This document shows positions 1 through 64,000 of a stretch of DNA of 64,000 bases, piece after piece. Source of the DNA: Cymodocea nodosa. Its lineage: Eukaryota; Streptophyta; Magnoliopsida; Alismatales; Cymodoceaceae. Both the position numbers and the translations under genes were made by a program. The notes below the pieces were generated by a model. It ran no database searches, was not told where the DNA came from, and saw only the letters and a list, made by a program, of their open reading frames with translations. Position 1 is the stretch's first letter; every line of letters starts with the position of its first letter. The stretch covers positions 4,670,001 to 4,734,000 of the forward strand of contig JAZBRI010000010.1 of NCBI GenBank assembly GCA_036874045.1, in the 5' to 3' direction.

Positions 1-199
1 TCCACTTCTTCACGTCTTCTCTTTTTCCTTCATCGAAATACACACGTTCTGACCCATGTTTACATTTCAAATTTTCTTTAATCATCAATCCAAGATCTCT
101 AAAAAATTTCCTACAAAATAAACTTTCTCATCCAAAATTTTTCATCAAATGTAATAATAAATCATTACTTTAATGTTAACTAAATGAGTAACACAAGTA

Positions 200-735
200 A
201 ATATATAACTTAATGTTTCTAACTTAACGAGTTCCTCATGTACCAACTCACATGACAAGTACTATAGCTAACTCAACGAACAAAGTTCATGGTGTTACGA
301 TAACTCAACAAACCATCTCCGTGGTGTTACGATAACTCAACAAACCATCTCTGTGGTGTTACGATAACTCAACAAACCAATGATAAACAAATGTTTTTAT
401 AATAAGAATTTTACCATATGCAAAAATAACAACTTAAGTTTTATAATGCTAACCTAACGCGTTGCCTTAGTGTTCAATATAGCAACTCAACGCGCTTAGT
501 TATGTTAACTTAACGAGTTAAACATGTGCACCTCACATGATACAATATAAAATTCGTAACTTTTAATTTCACCACGTGTACAACACTAACTTAACGAGTT
601 CATCTCTTCTTTTACTCACTAACTTAACGAGTTCTCACGTGACCTATTTTAACCTTTAAGCCTCTAACTTAACGAGTTCTCACATGACCTCTATACAAAT
701 AACATTCTAACTTAACGAGTTGTATAAACGTGCAC
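200..735. repeat. Cluster of TAACTTAACG-type half-sites
   Basis: At least eight copies of a 10-13 bp motif close to CTAACTTAACGAGTT or AACTCAACGCG lie here (for example near 217, 450, 488, 505, 588, 617, 664 and 708), with CACGTG-like sites between them (near 575 and 637). The spacing is irregular. They are variants of the TAACTNNNCG half-site found across the window. By position they correspond to the cluster upstream of the F-box ORF in element A. Confidence 0.75.
291..381. repeat. Tandem repeat, 3 x 32 bp
   Basis: Three near-identical units start at 291, 323 and 355 with GGTGTTACGATAACTCAACA. Each unit contains one TAACTCAAC half-site, so this is a local tandem amplification of the dispersed motif. 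Confidence 0.9.
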
Positions 736-1209
736 TGTTCATGATACAGAAGATATAACTTTAAAACATACCATGCTTTTCAATAAAAACACATGTTATC
801 TTAGTTAAATAAGAAATTACTGCAACGAAATGACTAGTTATTAACTTAGTATAATTCCAAATCTAATACAGACAAGTATTTATATCAGCAAACTTTTTCC
901 TATATTAATTGATGTTTTTAATTTTCTTTCACAAGCAATAGTAATTGATTAAATATGATTACTTTCATTCAGCACACATCATCAAAACAAAATACTCAAC
1001 AATATTCGTCTTCAATACAGTTCTCAATTAAATCATTCTTTCACAATTACACAAATTCAAAAACATATGATGTTCAAACATTCATATATATATCGTTTAC
1101 AGTACATACAATCAAACATTTTTTAGTACAAGTAGATGAATAATACATTTTAATATTTCTTCCTAAGTTTATCTACTTCCTTCTAGAACTTTTTTAATTG
1201 TTGTTCTAA
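736..1209. other. AT-rich spacer of element B
   Basis: No coding potential is visible beyond a short chance ORF. The end adjoining 1210 matches the sequence just downstream of the post-pol ORF in element A (9060-9142). Nothing else is recognised. Confidence 0.5.
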
Positions 1210-3358
1210 TTAGTTTATACGTTCCACAGCTCCTGTAAAGTCTCTAGAAGGTCCAGCAATAGAAATAGCAGTTGTAGCATTATAATTTCTATATTCCTTC
1301 ACTGAAATGGCTCTAGATTTTATCCTCTTGGATGTCCATTTCGTGAAGTCAATTTCTTCTTCCATTAATATTGGTATTAAATCTCCATAAAATAATTTCT
1401 TTTTTGCAGACTTTATCTTTGACAGGAAGACTTGACACCAATTAACTTGAATTTTATTTACAATTGTATACATGGCCCATTTAACAAATTGACTCAGTTC
1501 AGTGTTGTAGCCATGCTCTGATAGACAGTTTTCACTAGTATAGTTGCCACCATGTGTGCCTTTCCATTTAAGTACTTCATTTTGTTAAGTATTGGCACAC
1601 TAGGGTCGATGGTGAAACATTGCTTAATTGCTTGTTCTGTCCATTCAGTTGCAGTTGTATTTTCCAAAATTGCAATGCCTTCATTTTTTAGTCCAAAAAT
1701 GTTGTGGAGAAGCTCAGGTGCTATCTGAATATTAACTTCTTCCACGTTTGCAATTAAATTTCCTTCTTCCTCTCTCAAATTTGCATAAAAATAGGGCACT
1801 AAATTTCCATAAACTACATGCCCTTTTTCTTTTGAAATAAAGTTCAGTAGGCCTTGGAATTCGAATAATTCTTTAATCTCCTCCATTCCAGTCCAATCTA
1901 CTAGCCTACTATAAATAATATCATACCCCTTTATCTCTTGATACTTGTTGTATGCTTCTTAACTCCAAAAGTGAACTTCATTTAGAATAGTCGCTTCAGA
2001 TGGGTCAAGAACTTGGATTTGTTGCTCTAGAGGGGTTTATTCTTGAATTTCTTCTTCAAGTTGCTAAGCTTGTTGTTGTATTTCTAGTTGAAAATAATCT
2101 AGAGATTCCTACTCTTTTACTCTGAATTGTTGTGGAGAGCTTGCAGAACATTCCACATTTTTATCTTAAATTTTCTCCATAAGTTGTTGAAGAGTTTCAT
2201 TTTCTTCAAAGGAATCTATCGAATCCTATTCTTCTTGTTCAGCTTCCTACTCAACTTCTTCTTCCTCCTAACTACCAATCTACATTGTTACTATTCTTTT
2301 TGATTTTGTGGCAGATTGGGATGGAGTCACGGGCACAGTATATTCTACCCTAACTTCAGTTTCTAATATTTGTGCAATCTGCAGACTAATTTCAACCTAT
2401 TTTTCTTCTTTTCTTTTCTTTTACTACTGCTGCTCCTGCTTCTCCTTAGATTTAGATAGCAGATTAACAAAAATGGGCTCTTTAGGCCCTATTAATAGTA
2501 TAGGCTTAGATTTAACTATCTCCTCAGCCTTAGGCACTTTTTCTTTTCCTTTTCTTCTAATTAGTTGTGCCTATTCTTCCTCTTCTTCCTCTAAGACTAA
2601 GTCTATAAAACTGGGCTCTCCAAGCCCTTGAGCCATAGGTACTAGCTCTTCCTACTTAATAGTTACTCGTTTGGAAGGACCAACTTCAGTTTCTCTTGCA
2701 GCTAGTGATCTAGTTGCTTTAGAATGTTGTTCTACTTTAATTTTATACTAGGCCTTCAACCTATCTTTGGCCCTTTTCTTGTAGAGTGCATCATACAATA
2801 AATGTGTTTTTGCCACAGCCATATCTTCAGAATTTCCTTGGCTCTTGGCAACTTTAACAAGCTTTGCGAATTCTCTCCATTCTCCTAGCGTCGATGGCCC
2901 CAAAAATAATGCTCTTTCTAACGACCTTGGTAGTGGAATGGATGATCCTAGTTGCTGTTCCTCAGTTACAGGTTTTCAGTAGCCGACTCTTCAGCAGCAG
3001 GTTCTTTAGCTGCTTTCTTTTGTTACTCAATTTCCCACCAAGCATGTCTAGCAATATATCTTACAAACCACAGTTGTGACTTGCGCTAGATCAACTCTAG
3101 GGCAACCTCATTGTTTGGTCTAATTCTCCTTTCTCTATTTATAATCATTTCTATTGCTACTTTGATTCTTGTTTCTACTATTTGAAGTATTCTAATAATT
3201 AAATCAACCAAAACTTTTCTCTAGTAGAAAATATCAGATTCTACCTTTTCTAATTCTTTCTCTCATGTCGTGTTTTTGATCTTTTGTTGTGTATGCCATT
3301 CCTCTAACTCCTTGAGAAATCTTATAATGTCAACTACTTCCCAGAATTCTAGTGTCAT
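1210..3358 (-). pseudogene. Post-pol ORF of element B (plant transposon-protein domain), broken
   Basis: Degraded homologue of the ORF at 9143-11303. The likely original start is the ATG at 3358 (MTLEFWE, against MTPEFWE in A). The N-terminal third is charged and helical, the middle is acidic and low-complexity, and the C-terminal third (1210-1960) holds the recognisable domain: ELFEFQGLL, YANLREEEGN, LLHNIFGLKNEGI, LNGKAHMVATILV, KKLFYGDLIP. Many in-frame stops and shifts lie between 1960 and 3358. The C-terminal domain resembles the family annotated as 'putative plant transposon protein'. Its position after integrase matches the env-like ORF of Athila elements. The molecular role is unknown and this copy cannot be functional. 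Confidence 0.75.
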
Positions 3359-3540
3359 CTTGTATCTTTGTGGTGTTACAGAATGGAATGAAACAGAACA
3401 ATTTTGATCTCTACTATTCTAAGTTCTAAATGATTTCTACGGATAATGCCCCCAAATCTTGAGTTTTAGTATAAATAAACCCCAAGTTTTTGGCGAGTAA
3501 TCAGGTCATTTTCCTGCGCAAACTCTCGCTCTCTCACTCA

Positions 3541-3690
3541 CTTCTCTGTGGAGTTACAGTTAACTCCACGAACTAAGTCTATGGACTTAACTACAGTACT
3601 CTGTTGAGTTATTGTTAACTCAACGGAGAAAGTTCGTTAACTTATCCTAGACTCAACAGAGTAAGTTCGTTGAGTTAAGCTTAACTCAAT
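3541..3690 (-). promoter_or_regulatory. Dyad cluster upstream of post-pol ORF (B)
   Basis: Three inverted-repeat dyads are seen: GTGGAGTTA-CAGT-TAACTCCACG, GTTGAGTTA-TTGT-TAACTCAACG and CGTTGAGTTA-AGCT-TAACTCAATG, each with a 4-nt spacer. They lie 180-330 bp upstream of the ORF start on the minus strand. The equivalent position in element A (11475-11570) has the same arrangement. A promoter or enhancer role is inferred. Confidence 0.55.
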
Positions 3691-3749
3691 GGACCTCCCA
3701 TAAAGTTCTACTAATAAAAATACTTATAATAATAATTTTTAATTTGGTC

Positions 3750-4050
3750 AAGATTAAAGAATTCCCGATCTGACCGACTCTTAATTTTTCTATTTACTTA
3801 ACTTCAATCAAACTGTTGCTTTTCCATAGTCGAACTGAAATTATAGAATTTTTTCTTTTTCTACCAGTTGAATCGATACCATGCTTCAGTAAAACTGACA
3901 TTTTTACTTAATATAATATATATATTTTTTTTTATATTTTTCATGTTTCGGTCAAACCAATGGATCCTTTCAGTGTGACCATAACAGTTTTTTCTTTTAC
4001 TATATGGTTCGGTAAAAACGATAATTTCTTTTAGTTGAACCATGACTATA
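3750..4050. repeat. Diverged 60-70 bp repeats with TTCGGT core
   Basis: Four or five degenerate units run along the pattern GTTGAAYCGATACYATG, then TTTCGGTCARACC, then an AT-rich tract. Element A has the matching block at 11630-11810, between integrase and the post-pol ORF. The function is unknown. Confidence 0.6.
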
Positions 4051-4090
4051 TTTAAAATAAGTTTTTTTTTCCTAACATATATCTTTTTCT

Positions 4091-4240
4091 TGTAGGGGGG
4101 ATCTCTTCATTTCGTGCATCTCCATCCACGCAAGGGCTACAACCGTCTCCCCCATTCCAACACCTAGGGTGGAAGTGGACGACCTTCTCCATCAACTCTC
4201 CATCATTTCCAGTAGCTCCCCCTCTCTTCCAAGGATGTGG
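4091..4240 (+). mobile_element. LTR-like sequence C, first part
   Basis: Sequence richer in GC than its flanks, starting TGTAGGGGGG at 4091, where homology of element B to element A ends. It is continuous with 18834 onward once element A and one copy of its target duplication are removed. It is read here as the 5' end of a plus-oriented LTR-like sequence. The exact start is an inference. Confidence 0.45.
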
Positions 4241-4245
4241 GCCAG
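4241..4245. repeat. Target-site duplication of element A, left (GCCAG)
   Basis: GCCAG directly abuts the TG terminus of the left LTR and is repeated at 18829-18833 directly after the CA terminus of the right LTR. A 5-bp duplication is standard for LTR retrotransposons. Confidence 0.88.
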
Positions 4246-6563
4246 TGTTTGGGTTTTCCCAGCACTACACTAGAAAAACTTGGATTTGTTACTTCTATTT
4301 TTACTTAGTTAATTTATCTTTATGCCAATTCTTTCTTTTAGAAGTAAACAAACAACCTTTAATACAATTTAGATATTAATTCCAATTTGTACTTTAATTG
4401 CAAGTGCATAGTGTCTATTGTATTAGTGTGCAAGTACAGGTCGATTTCACAGGGAATTGATGACGAATTTAAGAACTGTTCTTTTGTTAACAATCAAATT
4501 TATATATTCAATAAGTTCTCCGTTGACTTATAGTTAACTCAACGGACTAAGTTCGTTGAGTTATGGCTAACTCAACGGACTATCCTCGTGGACTTAAGTT
4601 AACTCCACGAGCCTGTCTCTTCTTTATAATATTGCCATTTACAGAGGAATTCGGCCAACCATTGGACGATTCCACAGATTGTAAATAACATCAATTAAGC
4701 TTTTTAATGCTAGTTAACATTGGATTTATCATTAAGCAATACTAACATTCAGATGATTCAAATAGTAACCATTAAAATCTTTAAGTCTTTTGTACGAACC
4801 AATTTCAGTAAACTGTAAAATTAAAACTAACATAAAATAATCACAAAACCGATACAGATAACATTAATCACGATACAACACAAACAATACAACACTCAAA
4901 TACAACATACAAACAAAGATAAATTGTTTTTGGTATTTTTGTTTTGATGTGAACATGGAAATGGGCGAAAGGTGAAATGTAAAGTAATCTCACTTGATAG
5001 TAAATACTTTCGACACTACTTGCAACGTGATTACACTACTGAAAATTAAACCACTTACAATTCTGTCTCCTCTTCCTATAGAATCGCGAGTCCAGAATTG
5101 CAAGATGATCTCCTCTTCAACATACAGGCATCAACCCAAAGCTAAGGCTAAAAGCTTTACGATCTCCTGAAATATGAGTCGGCGCTTGGTGAAAATGGCT
5201 TCCCTTCCCGCGACGCGATCACTCCTCACAGTGGTTGTCAAGCACTGTGTTTGGTTTGGAATCGACCCGACATCAGGCAAGTATCCTCACAGACCTCCAA
5301 TGGTTGGTGATTATGGTGGTGATGATGGTGGTTGGTGTGGTACTTTAGAGAATTGCAACGTCGATCCTCCTCTGCACACACTGACCTTCCATCGATCACA
5401 CCCTTCTTCTTTTTTTCTTCTTTTCTTTTATATTTCTTTAGTAGTAACTGCTTCTTCTTGAATGATCGGTTCGATTTCCTTCATTCATATCAACGACGAT
5501 GCTTCCATCTCCTGCACGATAAGTGCAAACGTGGTTTTTCCTTCCAACTGTCCTGTTTCTGCAACCGCTATAGTGGCATATTAGAAAATATATAGTCCGT
5601 GGAGTTATAGATAACTCAACGGACTTTCTTCATTGATTTAACTATAAAACACGTGCATAAATTTAACTATTCGATACTCAGGTGCATTTCGGATACTTAT
5701 AAACTTAACTATCCGATGCTCAGATGCATTTCGGATAGTTACAATTAACTCACTGATATATAAATTAAGTAAATCTACCAGATCTCGACACGTGTCAGCA
5801 ATAGTTTAATCATAAAATAACATTTCGGAGAGTTATAGGTCTAACTATCCTATGCTGAGATGCAATTTCGGATAGTTATAGATAACTCACTAAAAATCCA
5901 CTTAAGTCACTTACCCAGAACATGACACGTGCCCTTAGCTATTTTATAAATAAAAAGAGATTTCAGAGAGTTACAGGGATAACTATCTGATGCTCAGCTG
6001 CAATTTCAAAGAGTTACAGGGATAACTAACTGTATATGCACGTATTTCATTAATACAGATGCAATAAAACCCCAATCTCATATAATCCTGCTTCTATCAT
6101 TTACTAAAAATATGAATCCATAACAATAAGCTCATACTTTATCTGTAGTTTAATAAGATCTACACAAATTATTCTACAAGTTCAATCAGTCAAAGTAAAT
6201 GTATCTTTCATCATATGTGTTTCATTTAATCTAGAATTCACATCTCAGCTCCTTTAGGACTTCAGATAATTTTCTGATTAAGCATTAAGTATTCGGATTT
6301 CATTTTAAAATCGTGAAACTGTTAAACACATGAAATTCAGAAAAAAAACATAAGATACTATATCTAGATTTACATAAATAATAAATTCTATAGCATCTTC
6401 TATAGCCTTCTAAATATAACATTCAAGCAGTTTATAAAAATTTTACAGTCACAATTATTGGATAGTTATAGCAAGTTCATAAAAATTTTCAATTTCCTCA
6501 AAACTTTGTAGTACCATTTTAATTCCTTTAATTAACAAACTTACATGGCTATTACTTTAATTA
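4246..6563 (-). repeat. 3' LTR of element A (left)
   Basis: 4246 to about 6030 matches the right LTR closely: TG terminus, proximal dyad cluster at 4510-4610, GC-rich patch at 5174-5400 and the G-box/dyad array from 5600. From about 6030 to the polypurine tract at 6564 the sequence is unrelated to the corresponding 420 bp of the right LTR, which starts TGTTTAGAATG on the minus strand. The two LTRs of one insertion should be identical, so this end was replaced or rearranged afterwards. The inner boundary at 6563 is inferred from the purine tract. Confidence 0.75.
5600..6035 (-). repeat. G-box/dyad tandem array in 3' LTR of A
   Basis: Units of about 135-140 bp each hold an ACACGTG site (near 5648, 5788 and 5923) and dyads such as CGGATAGTTA-CAAT-TAACTCACTG and CGGAGAGTTA-TAGGTC-TAACTATCC. 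It is colinear with 18001-18640 and inverted relative to 49174-49610. Confidence 0.8.
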
Positions 6564-6573
6564 CCTCCCCCCC
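6564..6573 (-). other. Polypurine tract of element A
   Basis: The run CCTCCCCCCC on the plus strand is a 10-nt purine run on the element's sense strand, lying just inside the 3' LTR, where the plus-strand primer of reverse transcription is expected. The match is positional. The adjoining LTR start is not the canonical TG. Confidence 0.5.
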
Positions 6574-7227
6574 ATACCTACATTTTGCATTGTCCTCAAT
6601 GTAAAAGATTTGACAATAAATACAGTAATTGTAGCAGGCATGAATAAAGTTTTGTTTGATTTAAAATTCAGGATAAGTAATTGGTTACATACCTTGTTCC
6701 ATTTGTATCTCCTTCTGCATATTTCGATTTTTGATTCTGAAAAACTTTTCATTCCTAGATAAACACAGAATATAAAACAAAATAACATTTAACAGATATT
6801 AATAAATCAGTGTCTTGTGTGGAACCCAGGCTTCTATGCCTTTGGTAGCTCACAAGCAAGCTAGTTGGTTTCCCAAAACAGATACCAACAAACTAGATTG
6901 ATATTTTGTTTTGTTTTGTTTTTTTTTTTATAAAATGAACATGAAAACTTCAAAATTCCTTTTTTTTTCTTTCTAAAAATAAATGCAGAATACACAACAT
7001 TAAACACACAAAATCACATCTTAAGAACATGATTGAAAAGTAGAAACAAATGGAATAAATGTATCAGTCCAAGCAAACTTTTTAGGCATAGTTCTTCTTG
7101 CAATTAATTCTGTTTTAATGCAGTTCTTGTTCCTTCTTAATTTGTAAACATGCAATATATTATAAATTCCAAATACGAGTGTATTACCATTAATGATATG
7201 TAATGCAGAAAGGGATCCTTTTTGGTT
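6574..7227. other. Spacer between F-box ORF and polypurine tract
   Basis: AT-rich, with T-rich runs near 6905-6930 and 6960 and no ORF of substance. A GC-richer stretch at 6813-6890 resembles nothing else in the window. It could be the 3' flank carried with the F-box gene, but nothing proves this. Confidence 0.4.
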
Positions 7228-8154
7228 CTAGGGTAATGTAGCAGTTTCTATTTCTACATCTATTTCAATATACTCCTCTTCCCACTTCCATTCATTAATG
7301 TCTTCCATAATCCATATTTGAAATTTCATCAGTTCATCCCACCATCTTATCAGACATAAAGTAGGATCATCTTCTTCATTATACCACATTCCTATTTGAA
7401 TTTCATTAAATTCTACAGATGGTGGTTTAGCTATTTCACTCGATACAGGTAAAATTTCTATATAATCATCATAACTGTCTATGCTCACTATGTATAGATC
7501 AGATCCATATGCTAATGATATCTTTGTTACTAAATATATATATCTATCAAGTATGACATGTGTTTGGTTAATTAATGATTTCTGTCCTAGATATATTATA
7601 ATGTTTTCATTCCAAGATCTATTTAGAAAATTATACACACTTAAGCGTAAATCTTCACCCCAATTTCCTGTAGGTCTCCAATAATATAATTTTTCAGGAA
7701 TTGCAGAATTTTTATTAGAGAATATTAAAGCTAACCCACAATTTACAGTTGGTGCTTCAAATCTATTAGGTCTTCCTATATTCCATTCTTCTCTTGTTAT
7801 AGGATTTCTTATCAAAATATCAGGTAATAATAAACTTGCATACCTTGGTCTCGTCTTGTATCTGATTAATCCTTCATCTTTCCCCATAATATGATTTATT
7901 CCTTCTAATGCATTTGGTGGAATTCCAGTAGTTTCTTCCATAGCTAGATATTCATGTGTATTTGAACTACGATTAAATGACCTCCATATGAATCCATCTC
8001 TAATCTTAGTCATTTTTGCAGCTTGTAGTCCCTGAAAATATTTTTCTTCAATATAGTCTTTAATTTCCTTTGATACACAACACAGCCTACACAGATCTTT
8101 AGCTGACAAGTTACTTAGTACTTCCTTTAGTGCATCCAACGGTAATTGCATCAA
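7228..8154 (-). CDS. F-box protein, intact 308-codon ORF inside element A
   Basis: Uninterrupted ORF. Residues 3-40 form an F-box: LPLDALKEVLSNLSAKDLCR, then a CCVSKEI segment and the usual short link to a hydrophobic residue. F-boxes bind SKP1 and so bring targets to SCF ubiquitin ligases. The rest (about 95-300) has the spaced Trp/Tyr and 'W-M-E-D...W' endings of plant F-box-associated domains, which bind substrates; I do not see clear kelch or LRR repeats. The length fits small plant F-box proteins. It lies in the element's sense, between the post-pol ORF and the polypurine tract, has no visible intron, and has a dyad cluster 340-500 bp upstream. The surrounding pol has stops while this ORF has none. 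Captured host gene is the simplest reading. The substrate is unknown. Confidence 0.85.
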   Translation of the reverse strand: MMQLPLDALKEVLSNLSAKDLCRLCCVSKEIKDYIEEKYFQGLQAAKMTKIRDGFIWRSFNRSSNTHEYLAMEETTGIPPNALEGINHIMGKDEGLIRYKTRPRYASLLLPDILIRNPITREEWNIGRPNRFEAPTVNCGLALIFSNKNSAIPEKLYYWRPTGNWGEDLRLSVYNFLNRSWNENIIIYLGQKSLINQTHVILDRYIYLVTKISLAYGSDLYIVSIDSYDDYIEILPVSSEIAKPPSVEFNEIQIGMWYNEEDDPTLCLIRWWDELMKFQIWIMEDINEWKWEEEYIEIDVEIETATLP

Positions 8155-8492
8155 TTCTATTTGTCAATTCAGTTTGAAGCTTTCCATTCTATAAATATTT
8201 GTTGTCGGATGAAGTTGAATCAGTTGCTTCTCCTTCCAGGTCCTCCAATGCCTTCTCCTTTCTTTTAAAAGTGCTGGTAACTCGTAAATAACATTCTGTT
8301 TCATATATATATTGCATATCCATAAAGTGAATAAATCTCGTTGCAAGAACGTGTCTTGCAACGTGCATTGTGGTTCCTATTTTTATGGGTACATGTACCA
8401 CTACTAATTTCAAATTTTGGTAACCGCTAAACCGACGAAGTTTCGTTCATGGTTAAAAGAATAATCGTTCTGCTTAATCCATGAACTAACCT

Positions 8493-8650
8493 CGTTGAGT
8501 TACAGATAACTCAACAGAATACAGTCAGTTACTGTTGCTAACTCCATGGACTAACTTCGTTGAATTACAGATAACTCAATGGAGTGACCTTATATTATAT
8601 TATTGACCTCGTGGAGTTACGGTTAACTCAACGGACTTACTTCGTTGAGT
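8493..8650 (-). promoter_or_regulatory. Dyad cluster upstream of F-box ORF
   Basis: Three dyads are visible: CGTTGAGTTA-CAGA-TAACTCAACA, CGTTGAATTA-CAGA-TAACTCAATG and CGTGGAGTTA-CGGT-TAACTCAACG. All have 4-nt spacers, and a single half-site CGTTGAGTTA follows at about 8642. They stand 340-500 bp upstream of the F-box start codon on the same strand. Promoter function is inferred from repeated position upstream of other ORFs in the window. Confidence 0.55.
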
Positions 8651-9142
8651 TAACACTTAGCAACTTCTAAGTTTTACTCTCGTAAGTTCCTCTCTGTTCT
8701 TTTTTTTTTTCTTTGTCATTCTGCTAATTGTAATAAAGTTAAATCTATGTCATTAATGCATCATTTTGATTAAAATTCATTTAAATCTAAATCTTGTATA
8801 GAGATTTAACTTGCAAGTCATTTTATGTTATGCAGAATTTACATTTTACCTTATAATATGTAGAAATTTTTAAGTAGTTACCTTGTCATTCAGCAAATTG
8901 TAAATCTATTACATATTCATTCATAAAGTTCCACGATAACATAATATTCAATATATTCCATTCATTTCACATCCAAAACACGTATGAAAATTGCATCTGA
9001 AAAATTTGCATTCATTAATATGAATCAATTACAATACAAGTACATCATACAATTTCATACAACTTAACATAAGTAGACGAATCAATACAATTTAATCTCT
9101 ATGCCTAAGTTTATCTACTTCCTTCTAGAGTTTTTCTAATTG
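8651..9142. other. AT-rich spacer in element A
   Basis: No ORF. It contains a T-rich run at 8700-8712. From about 9060 it matches the sequence beside the post-pol ORF of element B. Nothing else is recognised. Confidence 0.45.
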
Positions 9143-11303
9143 CTACTCTAATTGATTTATCCTTTCTACTACTCTTGAAATTCCTCTAGAAGGTACAGCT
9201 AGTTCTGTAGCTACAAAATTCCTGTATTCTTTCACTGAAATGGTTCTAGATCTAATCCTTTTTGATGTCCATTTAGTGAAATCGATATAGTCCACCATCA
9301 GCAATGGAATCAAATCTCCATAAAATAATTTCTTCTTCATTGTTTTCAACTTGGAGATAAAAACTGCAGACCAATTTATTTGGATCTTATTTACAACTGC
9401 ATACGTGGCCCATTTGACAAATTGACTTAATTCTATGTCATGGCCCTGTTGTTGATAGACATTCTTAATCAGAATGTTAGCTACCATGTGTGCTTTACCA
9501 TTTAAATGCTTCAATCTGTTTAATAATGGTACACCAGGATTGATAGCTAAATAATCCTTAATTTGTTGTTCAGTCCATTCAACTACAATTGTATCTTCCA
9601 AAATTTTTATTCCTTCATTCTTTAAACCAAAAATGTTGTGGAGAAGCTTTGGTGTTATCTGTACATCAGTTTCCTCCACGTTTGAAATTAATCCTCCTTT
9701 TCCTTCTCTCAAATTAGCATAAAAACAGGGCACTAAATTCTCATATACTACATGCCCTCTTTCTTGAGATATAAATTACAGTAGACCTTGGAATTCAAAT
9801 AGATCTTTGATTTCTTGCATTCCATCCCAATTTACTGGTCTACTGTAAATAATATCATAACCCCTTATTTCTTGGTATTTAGTATAAGCTTCTTGACTAC
9901 TAAAGTGTACTTCATTCAAAATTGTTGTTTCAGTTGGGTCAGGAAGGTGACTTTGTTGCTCCTGAGGGATTTGTACTTGATTTTCCTCTAGCATAGGCTG
10001 CATTTGAACATTCTCTTCAGATTCCTGAATTTTTGCTTTTGCTTCTATCAATGGTGGTGAGCCGGCAGAACTCTCCACTCTGTCTTGAATTCTTTCCATA
10101 AATTGCTGAAGAGTTTCTTGCTCTTCAGTGGAATCTGTGAAATTATTTTTGTCCAAATGGCTTCTTTCAACCTCTTCATTTTCTACTCTTTCTTCTTCCT
10201 CCTGACTACCAATCTGTTCTGTTAATGTTCTTTCTGATTCTGTAATAGATTGGGATGGAGTCACGGGCAATTCAGTTTCTACCCTAATTTCTGTTTCTTC
10301 TTGTACAGGCTGCAAACTAATTTCAGCCTAATTTTCTTCTTTTCTTTGCTCCTCCTACTCCTCAGAATCGGATAGTAGGTTAATAAAAATCTACTTCACA
10401 GGCCCTGTAAAAATTGTTACTTCAGATTTAATTTCTTCATATTCAAGCACTTTTTCTTTTCCTTTCTTTCTTTTGATTAGTTGTGCTTGTTCTTCCTCTT
10501 CATCTTCTGAAATTAAATCTACAAAAATAGGCTCTGCAAGCCTTCGAGCCACAGGTACTGGCTCTTCCTGTTTAATTCTTCCAATAATTGCTAGTCTCAG
10601 AGGACTAGCTTCTCCTACAGCACTTGATCTTGATTTAGTTGCTGCCTGATATTGTTCAACTTTTATTTTGTATTGGGCCCTTATCCTTTCTTTAACCCTT
10701 TTTCTCTTAATGGTATCATATAAAATATGTGCCTTAGCTGTAGCTATTTCTTGAGTATCACCCTGGTCTCTTGCTGTCTTGACCAGGCTAGTAAATTCTT
10801 TCTCTTCTTCTTCAGTTCTCGGCCAATGCAACTCGTGGCAATGGTTCTGTTGGTTGAACTTAAGGTACTGACTGCTATTCCAAAGGAACAGGTCTTTCAG
10901 CAGTTGGTTCCTCCTGTTCTTTAGTTGCCTCTTCTTCATTTTCTTTCCTTTCTTGCTCCCAGATCGCCCATTTAGCTCGTCTACAGATTCGTCTTTTGAA
11001 CCAGAGCTGGGACTTACGTTGGATTAATTTTAGGGCTACTTCATTGTTTGGCTGTATCTTTCTTTCTTTACTTACAGCTATTTCTGTTGCTATTCTAATT
11101 CGTGTTTCCATTATTTGAGGTATTTGTATACCCAAATCTACTAAATCTCTTCTGAAATTGAAAAGTTCTGATTCTACATTCTGTAGCTCTTTCTCTCTTG
11201 TTGTATTTCTGATCTGCCGCATGTGCCACTCTTCTGATTCCTTCAGAAATTCTGATGTATCAACAGCCTCTTCCCAGAATTCAGGCGTCATCTTCCTTAT
11301 CAT
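9143..11303 (-). pseudogene. Large post-pol ORF of element A (plant transposon-protein domain)
   Basis: About 700 codons, read in three pieces: 11303-10875, 10939-10391 (shifted frame) and 10315-9143 with a TAA near 9775. The start is likely the ATG at 11303 or 11291 (MTPEFWE); the longer upstream reading begins with GTG. The N-terminal third is charged and helical, the middle (10000-10500) is acidic and Glu-rich, and the C-terminal third holds the conserved block: DLFEFQGLL, FYANLREG, LLHNIFGLKNEGI, LNGKAHMVANIL, GHDIELSQFVKWATYAV, KKLFYGDLIPLLM. It lies where Athila elements keep an env-like ORF. No signal peptide or transmembrane segment is evident. Related copies: 1210-3358 and, in copia D, 33480-35916. 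Confidence 0.75.
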
Positions 11304-11474
11304 GGAGTTACACAACAACACAGAACCGCTCTGATTTCTACTGTTCTAGATTCTAAATGATTTGCCGGATAATGCCCCCAAAACCCTAGGTTTTAGGTTA
11401 CTAAGTTTAAGCGGGTAATCGGGTCATTTCCCGAACCAACTATTACTATTTTATCCGCGGTCTTAGCTACAATA

Positions 11475-11570
11475 CTCCGTTGAGTTACAATTAACTCAAC
11501 GGAATAAGCTCGTTGACTAACTCTAGACTCAACGAAGTAAGCTCGTTGAGTTAAGCGTAACTCAACGAAC
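11475..11570 (-). promoter_or_regulatory. Dyad cluster upstream of post-pol ORF (A)
   Basis: Dyads CCGTTGAGTTA-CAAT-TAACTCAACGG and CGTTGAGTTA-AGCG-TAACTCAACG, plus single half-sites between them, lie 170-270 bp upstream of the ORF start. This is the same position as 3541-3690 in element B. Confidence 0.55.
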
Positions 11571-11629
11571 TCCCCATACAAGCAAATATAATAATAAAAA
11601 TATTACAGAGAATAGTTTTTCTATTTTTT

Positions 11630-11810
11630 TACTAGTTTAACCGATACTATGTTTCGGTCAGACCTAAATATTTTTTATTTTTTTATTTTTCTTTCAGTTG
11701 AACTGGTACTATGTTTCAGTAAAACCAATATTTTTTCCTGAAAATTAATATACAATTTTTTTAATGTTCCGGTCATACTGATGGATCTAGTTGGTTGAAC
11801 CACAACTATT
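11630..11810. repeat. Diverged ~60 bp repeats with TTCGGT core
   Basis: Three units near 11637, 11695 and 11765 pair a TTGAACYGRTACTATG segment with TTTCGGTCAGACC-like segments and AT tracts. They correspond to 3750-4050. The block lies between the integrase stop and the post-pol ORF promoter region. Confidence 0.6.
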
Positions 11811-11881
11811 TTTATGTTTTATATATATTTTTAATATTTTTTTATATATATATATATATAAACATAAAAACTGATTTCTTA

Positions 11882-13543
11882 CTAAGTAAAGCTCGAGTAG
11901 TCCTCTACTCTGACTTCTTCTATAATTCCAAAGGAGCTTTTTGGTGTTTTCAGAATAGGTTTAAGTCTTTGTCCATTTACTTTAAATATATTCTGATTTT
12001 TAGGATTTTCAATTTCAATAGCTCCATAAGGATAAACATTTCGAACTATGTAAGGTCCTACCCATCTAGATCTTAATTTTCCTAGATGGTTATGGAGTCT
12101 AGCCATATAAAGATATACTTCTTGTCCTATTTCAAAGCTTTTAGGAATAATTTTTCTATCATGCCAGAATTTAATCTTTTCTTTTTCTCTTACAGTATTC
12201 GAATAAGCTTCATTTCTAAATTCTTCTAATTCAATTAGTTGCATTTTCCTATTTTCAGCAGCTTGATTTAAATTAGTGTTCAAAGTTTTTAATTCCCAAT
12301 AAGCTTTATGTTCTATTTCAGCACGTAAATGACAACTTTTTCCATATATTAGCCTAAAAGGTGACATACCTAAGCTCGTTTTATAAGCAGTTCTATAAGC
12401 CCGAAGTGCATCTATCAATCTATTAGCCCAATCTATTCTAGTAGGATTTACTACTTTTTCCAAGATTAATTTAATTTGTTTGTTTGCACTTTCTACTTGT
12501 CCACTTGTTTGCGGATGATATGATGTTGCAATTTTGTGGTTTACTCCATATTTCTTCATTAAGGCTTCAAAACTTCTATTACAGAAATGAGTTCCTCTGT
12601 CACTGATAATAGCTTTAGGTATTCCAAATCTGGCAAATATATTTATTCTTATAAATTGTATTACCACTTTGTTATCATTAGTTTTTGTAGGAATAGCTTC
12701 TATCCATTTAGATACATAATCCACCCCCAACAATATGTAATTAAATTGATTAGACATAGGAAATGGACCCATAAAATCTATTACCCACACATCAAAGATT
12801 TCAACCTTAACAATAGGATTAAGAGGCATCATATTCCTCTTTGATATTCTTCCTATTTGTGGACATCTTAAACAATTTAAGCAATATTTATGAGCATCTT
12901 TGAATAGTATTGGCCAATAAAACCCACATTGCAGAATTTTTGTAGTAGTTTTCCCTGAACCAAAATGTCCTCCACAAGCTTGGTCATGACAGAAAGACAA
13001 TATGCTCAAATATTCAGTTTCTGGAACACACCTCCTTAAAACCAGATCAGGACATTTCTTAAATAAGTATAGGTCTTCCCAATAGTAATATTTTACTCTT
13101 GAGAAAAACAATTTCTTATCCTGTCTATTCCAATCCTTAGGCGTTAAACCAATAACTAAGTAATTAACTATGTCTGCATACCAAGGTATTGTGTTGATGG
13201 TCATTAATTGTTCATTAGGAAAACTATCCTTAATTTCAATATTTGATTTTTCTATTTGTAATCTTGATAAATGATCTGCTACTACATTCTCACAACCTTT
13301 TTTATCTTTAATTTCTAGATCAAATTCTTGCAATAATAATATCCATCGGATCAATCTAGGTTTAGTTTCTTTTTTCTTTATTAGATGTTTTAGAGCTGAA
13401 TGATCCGTGTATACTATTACTTTAGCTCCAATCAGATATAATCTAAACTTTTCTAAAGCAAACACAACAGCTAATAATTCTTTTTCAGTAGTTGTGTAAT
13501 TAACTTGAGCATCATTTAAGGTTTTGCTTGCATAATGAATCAC
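11882..13543 (-). pseudogene. pol: RNase H (C-terminal part) and integrase of element A
   Basis: Open for 553 codons and continuous with RT across one stop at about 13553. Residues 1-95 are RNase H ([25 protein letters not shown], ending VADHLSRL). At 180-225 is the H2C2 zinc finger ([10 protein letters not shown]...CLNCLRC). The integrase core shows D in VIDFMGPF (about 257), D in ISDRGTHF (about 313) and E in GQVESANK (about 350). Near 490 is the GPY/F module ([15 protein letters not shown]), which is typical of Ty3/gypsy. All DDE residues are present. The enzyme inserts element cDNA in the nucleus. The reading is intact here, but the polyprotein is broken upstream. Confidence 0.88.
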
Positions 13544-13555
13544 TCTAGGAGATTT

Positions 13556-14640
13556 TTATATCTTCTGTCCTAACACTGCTCCTATAGCAAAATCAGAAGC
13601 ATCGCACATTAATTCAAATGGATGGTTCCAATTAGGTGCTTGAATTATAGGAGTTGAAATTAAGCTAGTCTTAAGTCTGAAAAATGCTTCCTTGCAATTT
13701 TTATCAAAGTTAAATGGAACATCTTTTAATAGATTAGTTAAAGGTCTAGCTATCTTGCTAAAGTCTTTAATAAATCTTCTATAAAAACCAACATGTCCTA
13801 GAAATGATCTAATATCTTTTATTGATTTAGTTTTTGGTAGATTAGATATTACTTCTATTTTAGCTTTATCTACTTCCAACCCTTTTTTAGAAACAACATG
13901 CCCTAAGACTATTCCTTGTTTAACCATGAAGTGACATTTTTCCCAATTTAAAACCAGATTTTTTTCCACCCAACGTTTTAATATTTGGTCTAAATTGCTT
14001 AAACACACTTCATATGAGTTGCCATATACAGTAAAATCATCCATAAATATTTCTAAAAAATCGTCAGTCATTCCAGTAAATATGCCCTACACACACCTTT
14101 GAAAGGTAGCTAGTACATTGCATAATCTGAATGACATTCTTTTAAAAGCATAAGTTCCATTAGGATAGGTGAAAGTTATTTTCTCTTGATCCTCTAATGC
14201 TACTGGAATTTGATTATACCCTGAATACCCGTCTAGGAAACAAAAATATTCTTGCCCTGCTAATCTTTCCAACAGTTGATCTATAAAAGGTAAGGAAAAA
14301 TGATATTTCCTAGTCACAGCATTCAGCTTTCTATAGTCTATACATACTCTCCAACCTGATTGAATTCTAGTAGGTATCAAGTCTTGACTTTCATTCGTAA
14401 TAACTGTTAATCCTAATTTCTTGGGAACTACATGAATTGGACTAACCCACGAGCTATTAGAAATTGGATAAATTATATCATTATCTAACCATTTAACTAT
14501 TTCTTCCTAACTACTTCTTTAAGGTTTGGATTTAATCTCCTCTCAGGAATTCTAACAGGTTTAGCATTCTCTTCTAAATATATGTGGTGACCGCATAAAG
14601 TTGAACTTAACCCTTTTATATCAGTCATAGTCCATCCTAT
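13556..14640 (-). pseudogene. pol: Reverse transcriptase of element A
   Basis: Ty3/gypsy RT in order: the N-terminal EIVKWLDNDIIYPIS and SPIHVVPKK region, GWRVCIDYRKLNAVTRK, FCFLDGYSGYNQI (catalytic Asp), FKRMSFRLCNV, and the catalytic FMDDF at about 14045. These are followed by VLGHVVS, the connection domain and the start of RNase H (MCDASDFAIGAVLGQ). Breaks: a frame problem near 14510, a TAG near 14085 where element G has Gln (RCMQGIF), and a stop at about 13553. The catalytic residues are kept, so decay is recent or mild. Confidence 0.87.
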
Positions 14641-14682
14641 TGCTTCTTCATAACTTTTTACTACATCTTTTAATTTAGCTAT

Positions 14683-15552
14683 TTAATCCTCTTTTAAATC
14701 TGAAGTAATAATGATTGGACAGGTCCGTTTATCTTCTAGAAATATATAGGTTAATTCAGGAGGTAAAGGTTTTAATTCTAAATGCTGCCCATCAGAAGCT
14801 AGAGCTCCTAATTGAACATCATCATTTTTTAAATTAATTTCTTCCCGATCTCCTTTTATATTTATGCTTTCACTTTCTTCTAAAGTTTCAGAATTGATTT
14901 GCCTATTTAATTCTTCTTGAATCACAACATCTAACATATCTCCTTCATCCTCTAAAAAGTCTATGGTATGTAAGGACATTTCTAACTCCTCAAACCTTTC
15001 TAGTTTGAAAATATTTAATTGAGTATCATCATTACCATATGCTAACTTCATTACTCCAATTTTACAATTTATAATAGCCCCTGATGTTGCTAAAAATGAC
15101 ATTCCCAAAATTAAAGATGTATCACTATTTTTATGCTTAATTTGTTGGGAATCCAAAATTACAATATCAATAGGATATATAAAATTGTTGATTTTAATTA
15201 AGACATCCTCTATTTTTCCTCTAGGGTATCTTATACTTCTATCAACTAATTGAATAACCGTACTAGTAGGAGTTAAGCCTTTTAATCCTAAAGATGCAAA
15301 TATATCACTTGGCATAACATTTATACCTGCACCTAAGTCTATTAAGGTTCTTTCTAGAATGGTATTTCCTATGGTGCATGATATAATAGGGATTCCAGGA
15401 TCAGATAACTTTTTAGGAATTTGTGGTAGAAATAGGGAACTACTTTGCTCAGCTAAAAAAACCTCTCTAAGAACTTTTCGCTCTCTTTTCTTAGTACACC
15501 AATCCTTCAGAAATTTAGCACAAGGTGGCATATTCTGCAATAAATCTAACAA
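14683..15552 (-). pseudogene. pol: Gag C-terminus and aspartic protease of element A
   Basis: Open reading of 289 codons. It begins within the gag/protease linker (PPCAKFLKDWCTKKRERK, conserved in B and F). The retropepsin core is at residues 60-175: TLIDLGAGINVMPSDIFASL holds the catalytic Asp in a DLG context, as usual for this plant lineage. After it come the flap region, YPIDIVILDS and SLILGMSFL. An acidic linker to RT follows (about 190-260). The true polyprotein starts upstream. Stops near 15620 and 15890-16045 disconnect it from gag, and a TAA at about 14681 from RT. Confidence 0.82.
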
Positions 15553-15559
15553 ACGAATG

Positions 15560-16527
15560 TTAACTTGTACTTTTTCAAAAATTTCTTTGATTTTTTCTTG
15601 TTTTTCAGGAATTGTTTGTTATAATCTTTTAGGATAGGGTGCTAAAGATTTTGATTTCAAAGACTCTTTTTCTTTCAGTTGATTTGTTTGATCATTTTTA
15701 GCTTCAATCACAGATTCAGATTGTTCTTTAGTCATTTCTAGATTTTCAGCTATTACATTTTCATTATCATTTTGATTTTTACTCTTGTCCACCTTCATAT
15801 CATTTTCATTTTGAGTTCTTGGTGGTATATCAGTTCCAGATCTTAATGTTACACATACATCTTCTAGATTTTCTTTACTTTCATGATGTTTCTATATATC
15901 ATTTTCGTGATTATGATCTTCAATTGTTTTTAGTTTTAAAGTGCATTCTTTAAATTCTCTTGCATTAGTGTTTTCTATTTGCTATATATTTTGCAAATTA
16001 TGCAGGTTTATAACATTATAATTTTCATTGTCCTATTGCATAACTTGTATTTTCATTGCATTTTTGTCTAATGCTTTTAATTTTGTTTCCAAATCATCTA
16101 ATTTCATTGCATTCAATTTTTGATCAATTTTCTTTATGGTTTTTTCAATTTCATAAATTATATCCTTTTTAGGTTCTGAATATGCTTCCTTATAGTTTAA
16201 CTAGTTGACTTCTTGTTGTTGACACACAAAGTATTCCAGTTTGTCCAGATTTTGCTCTATACTATGCTTCAGTCTATCATAACTATCCCAAACTTCAGTG
16301 TCTCTCATCATATTACACATTCTATACTGACTATCAGTTGGGTAAACTATAGGATTCTCATACTCGGCTCTATTATATTGAGGATAATTCATTTGTTGTT
16401 CATGGGATCTAACAATCTGTAAACGTCTCAATTTCAAACAATCAGAAATGTCGTGTCCTTCAGAATTGCAGAATTCACATATGCTAATTACAGGTTTCAG
16501 AAATCTTTGAGCATAAGCATATGCCAT
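15560..16527 (-). pseudogene. gag: Truncated gag (nucleocapsid) of element A
   Basis: Starts at MAYAYAQRF (ATG at 16527), about 105 nt from the PBS. A CX2CX4HX4C zinc knuckle (CEFCNSEGHDISDC) lies about 20 residues in, and then a coiled coil of Leu/Lys/Asp-rich heptads and the VTLRSG motif common in plant gypsy gag. No capsid (retrotransposon gag) domain precedes the knuckle. The first stop is at 16201, and several CAA or CAG codons of copy F are stops here. The same capsid-less arrangement occurs in B and F. Confidence 0.78.
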
Positions 16528-16631
16528 ATTCTCAATTACAGAAGAAAACACACAACTCTAGCTTTTAAAACAAAATAGCTCTAACAGTTACTTATATTAA
16601 TTCAATTCAATTCAATTCACTTCAATTCAAT

Positions 16632-16649
16632 TCCTCGGCAACGGTGCCA
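16632..16649 (-). other. Primer-binding site of element A (tRNA-Asp type)
   Basis: On the minus strand TGGCACCGTTGCCGAGGA begins 7 nt inside the 5' LTR. It matches the 3' end of plant tRNA-Asp(GTC) at 16 of 18 positions. The same 7-nt spacer (AGTTTTA) separates LTR and PBS in element F. Confidence 0.88.
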
Positions 16650-16924
16650 TAAAACTTCTTTGGGTTTTCTCAGCACTACACTAGAAAAACATGGATTTGT
16701 TACTTCTATTTTTACTTAGTTAATTTATCTTTATGCCTATTCTTTCTTTTAGAAGTAAACAAACAACCTTTAATACAATTTAGATATTAATTCCAATTTG
16801 TACTTTAACTGCAAGTGCATAGTGTCTATTGTATCAGTGTGCAAGTACAGGTCAATCCCACAAGGAATTGTTGACGAATTTAAGAAATGTTCTTTTGTTA
16901 ACAATCAAATTTGTATATTCAATA

Positions 16925-17020
16925 AGCTCTCCGTTGACTTATAGTTAACTCAACGGACTAAGTTCGTTGAGTTATGGCTAACTCAACGGACTATCCTCGT
17001 GGACTTAAGTTAACTCCACG
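16925..17020 (-). promoter_or_regulatory. Proximal dyad cluster of LTR (CAACG/CCACG type)
   Basis: CCGTTGACTTA-TAGT-TAACTCAACGG, CGTTGAGTTA-TGGC-TAACTCAACGG and CGTGGACTTA-AGT-TAACTCCACG follow one another. The same trio is at 4515-4610, and in inverted orientation at 50755-50855. It is about 270 bp from the LTR's 3' end. Confidence 0.7.
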
Positions 17021-18000
17021 AGCCTGTCTCTTCTTTATAATATTGCTATTTACAAAGGAATTCGGCCAACCATTGGGCGATTCCACAGATTGTAAATAAC
17101 ATCAATTAAGCTTTTTAATGCTAGTTAACATTGGATTTATCATTAAGCAATACTAACATTCAGATGATTCAAATAGTAACCATTAAAATCTTTAAGTCTT
17201 TTGTACGAACCAATTTCAGTAAACTGTAAAATTAAAACTAACATAAAATAATCACAAAACCGATACAGATAACATTAATCACGATATAATACAAACAATA
17301 CAACACTCAAATACAACATACAAACAAAGATAAATTGTTTTTGGTATTTTTGTTTTGATGTGAACATGGAAATGGGCGAAAGGTGAAATGTAAAGTAATC
17401 TCACTTGATAGTAAATACTTCTGACACTACTTGCAACGCGATTACACCACTGAAAATTAAACCACTTACAATTATGTCTCCTCTCCCTATAGAATCGCGA
17501 GTCTAGAATTGCAACATGATCTCCTCTTCAACATACAGGCATCAACTCGAAACTAAGGCTAAAAGCTTTACGATCTCCTGAAATATGAGTCGGCGCTTGG
17601 TGAAAATGGCTTCCCTTCCCGCAACGCGATCACTCCTCACAGTGGTTGTCGAACACTATGTTTGGTTTGGAATCGACCCGACATCACGCAAGTATCCTCA
17701 CAGACCTCCGATGGTTGGTGATTATGGTAGTGATGATGGTGGTTGGTGTGGTACTTCAGAGAATTGCGACGCTGATCCTCCTCTACACACACTGACCTTC
17801 CATCGATCACACCCTTCTTCTTTTCTTTTATATTTCTTCAGTAGTAACTGCTTTTGCTTGAATGATCGGTTGGATTTCCTTCATTCATATCAACGACGAT
17901 GCTTCCATCTCCTACACGATATGTGCAAACGTGGTTTTTCCTTCCAACTGTCTTGTTTCTGCAACCGCTACAGTGGCATATTAGAAAATATATAGTCCGT

Positions 18001-18640
18001 GGAGTTACAGATAACTCAACGGACTTTCTTAGTTAATTTAACTATAAAACACGTGCATAAATTTAACTATCCGATGCTCAGGTGCATTTCAGATACTTAT
18101 AAACTTAACTATCCGATGCTTAGATGCATTTTGGATGGTTACAATTAACTCACCGATATATAACTTAAGTAAATCTATCAGATCTCAACACATGTCAGCA
18201 GGAGTTTAATCATAAAATAACATTTCGGAGAGTTACAAGTCTAACTATCCGATGCTCAGATGCAATTTGGGATAGTTATAAATAACTCACCGAAAATCCA
18301 CTTAAGTCACTTACCTAGAACATGACACGTGTCCTCAGCTATTTTATAAATAAAAAGAGATTTCGGAGAGTTACAAGGATAACTATCTGATGCTCAGCTG
18401 CAATTTCGGATAGTTATAGATAACTCACCGAAAGTTCACTTAAGTCATTCATTCTGGTTTCGACACGCGTACTTCAGGAAATAATAAAATATTCTCTCAA
18501 AACATAACAGTTCGGCAATTTAAACATAACTATCCGATACATATTCGGTCTATTAAACATAATTGTCCAAATTTGTTCGGTATGTTAAACATAACTGTCT
18601 GAAATATCAGAAAATTCGGATACTTAAGAATTTCACAGCC
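18001..18640 (-). repeat. G-box/dyad tandem array in 5' LTR of A
   Basis: Repeated units of about 138 bp hold CACGTG-like sites near 18050, 18190 (mutated to CACATG), 18326 and 18465. Paired dyads have ATCCG, CTCCG and CACCG arms and N4 or N6 spacers. It is the reverse-orientation counterpart of 49174-49610. Confidence 0.82.
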
Positions 18641-18828
18641 TGCAACTTACCAACAATTCATAAATGTACTAAATTAACATTAATTCCCTAAAATTAAGCA
18701 GATTCTTCAATTAAAGCATATAATAGTGCAATTATAACATAATGGCTTAATTCTCATATGATAAGCTAAATATTATGTAATTAACCATGATTTAACTGTT
18801 AATAATATGCACTTTTTCATTCTAAACA

Positions 18829-18833
18829 GCCAG
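18829..18833. repeat. Target-site duplication of element A, right (GCCAG)
   Basis: Identical to 4241-4245 and immediately outside the terminal CA of the right LTR. Confidence 0.88.
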
Positions 18834-20337
18834 CTAGTTCCCTTAGAAAGGTGAGCATTTCGCATCTTCCTCCTCCATTGAAGATATTTTCTCCTCTTCT
18901 AGGGTGGAATCTTAGGCATAAGGAGCTTCATAGTGGATTGGTGGAGAGAAGCTGTGCTGAAACATTCAAAAGCAAGGGAGGACATGTTTTACAGTGGACG
19001 GTGAATAGTGGGCATCTTCTTGGCACAGGACAGCAAGAGTTTGTGACTTTGGAAGATTAAGGACGTGCAACTTGCTTCTTCCATCACATACCTAGGTGGA
19101 TCCCTTCGAAAACACAATCCATGAGTGGTGACAGCCTTGTAGAGGGCTAATTGAAGTGGTATACAACCAAATAGGAGGCATATGCAAGGAAACAAGTGAA
19201 GAATTCAATGTATAAATGGAGAGGAGAGATCCTCATACACATTTCTTTGTTGTAATTGCCTATATGTATGAGAATTGGACATTTGTGTAGATAGATAGAA
19301 TTCCATGTTTGGACTTTTTTATTTACTTGTTTATTTTTAGATTTCAGAAGTTATTTAGACAATGGATGATGTTGAATGTGGTTTTTCAATGTTTATATGT
19401 GAATATCATAGTTGTAGATCAAGTGTTTGAAGAAATAGTTGTGTATATAAATACAGAAATTCATGTACAGAGTTCTATCCGTTTTGTTTAATTTGGTTCT
19501 TTCAACTCTAATGATGGTTTTCATCGAATCTTGATGCAATCTCATGTGGTTTCAAATCTACTTTCCAACGCATGTCATTTCATAATTTTTGGATATCGTT
19601 TGAGTGGTTTTCATGAATTAATTCTCAACATGTGCATCTAACCTGGAATGCAAGTCCGCACAGAGATTTTGTGCGTTTTTGATCATTTATTTCTCTAAGT
19701 ACAAATCGAGTTTTTATGATTTATAAATTGGGTTTTTAAGATGACGAAGTTAACTTGTGATGAGATTTTATTTTACATCATTTCGTAAAGATTCCAGGAA
19801 GTTCTAGATTTTCTCGTAAAGATGTGTGTTCTATGATTTGATATCTACATTTTGTACTCTCTTGGTAGATTTTATGTCAATAACTCTTGGGTTTGAATTA
19901 GATTGCGAAATTATGCTAGACTTTTAGACCTTTTAAATTCCTTTCCAAAGTGTATTTTTACATGAATTTTCAGTGTATATTTTGGAAGGAATGAGTTTTA
20001 CAAGTGGAAGCAATTTCTGTAATTTTGAGAGTTATAATAGAGTTATAGGTGAGATTAATTTGGAGTTGATTTTTGATTGTATATAATAGACCATTGAATA
20101 TTCATGTATATTTCCTAATATAATTCCTAACCTTAAGTCTAACTGTTGTTTTAATAAATTAGGATGTAAATAAAGTTTTATAGTTGCATTATGATATTAA
20201 TCAAATAATCAATCTACTAAAAGTCATTTAGACAAACTCCTTATAGAAATGACCTGTACTTGCATTGCTTAATACAATAGGCACCGTGCACTTGCAGTTA
20301 AATTATAAATGTAAAACTTGTGCTTTTTAACGACACA
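18834..20337 (+). mobile_element. LTR-like sequence C, second part
   Basis: Continues 4091-4240 across the element A insertion. It is homologous to 59930-61089: a shared segment GAGAGATCCTCATAC at about 19225 and at about 60005, and a common 3' end with ACAAACTCCTT, GTACTTGCA and GGCACCGT motifs near 20235-20290. Those motifs resemble the region near the 3' end of the Athila LTRs in this window, so C is read as a plus-oriented LTR, solo or truncated, ending in CA near 20337. No PBS follows; minus-strand RT of element B starts at once. Confidence 0.55.
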
Positions 20338-20341
20338 TGTC

Positions 20342-20625
20342 TTACCCATACAAGCTATCAGAAATTGGATAAATTATGTCATTATCTAACCATTTCACTA
20401 TTTCCTTCCTGACTACTTCTTTAAGGTTTAGATTTAATCTCCTCTTAGGAATTATAACTGGTTTAGCATTCTCTTCTAAATATATATGGTGATAGCATAT
20501 AGTTGCACTTAACCCTTTTATATCAGCCATAGTCTATCCTATTGCCTCTTTATAAGTTTTTACTACATCTTTTAATTTAGAAATTTGATCCTCTTTTAAA
20601 TCTAAAGCAATAAGGATTGGACATG
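20342..20625 (-). pseudogene. pol: RT N-terminal fragment of element B
   Basis: Reads DIKGLSATICYHHIYLEEN, then VRKEIVKWLDNDIIYPISDS, aligned with the start of RT in A and G. It breaks off at the C boundary before any catalytic motif. Confidence 0.8.
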
Positions 20626-21160
20626 TTCATTTTTCTTCCAGAAATATATAGGTTAATTTAGGAGGTAAAGGTTTTAAATCTAAATGTTGACCATTAGAAG
20701 CTAGAGCTCCTAATTTAACATTTTCATCATCTATATTAAACTCTTCTTGATCTCCTTCTACATCTATGCTTTCACTTACTTCTAAAGTTTCAGAATCTAG
20801 TTGCCTATTTAATTCTTCTTGAATCACATCATTTAGCATATCTCCTTCATCCTCTAGAAAGTCTATAGTATGTAAGGACATTTCTAATTCCTCAAACTTT
20901 TTTGGTTTGAAAATGTTTAATTGAGTATCCTCATTACCATATGCTAACTTCATTACTCTAGTTTTACAATTTATAATAGCCCCTGTTGTTGCTAAGAATG
21001 ACCTTCCCAAGATTAAAGATGTATCACGATTTTTATGCTTAATTTGTTGGGAATCCAAAATTACAATATCAATAGGATATATGAAGTTTTTGATTTTAAT
21101 TAAGACATCCTCTATTTTTCCTCTAGGGTATCTTATACTTCTATCAGCTAATTGAATGAT

Positions 21161-21212
21161 AGTCCTAGTAGGGATTAAGCCTTTTAATCCTAAGAATGCA
21201 AATATATCACTA
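21161..21212. repeat. 52-bp direct duplication, left copy
   Basis: Matches 23078-23129 with one mismatch. Both are element B protease sequence flanking the solo LTR. Eighteen bases of filler (21213-21230) lie between this copy and the LTR. Confidence 0.85.
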
Positions 21213-21506
21213 AGTGTCTCACCAACTAAGTGTTAGGAACGAATGGCTTCACTAGAGGGGGGGTGAATGGAGAACAGTGTGAATTTAAGCCTATTTTTCA
21301 CTTTACTAACTAATTTGATTAATCAGTTTGCATAAGTAATAATCAGATAAAAATATCATGCACAGCGGAAATAAAGGTAAGAAACACAAGAGAATTTTAG
21401 GTGGTTCACCAACTCAGCTAGTCCACCCCGAAGGGTCACTTGGGCTTCACTAAGTGTCTCAACACTTACACACTTGCTTTCAGGTCAAAGCAAGAACCAA
21501 CCACAC

Positions 21507-21715
21507 AGAAGTTTTCAGGTATAAACTCTAGAAAACCAACACTCAGAAGTTTTTAGGTATAAACTCTAGAAACCAACACTCAAAAGTTTTCAGGTATAAA
21601 CTCTACAAACCAACACTCAAAAGTTTTTAGGTATAAACTCCAGAAAACCAACACTTAGAAGTTTTCTGGTATAAACTCTAGAAAACCAACCTCTTGAGTT
21701 TTCAGGTCGAAACTC
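21507..21715. repeat. Tandem repeat, ~38 bp x 5-6, in solo LTR
   Basis: Units begin near 21507, 21545, 21582, 21619 and 21657, with a partial copy at 21695. Each reads AGAAGTTTTCAGGTATAAAC, then CTCTAGAAAACCAACACTC. Confidence 0.88.
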
Positions 21716-22049
21716 AAACCAACAACTGAATGAAGCTTTCAAGTTGAAGCCACAAACCAAATGATCCTTCTTGGATCAAACTTTCAGCTCATGGAGAGCT
21801 TTAAGAATCTTCTTGTAAATCCAGCTTTCAATCGATTCTTTGTTGAACTGAATTTGACCTTTCTTCTATATCAGTAATTGATCTGCAATGTATATTGTAT
21901 CTCTGTATGTAATTGTATCTGTAATCTCACTTGTAAGTTCTTTTTGAATATTGAATGATCTGACTGTATATATGCTTGAATATCCAACGATCATATTTTC
22001 TCATCAACAAATTTATTCTGCTGTACTTGATTTGACTTCAGTCCCAAAT

Positions 22050-22930
22050 ATGGTAAGCTACCGTTCAGAAAGATATTTCAAGATATCCTTCCGATTTTCT
22101 TAACCTTTTGGATAGTAAGCTGTGTAACTCTCCAAAGAATGTTTGTAACTCACTGAAAGATCACTTAAGTCTTTCTACCATGTAGGATTCCAGATCATAC
22201 AATGCGAGTTGTCATTCAATCGGATACTTGTAGCTGTAACTTATCGAACTATTACTTAACTGTTGGATAGTTAGCCACAGTAACCCTCCGTTAAGTTTTC
22301 AATTGCTTTAATTCAGCACGTGCATAAAAGACTGACTTAAGTTTCGGATGGTTATACCTGTAACTCACCGAAACGCTTCAAGATTTCGGATAGTTATCTC
22401 CAGTAACTTTCCGATTTTCCTTTTAAGCTTCTGTTTGGATTTCTACACGTGGGAAATTCAATAACTTAAGTTTCGGATAGTTAAACTATAACTCACCAAA
22501 ACTCTCTTGAAATTTCGGATAGTTATCTAACTCTTCGATTTTTCCTCTTAAGCTTTTAATTGTCGTCTTCTCCATTCTACACATGCGTAATAGGATAACT
22601 TAAGTTCCAAAAAGTTATACCTATAACTCACCGAAAAAGTTGGATAGTTATCTTCCTAACTCTCCGAAAAATCCTTTAAGCTTCTGTTCTGAATTTCTAC
22701 ATGTGGTGAATTGAATGACTTTAGTTTCGGATAGTTAGCCTTTCTAACTTTCCGATTTTCCTTTTGCTTTCGGATAGTTAACTCCTTAACTCTCCAATCA
22801 TTCAACCAATTGCCTTTCATAACTCTTCGAAGGCTTTATAATTTCGAATAGTTATTCTTCTAACTATTCGATAGTATTGCTGCTGCTTTAAACTTGCTCT
22901 TCGGATACTTAGACCTGTAACTGTCTGATT
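22050..22930 (-). repeat. Dyad array in solo copia LTR
   Basis: About ten diverged half-sites and dyads, for example CGGATGGTTA-TACCTG-TAACTCACCG, CGGATAGTTA-TCTCCAG-TAACTTTCCG and CGGATAGTTA near 22730, with CACGTG-like sites near 22318 and 22448. These are the ATCCG/CACCG arm classes seen in the Athila LTRs. Confidence 0.75.
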
Positions 22931-23077
22931 TTCCTATAGCTCTATTGCAGTATCTTCTAGAACTTTCTTCATCTATTCGTTAGCTTTTTGATCTTTTGCT
23001 GAGCTATCATATCTATGAAATACAATTTGGTTTCCTCACATAGGTTTTTGCATTATCAAAATACTAGGGTCCTAATA

Positions 23078-23129
23078 AGTCCTAGTAGGGATTAAGCCTT
23101 CTAATCCTAAGAATGCAAATATATCACTA
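23078..23129. repeat. 52-bp direct duplication, right copy
   Basis: Abuts the end of the solo LTR directly and matches 21161-21212 at 51 of 52 positions. Confidence 0.85.
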
Positions 23130-23345
23130 GGCATAACATTTATACCTGCACCTAGGTCTATTAAGGTTCTTTCTAGAATGGTATTTCCTATGATGCATGA
23201 TATAACAGAGATTCCAAGATAAGATAACTTTTTAAGAATTTGTGGTAGAAATAGGGAACTACTTTGCTCAGCTAAAAGGACTTTCCTTAGAACTTTTCGC
23301 CCTCTTTTCTTAGTACACCAATCCTTAAGAAATTTAGCACAAGGT

Positions 23346-24345
23346 GGGATTTTCTACAATAAGTCTAACAAAGGAATATTAACTTGTACTTTTTCAAAAA
23401 TTTCTCTAATTTTTTCTTGTTTTATAGGAAATGTTTGTTGTAATCTTTCAGGATAAGGTGCTAATGATTGTGATTTACAAGATTCTTTTTCTTTCATTTC
23501 ATTCGTTTGATCATTTTTAATCTCATTTTTAGATTTAGATTTTTTTTCATTGATTTCTAAGTTTTCAGATATTACATGTTCATTATCATTTTGAATTTTG
23601 TTCTTATCCACCTTCACATTACTTTCTTTTTAACTTCTTGATGGTACATCAGTTCCAGATTTTAATGTTATAGATATATCTTCCAGATTTTCATTACTTT
23701 CATGATATTCTTGTATTTCATTTTCAAGATTTTGATCTTCAATTGCTTTTAGTTTTAACTTACATTCTTTAAATTCTATTGCATTGGTATTTTCTTTTGT
23801 TTATATGTCTTGCAAATTATGCAAATCTATAACATTGAAGTTTTCATTTGTGTTTTCCTATTGCATAACTTGTAATTTCTTTGTAAATTCATCCAATCCT
23901 TTTAGCTTTCTTTCAAGATCATCTAGTCTCATTACATTCAATTTTTGATCAATTTTCATTATGGTTTTTCAATTTCATATATCATATTAATTTTAGGTTT
24001 TGAATATTCTTCCCTATAATTTAATTGATTGACTTCTTGTTGCTAACTCATGTATTGTTCCAGTTTGTCCATGTTTTGCTCTAAACTACGCTCCAATCTA
24101 TCATACCTATCCCAAACTTCCTTATCTCTCAACATATTACACATTCTAAATTGACCATTAGTTGGGTAAATTATAGGATTCTCATACTCAATTCTATTAT
24201 ATTGAATATAATTCATTTGTTGTCCATGTGACCTAACCATCTGCAATCGTCTTAGTTTCAAACAATTAGAGATGTCATGACCTTCCAAATTGTAGAATTC
24301 ACATATGCTAACTACAGCTTTCAGAAATCTTTAAGCATAAGCATA
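23346..24345 (-). pseudogene. gag: Truncated gag of element B
   Basis: Aligned with gag of A and F from MAYAYA onward: the zinc knuckle is degraded (CEFYNLEGHDISNC, second Cys lost), followed by the MNYIQYNR stretch, a coiled coil and the charged C-terminus, with many stops. As in A and F, no capsid domain lies between the PBS and the knuckle. Confidence 0.75.
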
Positions 24346-24432
24346 TGCCATATTCTTAATTATAAAATAAAACACACAACACTCCTTCTGATATTAAAAC
24401 AAAATAGCACTCACAGTTGCCTAACTTCTCAA

Positions 24433-24450
24433 TCCCCGACAACGACATCA
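24433..24450 (-). other. Decayed tRNA-Asp PBS of element B
   Basis: TGATGTCGTTGTCGGGGA on the minus strand. The four differences from the tRNA-Asp complement are all C-to-T or G-to-A. Confidence 0.75.
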
Positions 24451-24457
24451 GAAAACT

Positions 24458-25717
24458 TGTTTGAGTTGTGAAAAGTTAAATCAGAAACTTGCTTGATTTG
24501 TTTTTATGCTTATATTAATAAATTCTTTTAGAAGTAAACAAACAACTTTTCACACAAATTAGATATTAAATCTAATTTGTATTTTAACTACAAGTGCACA
24601 GTGTATATTGTATTTGTGTGCAAGTACAGGTCAATCCCATAGAGATTGAGTAAGAATTGTGTACTATTTTTATTTTTATATTGGAGTTTATATGTGTTCA
24701 GTTAAGCACTCCATTAAGTTATAGTTAACTTAACGGACTTAGTTCGTGGAGTTATGGTTAACTCAATGGACTAACCTCGTGGACTTAACTCCAGGAGCCT
24801 ATCTTTCCAATTAAATACTACTATTTACAGAGAAATTTGGCCAACTATTAGGCGGTTCCATAGAATGTAAATAACATCAATTAAGCTCTTTAATGTTAGT
24901 TAATTTGAGGTTTGTCATTAAGCAACAGTAACATTCAGATATTTCAAACAATAACCATTAAAATCTTTAAGTATCTAGGATGAATCAATTTCAGTAAATA
25001 ATAAAACTATTTTCTATTTTTTGAATCAAACAAACATAAAACATCCACAATACTAACAATGATAACATTAATCACGATACAAAACAAATAATACAACACT
25101 TTAATACTAAATGTAAACACAGATAATTAGTTGTGTTTTGGTATTTTTGTTTTGATATGTTCCTGAAGATGAGCAAAAGGTGAAATGTAAAAATCTCTAT
25201 CTATAGTAAAAACTTCCATCACTACATGCGATGTGATTACACCACTGAAAACTTAATCACTTACAATCTTGCCTCCTCTCCCTATAGGATCGTGAACCAA
25301 GAATTGTAAGATGATCTCCTCTTTAGCATACTAGCATCAATCCGAAACTAAGGCTAGAAGCTTTACAATCTCTTGAGATATGAGTCGGTGCTTGGTGAAA
25401 ATGACTTCCCTTCCTGTGACGCGATCACTCCTCACAGTGGTTGTCAGTCACCATGTTTGGCTCGAAATCGACCTGACATTCGAAAAATATCCTCATAGAC
25501 CTCCGATTATTCTATAAGAATTTCAAACCCTATAACTAATCAACAATTCAGAAATGTATTTAATTAACACTAATTCCCTAAAATTATGCAGATTCTTTCA
25601 TTAAAGCATGTAATAGTGCAATTATAACATAATGGCTTAATTCTCATATGATAAGCTAAATATTATGTAATTAATCATCATTTAATTGTTAATACTATGC
25701 ACTTTTTCATTCTAAAC
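24458..25717 (-). repeat. 5' LTR of element B, internally deleted
   Basis: TG at 24458 (TGTTTGAGTTGTG) and CA at 25717 (TCTAAACA). Compared with the right LTR of A, about 0.9 kb is missing at 25511-25513, which removes the whole G-box/dyad array. The proximal dyad cluster remains at 24705-24800. Confidence 0.82.
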
Positions 25718-26290
25718 AAAGCTCCACAACAACACCAAAATCACCAACCATTGGAGGTCTGTGAAGAGATTTTCTGGATGTTGGATCGATTTTGAGCCAA
25801 ACACGATGATTGACAACCACTGTGAGGAGTGATTGCGTCGTAGAAAGGGAAGCCATTTTCACCAAGCACCGACTCATATCTCAAGAGATCGTAAAGCTTC
25901 TAACCTTGGTTTTGGGTTGATGCTAGTATGTTGAAGAGGAGATCAACTTACAATTGTTGGTTCACAATTCTATAGGGAGTGGAGGCAAGATTGTAAGTGA
26001 TTAAATTTTCAATGTTGTAATCGTGTCACATGTAGTGATGGAAGTTTTTACTGTCAATAGAGAATTTTTACATTTCACCTTACTTAAAAATCGAAATAGT
26101 ACACAATTCTTACTCAATCTCTGTGGGATCGACCTATACTTGCACACAAATACAATATACATTGTGCATTTGTAGTTAAAAATACAAATTGGACTTAATA
26201 TCTAATTTGTGTGAAAAGTTGTTTGTTTACTTATAAAAGAATTTATTAATACAAGCATAAAAACAATCTAATTTAACTTTTCATAAACCA
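25718..26290 (+). repeat. Inverted partial Athila-type LTR
   Basis: Reverse complement of the 24458-25510 type of LTR sequence, placed head to head with LTR B. It runs from the GC-rich patch (about 25730-25870) to a CA end at 26290. Together with LTR B it makes an inverted repeat with arms of about 0.55 kb. No Asp PBS follows; copia gag begins at once. Confidence 0.75.
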
Positions 26291-26309
26291 AGTAGTACTT
26301 CTTAAGTTA

Positions 26310-28200
26310 AAGAGACTAAGATTAATATGTTAATTCATAAGTATGAACTCTTTAAGATGCATGAAGATGAAAGTATTTTTGAGATATTTTTTAGATTCCT
26401 AGATATCATAAACTCTTTAAAATGCTTAAGAAAGAATTTTGAACAGAAGGATTTGATGAGAAAAATTCTCAAATCCCTAAGTTCTAAATGGTCTCAGAAA
26501 GTGATATCAATTGAGGAATCATGAGACTTAGATGTTTATATTATAAATGAACTTATAGGAAATTTAACTACCTATGAAGTTAAATTAAATGATTCACTGA
26601 GTCACAACAAATTAAAAATGAAGAAAGAAATAACCTTCGAAATTAATTCAGATTCTCAAATATCAATTGATTTTGATGAGGATTTGATTTTGTTGACTAG
26701 GAAATTCAAGAAAGCATGGAAAGCTAGGAAATAGTAAAGGAACAGAAATGACAAACCCTCAACGTCAAAGTCACTGAATGAAAAGAATTCTTCATCTAGA
26801 AAGTATGTATGTTACAACTGCAAGAAACCTAGACATCTTTCTCTAGATTATGCTATAAGGAAAAATGAAAAGCAATGTAGGACAAATTAGAAGAAGGGTC
26901 AGAAAACTCAGAAAAAGTTTTATAAGAAAAAGGCTCTGAAAGTCACTTAGGATGATACATCAAAAGAGTCTGAATCTAAGAAATATTCATCAAAATCTTC
27001 ACATTTAGAAGAAGAACAAGAGTTAGAAGATGTTACTCATGTGTGCTTCATGGTAGATGAGTCTAAGGTAATATTTGATCTTGAAAGTCATTCAGATTTT
27101 AACTTTGGTGAATTATTAAGTGCTTATCATGCATTATTACAAAAACTTATAGTTTGTAAATTGGAAAATAAAAATATTAGAAACTCTTTGTCCATTACGA
27201 AAGAAGAAAATTGTTTCCTATCTACTACTTTAGAAATGTTTAAATGTGATAATGAAAATCATGCTATAGATTTGCATAAATTTAGATTTAATGAATGTGT
27301 CTTGTATGAACAAATATAGAATATCAATGCTGAAAGATTAAAGATAGAATCTGAAAATGAAAAGTTGAGAAACAACATAAATGATCTTGAGTTAGAGATT
27401 GATAAATTAAAAATGAGAGAGATAGATTTAAATTCCACCATTGAGAAATGAAATTTAAGTCAAACTAAGTTAGACAAATTAACTAGTACCCCTGCAATGT
27501 CATATAAATTTGGCTTAAGATTTGATTATCTTGAATATCCTGAATCTCAAGCCAACAAAGGATTTATTAGTTACAATTCAAGTAAATCTAAGACTAAAAT
27601 TCCTTTTATTATGAAACAAGATAATAAATATGTAGAAGTAGGTACTTTAAGGGATGAATCATGTAGTAATAATATAAACAAATGTGATTTATCGAAATGT
27701 ACTTTTAACAATGCTATCAATGTTTCTAAAAGTCATGTTTCTTGCTTTAGAAATTCAGTTACTAATGTTTCTAAAATTTCAGATAATTGTAGTAAACTGG
27801 AAAATCAGAAACTTGAGCATGAAATTCAAAACACTGGTATTAGACCAATTACTAGTTTTGCATGTTCTTTATCTGAAAATTTATGTGTAGAAAAAGATTT
27901 TGTATATACTGAAAATTTAAATACAAGTACAAAATCTTGGTACGAACTTATTGAAATGTATGAGCATGACTAAAATAAATTAACATCTGATAAAACTCGA
28001 TTTGGTCTTGGTTATACTACATCTGAAAATAAAAGGAATATTAATAAGAGCAATAATTCTATAAGTGAGTATGAAGCTAATGATAAATCAGTAGTACTTA
28101 CCACTAATAAGAATATATATGATAATGTTAAACTATTTTTAAACAAAAAGAAGAAATATGCTTTTAACGAACTTGGTCCTCGAAGACATTAGGTACCAAG
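26310..28200 (+). pseudogene. gag: Gag of copia E
   Basis: N-terminally truncated copia gag. The UBN2-like part (HKYELFKMHEDESIFEIF...LRKILKSL) is followed by a lysine-rich basic stretch, a zinc knuckle lacking its last Cys (CYNCKKPRHLSLDY), and a long coiled coil (27060-27480). It aligns with gag of D (41054-43044). Stops interrupt it near 26521, 26733, 26888, 26950, 27317 and 27450; several replace Trp or Gln. Confidence 0.78.
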
Positions 28201-29500
28201 AAATAGTTCTTCTTAATTTGTTTTGTAGGAGAAAACAACATCAAAATGGATTTTGGATAGTAGAGCATCAAGCCACATGACCAGACAAAAAAGCCTACTA
28301 AAAAATTTTACAAATACTAAGAAAGGAAGTGTAATGTTCAAATAACTCCTACTTGTGTTATTTCGAATGTACTCTATGTAGAAAACCTAGGATTTAATTT
28401 GCTGAATGTTATAAAACTAATTAATAATGGATACTATGTATTGTTTGAAGATAATGTATGCAAAATTGTTGATAAAATTACAAATGAACTTAAGTTTATT
28501 GCTAAAAGAAAATGTTCTATATGTATTTTATCTTTACCTTCTAGTGTAGTTGATTTAAATTTATGTTTGCTAGGTGAAACAAATGATGATATCTTTGGCA
28601 TAGAAGGATCGGGCATATAAATATGAAATTGTTGCATAAATTATCTAGAAAAAATTTAGTGAGAGGTTTACCAAAGATTAAATACTCAAAGGATTTCATA
28701 TGTGATGCATGTGAGTTAGGTAAACTTCATAAAAACTCTTTTAAATCCAAAACTGATATATCAAGCAAAAGAGTCTTAGAACTTATGCATATGGATCTAT
28801 TTGGACCAACAAGAGTCATGAGTCTTAGTGGTAAACGGTATGTATTTGCTTTAGTAGATGACTTCTCTAGATACACTTAGGTATATTTTCTAGCAACTAA
28901 GATAGAAGTTTTTGAAACATTTAAAAATATATTGCAATCTTGTTCAAAATGAACTAAGTGTCTCTATTCAAAAGCTTAGGAGTGATCATGGTACTAAATT
29001 TGAAAATGATCAAATGGATAATTACTATAAAGATCATGTCATTGATTACAGATATTCTTTTCCTAGAGCACCTTCTCAAAATGGCGTTGTTGAGAGAAAG
29101 AATCAATCACTTCAGGAAATGGCCCGAACTATGCTAAATGAATATAATTTACCTCAAAATCTTTGGGCTGAAGTAGTGAATATAGCTTGTTATATTATTA
29201 ACAGAAGTCACTTAAAACCTATTGTTAATAAAACTCCTTTTGAAATTATGTTTGATAGGGTTCCAAAAATTTCCTATATGAAACCATTTGGTTGTAAGTG
29301 TTTTATTCTTAGCACTAAGGATAAAAGGGATAAATTTCAAGCCAAAGTGGATGAAGAAATTTTTGTAGGTTACTCTACTAGAAGTAAAGCCTATAGAGTT
29401 TATAATAAGACTTCTAAAACCATTGAAGAAATCATTCATGTAAGTTTCAATGAAAATTCTTTTAGAGAATCTCAATCTAAAGCTGATAATGATGATATGA
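28200..29500 (+). pseudogene. pol: Protease and integrase of copia E
   Basis: Protease site WILDSRASSHMT near 28250 (the catalytic DSG is now DSR), then the GAG-pre-integrase region (28400-28700) and integrase with MDLFGP (28795), SDHGTKFEND (28983) and the catalytic Glu in VVERKN (29090). A TAG at 28880 replaces the Trp of RYTWVYF. A frameshift lies near 28900. Confidence 0.82.
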
Positions 29501-31258
29501 TCAATTTCCCAAAAGAATTAGAGATCAATAGAGAGATTGAAGATTTATCTAAGAAAATTAAAAATATGAACTTAAATGATCAAACTAATGATCAAAGTGA
29601 TGTACCTTCAGATGTTGGTGAGAATATTGAGGAGAATCATAGAAATTGGCATTGTTCTTCATCACATCTCATCACTTATGTCATTGGTAATATTAATGAA
29701 GGAGTTAAAACCAGAGCTTCAATAAATTTAAATAGTATGTGTATGTTTATTTCTATGGTGGAACCAAAGAATATAGAAGAAGCATTATTTGATGAAAATT
29801 GGATAGTGGCAATGCAAAATGAACTAAATCAATTCATTAGAAATGATGTTTGAGAGTTAGTCTCTCCACCAAAAAATCAGTCCATAATAGGTACAAAGTG
29901 GATCTTTAGAAACAAAACTAATGAGACTGGTCAAGTTATAAGAAACAAAGCTGCATTAGTTGCACAAAAGTATACACAGGAAGGACTTGATTATGATGAA
30001 ACATTTGCTCCTGTGGCTAGGTTAGAAAGTATTAGAATATTATTGGCCTATGCTTGCTATATGGATTTTAAACTATATCAAATGAATGTAAAGAGTGCAT
30101 TTCTAAATGGTTTAATTAATGAAGAAGTTTATGTAAAACAACCACTTGGATTTGAAGACATTAAAAATCCTAACTGTGTATAAACTGAAGAAAGCCTTAT
30201 ATGGTTTGAAGCAAACACCTAGATCATGGTATGAAAGATTATCTACTTTTCTAGTAGACCATACTCTTTTTATCAAGAAAGATGATAAAGATCAGATTTT
30301 TGTTCAAATATATGTGGATGATATAATCTTTGGAGCAACTTTTGATAAATTGATAAAAATATTTTCTGAAGAGATGACTAGTCAGTTTGAAATGAGAATG
30401 ATAGTAGAACTTTCATATTTTCTAGGACTTCAAATTAAGCAAATGGATAAAGTTATAATTTTAAATTAGGAAAAATATCCAGTTGAAATGCTTAAGAAAT
30501 TTAATTTTAATGATACAAGGATTTGAGGAACTCCTATGAGTACTTTAAAGTTAGATATTGATGACATAGGAAAATCAATAGATCAAAGAAAATATAAAAG
30601 TATGATTGGTTCTTTACTTTATTTGATAGCTAGTAGAGCTAATATTATGTTTGTTGTGTGTGCTTGTGCTAGATTTCAATCTAATCCTAAAGAATCACAC
30701 TCAATTGCTATTAAAAGAACATTTAGATATATACAAGGAACTAAAAATTTCAAACTGTATTATTCTAAGGATAGTTCAATAGATCTTATAGGATATACTG
30801 ATGCTGATTATGCAGGATCTAAATATGATAGAAAGAGTACTAGTGACACATGTCAATTATTGAGAAATAATTTGGTGTTATGGTTTAGTAAAAAGCAAAA
30901 CTGTGCAGCACTTTCAACCACTAAGGCTGAATATGTTGCTGTTTCATTGTGTTGCACTCAGATTCTATGGATAAGGCAAACTTTAGAAGATTTTAGATTA
31001 TCTTATGATACAACTAAGATTTATTGTGATAGTAGTTCTATAATAAATCTTCCCAAAAATCCTATATTACATTCTAGAGCAAACCATATAGAGGTTAAAC
31101 ATCATTTTCTAAGAGATAATGTAATTAAAGGAAAAATTAAACTAGGATTTGTGTCTAGTAAAAATCAATTAGTTGATATATTTACAAAACCTCTAAATGA
31201 AAATACATTCTATAACATAAGATTAAATTTAGGTATTTGTAGGCTATGTGATGTCTAA
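29501..31258 (+). pseudogene. pol: RT and RNase H of copia E
   Basis: RT: the [11 protein letters not shown] start, [28 protein letters not shown], the [19 protein letters not shown] block and the catalytic YVDDI near 30315. RNase H: TDADYAGSKYDRKSTS, SKKQNCAALSTTKAEY, ending HFLRDNVIKG and the IFTKPLNENTF tail. Stops or shifts occur at 29853 (Trp to TGA), near 30180 and near 30468. Close homologue of the D and D2 pol. Confidence 0.85.
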
Positions 31259-31787
31259 AATGCTTAAACTCTACAAAAGATAAATATTGTTGATGATGTT
31301 GTTTACCTCATAGATAAATATACTTATCATAATTATCTAAGTAATATCTAAACTATTGCATAAGATACTATGTATTTACGATAAAATTATAGTAGTATCT
31401 TATTGATTTTACTTATTTTTCTAAGTTTAATGGTTTTTAAATTTTTAAGTGGAAATGTCAATGAAAAACATTAAATTCCTTTGAAATCTTGAAATTTTGA
31501 TTAAGTGTTTTCTTTGGATCAATGAAAGTACATATGATCTAGAATGAGTTTGACTTGATTGATTAAACTTATAGAATAATTTATATGTAAATCATATTAA
31601 GCTACTGATCAAAAGTATGAGCTTATTGAAATTGATTCATACTTTAAGTAACATCAATAAAGTAAAAATTGTATGAGATTTATGCTTTATTGCATCTATA
31701 TTAATGAAATACATATTTACTATACTGGAAATAAAAAGTGCTTAAAAAGTGAAAATCTTTGATAGTTAATTGATCAATTTGATCACG
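31259..31787 (+). other. Post-pol spacer of copia E
   Basis: AT-rich and noncoding by inspection. It is continuous with 44360 onward once element D is removed. Confidence 0.55.
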
Positions 31788-31792
31788 AGCCT
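31788..31792. repeat. Target-site duplication of element D, left (AGCCT)
   Basis: AGCCT abuts TGTAGGATCG at 31793 and recurs at 44355-44359 directly after the CA end of the other LTR. Confidence 0.9.
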
Positions 31793-33011
31793 TGTAGGAT
31801 CGTCTGTATCACAATAGGGGGGGTGAATTGTGTCTTTAGTAATTAAACTAGCAGATAAAACAAGAGCACAAAATACTCGTAAATGAAATTCTATTCTTTT
31901 ATTTCAAGACAGAATTTACAATATCTTTTCAGCTCAATTCCCTTCTTGACTGTTTTGATACAGTAATTTTTGATATATAATTCAAATAGGAAAACAAAGC
32001 TCTTTTTCAAAACTAATTTTGAATTGTATAAAACCTGATCTTTATGCACACAGCTCTTTTCTTTCTCTTTGCTCAGCTTCTGTATCTCTTCTTCTCCAAT
32101 TGTCGAATTTCCAGACTTCTTGTGTTTGCAGCGCCTTTTCTAAAATTGCTTGGAATTTCGAACTTCTTCTGATGTTGGAGAACTTTTCAAAATATGAATA
32201 TTCAAACCTAACTTTTCAGTTAGGGATCCAGATTGAATATTCAGACTTGGTTTTTGAGATTGGGATCCTCTGTTGTAATGTAGCTCGTACTCTCTATTTG
32301 TAGTCGAAATCTGTTGTATTTCACGTTTAGCATGTTCATCCACTTGATCCACAATCCATAATCCATAATCCATGTACTAATTTTCTCTTTAATCCAAATT
32401 ACTTTCTATTAAATTTCCACTTTCTTCACTGACAATATGAGTTTCCACAATCTCCACTCGTAGATTCACCGAAATTTTATCTTCCTAGAGTCTTGTAGAA
32501 TATCTTCTAAGTCTTCGATTTAGTCGAACATTTATCCTTTAACTCTTGTCAAAACTCCAACACTTATCCTTTAACTCTTCGAGTTCTTGCACCTGCAAAA
32601 TACGTGACTAAACAAGGAAACTTATCTGTTCGTTAGTCCTTTTATAAAACTCGAACAGTTATCTATCCATACGTATAAAAACTCGAACAGTTATCTAACT
32701 ATTTGATTTTTCATTACCGAACGCACATAGAAAACACGTGACAACTTAAAACATTAAAAACACACGTGCGGATAACATAACTATACGAGTTTTTAACATA
32801 AAGTATTCGACAAAAATGAAACATTATCTATCCAAAAGTTTAACTATTGCAAATCTAGCTCTTCAGAAATCTTTAATTTATCCGACATAAAAATGAAACT
32901 TTCCGATAATCTGTTAACTATTATATTTAGAGAAATATACTTAGAGAATATTATGTAGACTTATTTAAATACGTTAATAAAGCATACATCTTCAAAATTA
33001 AATACCTAACA
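31793..33011 (-). repeat. 3' LTR of element D
   Basis: 1.22 kb, TG...CA, close to 43149-44354. The region 32480-32900 carries diverged dyads of the GTTCG/ATTCG arm class (CGAACAGTTATC, TAACTATT) and the G-box ACACGTGAC near 32748. A 77-codon sense ORF at 32140-32373 recurs in all three copies of this LTR. Confidence 0.9.
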
Positions 33012-33074
33012 ATCTCCCCCTTTTTGATGATGTCAAAACCTAATAAGTCACATAATTTATATCTCCCCCTTTTT
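33012..33074 (-). other. Tandem polypurine tracts of element D
   Basis: AAAAAGGGGGAGAT on the minus strand abuts the 3' LTR (33012-33025), and a second copy lies at 33061-33074. Repeated polypurine tracts before the 3' LTR are described for Sireviruses. Confidence 0.82.
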
Positions 33075-33479
33075 GGCATTATAAAAAAGTAAACAAACTA
33101 TTTTCTCCTCCTTTAGGAAGTTAAGTTTTATAAATGTAAGGAAGGATATCTTACTAAGTATATATTAATCAAAACGATAGTGTCAATCATACATAGGATT
33201 TATGGATTAAGCAAAAACTGTTTAATATCAAAAATTGTGAAAAATAATCACGTAACTTTAAAATCAGTAAACAGTTTACATAATGATTTTGGTTACAAAT
33301 TACAAAAAATAAATCATGTAATACATAATTTGTATAATCACAAGCCTCTTTGTCTTCGAAAAATATCAATCAGGGTATCTGAAATTGTCTTTGCAATATC
33401 TGTACTAACTCTGTTTATTTGATCAAGTAATGCCTGATCTAAATCATTTTGAGAAACTTGTGATGGTTGCTGTAAAAAT
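33075..33479. other. Spacer between post-pol ORF and polypurine tracts in D
   Basis: AT-rich with no convincing coding sequence. Two short overlapping ORFs look like chance. Confidence 0.4.
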
Positions 33480-35916
33480 TCAGTATGTATGTCTATATCT
33501 ATACCTGTATGTATTTCTCTATGTATACATTGTTATATATCTGTATGTTGCTGTGTTTCTGTAAATTCTATGGATTGTTGCTGTGTTTGCCGAACTTGTT
33601 GTTGTTGTTGTCTAAGGATAGGTGTATCTGCCGCTTGGTATTTTTGGAGTTCCTTTGCAGAGAAAGATCATGACTTTAATATTTTCTATGGCCAAGGTGT
33701 AATATCTGTTTGACTTGCCACAATTCTCAAAATTGTATCACCATAAAATAATTTACTTTGCAAATGTAAGATATGAGAAACAAAAATATCATACCAGTTC
33801 ACCTATATATGGTTGATTAATGTGTATGTAGCATAAAGACAACATCTGCCAACTTCTGCCCCATGACCAAACCTCTAAAACAATGTAGCATGCAATATTT
33901 TTGCAATAAAACGTGCTTGGCCATTTAAGTCATTTAGTAATGTCAATGGTTTGTTGGCAGTTGGATCTTTGGCTAAACTTGTAATGTCTCATCCCAATCG
34001 ATAAACCTATTTTCTTTCTGATAATTTAACTCCTTCATTTTTCAAACCAAGTACCTGATGAAGTAAATCTGGAGTTAAATATATGTCATTTTCTTGTATA
34101 TTAGAAACAGGAATACCTTCTTCCACTGTTAAGTTTGAGTAAAAACAACTGAGAAGTTCGGGTATAGCAAGATGGCCTAGCTGTTGTGGAAATAGAGTCA
34201 ACAAGCCTTGAAATTCAAATAGTTCACATATGTGTGCCATCCCTTCAAACTTAACTGGTCTTAAATATAAAACTGTAAAAGTTTTATATGTCTGAAATTT
34301 GTCATAACAGGAATTATTTCTGAACCATAATAGTGTATTTGCATCTAAACTCTGTTCAAGATTAGGTATTTTCCTATCATGATGTTCTGATCTGGGACTT
34401 GTTTCAATATTATCAACAACATCTATATTGTCAAATCTTTCAGAACTGGTGGAATTTCTATGAAAACTAGTATAAATGTCTGAAATATTTGTTATTGTCG
34501 TATCAATAATCTGCTGAATTTCTTCTGTTTGTTCTTCTGGAAACATTTCAGTAGCAATAGTCTTTGTAACAATCTGTATATCAACAACCTGTATATCTAT
34601 ATGTGATCTATACAACTGTCTCTGTATGAGAGAATGTTCTATATTTGTCTGTAGAATAGAATCATCCTGTATTTCTGAAATTTGTATATGTGAGACATTG
34701 GTAGTATCATATTCTATTTGTAACTGTGTATGTTGTTGATTATATACATTTATTAACAAGTATACGATATATTGTAACAGACATAACCATACATATAAAG
34801 TATAGTATAAGCAACTGTACCAAAATTCAAAAGTCTTTGTTCGAGATACACTAAGAGGAATAATATCTGTACATTCCTCTTTAGATGAAATATCTTCAAA
34901 ATTCATAGACTCAGTGTCTACGTCATCAATAATATCATCAAATTTGATATCATCTATATATATATCATCAAAATTTCCTACATTCTCACTTTCCGTAGGA
35001 AAAGAATTTTTGCTTGCAGCATTGTGTGAAAAACTATCCATTGTATTAAAAGATACATTATGCACTAATGTGACACAATACCTTAGAGTATATGCTTGTA
35101 AGCCAATATTTTTCACATCTGCTGGGATTCCTAACAAAAATGTCTGTCCAGCTTCTGCAATGGAGCATAGTTTTCCATTTTTCACTGATTCTTCTTTTTG
35201 CTGCAATATTCCTTGTACACCTGTAGTTAATTCAAAATATTCAATTGTCTTTTTCTTTTTCTGACTATATGTCTCTAGTGTTTCAGGTTGTTCAAGAGGT
35301 TCTAAAATTGTCTTAATTTCTCCCGTTAAAGGCACCTGCTGTCTTGATGGTCCTTCACCATGATGCTTAGGTGGTAATAATGGAATATAGAGTTTTAAGC
35401 TCTCCACCTTTGCCATTTTGAGTTGATAAACTCTTTGTCCTTCACTTCGAAGGCCCATTTTGCTAATGGCAGTTTTCTATTCATCAATATACTGTTTAAT
35501 ATCATCTAAAATAGCTGGGGGAAAATAATGTTGGGAATACAATGATTGTTATTCCTTGTTTGCATTTTCGATCATTGGTCCCCACTTCTTTCCATAATAA
35601 GTGATAGACTGTACCGATGTCTCTAGTACATGTCCAGAACTTACAACCACAGGTTTAGGTTGTAAATTTCTTTTCCATAAATGCAATGCGGAAAGTTCTA
35701 TCTGTTTTAGTCTAAACTGTGTTTCAGCATAATTTGGAATAAATTTCCAACAGAAATTTTTCTCATCTTGAACAGCTTTTCTGATTTCGTGTAGTACTTT
35801 GTTTGAAAAAGTGTACCTGGAGTTAATATCGTTGATTTCATTCTGCATTTCCTAAAGTTCTAGCTCTCTTTTATGCACTTAGGTCATTCTACCACGTCCT
35901 CTTCCACATCCTGACA
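33480..35916 (-). pseudogene. Post-pol ORF of copia D (same domain as gypsy ORF)
   Basis: Begins near 35916 with an RG-rich start (MSGCGRGRGRM). Stops follow within 30 codons, then two open pieces (35848-35549; 35458-34007) and a degraded C-terminal part to 33480. The N-terminal part is helical and charged and the middle is Ile/Thr/Ser-rich. The C-terminal domain has ELFEFQGLL, LLSCFYSNLT, LLHQVLGLKNEGV and, in the degraded part, a LFYGD match. These are the landmarks of the gypsy ORF at 9143-11303, in the same order. Sireviruses often carry an env-like ORF here. No transmembrane segment is convincing. Function unknown. Confidence 0.75.
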
Positions 35917-36189
35917 TTGTTGATTAATCTTCGCTTTGCACTATAGAACTTAGTGGAAGGAAAGATTTTGAAGCTAGGGTTTTACCAAGGTAGAAACACG
36001 AAAGGTTGTTAGGAAAACATTCATAACTCTTCGAGTTTATAAATGGACAAATAGATTCAATCATTGAAATCATAAATATAAGATCCGTTACCGATAAATA
36101 ACTCGAGTGCTTGCAATAACTGTACAAGTTTTACAACCAACAATTGCAGAATACTTAGCGTAATTGTGCATATAAAGAAAATAACTTCA

Positions 36190-36840
36190 GGCTAAGTGAA
36201 AAAGTGAGAAAACTCGAAGACTTATGATAACTGTTCGATATTCTCGAAGGAATAGGTGTGAAAACTCGAAGATTTAAACATAACTGTTCGAGTTTCGACT
36301 GAAACATTATAAAGCAGTGAAATTCAACACGTGCACAATTTGAACTTAAGGTGTTCAAAAAGTTTCGGAGACTTATAAACCTAACTATCCGATACTCAGG
36401 TGCATTTTGGAGAGTTACAGATAACCTTCCGAAAGATAACTTAAGTCAATCGTCCAGATCATGACATGTGTACTTAAGCAGTTTTATAATAAAGAGATGT
36501 TTCGGACAGTTACAAATCTAACTTTCCGATGCCCAGACGCATTTCGGAAAGTTATAGATAACTTACCGAAAATCCACTTAAGTCATGCATTATGGTTTCG
36601 ACACGTGTACTTCAGGAAATAATAAAATAGTCTATTGAACGTTTTAAAACACAATTGTCTGATACTTGTAATATAACTTGCCGAAACAATAGAAAATTTG
36701 GATACTTAAGAATTAAAATACTTGCAAGTCACCGATAGTTTAGGAATGTACTTAATTAAGGTGTATTTCCTGAAATTATGCAGATTCTTTCATGAAAACA
36801 TATAATAGTTCACAAGTTATGAATTATTATATGAGAAATT
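36190..36840 (-). promoter_or_regulatory. Athila-type U3 segment with dyads inside copia D
   Basis: 36360-36840 aligns along its length with the U3 part of the Athila LTR (18230-18720): CGGAGACTTA...TAACTATCCG, CACTTAAGTCA, GGTTTCGACACGTGTACTTC, GGATACTTAAGAAT and ATGCAGATTCTTTCAT, in the same order and orientation. 36190-36330 adds GTTCG-arm dyads. It lies 0.3-0.9 kb upstream of the post-pol ORF start. A promoter role is inferred. Confidence 0.7.
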
Positions 36841-37944
36841 GCTCCCCCTACATAAATGTAGTGTAAATAATCTATGGCATACTTAATCGGGGTTGCCAAG
36901 CCGTAAGTAGAGTTGGCTTAAAAAGGTCAAAAAGCTTACTTAAAGAGGATGCTAAGCCTTAAATAGATTTGAGTCTCTCTTTTTTTTCTTTTTTTTCTTT
37001 TTAATTTGAATGAAATACAAAAATAAGTAGTAGAGTTAACAATTTAGACTTTCTGGCTTTTATCTTATTCAGTTTACAAAAGATAATTCATAGAGATATA
37101 CCTACAGAAACTTAAAAGATTTCAATAATGAGTACACAACTTAAGACAAATAAATATCGTACATTATGTGTAAAGAGTAGATAATAACAAAAATAACAAG
37201 GATTATATGCACAAATTATGTCAGGATTGTTATAACACCTTGAAAGATAAATTAAGCTTGAGTACATTGCCCCCTTTTTCTTTTTTCTTTTTTTATTATT
37301 TATATTCATATATATATATATTATGTATTACCTCCCACAATATCATCTTTTTACGTGATCATAATCCCTTGCATAGGGGAAATATAACTAGTTACTCAAT
37401 GACAAGTGAGAACAGGTAATTTTTTTTTATTTTTAAATATAATCTGAATTACTTGCAAAATGAGTTTTCAGTCAGCACATCCCAAACGAATTGGTTTAAG
37501 TGACTAGGGTTTAAGATCCCCCAACGGACTAAATTACTCAAGTAATTACAGACAAAAAATAAACAAAAATAAAACAAGGTAGTAAATTAAATTAGAGGCA
37601 ACTGCAAGACTTAATTTTTTTAACAGAATGTTAATAACTTTCCTTTAATAAAAAGTACATACTTTCTATGTATTTTCCTGTTAAAATCTCTGTAATAGTA
37701 TATACATAAGTAACAAAAATATAGTTGGCACTCACATTGAATCAAATTAACTATTCCTTAAGTAATCTTTTCTGAATTTTTCTTAAATAAATTGACTTCA
37801 ATAAAAATCAATATTTCATAAATTCTTAACTACCAGAAAATTGTAATTAAAAAAAAAATGTTATTTTGTTTTTTTTTTTAATAAAAAAGACATTAAATTC
37901 TAAAACTAGCTTATAACAAACCAAAATACAATGAACAGGACCAT
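36841..37944 (-). other. Pol to post-pol spacer in D, with internal purine tract
   Basis: Noncoding and AT-rich, with T-runs at 36975-37003 and 37270-37296. A purine run (AGGGGGAG on the minus strand) at 36842-36849 has a counterpart in E at 44846-44855, also between pol and the post-pol ORF. The pol-proximal end is shared with D2 from 53323. Confidence 0.5.
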
Positions 37945-39597
37945 TTAAATATTAGATAACCTACAGATACCAAGTTCTAATCGTAATTTTGAGAATGTAT
38001 TTTCATCTAAGGGTTTTGTAAATAGATCTGCTAATTGTTCTGTGGTAGGAACAAAATTTAATACTATTTTTCCTTTTATAACATTATCCCTTAGAAAATG
38101 ATGACGAACTTCTATATGTTTTGCTCGTGAATGTAAGACAAGATTTTTAGATAAACTTATTGTAGAACTACTATCATAGAAAATCTTAGTTGGTTCATAG
38201 TTTAAATTAAAATCTTTTAAGGTTTCTCTAATCCACAGGATTTGAGCACAACAAAGTGCAGCAGCTATATATTAAGCTTCAGTTGTAGATAATGCTACAC
38301 AATTTTGCTTTTTGCTAAACCATGACACTAAAGAATTACCTAACAATTGACAAGTGCCACTGGTGCTTTTTCTTTCAGACTTACATCTTGCAAAATCAGC
38401 ATCACTATAACCTACTAAGTTTAAAGAACTGTATTTAAAGTAAAACAGTCCGAAATTGATGGTTCTGAATAGATATTTAAAAATTCGTTTAACAACAAGT
38501 AGGTGTGATTCCTTAGGATTTGATTGATATCTAGCACAAGTACACACACTAAACATAATATCTGGTCGGTTAGCTGTTAAATAGAGTAATGAACCAATCA
38601 TACTTCTATATTGTTTTACATCTATAGTTTTTCCAGAGTCATCTTTATCCAACTTGGTGATAGTACTCATTGGTGTATTCTTTGTTTTAGTGTTGTCTAA
38701 ACCAAACCTCTTTAATAAATCTTGAGTATATTTTTGTTGTGAAATAAAAGTACCCTCATCTAATTGCTTAATTTGTAAGCCTAGGAAAAATGATAGTTCA
38801 CCCAACATACTCATTTCAAATTGATTAGTCATGTCTTTCGAAAAGGATTCAACTAATTTATCATTTGTTGCTCCAAATATGATGTCATCTACATAGATTT
38901 GAACTACTAATATATCTTTTTCGATCTTCTTGATAAAAAAAGTGTGATCTGCCTTTCCCGTAGAATACCCTTTTTCCATAACAAATTTAGATAATCTTTC
39001 ATACCAAGACCTAGGAGCTTGTTTAAGGCCATATAGTGCCTTCTTAAGCTTGTAAATATACTCAGGATGTTTTGAATGTTCAAAACCTAGAGGTTGTTTT
39101 ACATACACTTCTTCTTTTATATATCCATTTAAAAAAGTAGTCTTAACATCCATTTGATATAATTTGAAATCCATATAACAAGCATATGCTAACAAAATTT
39201 GTATTGATTCTAGTCTAGCAACAGGAGCAAATGTTTCATCATAGTCAATTCCTTCCTCTTGCTTGTAACCTTGAGCAACTAATCTAGCTTTGTTTTTAAC
39301 TATATGTCCATCTTGATCTACTTTGTTTCTAAATACCCACCTTGTTCCTATTATGGATTGATTTTCAAGTGGTGGAACTAGATCCCATACCTCATTTCTT
39401 ATAAATTGATTTAGCTCATCTTGCATAGCTAAAAACCAAAATTCATCTTCTAAGGCATCTTCAATTTTCTTAGGTTCTAGTAAAGAAACAAATGAATAAG
39501 CACCATAAATCTTGACTACTGATGACCTAGTCCTAACTCCTTGATTAGGATCACCTATTATCTGATCAATAGGATGAGATGAAGCATAATGCCAATT
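37945..39597 (-). pseudogene. pol: RT and RNase H of copia D
   Basis: Open from 39426 to 38275: [65 protein letters not shown], catalytic [10 protein letters not shown], then RNase H with [18 protein letters not shown] and [18 protein letters not shown] at 38272-38274 follows TEA, where E has Glu (KAEY). The reading resumes through CDSS-like and HFLRDNVIKG motifs to the terminal LGICRL. The same TAA is present in D2. Confidence 0.87.
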
Positions 39598-41040
39598 TCA
39601 ATGTTGTTCCATATTTTCTATAGGTATGACATTATTTTCTTCTAAATTTTCATCATTCAAACTTAGATTTCTTATTCCATCAGATAATCTATCAATTTCT
39701 CTATCAACATCATTTGGTACTATTTCTGGGAGAATTTCTGAATCAAAGTTTTCAACATGTCTTAAATCCAAATGAGAATTTTCATGAAATTTCACATGCA
39801 GGGTTTCCTCAATGGTTTTTGTTGATTTATTATAAACTCTATATGCTTTACTTCTAATGGAATAACCAACAAAAATCCCTTCATCTGATTTGGCTTTAAA
39901 TTTGTCTCTTCGTTCCTTAGTGTTTAAAATAAAACACTTACAACCAAAGGGTTTTAAATAACTTATTTTGGGAACCCTATTATACCATATCTCATAAGGA
40001 GTTTCATCTAAAATTGGTCTTAGATGTACTCTATTTATAACATAGCATGCTGTATGAACTGCTTCTGCCTAGAGAAAAAGGGGTAACTTATTCTCATTTA
40101 ACATGGTTCTGGACATTTCCTGAAGTGATCTGTTCTTTCGTTCTACTATCCCATTTTGTGAAGGAGCTCTTGGAAATGAGTACCTATGATCTATGCCTAA
40201 TTCTTCACAAAAGGTGTCCATTTGATTATTATCAAATTCTATACCATGATCACTCCTATGCTTTTGAATTTTAACATTTTGCTCATTCTGAACTTTATTA
40301 CAGAATATCTTAAATATTTCAAAAACTTCAGTTTTATTAGCTAGAAAATAGACCCAAGTAAATCTAGAATAGTCATCAACTAGTACAAAAGCATAATATT
40401 TACCTCCTAGACTGGTTGTTCTAGTAGGTCCAAATAAATCCATATGCACTAGTTCTAATACTCTTTTGCTTGTTATTTCATTTAAGCCTTTAAAGGATGT
40501 TTTATGTAATTTACCTAGTTGACACACATCACACATAAACTCTTTCGAGTACTTAACACTAGGTAAACCTCTAACTAGATTCTTTTTAGACATCTTTTGT
40601 AATAATTTTAAGTTTGAGTGTCCTAGCCTTCTATGCCATAAATGACTTCATCCGATTTTGCAATTAAGCAAGCATTGTCTTTAATAATATCAAAAGGCAA
40701 ATTTAGAATACAAATAGATCCTTTCTTGTATGTAGTGAATAAAATTTCATTTGTAGTCATGTCCATAATTTTACAGGAATCTTTTTCAAAAATTACTCTA
40801 TAAATCTTCATTAAAACAGGAACACTCAATAAATTAAAACCTAAGTTTTCAACTAATAAGACATCATTTATAAAATATTTCTTAGTTACCTGAACCTTGC
40901 CAGACCCAAGGATATTTGTTTTGCTTTTATTTCCAAAGGTAACTTGTCCGTTCTTGGTCTTTGTTATTTCTATAAGTAATCGTATATCTCTAGTCATGTG
41001 GCTAGATGCTCTACTGTCCATTATCCATTTTGATTTGTGT
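39598..41040 (-). pseudogene. pol: Protease and integrase of copia D
   Basis: Protease motif MDSRASSHMT (DSG changed to DSR) at 41021, then the pre-integrase region, a stop near 40623, and integrase with CDVCQLGKLHK, MDLFGPTRT, SDHGIEFDN and IVERKNRS (DDE residues present). A TAG at 40069-40071 replaces the Trp that E keeps in NLWAEVV; D2 has the same TAG. The C-terminal part runs to 39598 ([22 protein letters not shown]). Confidence 0.83.
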
Positions 41041-41053
41041 ACCTACAAAACAG

Positions 41054-43044
41054 TCAAAAAGAGATTTTATCTCTTGGAACCCATTTTTGAGTGGGTCCAA
41101 GAATTTTAGAGAGAGTCATATCAAAATAATCCATATTTTTAGACTTCAACTTATCTATTTTTTGATAATTATTTTTGCGTTTCTTTCTCTTAGTGTTATA
41201 ATTATCAAAACATTTATCTCCATGTAAACCAAAGTTGAAATTTTCATTTCTGACATTATTTGATTTCCAATATCCGATATTCTTTAAATATGAAGAAAAT
41301 TGATCAAGAATATTAAAATTCTCAAATGTCTTAGCTTGATTCTTCTGAAGATTTCTTTTGAAATTCTTGCATCGTGTGCTTTCATTTATATGCTGCATTT
41401 CATCAATTTGCACATATTTTTCTCCCTTTTTGATTACAGATGGAATAGTTTTTCTCTTACTATTCTTAATATTGGAAATAAAGAGATTATTTTTAGCAGT
41501 ACCATCATGCAATATATAATTTTCAGAAGATGTATCGTGTAAACCAATACCATGTTTTTCTACATTTGATATTTTACTACTGAGTTCATTTGTTAAAGTT
41601 TGACTATTATTCCATTTACTTAATATAGCCTTTTGATCGCAGACTTTAATCTTTAGCACATCAATTTCTGAATTTAAATCATTAATAGTCAGTTCCAGTT
41701 TTTCAATTTCACAGATCATTTTCTTCTTATCAGTAATTAAATTTTCATAATCAGCATGCAATTTTCTTTCTGCAGTAGTGAACTTTAAAATTTTCTGTGC
41801 ATGCCTTTGATTTTCTTCTTTAAATTTATTTAACGTAGAGTTCAAAAAATCAATCTTATTTTCAGATTCATCAAGCATTTTCCTAGTGTCCTTTCTTTCT
41901 ATTTTGACTTTCTTATATTTTTTGGCTAGTCTATTGTATTCAACAAGTAATCCATCAAAACTATCAAAATTAGCATTTTGATCAGAGGATACCTCATTGG
42001 ATTTTTCCTTAAAGCATACATTTGCTAGATTTTCTTCTGAATCTGATGTTGATGAGGATTCATTGTCTGATGTTGAATCCTTTGTTTCTTCACTTTGTGA
42101 AGCTGAAGAGTCATCCCATGTCACTTTAAGCGCTCTTCTCTTTCTGAATTTCTTATTCCTGAAATTCCTCCTCGAATTCTTCTTATCTTTGTTAAGAGAA
42201 CAATTAGTTTGAAAGTGACCCGACCTGTTGCACTTGTAGCATATACTTTTGTCTTTCGTGAATGACTTCTTCTCTATATCTCCAAATGTCTTTGCTGACC
42301 TGAAGTTCCTGTGTTTCTTCAATAGATTTCTAAATTTTCTAGTCGACAACAATAAATCATCGTTAGAATCACTAGTGACTTCTGAGACTTTATCAGCCTC
42401 AAAAGCCAGATCCCTTCTAGGATTTTTCCCTTTTGGATCTAAATGTTGTACTTCATAGGCTGTAAGATTTCCTATGAGATCATCGAGAGTATATGTATTT
42501 AAGTCTTTGGACTCTTCAATAAATGTTGTCTTTTGAGCCCAAATTTTAATTAAAGATCTAAAGATCTTTCTTACCAAGTCTTTTTCCTCGAATTTCTTGC
42601 CTAAAGATTTTAATGAATTTACAATCTCAAGAAAATAGTAAAACATGTCAGAGATACATTCATTTTCGTGCATTTTAAAAAACTCATATTTATGTACTAA
42701 CATATTGATCTTAGATTCCTTGACCTGATTAGTACCTTCGTTGGCAACTTCTAATGCATGCCATATCTCATATGCAGTTTGATATGCAGAAACTTTATTA
42801 AATTGATCATGAGATAAAGCACAAAACAAGATGTCATTCTCTCCTTTTCATCAAAAGTCCAAGTATCATATGGAGTCGTAACTAACACTATAGGATTGCT
42901 AATTATATGCCATAATTTGAAATCGATTGACTGAAAAAATACTTTCATCCTATATTTCCAGTAGCTATAATTGCTACCTTCAAACATAGGAGGACAATTA
43001 GTGGTCTGTCCTTCAGTCATAACTAAGATTTCAGAATTATTCAT
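41054..43044 (-). pseudogene. gag: Gag of copia D
   Basis: Start ATG at 43044. The UBN2-like gag (GSNYSYWKYRMKVFFQS...) is interrupted near 42840 by a 22-nt deletion relative to D2, which shifts the frame; it reopens at 42829. Then come the zinc knuckle CYKCNRSGHFQTNC near 42230, a basic Arg/Lys stretch, a Ser/Glu/Asp-rich segment, and a long coiled coil (41600-41950). Large gags with coiled coils are usual in Sireviruses. The original ran into pol. Confidence 0.82.
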
Positions 43045-43134
43045 TTTAAACAGATGATCCGAAGTAAATGACAGGAAAAACCAATTCCTAAATAGAGAAA
43101 TGAAGGCTTTCGAATGCTTTAAACAGATTAAAAT

Positions 43135-43146
43135 GCTCTGATACCA
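43135..43146 (-). other. Primer-binding site of element D (tRNA-iMet)
   Basis: TGGTATCAGAGC on the minus strand, 2 nt inside the 5' LTR; the classic initiator-Met PBS of plant Ty1/copia elements. Confidence 0.93.
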
Positions 43147-43148
43147 GT

Positions 43149-44354
43149 TGTAGGATCGTTTGTATCACAAGAGGAGGGGTGAATTATGTCTTTAGTAATT
43201 AAACTAGCAGATAAAACAAGAGCATAAAACACTCGTAAATGAAATTCTATTCTTTTATTTCAAGACAGAATTTACAATATCTTTTCAACTCAATTCCCTT
43301 CTTAACGGTTTTGATACAGTAATTTTTGATATACAATTCAAATAGAAAAATAAAGCTCTTTTTCAAAACTAATTTTGAATTGTATAAAACCTGATCTTTA
43401 TGCACATAGCTCTTTTCTTTCTCTTTGCTTAGCTTCTGTATCTCTTCTTCTCTAGTTGTCGAATTTCCAAACTTCTTGCGTTTGCAGCTCCTTTTATAAA
43501 ATTGCTTGGAATTTTGAACTTCTTCTGATGTTGGAGAACTTTTCAGAATATGAATATTCAAACTTAACTTTTCAGTTAGGGATCCAGATTGAATATTCAG
43601 ACTTGGTTTTTGAGATTGGGATCCTCTGTTGTAATGTAGCTCGTACTCTCTATTTGTAGTCGAACTCTCTTGTCTTTCACGTTTAGCATGTTCATCCACT
43701 TGATCCACAATCCATAATCCATAATCCACGTACTAATTTTCTCTTTAATCCAAATTACTTTCTATTTAAATTTCCACTTTCTTCACTGACAATCTGAGTT
43801 TCCACGATCTCCACTCGTAGATTCACCGAAATTTTATCTTCCTAGAGTCTTGTAGAATATCTTCTAAGTCTTCGATTTAGTCGAACATTTATCCTTTAAC
43901 TCCTATCAAAACTCGAACACTTATCCTTTAACTCTTCGAGTTCTTGCACCTGCAAAACACGTGACTAAACAAGGAAACTTATCTGTTCGTTAGTCCTTTT
44001 ATAAAACTCGAACAGTTATCTATCCATGCATATAAAAACTCGAACAGTTATCTAACTATTCAATTTTTCATTACCGAACGCACATGGAAAACACGTGACA
44101 ACTTAAAACATTAAAAACACATGTGCGGATAACTTAACTATACGAGTTTTTAACATAAAGTATTTGGCAAAAACGAAACATTAACTATCCGAAAGTTTAA
44201 CTATTGCAAATCTAGCTCTTCAGAAATCTTTAATTTATCCGACATAAAAATGAAACTTTCCGATAATCTGTTAACTATTATACTTAGAGAATATTATGTA
44301 GACTTATTTAAATACGTTAATAAAGCATACATCTTCAAAATTAAATACCTAACA
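43149..44354 (-). repeat. 5' LTR of element D
   Basis: 1.21 kb with TG...CA ends. Close to 31793-33011 and to 58883-59926. It contains the GTTCG-type half-sites and ACACGTGAC (near 44092). Confidence 0.92.
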
Positions 44355-44359
44355 AGCCT
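44355..44359. repeat. Target-site duplication of element D, right (AGCCT)
   Basis: Identical to 31788-31792. Confidence 0.9.
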
Positions 44360-45404
44360 CTTCTACTTGAGCAGATAGGTATATAATGATTGTTGTCTTG
44401 AAAAAGGATTCTTTTAATCTAGCAACCTAAGGTCCTAATCTGACCTAGGATTGTTGATTGAAAGCTCATTACAGAGGTACATTAGAAAGGTCTTGTATGA
44501 TTCAAGCTTTTCAAACTAACTTTTAAAGAAAATTATCTATAGTTACTGTTTTGAAAAGATAAAAGTTATTTCACAAATATGACTATTGATTTGTTGAATC
44601 TAAACTAGTACTTTTGAAAATGTTTATTTGAGATACATTTCTTTATTCTCCTTGTGTTAATCTTATTAAGTTTAAAATTATGTTTTGATTCATATACAGT
44701 TGGAGTTGATTCTAGAAATCTTTCTTGATGAATTTAGGATAACGGAAACTTTCTAAAAAGAAAAATTTAAAGTATAGTTATAATTAACACCTATTTTATA
44801 CAAGTATATTTTGTATGTTATTGAATATATTTGAAGTATATTTGTAGGGGGAGGAATTACAATGTCCAAAACAGATTAATATCATTTAGAAGATAAATCT
44901 TAGTTAATCTGAGTTTAGTCCTCTTAAGATCTTAATGAAACAATTTAATAGACAAACAAACTATTTTAGGTTCTTAGAAAGAATATTAGAATAGTTTACA
45001 ATGTTTTCAAGATAATGTTTTATATAAGTTACTTATAGCGTGTATGTTGTTTTCAGAAGCTTTTAGTTGAAAACATCTGAAACTTGCTTTTTAGTCAAGT
45101 ATACTAATTAGATGTTATGTTATGTAAGGTAACGTGTAAAACTACCTCTAGACAGTGTTTTACTCGTTAGGTTAGGTAACTCAATGAGTTATGCTTATTT
45201 TTTCAGGTACCTCGATTGAATAAACTTTATTCAATATTCATTTAAAACCCAAACCCGACTAATATACTTGTTAAGTTATTCTACAAAAACCCTATTTAAA
45301 CACTTATTACATAGGAACTTAGGTTATCTTGTAACATCTTTCTGAAAATCTTTCCCACTTATTCCTATAACCACATGCGACGATTTATTCAAAGTTCTAC
45401 AAAG
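44360..45404 (+). other. Spacer of E with internal purine tract and half-sites
   Basis: Noncoding. Purine run AGGGGGAGGA at 44846-44855, matching the internal tract of D. Near 45130-45200 are an AACGTGT site and GGTAACTCAATGAGTTA, one dyad-like motif, 200-270 bp before the ORF. Confidence 0.5.
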
Positions 45405-46424
45405 GGCATGGCAGAGGAAAAGGAAGAGGAAGAGGAAATGCAAAAGACAAACAGATAGATGAAGATGAAGTTCCACGTATATGGTTTAAAAAGATTTTTC
45501 AAGTTGACAAAAGGTTAGCTCAAATCTATAGTGATTATTTCTTTTTTGAAGAAATACTTAATGAAGTTCAATAAGAACTTAATAACATAGTTGACAATAT
45601 ACAATACATGGGCATTAGAAGTAAATTTGATAGAGAGTATCGTATGAAATGTGTTGAAATAGCATTTTTGAAACAATATGCTAAATACTTGGAAAAAGGA
45701 GTAGGTTCATCAAATAGAATTCCTCAAACACCTATAAATGGAATTCGACTTACATCATTTGAGGAAGAACATGAATCTACAATACCTACACCTTTATTTT
45801 CAAAGGAAAAACAAACAAATATTGTTGTAGATTAGAGAAAAGTTGAAAGTCTTTGAAAGGCAATAGCTATAGAAAGTGCCTTAGAAGAATTGAAACAGAA
45901 AACTTTTATAAAATAAATTCAAAAGAAAACAGCAATAATAGCAAAAGAGGAATTGACTTGCTATAAGAGAAAAAGAGTTAGACAATCAAAACAAAAAGAG
46001 ATTGTTTCTAAGGAAACAAATTTAGTTAGAAAATCAAATGAGGATTTAATTCCAAAGGACAATGTATGTCTACACATTGTACCTTACATTGCATCTGATA
46101 AGGTCATCAGTTCAGAACACATTAAAATTGATGATGACAATGAAACTTTATTATCTTTTTCTAGAAAAGAGAACAGAGCAACAAATTAGTTCATGTTTTT
46201 CTATAGTATCAAGCCTTGGTGATAAGGAAATTGAACAATTAGAGCATCAGGTAGACGACATTGAACAAGTTATTGTAGATGTGCTTGAAAATATTGAGGC
46301 AGTAACTAGTTCAGAGGCTAGATTGTCTAGAGTAGTAGCTATTGTAAAAGACAAGACTCTAAAAGAGCTTAACGTTGATCAGCCTTTTTTAGAATCTATA
46401 GAACCAAAGTCTGAGAATTCATAG
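45405..46424 (+). pseudogene. Post-pol ORF of copia E, N-terminal half
   Basis: Starts near 45405 with a GRGKGRGRG stretch, comparable to the RG-rich start of the D ORF. It then reads a charged helical region, in which EYRMKCVEIAFLKQYAKYL aligns with QFRLKQIELSALHLWKR of D. Stops occur near 45571, 45835, 45856 and 45914, and a frame change near 46180. It is cut at 46432 by the H LTR, so the conserved C-terminal domain is not visible. Confidence 0.6.
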
Positions 46425-46432
46425 CATGTAAA

Positions 46433-47872
46433 TGTTAGGACCCTTGTATTTTGATAATGCAAAAACCTGTGTGAGGAATCAAATTGTATTTCACAGATCA
46501 AACAGTGCAACAAAAGAGCAGAAGCAGATAAGTTAATTTAGATAGTTTAGAATTTGCTGCAAGAGATAAACAAGAAATTGGAAGGTTATCAAGCTTAATT
46601 ATCCGAAAGAGATAAATTTTCGGTGAGTTACCAGGCTTAAGTATCTGTTGAGTTAGCTTTAAGCAGCAGAATCACCATTGGACGGTTAGAAAATTAACTA
46701 TCTAAAAATACAAGGCCTTTGGAGGGTTTTAAAGATAGTTGGTTGAATGATTGAAGAGTTAAGGCACTAACTATCTAGAAGCTCAAGGAAAATCGGAAAG
46801 TTAGGAAGGCTAACTATCCGAAACTTAACTCATTAAATTTCCCATGTGCAGAAATCTAGAATAGAAGCTTAAAAGGATTTTTCGGAGAGTTAGAAAGTTA
46901 ACTATCTGAAAAATAAGAGGTTTAGGAAGGTTACAAACTTAACTATCCAAAACTTAAATCACTCCATTTTGCACGTGCAGAAATAAGAAGAAAGCAGTCG
47001 GAAGCTTAAAAGAGGATTCGAAAGGTTACTATAGCTAACTATCCGAAAGTTGAAGAATTTCGATAAGTTAACATTCATAACCATCTGAACTTAAGATTCT
47101 TCATGTGTGTAACTTAAAATCCCACGTGACATAGACAAAAGGACTTAAGTGGATTTTCGGTGAATTACGACTGTTCTTCGAAGAGTTCACAGCTAACCAT
47201 TCGAAAATCAAAGGGAATCAAAAGGTTACATACTAGACAGTATATAGAATAGTAACTTACTATTTTTGGGACTGACTACACAACAAGTACAGTAGAAAAC
47301 ATCCATTGGAAGTAAATATGATCATTATACCTCTTGGTATAAATATGAGAAGTATAGCGAAGATTATGACAATGATTATCATATATTGTGAGTTATTCAA
47401 AAATTCCAAATATGCTTTCAAGTCTGCAATATTCAAGAATACTCTCAAAGTCCACTACAGCACAAAATTTCCCTGTGCCCAAACTCTGTTTCAAAGATCA
47501 AAGCTGTTGGTTCATGAGTTTCAAACTAAAAGCTCACTGTTGGTTAAGAGCTTGTACCTGAAAGCTCAAAGAAAGGTTGATTGCTAAGCTTCAACTTGAA
47601 AGCTCAAGTGTTAGTTCTTGCTTCAACCTGAAAGCATGTGTTGTAAGTATTCATATAGTTAGTGAAGCCCAAGTGAATCTTGGGGGTGGACTAGCCAAGT
47701 TGGTGAACCACCTAAAAATCTTCTTATGTTCCTTTTTATTTACTGTTTTTGCATCCATTTCAATTAATTCATCTCACAGATAAATTAAATCAATGAATTA
47801 AGTTATAAAAGAAGTACGATTTACACACTCACACCATTCACCCTCCCTCTAGTAAGCCTATCAATCCTAACA
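46433..47872 (+). repeat. 5' LTR of copia H
   Basis: TGTTAGGACCC at 46433 to CCTAACA at 47872, followed 2 nt later by an iMet PBS. The array at 46560-47235 holds diverged TAACTATCCGAAA-type half-sites and dyads and CACGTG-like sites (near 46971 and 47114). The solo LTR at 21231-23077 is the same family. Confidence 0.85.
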
Positions 47873-47874
47873 AT

Positions 47875-47887
47875 TGGTATTAGAGCC
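47875..47887 (+). other. Primer-binding site of copia H (tRNA-iMet)
   Basis: TGGTATTAGAGCC, one base different from the usual plant copia PBS (C to T). Confidence 0.9.
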
Positions 47888-47921
47888 TAGTTAATCCATT
47901 GTAAGATTTAATCATCTGGAT

Positions 47922-48847
47922 TTATGGAATAATTTGCTGAGGGGCAAAACATCCACAAACCTCCTCTATTTGATGGTTCCAACTATAATTATTGGAAGAA
48001 TAGAATGGAGTGTTTCCTTAGGAGTTCTGATGTAAAACTCTAAAAGATTGTCATTCTTGGAACTATACTTCCAACCAGTAATGTTACAGACTAGACTGAG
48101 GAGAATGAGAGAATCATCTAATTGGATGCTCGAGGGCTGAATGCTATATACTATGCACTAACTGCTGAACAGTATAACAAAGTTTCTACATGTAATTCTA
48201 CACATGAAGGTTGGAAATTCCTTCAAGTTACACATGAAGATACAAGCCAAGTAAAGGACACAAAAGTTAGCATTCTGTTAAGAAAACTAGAATTATTTAA
48301 AATGAATGATAATGAAAACATAATTGAAATGTTTTCAAGATTTACTAAGATCATTAATAGTCTTAAAGGCTTGGGAAAGGAATTCTCTTCTTGTGAACAG
48401 ATACAAAAGATCCTCAGAAGTTTAACTGTCGAGTGGAAATAGAAATCCACCTCCATTCAATATTCCAAGGATCTCAACAACTACACTGTTGAAGAGCTAT
48501 TGGGCAATCTACTGGCCCATGAGGTTCAAATGAAGGATTGGAAGGAATAGGAGGGAACTGTTGAAAAGAAAGCTGAGAAGAAAAGGAAATTGCATTTCCT
48601 TCAACAAAAGAAGCTTTAAGCTCAAATGAGGGTAAGATTATGCTGCTGGCAAGAAATTTCATGAAGAAAAGCAATAAGACCATCTCCTCTAGAAGAACAA
48701 TCCCTACATGCTTTAAATGCAAAAGGCAAGGGCACATACAAACCTTTTGTCCATTACAGATAGAAGAGGATCAACTGGATAAGAAGAAAAGATGGAAGAA
48801 CAAAAAGAAAATGACTCTCAAAGCTACTTGGGATGATAGTAGCTCTT
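47922..48847 (+). pseudogene. gag: Gag of copia H, cut by LTR F
   Basis: Begins ATGGAATAA at 47922, so the third codon is already a stop. The sequence is still copia gag: GSNYNYWKNRMECFLRSSD, LNAIYYALTAEQYNKVS, LRKLELFKMNDNENI, SLKGLGKEF, then the zinc knuckle CFKCKRQGHIQTFC near 48720 and LKATWDDSS at its break. Further stops are present near 48045, 48094, 48118 and 48441. The rest of H is absent. Confidence 0.8.
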
Positions 48848-49173
48848 TGTTTAGAATGAAAAAGTGCATATTATTAATGATTAAATGATGGTTAATTGCA
48901 TAATATTTAGCTTATCATATGAGAATTAAGCCATTATGTTATAACTGCACTGTTATATGCTTTAATTGAAGAATCTGCTTAATTTTGGAGAATTAATGTT
49001 AATTTAGTACATTTACGAACTGTCGGTAAGTTATAGGCTGTGAAATTCTTAAGTATCCGAATTTTCTAATATTTTAGACAGTTATGTTTAATAGACCGAA
49101 TATGTATCGGATAGTTATGTTTAAATTGCCGAATAGTTATGTTTTGAGAGAATATTTTATTATTTCCAGATGT

Positions 49174-49610
49174 ACACGTGTCGAAACCAGAATGAATGTC
49201 TTAAGTGAACTTTCGATGAGTTATCTATAACTATCCGAAATTGTAGCTGGGCATCGGATAGTTATCCCTGTAACTCTCCGAAATCTCTTGTTATTTATAA
49301 AATAGCTGAGGACACGTGTCATGTTCTAGGTAAGTGACTTAAGTGGATTTTTGGTGAGTTAGCTGTAACTATCCGAAAATGCATCTAAGTATCGGATAGT
49401 TAGACCTGTAACTCTCCGAAATCTCTTTTTATGATTAAACTGCTGTTGACACGTGTCGAGATCTGGTAGATTTACTTAAGTTATATATCGGTGAGTTAAC
49501 TATAACTATTCGAAAATGCATCTGAGCATCGGATAGTTAAGTTTATAAGTATCCAAAATGCACCTGAGCATCAGATAGTTAGATTTATGCACGTGTTGAA
49601 TTTAAATGCT
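49174..49610 (+). repeat. 138-bp tandem array of G-box and alternating N4/N6 dyads
   Basis: Three units. CTTAAGT marks stand at 49200, 49338 and 49476 (period 138), and GACACGTGTC-type sites at 49174, 49311 and 49449, with a fourth CACGTG near 49594. Each unit has an N4 dyad (for example GGTGAGTTA-GCTG-TAACTATCCG) and then, 15-20 bp on, an N6 dyad (CGGATAGTTA-GACCTG-TAACTCTCCG). In element order the spacers run 4, 6, 4, 6, 4, 6. Confidence 0.9.
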
Positions 49611-50754
49611 TTAGAATATCACGTGAGATGCACATGTTTAACTTGTTAAGTTAGCATAACTGCACGCATTGAGTTACATGAATATACACTAAGGTAACGT
49701 GTTATGTTAGCGGCTTATTTCTTTATTGCATGTCTTTTATAGTTATTTTCCAAAATGCCACTGTAGCGGTTGTAGGAACGGACAGTTGGAAGGAAAAACC
49801 AAGTTTGCACATATCACACAGGAATTCAATCGCGTAGGGAGAAGGAAGCATCACCGTTGATCTGAAGGAAGGAAATCCAACCGATCATTCAAGCAGAAGC
49901 AGTTACTACTGAAGAAATATAAAAGAAAAGAAGAAAAAAAGAAGGTGTGATCGATATGTGATCGATGAATGGCTAGTGGTGCAGAGGAGGATCGACGTCG
50001 CAATTCTCTAAAGTACCACACCAACCATCGTTATCACCATCATCACCACCATAATCACCAATCATCGGAGGTATGTGAGGATACTTGCCTGATGTCGGGT
50101 CAATTCCGAGCCAAACATAGTGCCTGACAACCACTATGAGGAGTGATCGCGTCGCGAGAAGGCAAGACATTTTCACCAAGTGCCGACTCATATTTCAAGA
50201 GATCGTAAAGCTTTTAGCCTTAGCTTCGGGTTGATGCCTGTATGCTGAAGAGGAGATCATCTTGCAATTCTGGACTCACGATTCTATAAGGAGAGGAGAC
50301 AGAATTGTAAGTGGTTTAATTTTCAGTGGTGTAATCGTGTTGCAAGTAGTGTCGGAAGTATTTACTGTCAAGTGAGATTACTTTACATTTCACCTTTCGC
50401 CCATTTCTATGTTCACATCAAAACAAAAATACCAAAAACAATTTATCTTTGTTTGTATGTTGTATTTGAGTGTTGTATTGTTTGTGTTGTATCGCGATTA
50501 ATGTTATCTGTATCAGTTTTGTGATTGTTTTATGTTAGTTTTAATTTTATAGTTTACTGAAATTGGTTCATACAAAAGACTTAAAGATTTTAATGGTTAC
50601 TGTTTGAATCATCTGAATGTTAGTATTGCTTAATGATAAATCCAACGTTAACTAACATTAAAAAGCTTAATTGATGTTATTTACAATCTTTGGAATCGCC
50701 CAATGGTTAGCCGAATTCCTTTGTAAATAGCAGTATTATAAAGAAGAGACAGAC

Positions 50755-50855
50755 TCGTGGAGTTAACTTAAGTCCACGAGGATAGTCCGTTGAGTTAGCC
50801 ATAACTCAACGAAGTCTATCCGTTGAGTTAACTATAACTCAACGGAGTGCTTATT
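50755..50855 (+). promoter_or_regulatory. Proximal dyad cluster of LTR F
   Basis: CGTGGAGTTAACTTAAGTCCACG, CCGTTGAGTTA-GCCA-TAACTCAACG and CCGTTGAGTTA-ACTA-TAACTCAACGG, about 270-360 bp from the LTR end; the inverted equivalent of 16925-17020. Confidence 0.75.
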
Positions 50856-51126
50856 GAATATAAATTTGAATTATTAACAATTCAAACAGTTCTTAAATTC
50901 ATCAGCAATTCCCTATGGGATCGACCTGTACTTGCACACTAATACAATAGACACTGTGCACTTGCAGTTAAAGTACAAATTGGAATTAATATCTAAATTA
51001 TATTAAAGGTTGTTTGTTTACTTCTAAAAGAAAGAATAGGCATAAAGATAAATTAACTAAGTAAAAATAGAAGTAACAAATCCAAGTTTTTCTAGTGTAG
51101 TGTTGGGAAAACCCAAACAAGTTTTA

Positions 51127-51144
51127 TGGCGCCGTTGCCGAGGA
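51127..51144 (+). other. Primer-binding site of element F (tRNA-Asp)
   Basis: TGGCGCCGTTGCCGAGGA, 7 nt after the LTR. It matches the tRNA-Asp(GTC) 3' end at 17 of 18 positions. Confidence 0.92.
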
Positions 51145-51253
51145 ATTGAATTGAGTTGAAGTGAATTGAATTGAATTGAATTAATATAAGTAACTGTTAG
51201 AGTTGTTTCGTTTTAATAGCCAGAGTTGTGTGTTTTCTTTTGTAATTGAGAAT

Positions 51254-52194
51254 ATGGCATATGCTTATGCTCAAAGATTTCTGAAACTTGTAATTAGCAT
51301 ATGTGAATTCTACAATTCTGAAGAACACGACATTTCTGATTGTTTCAAATTGAGACGTTTACAGATTGTTAGATTCCATGAACAACAAATGAATTATCCT
51401 CAATATAATAGAGCCGAGTATGTGAATCCTATAGTTTACCCAACTGATGGTCAATATAGAATGTGTAATATGATGAGAGACACTGAAGTTTGGGATAGCT
51501 ATGACAGACTGGAGCATAGTATAGAGCAAAATTTGGACAAACTGGAATACTTTGTGTGTCAACAATAAGAAGTCAACAAGTTAAACTATAAGGAGGCATA
51601 TTTAGAACCTAAACAGGATATAATTTACGAAACTGAAAAAGCCATAAAGAAAATTGATCAAAAATTGAATGCAATGAAATTAGATGATCTGGAAACCAAA
51701 TTAAAAGCATTAGACAAAAATGCAATGAAAATACAAGTTATGCAACAGGACAATGAAAATTATAATGTTATAAACCTGCACAACTTGCAAAATATACAAC
51801 AAAAAGAAAACACTAATGTAAGAGAATTTAAAGAATGCACTTTAAAACTAAAAACAATTGAAGATCATAATCACAAAAATGATATACAAAAACATCATGA
51901 AAGTAACGAAAATCTGGAAGATGTATGTGTAACATTAAGATCTGGAATTGATATACCACTAAGAACTCAAAATGAAAATGATATGAAGGTGGACAAGAGT
52001 AAAAATCAAAATGATAATGAAAATGTAATAGCTGAAAATCTAGAAATCATTGAAGAACAATCTGAATCTGCAATTGAAGCTAAAAATGATCAAACAAATC
52101 AACTGAAAGAAAAAGAGTCTTTGAAATCAAAATCTTTAGCACCCTATCCTGAAAGATTACAACAAACAATTTCTGAAAAACAAGAAAAAATCAG
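51254..52194 (+). pseudogene. gag: Truncated gag of element F
   Basis: ATG at 51254 (MAYAYAQRFLK); the in-frame upstream codons are not ATG. The zinc knuckle has lost its second Cys (CEFYNSEEHDISDC). A TAA at 51567 replaces a Gln codon kept in A. The coiled coil (51660-51800), VTLRSG (51930) and the charged linker then read openly into the protease. Only about 110 nt separate the PBS from the start, so no capsid domain is encoded. Confidence 0.8.
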
Positions 52195-53090
52195 AGAAAT
52201 TTTTGAAAAAGTACAAGTTAACATTCCTTTGTTAGATTTATTGCAGAATATGCCACCTTGTGCTAAATTTCTGAAGGATTGGTGTACTATGAAAAGAGAG
52301 CGAAAAGTTCTTAGAAATGTCTTTTTAGCTGAGCAAAGTAGTTCCCTATTTCTGCCACAAATTCCTAAAAAGTTATCTGATCTTGGAATCCCTGTTATAT
52401 CATGCACCATAGGAAATACCATTCTAGAAAGAACCTTAATAGACTTAGGTGTAGGTATAAATGTTATGCCAAGTGATATATTTGCATCCTTAGGATTAGA
52501 AGGCTTAACTCCTACTAGTACGGTTATTTAATTAGTTGATAGAAGTATAAGATACCCTAGAGGAAAAATAGAGGATGTCTTAATTAAAATCAAGAATTTT
52601 ATATATCCTATTGATATTGTAATTTTGGATTCCCAATAAATTAAGCATAAAAATAGTGATACATCTTTAATTTTGGGAAGGCCATTTTTAGCAACATCAA
52701 GGGCTGTTATAAATTGTAAAACTGGAGTAATGAAGTTAGCATATGGTAATGAGGATACTCAATTAAATATTTTCAAACCAGAAAGGTTTGAGGAGTTAGA
52801 AATGTCCTTACATACCATAGACTTTTTAGAAGATGATGGAGATATGTTAGATGATGTGATTCAAGAAGAATTAAATAGGCAAATCAATTCTGAAACTTTA
52901 GAAGAAAGTGAAAGCATAAATATAGAAGGAGATCGGGAAGAAATTAATTTAAAAAATTATGATGTTCAATTAGGAGCTCTAGCTTTTGATGGACAGCATT
53001 TAGAATTAAAACCTTTACCACCTGAATTAACCTATATATTTCTGGAAGATAAACGGACCTATCCAATCATTATTGCTTCAGATTTAAAAG
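52195..53090 (+). pseudogene. pol: Protease of element F
   Basis: In frame with gag from 51665: the CAKFLKDWCTMKRERK linker, then TLIDLGVGINVMPSDIF with the catalytic Asp. Stops (CAA to TAA) at 52531 and 52637. It resumes at 52673 (GRPFLATSRAVINC) with the acidic linker. Confidence 0.82.
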
Positions 53091-53322
53091 AGGATCAAAT
53101 AGCTAAATTAAAAGATGTAGTAAAAAGTTATAAAGAAGCAATAGGATGGACTATGACTGATATAAAAGGGTTAAGTTCAATTTTATGCTGTCACCACATA
53201 TATTTAGAAGAGAATGCTAAACCTGCTAGAATTCTTGAGAAGAAATTAAATCCAAACCTTAAAGAAGTAGTCAGGAAGGAAATAGTTAAATGGTTAGATA
53301 ATGATATAATTTATCCGATTTT
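53091..53322 (+). pseudogene. pol: RT N-terminal fragment of element F
   Basis: Continues the protease frame through KDVVKSYKEAIGWTMTDIKG, HHIYLEENAKP and VRKEIVKWLDNDIIYPI, then leaves homology at 53322 at the junction with copia D2. No catalytic motif is reached. Confidence 0.82.
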
Positions 53323-53659
53323 TCTAACAAAATGTTAATAACTTTCCTTTAATAAAAAGTACATACTTTCTATGTATTTTCCTGTTAAAATCTCTGTAAT
53401 AGCTTATACATAAGTAACAAAAATATAGTTGGCACTCACATTGAATCAATTTAACTTTTTCTTAAGTAATCTTTTCTGAATTTTTCTTAAATAAATTGAC
53501 TTCAATAAAAAATTAGAATTTCATAAATTTTTGACTACTAGAAAACTGTAATTCAAAAATAGATATGTTGTTTTGTTTTGTTTTTTTTTTAATAATAAAG
53601 ACATTAAATTCTAAAACTATCTTATAACAAACCAAAATATAATGAACAAGACCATTAAA
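53323..53659 (-). other. Post-pol spacer of D2
   Basis: Closely matches D 37622-37944. A T-rich run lies at 53570-53590. No gene. Confidence 0.6.
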
Positions 53660-55512
53660 ATATCAGATAACCTATAGATACCAAGTTCTAATCGTAATTT
53701 TGAGAATGTATTTTCATCTAAGGGTTTTGTAAATAGATCTGCTAATTGTTCTGTGGTAGGAACAAAATTTAATACTAATTTTCTTTTTATAACATTATCC
53801 CTTAGAAAATGATGTCGAACTTCTATATGTTTTGCTCGTGAATGTAAGACAGGATTTTTAGATAAACTTATTGTAGAACTACTATCACAGAAAATCTTAG
53901 TTGGTTCATAATCTAAATTAAAATCTTTTAAGGTTTGTCTGATCCACAGGATTTGAGCACAGCAAAGTGCAGCAGCTATATATTAAGCTTCAGTTGTAGA
54001 TAATGCTACACAATTTTGCTTTTTGCTAAACCATGACACTAAAGAATTACCTAACAATTGACAAGTGCCACTAGTGCTTTTTCTTTCAGACTTACATCCT
54101 GCGAAATCAACATCACTATAAATTACTAAGTTTAAAGAACTGTGTTTAAAGTAAAATAGTCCGAAATTGATGGTTCCTAATAGATATTTAAAAATTCATT
54201 TAACAGCAAGTAGGTGTGATTCCTTAGGATTTGATTGATATCTAGCACAAGTACACACACTAAACATAATATCTGGTCGGCTAGCTATTAAATAGAGTAA
54301 TGAATCAATCATACTTCTATATTGTTTTACATCTATAGTTTTTCTAGAGTCATCTTTATCCAATTTGGTGATAGTACTCATTGGTGTATTCTTTATTTTA
54401 GTGTTGTCTAAACCAAACCTCCTTAATAAATCTTGAGTATATTTTTCTTGTGAAATAAAAGTACCCTGATCTAATTGCTTAATTTGTAAGCCTAGGAAAA
54501 ATGATAGTTCATCCATCATACTCATTTCAAATTGATTAGTCATGTCTTTCGAAAAGGACTCAACTAATTTATCATTTGTTGCTCCAAATATGATGTCATC
54601 TACATAGATTTGAACTATTAATATATCTTTTTCGATCGTCTTGATAAAAAGAGTGTGATCTACCTTTCCCATAGAATACCCTTTCTCCATAAGAAATTTA
54701 GATAATCTTTCATACCAAGACCTAGGAGCTTGTTTAAGGCCATATAGTGCCTTCTTAAGCTTGTAAACATACTTAGGATGTTTTGAATCTTCAAAACCAA
54801 GAGGTTGTTTTACATACACTTCTTCTTTTATATATCCATTTAAAAAAGTAGTCTTAACATCCATTTGATATAATTTGAAATCCATATAACAAGCATATGC
54901 TAACAAAATTCGTCTTGACTCTAGTCTAGCAACAAGAGCAAATGTTTCATCATAGTCAATTCCTTCCTCTTGCTTGTAACCTTGAGCAACTAATCTAGCT
55001 TTATTTTTAACTATGTGTCCATCTTGATCTACTTTGTTTCTAAATACCCACCTTGTTCCTATTATGGACTGATTTTTAGGTGGTGGAACTAGATCCCATA
55101 CCTCATTTCTTATAAATTGATTTAGCTCATCTTGCATAGCTAAATACCAAAATTCATCTTTTAAGGCATCTTCAATTATCTTAGGTTCTAGTAAAGAAAC
55201 AAATGAATAAGCACCACAAATGTTGACTACTGATGACCTAGTCCTAACTCCTTGATTAGGATCGCCTATTATTTGATTATTAGGATGAGATGAAGCATAA
55301 CGCCAATTTCTATGTTGTTCCATATTTTCTATAGGTATGACATTATTTTCTTCTAAATTTTCATTATTCAAACTTAGATTTCTTATTCCGTCAGATAATC
55401 TATCAATTTCTCTGTCAACATCATTTGGTACTATTTCTGGGAGAATTTCTGAATCAAAGTTTTCAGCATGTCTTAAATCCAAATGAGAATTTTCATGAAA
55501 TTTCACATGCAA
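53660..55512 (-). pseudogene. pol: RT and RNase H of copia D2
   Basis: Open from 55512 to 54196 with the RT blocks of D, including the catalytic [10 protein letters not shown] and [19 protein letters not shown]. Breaks lie near 54193 and at the TAA at 53983-53985 after TEA, the latter identical to D. RNase H continues to the HFLRDN and LGIYRL tail near 53660. Confidence 0.85.
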
Positions 55513-56760
55513 AGTTTCCTCAATGGTTTGTGTTGATTTATTATAAACTCTATATGCTTTACTTCTAATAGAATAACCAACAAAAATCCCTTCATTTGAT
55601 TTGGCTTTAAATTTGTCTCTTCGTTCCTTAGTGTTTAAAATAAAACACTTACAACCAAAGGGTTTTAAATAACTTATTTTGGGAACCCTGTTATACCATA
55701 TCTCATAAGGAGTTTTATCTAAAATTGGTATTAGATGTACTCTATTTATAACATAGCATGCTCTATGAACTGCTTCTGCCTAGAGAAAAAGGGGTAACTT
55801 ATTCTTATTTAACATGGTTCTGGACATTTCCTGAAGTGATCTGTTCTTACGTTCTACTATCCCATTTTGTGAAGGAGCTCTTGGAAATGAGTACCTATGA
55901 TCTATGCCTAATTCTTCACAAAAGGTGTCCATTTGATCATTATCAAATTCTGTACCATGATCACTCCTAAGTTTTTGAATTTTAACATTTTGCTCATTCT
56001 GAACTTTATTACAGAATATCTTAAATATTTCAAAAACTTCAGTTTTATTAGCTAGAAAATAGACCCAAGTAAATCTAGAATAGTCATCAACTAGTACAAA
56101 AGCATAATGTTTACCTCCTAGACTAGTTGTTCTAGTAGGTCCAAATAAATCCATATGCACTAGTTCTAATACTCTTTTGCTTGTTATTTCATTTAAGCTT
56201 TTAAAGGATGTTTTATGTAATTTACCTAGTTGACATGCATCACACATAAACTCTTTCGAGTACTTAATTCTAGGTAAACCTCTAACTAGATTCTTTTTAG
56301 TTAGCTTTTGTAGTAATTTTAAGTTTGAGTGTCTTAGCCTTCTATGCCATAAAATGACTTCATCCAATTTTGCAATTAAGCAAGCATTGTCTTTAATAAT
56401 ATTAGAAGGCAAATTTAGAATACAAACAGATCCTTTCTTGTTTGCAGTGAATAAAATTTCGTTTGTAGTCATGCCCATAATTTTACAGGAATCTTTTTCA
56501 AAAATTACTCTGTAAATCTTCATTAAAACAAGAACACTCAATAAATTAAAACCTAAGTTTTCAACTAATAAGAGATCATTTATAAAACATTTCTCAGTTA
56601 CCTGAACCTTGCTAGACCCAAGGATATTTGTTTTGCTTTTATTTCCAAAGGTAACTTGTACATTCTTGGTCTTTGTTATTTCTGTAAGTAATCATATATC
56701 TCCAGTCATGTGGCTAGAAGCTCCACTATCCATTATCCATTTTGATTTGTGTACCTACAA
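55513..56760 (-). pseudogene. pol: Protease and integrase of copia D2
   Basis: The protease motif is intact here (MDSGASSHMTGD near 56735), unlike D and E. The pre-integrase region and integrase are open from 56541 to 55780 (ILWHRRLRHSNLKLL, CDACQLGKLHK, MDLFGPTRT, SDHGTEFDND, IVERKNRS). They end at the TAG (55780-55782) shared with D. Confidence 0.85.
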
Positions 56761-56765
56761 AACAG

Positions 56766-58780
56766 TCAAAAAGAGATTTTATCTCTTGGAACCCATTTTT
56801 GAGTGGGTCCAAGAATTTTAGAGTGAGTCATATCAAAATAATCCATATTTTTAGACTTCAACTTATCTATTTTCTGATAATTATTTTTGCGTTTCTTTCT
56901 CTTAGTGTTATAATTATCAGAACATTTATCTCCATGTAAACCAAAGTTGAAATTTTCATTTCTTACATTATTTGATTTCCAATATCCGATATTCTTTAAA
57001 TATGAAGAAAATTGATCAAGAATATTAAAATTCTCAAATGTCTTAGCTTGATTCTTTTGAAGATTTCTTTTGAAATTCTTGCAACATGTGCTATCATTTA
57101 TATGTTGCATTTCATCAATTTGCACATATTTTTCTCCCTTTTTGATTACACATGGAAAAGTTTTTCTCTTACTATTCTTAGTATTGGAAATAAAGACATT
57201 ATTTTTAGTAGTACCATCATGCAATATATAATTTTCAGAAGATGCATCGTGTAAACCAATACCATGTTTTTCTACATTTGATATTTTACTACTGAGTTCA
57301 TTTGTTGAAGTTTGACTATTATTCCATTTACTTAATATAGCCTTTTGATCGCAAACTTTAATCTTTAACACATCAATTTCTGAATTTAAATTAGTAATAG
57401 TTAGTTCCAGTTTTTCAATTTCACAGATCATTTTTTTCTTATCAGCAATTAAATTTTCACAATCTGCATGCAATTTTCTTTCTATAGCAGTGAACTTTAA
57501 AATTTCCTATGCATGCCTTTGATTTTCTTCTTTAAATTTATTGAACGTAGAGTTCAGAAAATCAATCTTATTTTCAGATTCATCTAGCATTTTCCTAGTG
57601 TCCTTTCTTTCTATTTTGACTTTCTTATATTTTTTGGCCAGTCTATTGTATTCAACAAGTAATCCATCAAAACTATCAAAATTAGCATTTTGATCAAAGG
57701 ATACCTCACTGGATTTTTCCATAAAACATACATTTGCCAGATTTTCTTCTGAATCTGATGTTGATGAGGATTCATTGTCTGATGTTGAATCCTTTGTTTC
57801 TTCACTTTGTGAAGCTGAAGAGTCATCCCATGTCACTTTAAGCGCCCTTCTCTTTCTGAATTTCTTATTCCTGAAATTCCTCCTCGAATTCTTCTTATCT
57901 TTATTGAGAGGACAATTAGTTTGAAAGTGACTCGGCCTGTTGCACTTGTAGCATATACTTTTGTCTTTCGTGAATGACTTCTTCTCCATATCTCCAATTG
58001 TCTTTGCTGACCTAAAGTTCCTATGTTTCTTCAACAAATTTCTAAATTTTCTGGTCAACAACAATAAATCATCATTAGAATCACTAGTGACTTCTGAGAC
58101 TTTATCATCCTCAAAAGCTAGATCCCTTCTAGGATTTTTCTCTTTTGGATCTAAATGTTGTACTTCATAGGCTGTTAGATTTCCTATGAGATCATCGAGA
58201 GTATATGTATTTAAGTCTTTGGACTCTTCAATAGATGTTGTCTTTTGAGCCCAAATTTTAGTTAAAGATCTAAGGATCTTTCTTACCAAGTTTTTTTCCT
58301 CGAATTTCTTGCCTAAAGATTTTAATGAATTTACAATCTCAAGAAACCAGGAAAACATGTCAGAGATACATTCATTTTCGTGCATTTTAAAAAGCTCATA
58401 TTTATGTACTAACATGTTGATCTTAGATTCCTTGACCAGATTAGTACCTTCGTTAGCAACTTCTAATGCATGCCATATCTCATATGCAGTTTGATATGCA
58501 GAAACTTTATTAAATTGATCATGAGATAAAGCACAAAACAAGATGTTTAAACCTTTAGCATTCAGTGTCATTCGCTCCTTTTCATCAAAAGTCCAAGTAT
58601 CATATGGAGTCATAACTAACACTATAGGATTGCTAAATTATATGCCATAATTTGAAATCGATTGACTGAAAGAATACTTTCATCCTATATTTCTAGTAGC
58701 CATAAATGCTACCTTTGAACATAAGAGGACGATTAGTGGTCTGTCCTTCAGTCATAACTAAGATTTCAGAATTATCCATT
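56766..58780 (-). pseudogene. gag: Gag of copia D2
   Basis: UBN2-like gag starting near 58780, with a break near 58640, then open from 58622 to 57507 (zinc knuckle CYKCNRPSHFQTNC near 57950) and, after a stop at about 57504, from 57473 to 56766 (coiled coil and basic tail). It keeps the 22 nt deleted from D near 58540. Confidence 0.82.
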
Positions 58781-58868
58781 TTAAACAAATGATCCGAAGT
58801 AAATGACAGGAAAAACCAATTCCTAAATAGAGAAATAAAGGCTTTCGGATGTTTTAAACAGTTTAATT

Positions 58869-58880
58869 GCTCTAATACCA
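58869..58880 (-). other. Primer-binding site of D2 (tRNA-iMet)
   Basis: TGGTATTAGAGC on the minus strand, 2 nt inside the LTR. Confidence 0.9.
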
Positions 58881-58882
58881 GT

Positions 58883-59926
58883 TGTAGGATCGTCTGTATC
58901 TCAAGAGGGGGGGTGAATTGTGTCTTTAGTAATTAAACTAGCGGAGAAAACAAGAGCACAAAACACTCATAAATGAAATTCTATTCTTTTATTTCAAGGT
59001 AGAATTTACAATATCTTTTCAGCTCAATTCCCTTCTTGACGGTTTTGATACAGTAATTTTTTTGATATACAATTCAAATAGGAAAACAAAGCTCTTTTTC
59101 AAAACTAATTTTGAATTGTATAAAACCTGATCTTTATGCACACAACTCTTTTCTTTCTCTTTGCTTAGCTTTTGTATCTCTTCTTCTCTAGTTGTCAAAT
59201 TTCCAGCATTCTTGCATTTGCTGCTCTTTTTCTAAAATTGCTTGGAATTTCGAACTTCTTCTGATGTTGGAGAATTTTTCCGAATATGAATATTCAAATT
59301 TAACTTTTCTGTTAGGAATCCAGATTGAATATTCAGACTTGGTTTTTGAGATTGGGATCCCCTATTGTAATGTAACTCGTACTCTCTATTAGTAGTCGAA
59401 CTTTGTTGTCTTTCACGTTCAGCATGTTCATCCACTTGATCCACAATCCATAATCCATAATCCACGTACTAATTTTCTCTTTATTCCAAATTACTTTCTA
59501 TTTAAATTTCCACTTTCTTCACTAACAATTTGAGTTTCCACGATCTCCACTCGTAGATTCACCGAAACTTTATCTTCTTGGAGTCTTGCAGAATATCTTC
59601 TATGTCTTTGATTTAGTCGAACATTTATCCTTTAACTCCTATCAAAACTCGAACACTTATCCTTTAACACTTCGAGTTTTTGCACCTGCAAAACACGTGA
59701 CTAAACAAGAAAACTTATCTGTTTGTTAGTCCTTTTATAAAACTTGAATAGTTATCTATCCATGCGTATAAAAACTCAAACAGTTATCTAACTATTCGAT
59801 TTTTCATTACCGAATGCACATGGAAAACACGTGACAACTTAAAACATTAAAAACACACGTGTAGATAACTTAACTATACGAGTTTTTAACATAAAGTATT
59901 CGACAAAAATGAAACGTTAACTATCC
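58883..59926 (-). repeat. 5' LTR of D2, truncated
   Basis: Inner end TGTAGGATCG at 58883; follows LTR D to 59926 and then breaks in the middle of a TAACTATCC half-site. About 160 bp of the outer end is missing. Confidence 0.87.
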
Positions 59927-61089
59927 CTGTGGAGCATCAATTTCAAGGATTTTGGGGAGTCATTGCTTGAAGAAACGTGGAGGATTAAAAGGTATGATGG
60001 AAAGGAGAGATCCTCATACTAGTTTTCATGTTTTACAATTTTATATGTATGAGTATAGTTTGAGTATGTGGAAGAACGAAATTTTATGTATAAATCTTTG
60101 TGTCAAATGTTCTAAATTAAAGATTATATATTGTTTTGATGTTAATTGATATAAGAATTGAGTTCATATCATATGTTTCGTGTGAATGATTGTGATGGTG
60201 TAAATTGTGAAGGTAGTTTTCCGTTTCTTAGATGGCCAGAATGTTAGTAGCTTTTCTTCAAATTGTATGCACTTGTTCGTCATCTCTAAATTCTATTTTT
60301 TGTTTTTTTTTGTAAGTCTAATGAGTGTAGAACATGTTTACAAAGTTTTAGAATTTTTTAGAATGGTTTTCGAAGCTTTTCGATTTTATTTTGTGAAGGT
60401 ATCAGCAATTTTGAGTCTCTGTTGAGTGCTAGTTTCAAGCTCGACACCTGTGCTATGCTTGCGTCATGTATTTTGTGGAATTCAGTTTTGTAAATTTTCC
60501 TTGTTAGTGTAACGGATCTACTTTCAAGGCGCACTTATTTCATAGCATTTCATGAAGATTTGACGGAGATTTCATTTTTGAACCGAAGGTGCGTTTTTGG
60601 AAAGTTTCCATAACTGTCTGCGCCCCTTTATTAAATAAGATATTGACAGCGTTTTAAGTTGATTTAACCCACGAAATCACTGCCATTTTAAAGATATTCC
60701 AAGGATCTTTCCAACCGTTATTTATTCTGGATTTTTAAATGTTCAAGTTGGAAGTTATTAGAGTTAAAATTTGAGCGTAAATTATGTGATTTCTGGATTA
60801 ATACTCATTGATTTCTTAAATATCTTATCATAACTAATTGGATTTTGGGGTAATCTTATAAATCTTAATTATGCTACGAATTTTGTATATTAATATTAAG
60901 TAATTAGAGTTTAATTATGAATTAGTTTAATGTGGATATTTATCAGATAATCATTTTAATAAAATTATTTAAGACAAACTCCTTGTGGATTCGACTCGTA
61001 CTTGCACATGCTTATTACAATGGGCACCGTACGATTGCGGTTATAAATGTAAAATTTGCGCTTTTGCTGTTTAATTTAACAACACATAA
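59927..61089 (+). mobile_element. LTR-like sequence C' (second copy)
   Basis: Homologous to 19215-20337, diverged, with the best match at its 3' end (AGACAAACTCCTTGTGGATT, TACTTGCACATG, GGGCACCGT) near 60970-61040. Its left end is truncated at the D2 break. Its right end meets element G inside the integrase. No host gene is visible; short ORFs here have no recognisable domains. Confidence 0.55.
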
Positions 61090-62273
61090 AAGCATTTACA
61101 CTAAGCTTGTCTTATAAGCTGTTCTATAAGCCTAAAGTGCATCTATCAATCTATTAGCTCAATCTGTTCTAGTAGGATTCACTACTTTTTCTAAGATTAA
61201 CTTAACTTGTTTGTTTGCACTTTCTACTTGTCCACTGGTTTGCAGATGATATGATATTGCAATTTTGTGATTTACTCCATATTTCTTCATTAAGGCTTCA
61301 AAACTTCTATTACAGAAATGAGTTCCTCTATCACTGATAATAGCTTTAGGTATTCCAAATATGGCAATTATATTGGTTCTTATAAAATGTATTACCACTT
61401 TGTTGTCATTAGTTCTTGTAGGAATAGCTTCTATCCATTTAGATACATAATCCACCCTAACAATATGTAATTAAATTGATTAGACATAGGAAATGGACCT
61501 ATAAAATCTATTCCCCACACATCAAAGATTTCAACCTCAACAATAGGATTAAGAGACATCATATTCCTCTTTGATATTCTTCCTATTTGTTGACATTTTA
61601 AACAACTTAAGCAATATTTATGAGTATCTTTGAATAGTGTTGGCCAATAAAATCCACATTGCAGAATTTTGGCAGTAGTTTTCCCTGAACCAAAATGCCC
61701 TCCACATGCTTGTTCATGGCAGAAAGACAATATGCTCTGATATTCAATTTCTGAAACACACCTCCTTAAGATTAGATCAGGAAATTTCTTAAATAAGTAT
61801 GGGTCTTCCCAATAGTAATATTTTACTCTTAAAAAGAACAATTTCTTATCCTGTCTATGCCAATCTTTAGGTGTTAAACCAGTAACTAAGTAATTTGCTA
61901 TGTCTGCATACCAAGGCATTGTTTTGATGATCATAAGCTGTTCATCAAGAAAATTATCCTTAATTTTAATATTTGATTTTTCTATTTGTAATCTGGATAA
62001 ATGATCTGCTACTACATTCTCACAACCTTTTTTATCTTTAATTTCTAGATCAAATTCTTAGAATAACAATATCCATTGGATCAATCTAGGTTTAGTCTCT
62101 TTCTTTGCTATAAGGTGTTTTAAAGCTGAATGATCCATGTACACTATCACTTTAGCTCCAATCAGATATGATCTAAACTTTTCTAAGGCAAACACAATGG
62201 CTAACAGCTCTTTTTTAGTAGTTGTGTAATTAACTTGAGCATCATTTAAGGTTTTGCTTGTATAATGAATCAC
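61090..62273 (-). pseudogene. pol: RNase H and integrase of element G
   Basis: RNase H (62273-62058) has [19 protein letters not shown] and MDHSALKHL, where A has YTDHS (Thr to Met). Integrase is in two frames: 61934-61431 with the H2C2 finger (HEQACGGH...CLSCLKC) and GIDFIGPF, and 61455-61159 with ISDRGTHF and GQVESANK. A one-base shift near 61450 separates them. The C-terminal GPY module is lost. Confidence 0.85.
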
Positions 62274-62294
62274 TCTAGGAGATTTTCCTATCTT

Positions 62295-63470
62295 CTATCC
62301 CAGCACTGCTCCTATAGCAAAATCAGATCCATCGCACATTAATTCAAATGGATGGCTCCAATGAGGTGCTTCTATTATAGGAGTTGAAATTAAGCTAGTT
62401 TTAAGCTTGAAAAATGCTTCTTTGCAATTTTTATCAAAGTTAAATGGGACATCTTTTAATAGATTAGTTAAAGGTCTAGCTATTTTGCTAAAATCTTTAA
62501 TAAATCTTCTATAAAATCCAGCATGTCCTAGAAATGATCTAATATCTTTTACTGATTTAGGTTCTGGTAGATTAGAAATTACTTCTATTTTAGCTTTATC
62601 TACTTCCAACCCCTTCTTTGAAACAACATGTCCCAAGACAATTCCTTGATTAACCATGAAGTGACATTTTTCCCAATTTAGAACCAGATTTTTTTCCACA
62701 GAATGTTTTAATACTTGGTCTAAATTTTTTAAACACACTTCATATAAAGTTCCATAAACAGTAAAATCATCCATGAATATTTCTAGAAAATATTCAGTCA
62801 TTCTAGTGAATATGCCCTGCATACACCTTTGAAAGGTGGCTGGTGCATTGCATAATTTGAATGACATTCTCTTAAAAGCATAAGTTCCATTAAGACAGGT
62901 GAAAGTTGTTTTCTCTTGATCCTCTAATGCTATTGGAACTTGGTTATATCCTAAATACCCGTCTAGGAAATAAAAATATTCTTGTCCTACTAATTTCTCT
63001 AGCATTTGATCTATAAAAGGTAAGGAAAAATGATCTTTCCTAATTACACCATTCAGCTTTCTATAGTCTATACACACTCTCCAGCCTGATTGAATTCTAG
63101 TAGGGATCAAGTCCTGACTTTCATTCCTAATTACTGTTAATCCTGATTTCTTGGGAACTACATGAATTGGACTAACCCATGAGCTATCAGAAATCAGATA
63201 AATTATATCATTATCTAACCATTTCACTATTTCCTTCCTGACTACTTCTTTTAGGTTTGGATTTAATCTACTCTCAGGAATTCTTACTAGTTTGGCATTC
63301 TCTTCTAAATATATGTGGTTATAGCATAAAGTTGTACTTAACCCTTTTATATCAATCATAGTCCATCCTATTGCTTCTTTATAAGTTTTTACTACATATT
63401 TTAATTTAGCAATTTGATCCTCTTTTAAATCTGAAGTAATAATGATTAGACATGTTCGTTTTTCTTCCAA
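62295..63470 (-). pseudogene. pol: Reverse transcriptase of element G
   Basis: 391 codons uninterrupted, the best RT in the window. It begins at the protease/RT linker and carries VRKEIVKWLDNDIIY, SPIHVVPKKSG, GWRVCIDYRKLNGVIRK, FYFLDGYLGYNQV, the substrate-site AFKRMSFKLCNAPATF and the catalytic FMDDF, then VLGHVVSKKGLEVDKAK and the RNase H start (MCDGSDFAIGAVLG). Catalytic Asp residues are present. A stop at about 62293 separates it from RNase H. Confidence 0.88.
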
Positions 63471-63512
63471 AAATATATAGGTTAAATCAGGAGGTAAAGG
63501 TTTTAATTCTAA

Positions 63513-64000
63513 CTATTGTCCATCAAAAGCTAGAGCTCCTAATTGAACATCATTAATTTCTTCTTGATCTCCTTCTACATTTACGCTTTCACTTTCTTCT
63601 AAAATCTCAAAATTAAGTTGCCTATTTAATTCTTCTTGAATCACATCATCTAGCACATCTCCTTCATCCTCCAAAAAGTCTATAGTATGTAAGGACATTT
63701 CTAGCTCTTCAAACTTTTCTAGTTTAAAAAGGTTTAATTGAGTATCCTCATTACCATATGCTAACTTCATAATTCCAATTTTACAATTTATAACAGCCCC
63801 TAATGTTGCTAAAAATGGTCTTCCCAAAGTTAAAGATGTATCACTATTTTTATGCTTAATTTGTTGGGAATCCAAAATTACAATATCAATAGGATATATG
63901 AAGTTTTTGATTTTAATTAAGACATCCTCTATTTTTCCTCTAGGGTATCTTATACTTCTATCTGCTAATTGAATAACAGTCCTAGTAAGGATTAAGCCTT
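63513..64000 (-). pseudogene. pol: Protease of element G, incomplete at window edge
   Basis: The C-terminal half of the retropepsin (DSQQIKHKNSDTSLTLGRPF, LATLGAVINC) and the acidic linker read openly from 63875 to 63516. A stop near 63514 cuts it from RT. The catalytic Asp would lie just beyond position 64000. Confidence 0.78.

What the first reader, a model, noticed from the sequence alone, without database searches (positions are those of the whole stretch)
1..64000. A single degenerate half-site, TAACTNNNCG, is dispersed through unrelated retroelements as short-spacer dyads
Seen directly: the core TAACT with a variable trinucleotide and CG recurs as TAACT-CAACG, -CCACG, -ATCCG, -CTCCG, -CACCG, -TAACG and -GTTCG. 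In many cases it faces a complementary copy, with the two arms co-varying and a 4- or 6-nt spacer (CGTTGAGTTA-TGGC-TAACTCAACG; CGGATAGTTA-GACCTG-TAACTCTCCG). It lies in Athila LTRs (A, B, F), in two copia LTR families (D/D2/E-like and H), and in internal spacers (200-735, 3541-3690, 8493-8650, 11475-11570, 36190-36700, 45190). Known context: Sirevirus LTRs are reported to carry palindrome arrays with CGG-containing arms, and plant LTRs often hold enhancer repeats. Inference: a common DNA-binding factor, or a hairpin signal, has selected the same site in two superfamilies. The interchangeable arm classes are unlike a simple fixed binding site.
Basis: partly seen in the sequence, partly recalled or inferred. 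Interest (0 to 1): 0.9.

Follow-up and report, generated by a model that had tools for sequence, protein, structure and literature searches.

The report
Shared switch in unrelated plant retrotransposons
Two unrelated kinds of plant jumping gene in this genome carry the same short DNA word, often in mirrored pairs, beside their genes, which suggests that one DNA-binding protein switches them on.

Summary
TAACTNNNCG occurs 108 times in the window (2.5-3.4 expected) and 339,840 times in the 375-Mb genome, against 38,911 for the reversed pattern. Inward pairs number 46,143 against 18; the 83 listed ones all have spacers of 2-7. None of 320 sites lies in 62 kb of retroelement coding matches. They lie in LTRs of Athila (Ty3/gypsy) and Sirevirus-like copia elements and upstream of most extra ORFs tested. 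The TAACT core changes about five times more slowly than its surroundings. CACGTG and CTTAAG belong to the same modules. Whole arms do not co-vary beyond a class difference near the CG, so hairpin selection is unlikely. Best reading: a protein half-site in promoter/enhancer modules. The layout matches published Sirevirus repeated motifs; new here are the half-site, its sharing with Athila, and the composite. Sharing is partly sequence exchange between superfamilies. The binding protein is unknown; an element-encoded anti-silencing factor, as in VANDAL elements, is not excluded. Wrong in the finding: fully co-varying arms, and a site at 45190.

The parts
4246..18828 (-). Athila (Ty3/gypsy) element A, target duplication GCCAG at 4241-4245 and 18829-18833; 5' LTR 16657-18828, left 3' LTR homologous over 4246-6054 only
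   Evidence: self-alignment, end sequences, Pfam RVT_1, RT_RNaseH, rve, Integrase_H2C2 in its ORFs
16946..17020 (.). class-A array (arms ending ACG, 33-bp steps) in Athila A 5' LTR; copies at 4535-4609, 50756-50844, 24726-24754
17998..18536 (.). mostly class-C array (arms ending CCG) in 136-138-bp tandem repeats with CACGTG and CTTAAG, Athila LTR; copies at 5598-5878 and 49024-49666
48848..51119 (+). second Athila LTR, 19 strict sites; followed by TGGCGCCGTTGCCGAGGA, an Athila-type primer site (recalled)
11478..11567 (.). two spacer-4 dyads upstream of the Athila extra ORF; homologous cluster at 3561-3677
9143..11023 (-). Athila extra ORF in three pieces (10391-11023, 9776-10327, 9143-9775); the last matches Pfam Transposase_32 at 22.8 bits, below the cut-off of 45
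8493..8652 (.). cluster of 4 sites upstream of the F-box ORF
7228..8163 (-). F-box ORF inside Athila A (Pfam F-box 38.9 bits, cut-off 20.5)
220..717 (+). TAACTTAACG-rich cluster, 8 sites, 7 in one orientation
31793..44354 (-). copia element of Sirevirus type, target duplication AGCCT at 31788-31792 and 44355-44359; 3' LTR 31793-33011, 5' LTR 43149-44354
   Evidence: polypurine tract and primer site read from sequence, their Sirevirus character recalled
43929..44191 (.). 5 sites in copia 5' LTR, about 164-427 bp from the LTR start; TATA-like strings at 352 and 857; copies at 32572-32787 and 59789-59880
36024..36683 (.). 9 sites upstream of the copia extra ORF; 36357-36812 is 72.6% identical to the Athila LTR array
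34007..35476 (-). copia extra ORF between pol and 3' LTR; 98 aa near its C-terminus are 44% identical to an Athila Transposase_32 fragment
46433..47872 (+). third LTR family (copia H), followed by TGGTATTAGAGCC; sites 46621-47070; related stretch with sites 22237-22870

Best explanation
TAACT-N3-CG(R)A is the half-site of one sequence-specific DNA-binding protein that often binds as an inward-facing dimer (spacer 2-7, mostly 4 or 6). Together with CACGTG (G-box) and ACTTAAG(T) it builds promoter/enhancer modules in the LTRs of Athila and Sirevirus-like copia elements and in front of their internal extra ORFs (Transposase_32 ORF, F-box ORF), so that gag-pol and accessory genes answer to the same input. 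Elements acquired the modules partly by swapping tandem-repeat blocks across superfamilies and probably partly independently. Shown: enrichment, spacing, position, constraint, company of two other words. Inferred: protein binding, activation, and that the protein is more likely a host factor than an element product.
For: Genome-wide excess 339,840 vs 38,911; dyads 46,143 vs 18; 83 of 83 listed spacers 2-7 (first places on contig 1 only). 0 of 320 sites in 62,282 bp of retroelement coding matches, 320 in the other 193,814 bp. Clusters upstream of the copia extra ORF in 3 of 3 testable copies (window, L008, L017) and of the Athila extra ORF in 3 of 3 (window twice, L020). Sites within 900 bp upstream of the F-box ORF in 21 of 21 (20 picked from 127 scored copies, plus the window). 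Sites past the Transposase_32 end, on the F-box side, in 10 of 11 Athila-type loci. TAACT core 0.980 identical vs 0.906 flank and 0.886 far with matched conditioning, 51 sites, 0 of 5000 bootstraps as high. CACGTG: 25 of 25 in the window within 97 bp of a site and 27 of 38 in 18 stretches within 108 bp, although only 13.6% and 9.3% of the sequence lies within 120 bp of one; CACGTG-N5..35-site 27,879 vs 875. CTTAAG near sites 71 vs 6.9 expected, ACTTAAGT 48 vs 0.7. CpG observed/expected, site CGs excluded, 0.81 within 50 bp of sites, 0.42 at 800-1600 bp, 0.19 in element coding DNA, GpC 0.80-1.07.
Against: No binding, expression or methylation data. No known plant factor was matched to TAACTNNNCG. 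A further F-box copy (L006 6834-7763, 76% identity) has no site within 1.5 kb upstream; locus L025 has none, and the over-cut-off Transposase_32 match L023 none. Site CGs decay as fast as other CGs (0.726 vs 0.740). In the 20 F-box upstream copies plus the window the core is hardly more conserved than flanks (0.926 vs 0.900). CpG observed/expected rises again beyond 1600 bp (0.53, 0.73). TATA-like strings lie inside as well as downstream of the clusters, so promoter position is not settled.
Confidence: 0.7

Rival explanations
1. The half-site is the target of an element-encoded factor, most simply the Transposase_32 ORF that both superfamilies carry, which activates or demethylates its own kin as VANC does for VANDAL transposons.
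For: The ORF is shared by Athila and copia here (44% over 98 aa; 36-39% over 169-194 aa); clusters stand in front of it; arrays are tandem, as for VANC targets (passages read); CpG gradient around sites. Of 8 stretches without retroelement coding matches, 7 hold 0-1 sites (2 in all, 4 controls), the eighth, L007, 32, so nothing shows use by host genes.
Against: No DUF1985 match at E up to 1 in 7 fragments; no usable structure (pLDDT 41); L023 has the best Transposase_32 match but no sites within its 3.5 kb; the CACGTG company points to host factors.
Confidence: 0.25
2. The dyads act as hairpins in RNA or single-stranded DNA, for silencing or replication.
For: Palindrome clusters in maize Sirevirus LTRs attract excess small RNAs (passage on Bousios 2016 read in PMC10760457). 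Two arm classes agree within dyads.
Against: Whole arms do not co-vary: 7/23, 6/28, 24/83, 22/69 identical, within chance by shuffling; 41 of 108 half-sites lack a core partner at spacer 2-7; the core is constrained as a sequence.
Confidence: 0.06
3. No shared function: repeat modules spread by recombination and hitch-hiking through the elements.
For: Athila LTR array and copia ORF-upstream array are homologous after masking (z 21); masked clusters merge into 4 groups at E 1e-3; copies are very numerous.
Against: 8 masked groups at E 1e-8; strict spacing; about five-fold constraint on TAACT; two arrangements in front of the F-box ORF; none in coding matches.
Confidence: 0.08

Closest known systems
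Sirevirus LTR repeated motifs, RM (Bousios 2010, PMC2829016; sections 9, 10, 19 read, plus passages)
   Same: many palindromic copies in the upper half of the copia LTR and again upstream of the ORF in the env position; CG-bearing arms; local CpG richness
   Different: RMs are short, element-specific palindromes, nearly all with a CGG-CCG core, reported as Sirevirus-specific and without a common binding site; here one half-site TAACTNNNCG with variable middle bases is shared by several families and by Athila, with CACGTG and CTTAAG
VANC target motifs of VANDAL transposons (PMC5735166, passages read)
   Same: short motif, tandem arrays in non-coding DNA, accessory ORF in the element
   Different: VANDAL are DNA transposons with motifs YAGTATTAY (VANC21) or AGTTGTCC/AGTTGTAC (VANC6); no DUF1985 match found here
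Retand/Grande-type elements with accessory ORF (PMC11963269, PMC7264820, passages read)
   Same: long pol-3'LTR region with extra ORF and often tandem repeats; Grande gene23 has its own upstream promoter
   Different: mostly antisense ORFs with Transposase_28; here sense ORFs with Transposase_32 and F-box and a common half-site
Sunflower Athila extra ORF with Transposase_32 (PMC11728184, passages read)
   Same: Transposase_32 ORF 3' of pol in Athila, predicted nuclear there
   Different: no cis motif described in the passages read; the copia relative of the ORF is seen here

Membership tests
Sirevirus repeated motif (RM) | clustered copies in the upper half of the LTR | tested here: met
   copia LTR sites 164-427 of 1206 bp, copia H sites 187-637 of 1440 bp
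Sirevirus repeated motif (RM) | clusters lie upstream of the TATA box | tested here: inconclusive
   TATA-like strings at 352 and 857 (copia 5' LTR), 366 and 1033 (3' LTR), 904 and 1370 (copia H), so the true box is not known
Sirevirus repeated motif (RM) | extra cluster upstream of the env-position ORF | tested here: met
   3 of 3 testable copies; L014 begins too near its ORF
Sirevirus repeated motif (RM) | CGG-CCG palindromic core, conserved within an element | tested here: not met
   only CG is constant at the outer ends; 22 of 69 distinct dyads have identical arms
Sirevirus repeated motif (RM) | restricted to Sireviruses | tested here: not met
   present in Athila LTRs and spacers
VANC anti-silencing system | DUF1985-bearing trans factor | tested here: not met
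   no DUF1985 match at E up to 1 in 7 fragments
VANC anti-silencing system | sequence-specific loss of methylation at targets | not testable with these tools
   only the indirect CpG gradient
Athila (Ty3/gypsy) | gypsy-type RT, RNase H and integrase, extra 3' ORF of Transposase_32 type, Athila primer site | tested here: met
   Transposase_32 below cut-off; primer-site assignment recalled, no tree built
Sirevirus (Ty1/copia) | copia pol, iMet-type primer site, polypurine tract AAAAAGGGGGAGATT, long pol-LTR linker with ORF | tested here: met
   tract and primer types recalled, no tree built

The most novel reading that the evidence does not exclude
Two retrotransposon superfamilies in one genome run a common, element-encoded anti-silencing/activation circuit: a shared accessory protein (Transposase_32 ORF) recognises TAACTNNNCG dyads in LTRs and internal promoters of any element that carries them, so that elements of different origin act as mutual helpers, with an F-box protein as a further accessory product under the same switch.
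Probability: 0.2. Interest if true: 0.92.

Novelty: new variant of a known kind. Interest (0 to 1): 0.74.

Why it matters
The genome holds about 300,000 more copies of this word than of its reversed control. If one factor reads it, the expression of gypsy and copia elements is coupled, and a single protein could wake or silence them together. [quoted passage not shown] a half-site with a variable middle is a concrete, testable candidate in this genome.

Tried and rejected
Hairpin selection: disfavoured by the arm tests. Chance or composition: rejected. A conserved readthrough stop in the Athila extra ORF: the stop seen at that junction in the window copy is not shared by the other 20 copies in frame there (L034 also shows a stop but out of register). 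Structure of the Transposase_32 fragment: pLDDT 41, no fold search made. Protein database search with P0003: 186 candidates, none at E 0.001. Slower decay of site CG than of other CG: not seen. Site conservation in front of F-box copies: no clear excess. Rfam and tRNA scans: nothing. Rows dropped: L001-L004 (fetched because they hold dyads) are left out but counted; L025 (no sites) and L020 (too short) are left out of the alignment, and L023, L033, L035 as too distant. The 18 stretches were at positions that I fixed by hand, not random; 2 of 20 requested do not exist. No reference sequences of other plant retroelement lineages were at hand; around one distant copia (L009, 32% to the window's RT) no site lies within 1.5 kb of its RT match, and the cluster at 9052 groups with copia H.
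Full report
CHECK. A strict scan finds 108 TAACTNNNCG in the window. Markov models of order 1-3 give means of 2.5-3.4, never above 7 in 40 runs each, and no other 5-N3-2 pattern is as enriched. Only a gap of exactly 3 is strongly enriched. After CG (108) the commonest endings are TG (37) and CA (33), then TA (32) and AA (30); the first two fit CpG decay, weakly. In the window's own genome (375 Mb, 28 contigs, unnamed) the half-site occurs 339,840 times against 38,911 for the reversed pattern; inward dyads with spacer 0-20 occur 46,143 times against 18; the single dyad CGTTGAGTTA-N4-TAACTCAACG 8,305 times against 0. The 83 dyads listed first, all on contig 1, have spacers 4 (41), 3 (16), 6 (14), 5 (7), 2 (4), 7 (1). 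In 18 stretches of 10 kb at positions fixed by hand there are 163 sites against 10 controls.

ARMS. The three middle bases vary but avoid G (27, 6 and 4 of 398 at the three positions). Identical arms in one dyad are not clearly commoner than shuffling gives (7/23, 6/28, 24/83, 22/69). With spacers pooled, the base next to CG agrees in 52 of 62 (null 28.3), the middle one in 35 (null 25.1, P 0.006), the first in 29 (null 24.4, P 0.10). Within spacer and class there is no excess (22 observed, 27.8 expected). So there are two classes: arms ending ACG, mostly spacer 3-5, and arms ending C/TCG, mostly spacer 4 and 6. This fits protein half-sites better than hairpins.

ANATOMY. Element A is an Athila element of 14.6 kb bounded by GCCAG. 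The copia element is 12.6 kb, bounded by AGCCT, with a Sirevirus-type tract and a linker ORF. In both, sites lie in the LTR and again inside the element. In copia the inner cluster stands before the linker ORF in the window, L008 and L017 (3 of 3 testable). In Athila one cluster stands before the extra ORF (window twice, L020; 3 of 3 testable), another past its end on the F-box side (10 of 11 Athila-type loci; L025 none). The more distant L033 and L035 (33-34%) also have sites nearby, L023 (24%) none. Of F-box copies, 20 picked from 127 scored and the window all have sites within 900 bp upstream, in two arrangements; L006 3-495 has sites at 565-623, but L006 6834-7763 has none within 1.5 kb. 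None of 320 sites lies in 62 kb of retroelement coding matches.

SHARED ORF. The copia linker ORF ends in a domain related to that of the Athila Transposase_32 fragments (44% over 98 aa; 36-39% over 169-194 aa). Sunflower Athila has a Transposase_32 ORF with a predicted nuclear signal (PMC11728184, passage). A link of this domain to a Sirevirus linker ORF did not appear in the listings and passages; that is all the search behind it.

COMPANY. Near the sites two more words stand out: CACGTG (52 vs 1.2 expected, 25 of 50 clusters) and CTTAAG (71 vs 6.9, 27 of 50; as ACTTAAGT 48 vs 0.7). All 25 CACGTG of the window lie within 97 bp of a site; in the 18 stretches 27 of 38 lie within 108 bp. CTTAAG lies within 120 bp of a site in 26 of 45 and 46 of 94 cases. 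Genome-wide, CACGTG-N5..35-site occurs 27,879 times against 875. That the G-box is a target of host bHLH and bZIP factors is recalled.

CONSTRAINT. In 11 Athila spacers of 68-90% identity the TAACT core is 0.980 identical, against 0.906 in flanks and 0.886 farther off, with equal conditioning; without it 0.980 vs 0.824 and 0.787. Alignment of repeated words may flatter this. The site CG decays like other CGs (0.726 vs 0.740). In the F-box upstream set the core shows 0.926 against 0.900 in flanks. CpG observed/expected falls from 0.81 near sites to 0.42 at 800-1600 bp and is 0.19 in element coding DNA. It rises to 0.53 and 0.73 beyond 1600 and 3200 bp, perhaps where gene DNA mixes in. This fits long-term sparing or renewal of CpG in active copies, but selection on CpG-bearing words alone could also give it.

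DESCENT OR CONVERGENCE. After masking sites, CACGTG and CTTAAG, the Athila class-C array and the copia ORF-upstream array still align (z 21); Athila vs copia H (z 1.4 and 3.5) and Athila vs copia LTR (z 0.0) hardly do; copia linker vs copia LTR does weakly (z 4.6). Masked clusters make 8 groups at E 1e-8, the largest holding Athila and copia LTRs together through such links, and 4 at 1e-3. So exchange is shown, and independent acquisition is probable rather than shown.

COMPARISON. The plan resembles Sirevirus repeated motifs: LTR plus upstream of env, palindromic, CpG islands (PMC2829016, sections 9, 10, 19). That paper calls them Sirevirus-specific and found no common binding site. Here one half-site is also in Athila. 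The mode recalls VANC targets (passages), but no DUF1985 match was found. A text search for four motif strings gave 27 papers; the 8 listed titles are unrelated.

VERDICT. Real, strongly non-random, constrained, and regulatory by position. Mechanism inferred; binding protein unknown.

Noticed in passing
window 7228-8163 (-); L006 3-495 and 6834-7763; L036 3097-3429: An F-box ORF is carried by Athila A and occurs in a second, different context; the genome search gave 6,467 first-look candidates, of which 127 were scored (the window copy and 126 at 90-94% identity), many without internal stops. A retrotransposon-borne F-box gene could be a modulator of silencing or defence (speculation).
   Followed up: partly
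window 220-717; L006 9308-9945; L011 5668-6348; L020 3185-3952: A TAACTTAACG-rich cluster type, mostly one orientation, with CACGTG, belongs to no element that I could name.
   Followed up: no
window 18106-18467, 49200-49539, 36362-36612: The same 136-138-bp tandem unit sits in a gypsy LTR and a copia linker, at 70-79% identity.
   Followed up: partly
G000 C1:416685-416710 and C1:2064725-2064750: Spacer-6 dyads with TTTACG arms; owner unknown.
   Followed up: no
L010 3663-4171: A 7-site cluster about 470 bp before an ORF, near a distant copia (37% to the window's RT), groups with no other cluster; possibly a further lineage with the site.
   Followed up: no
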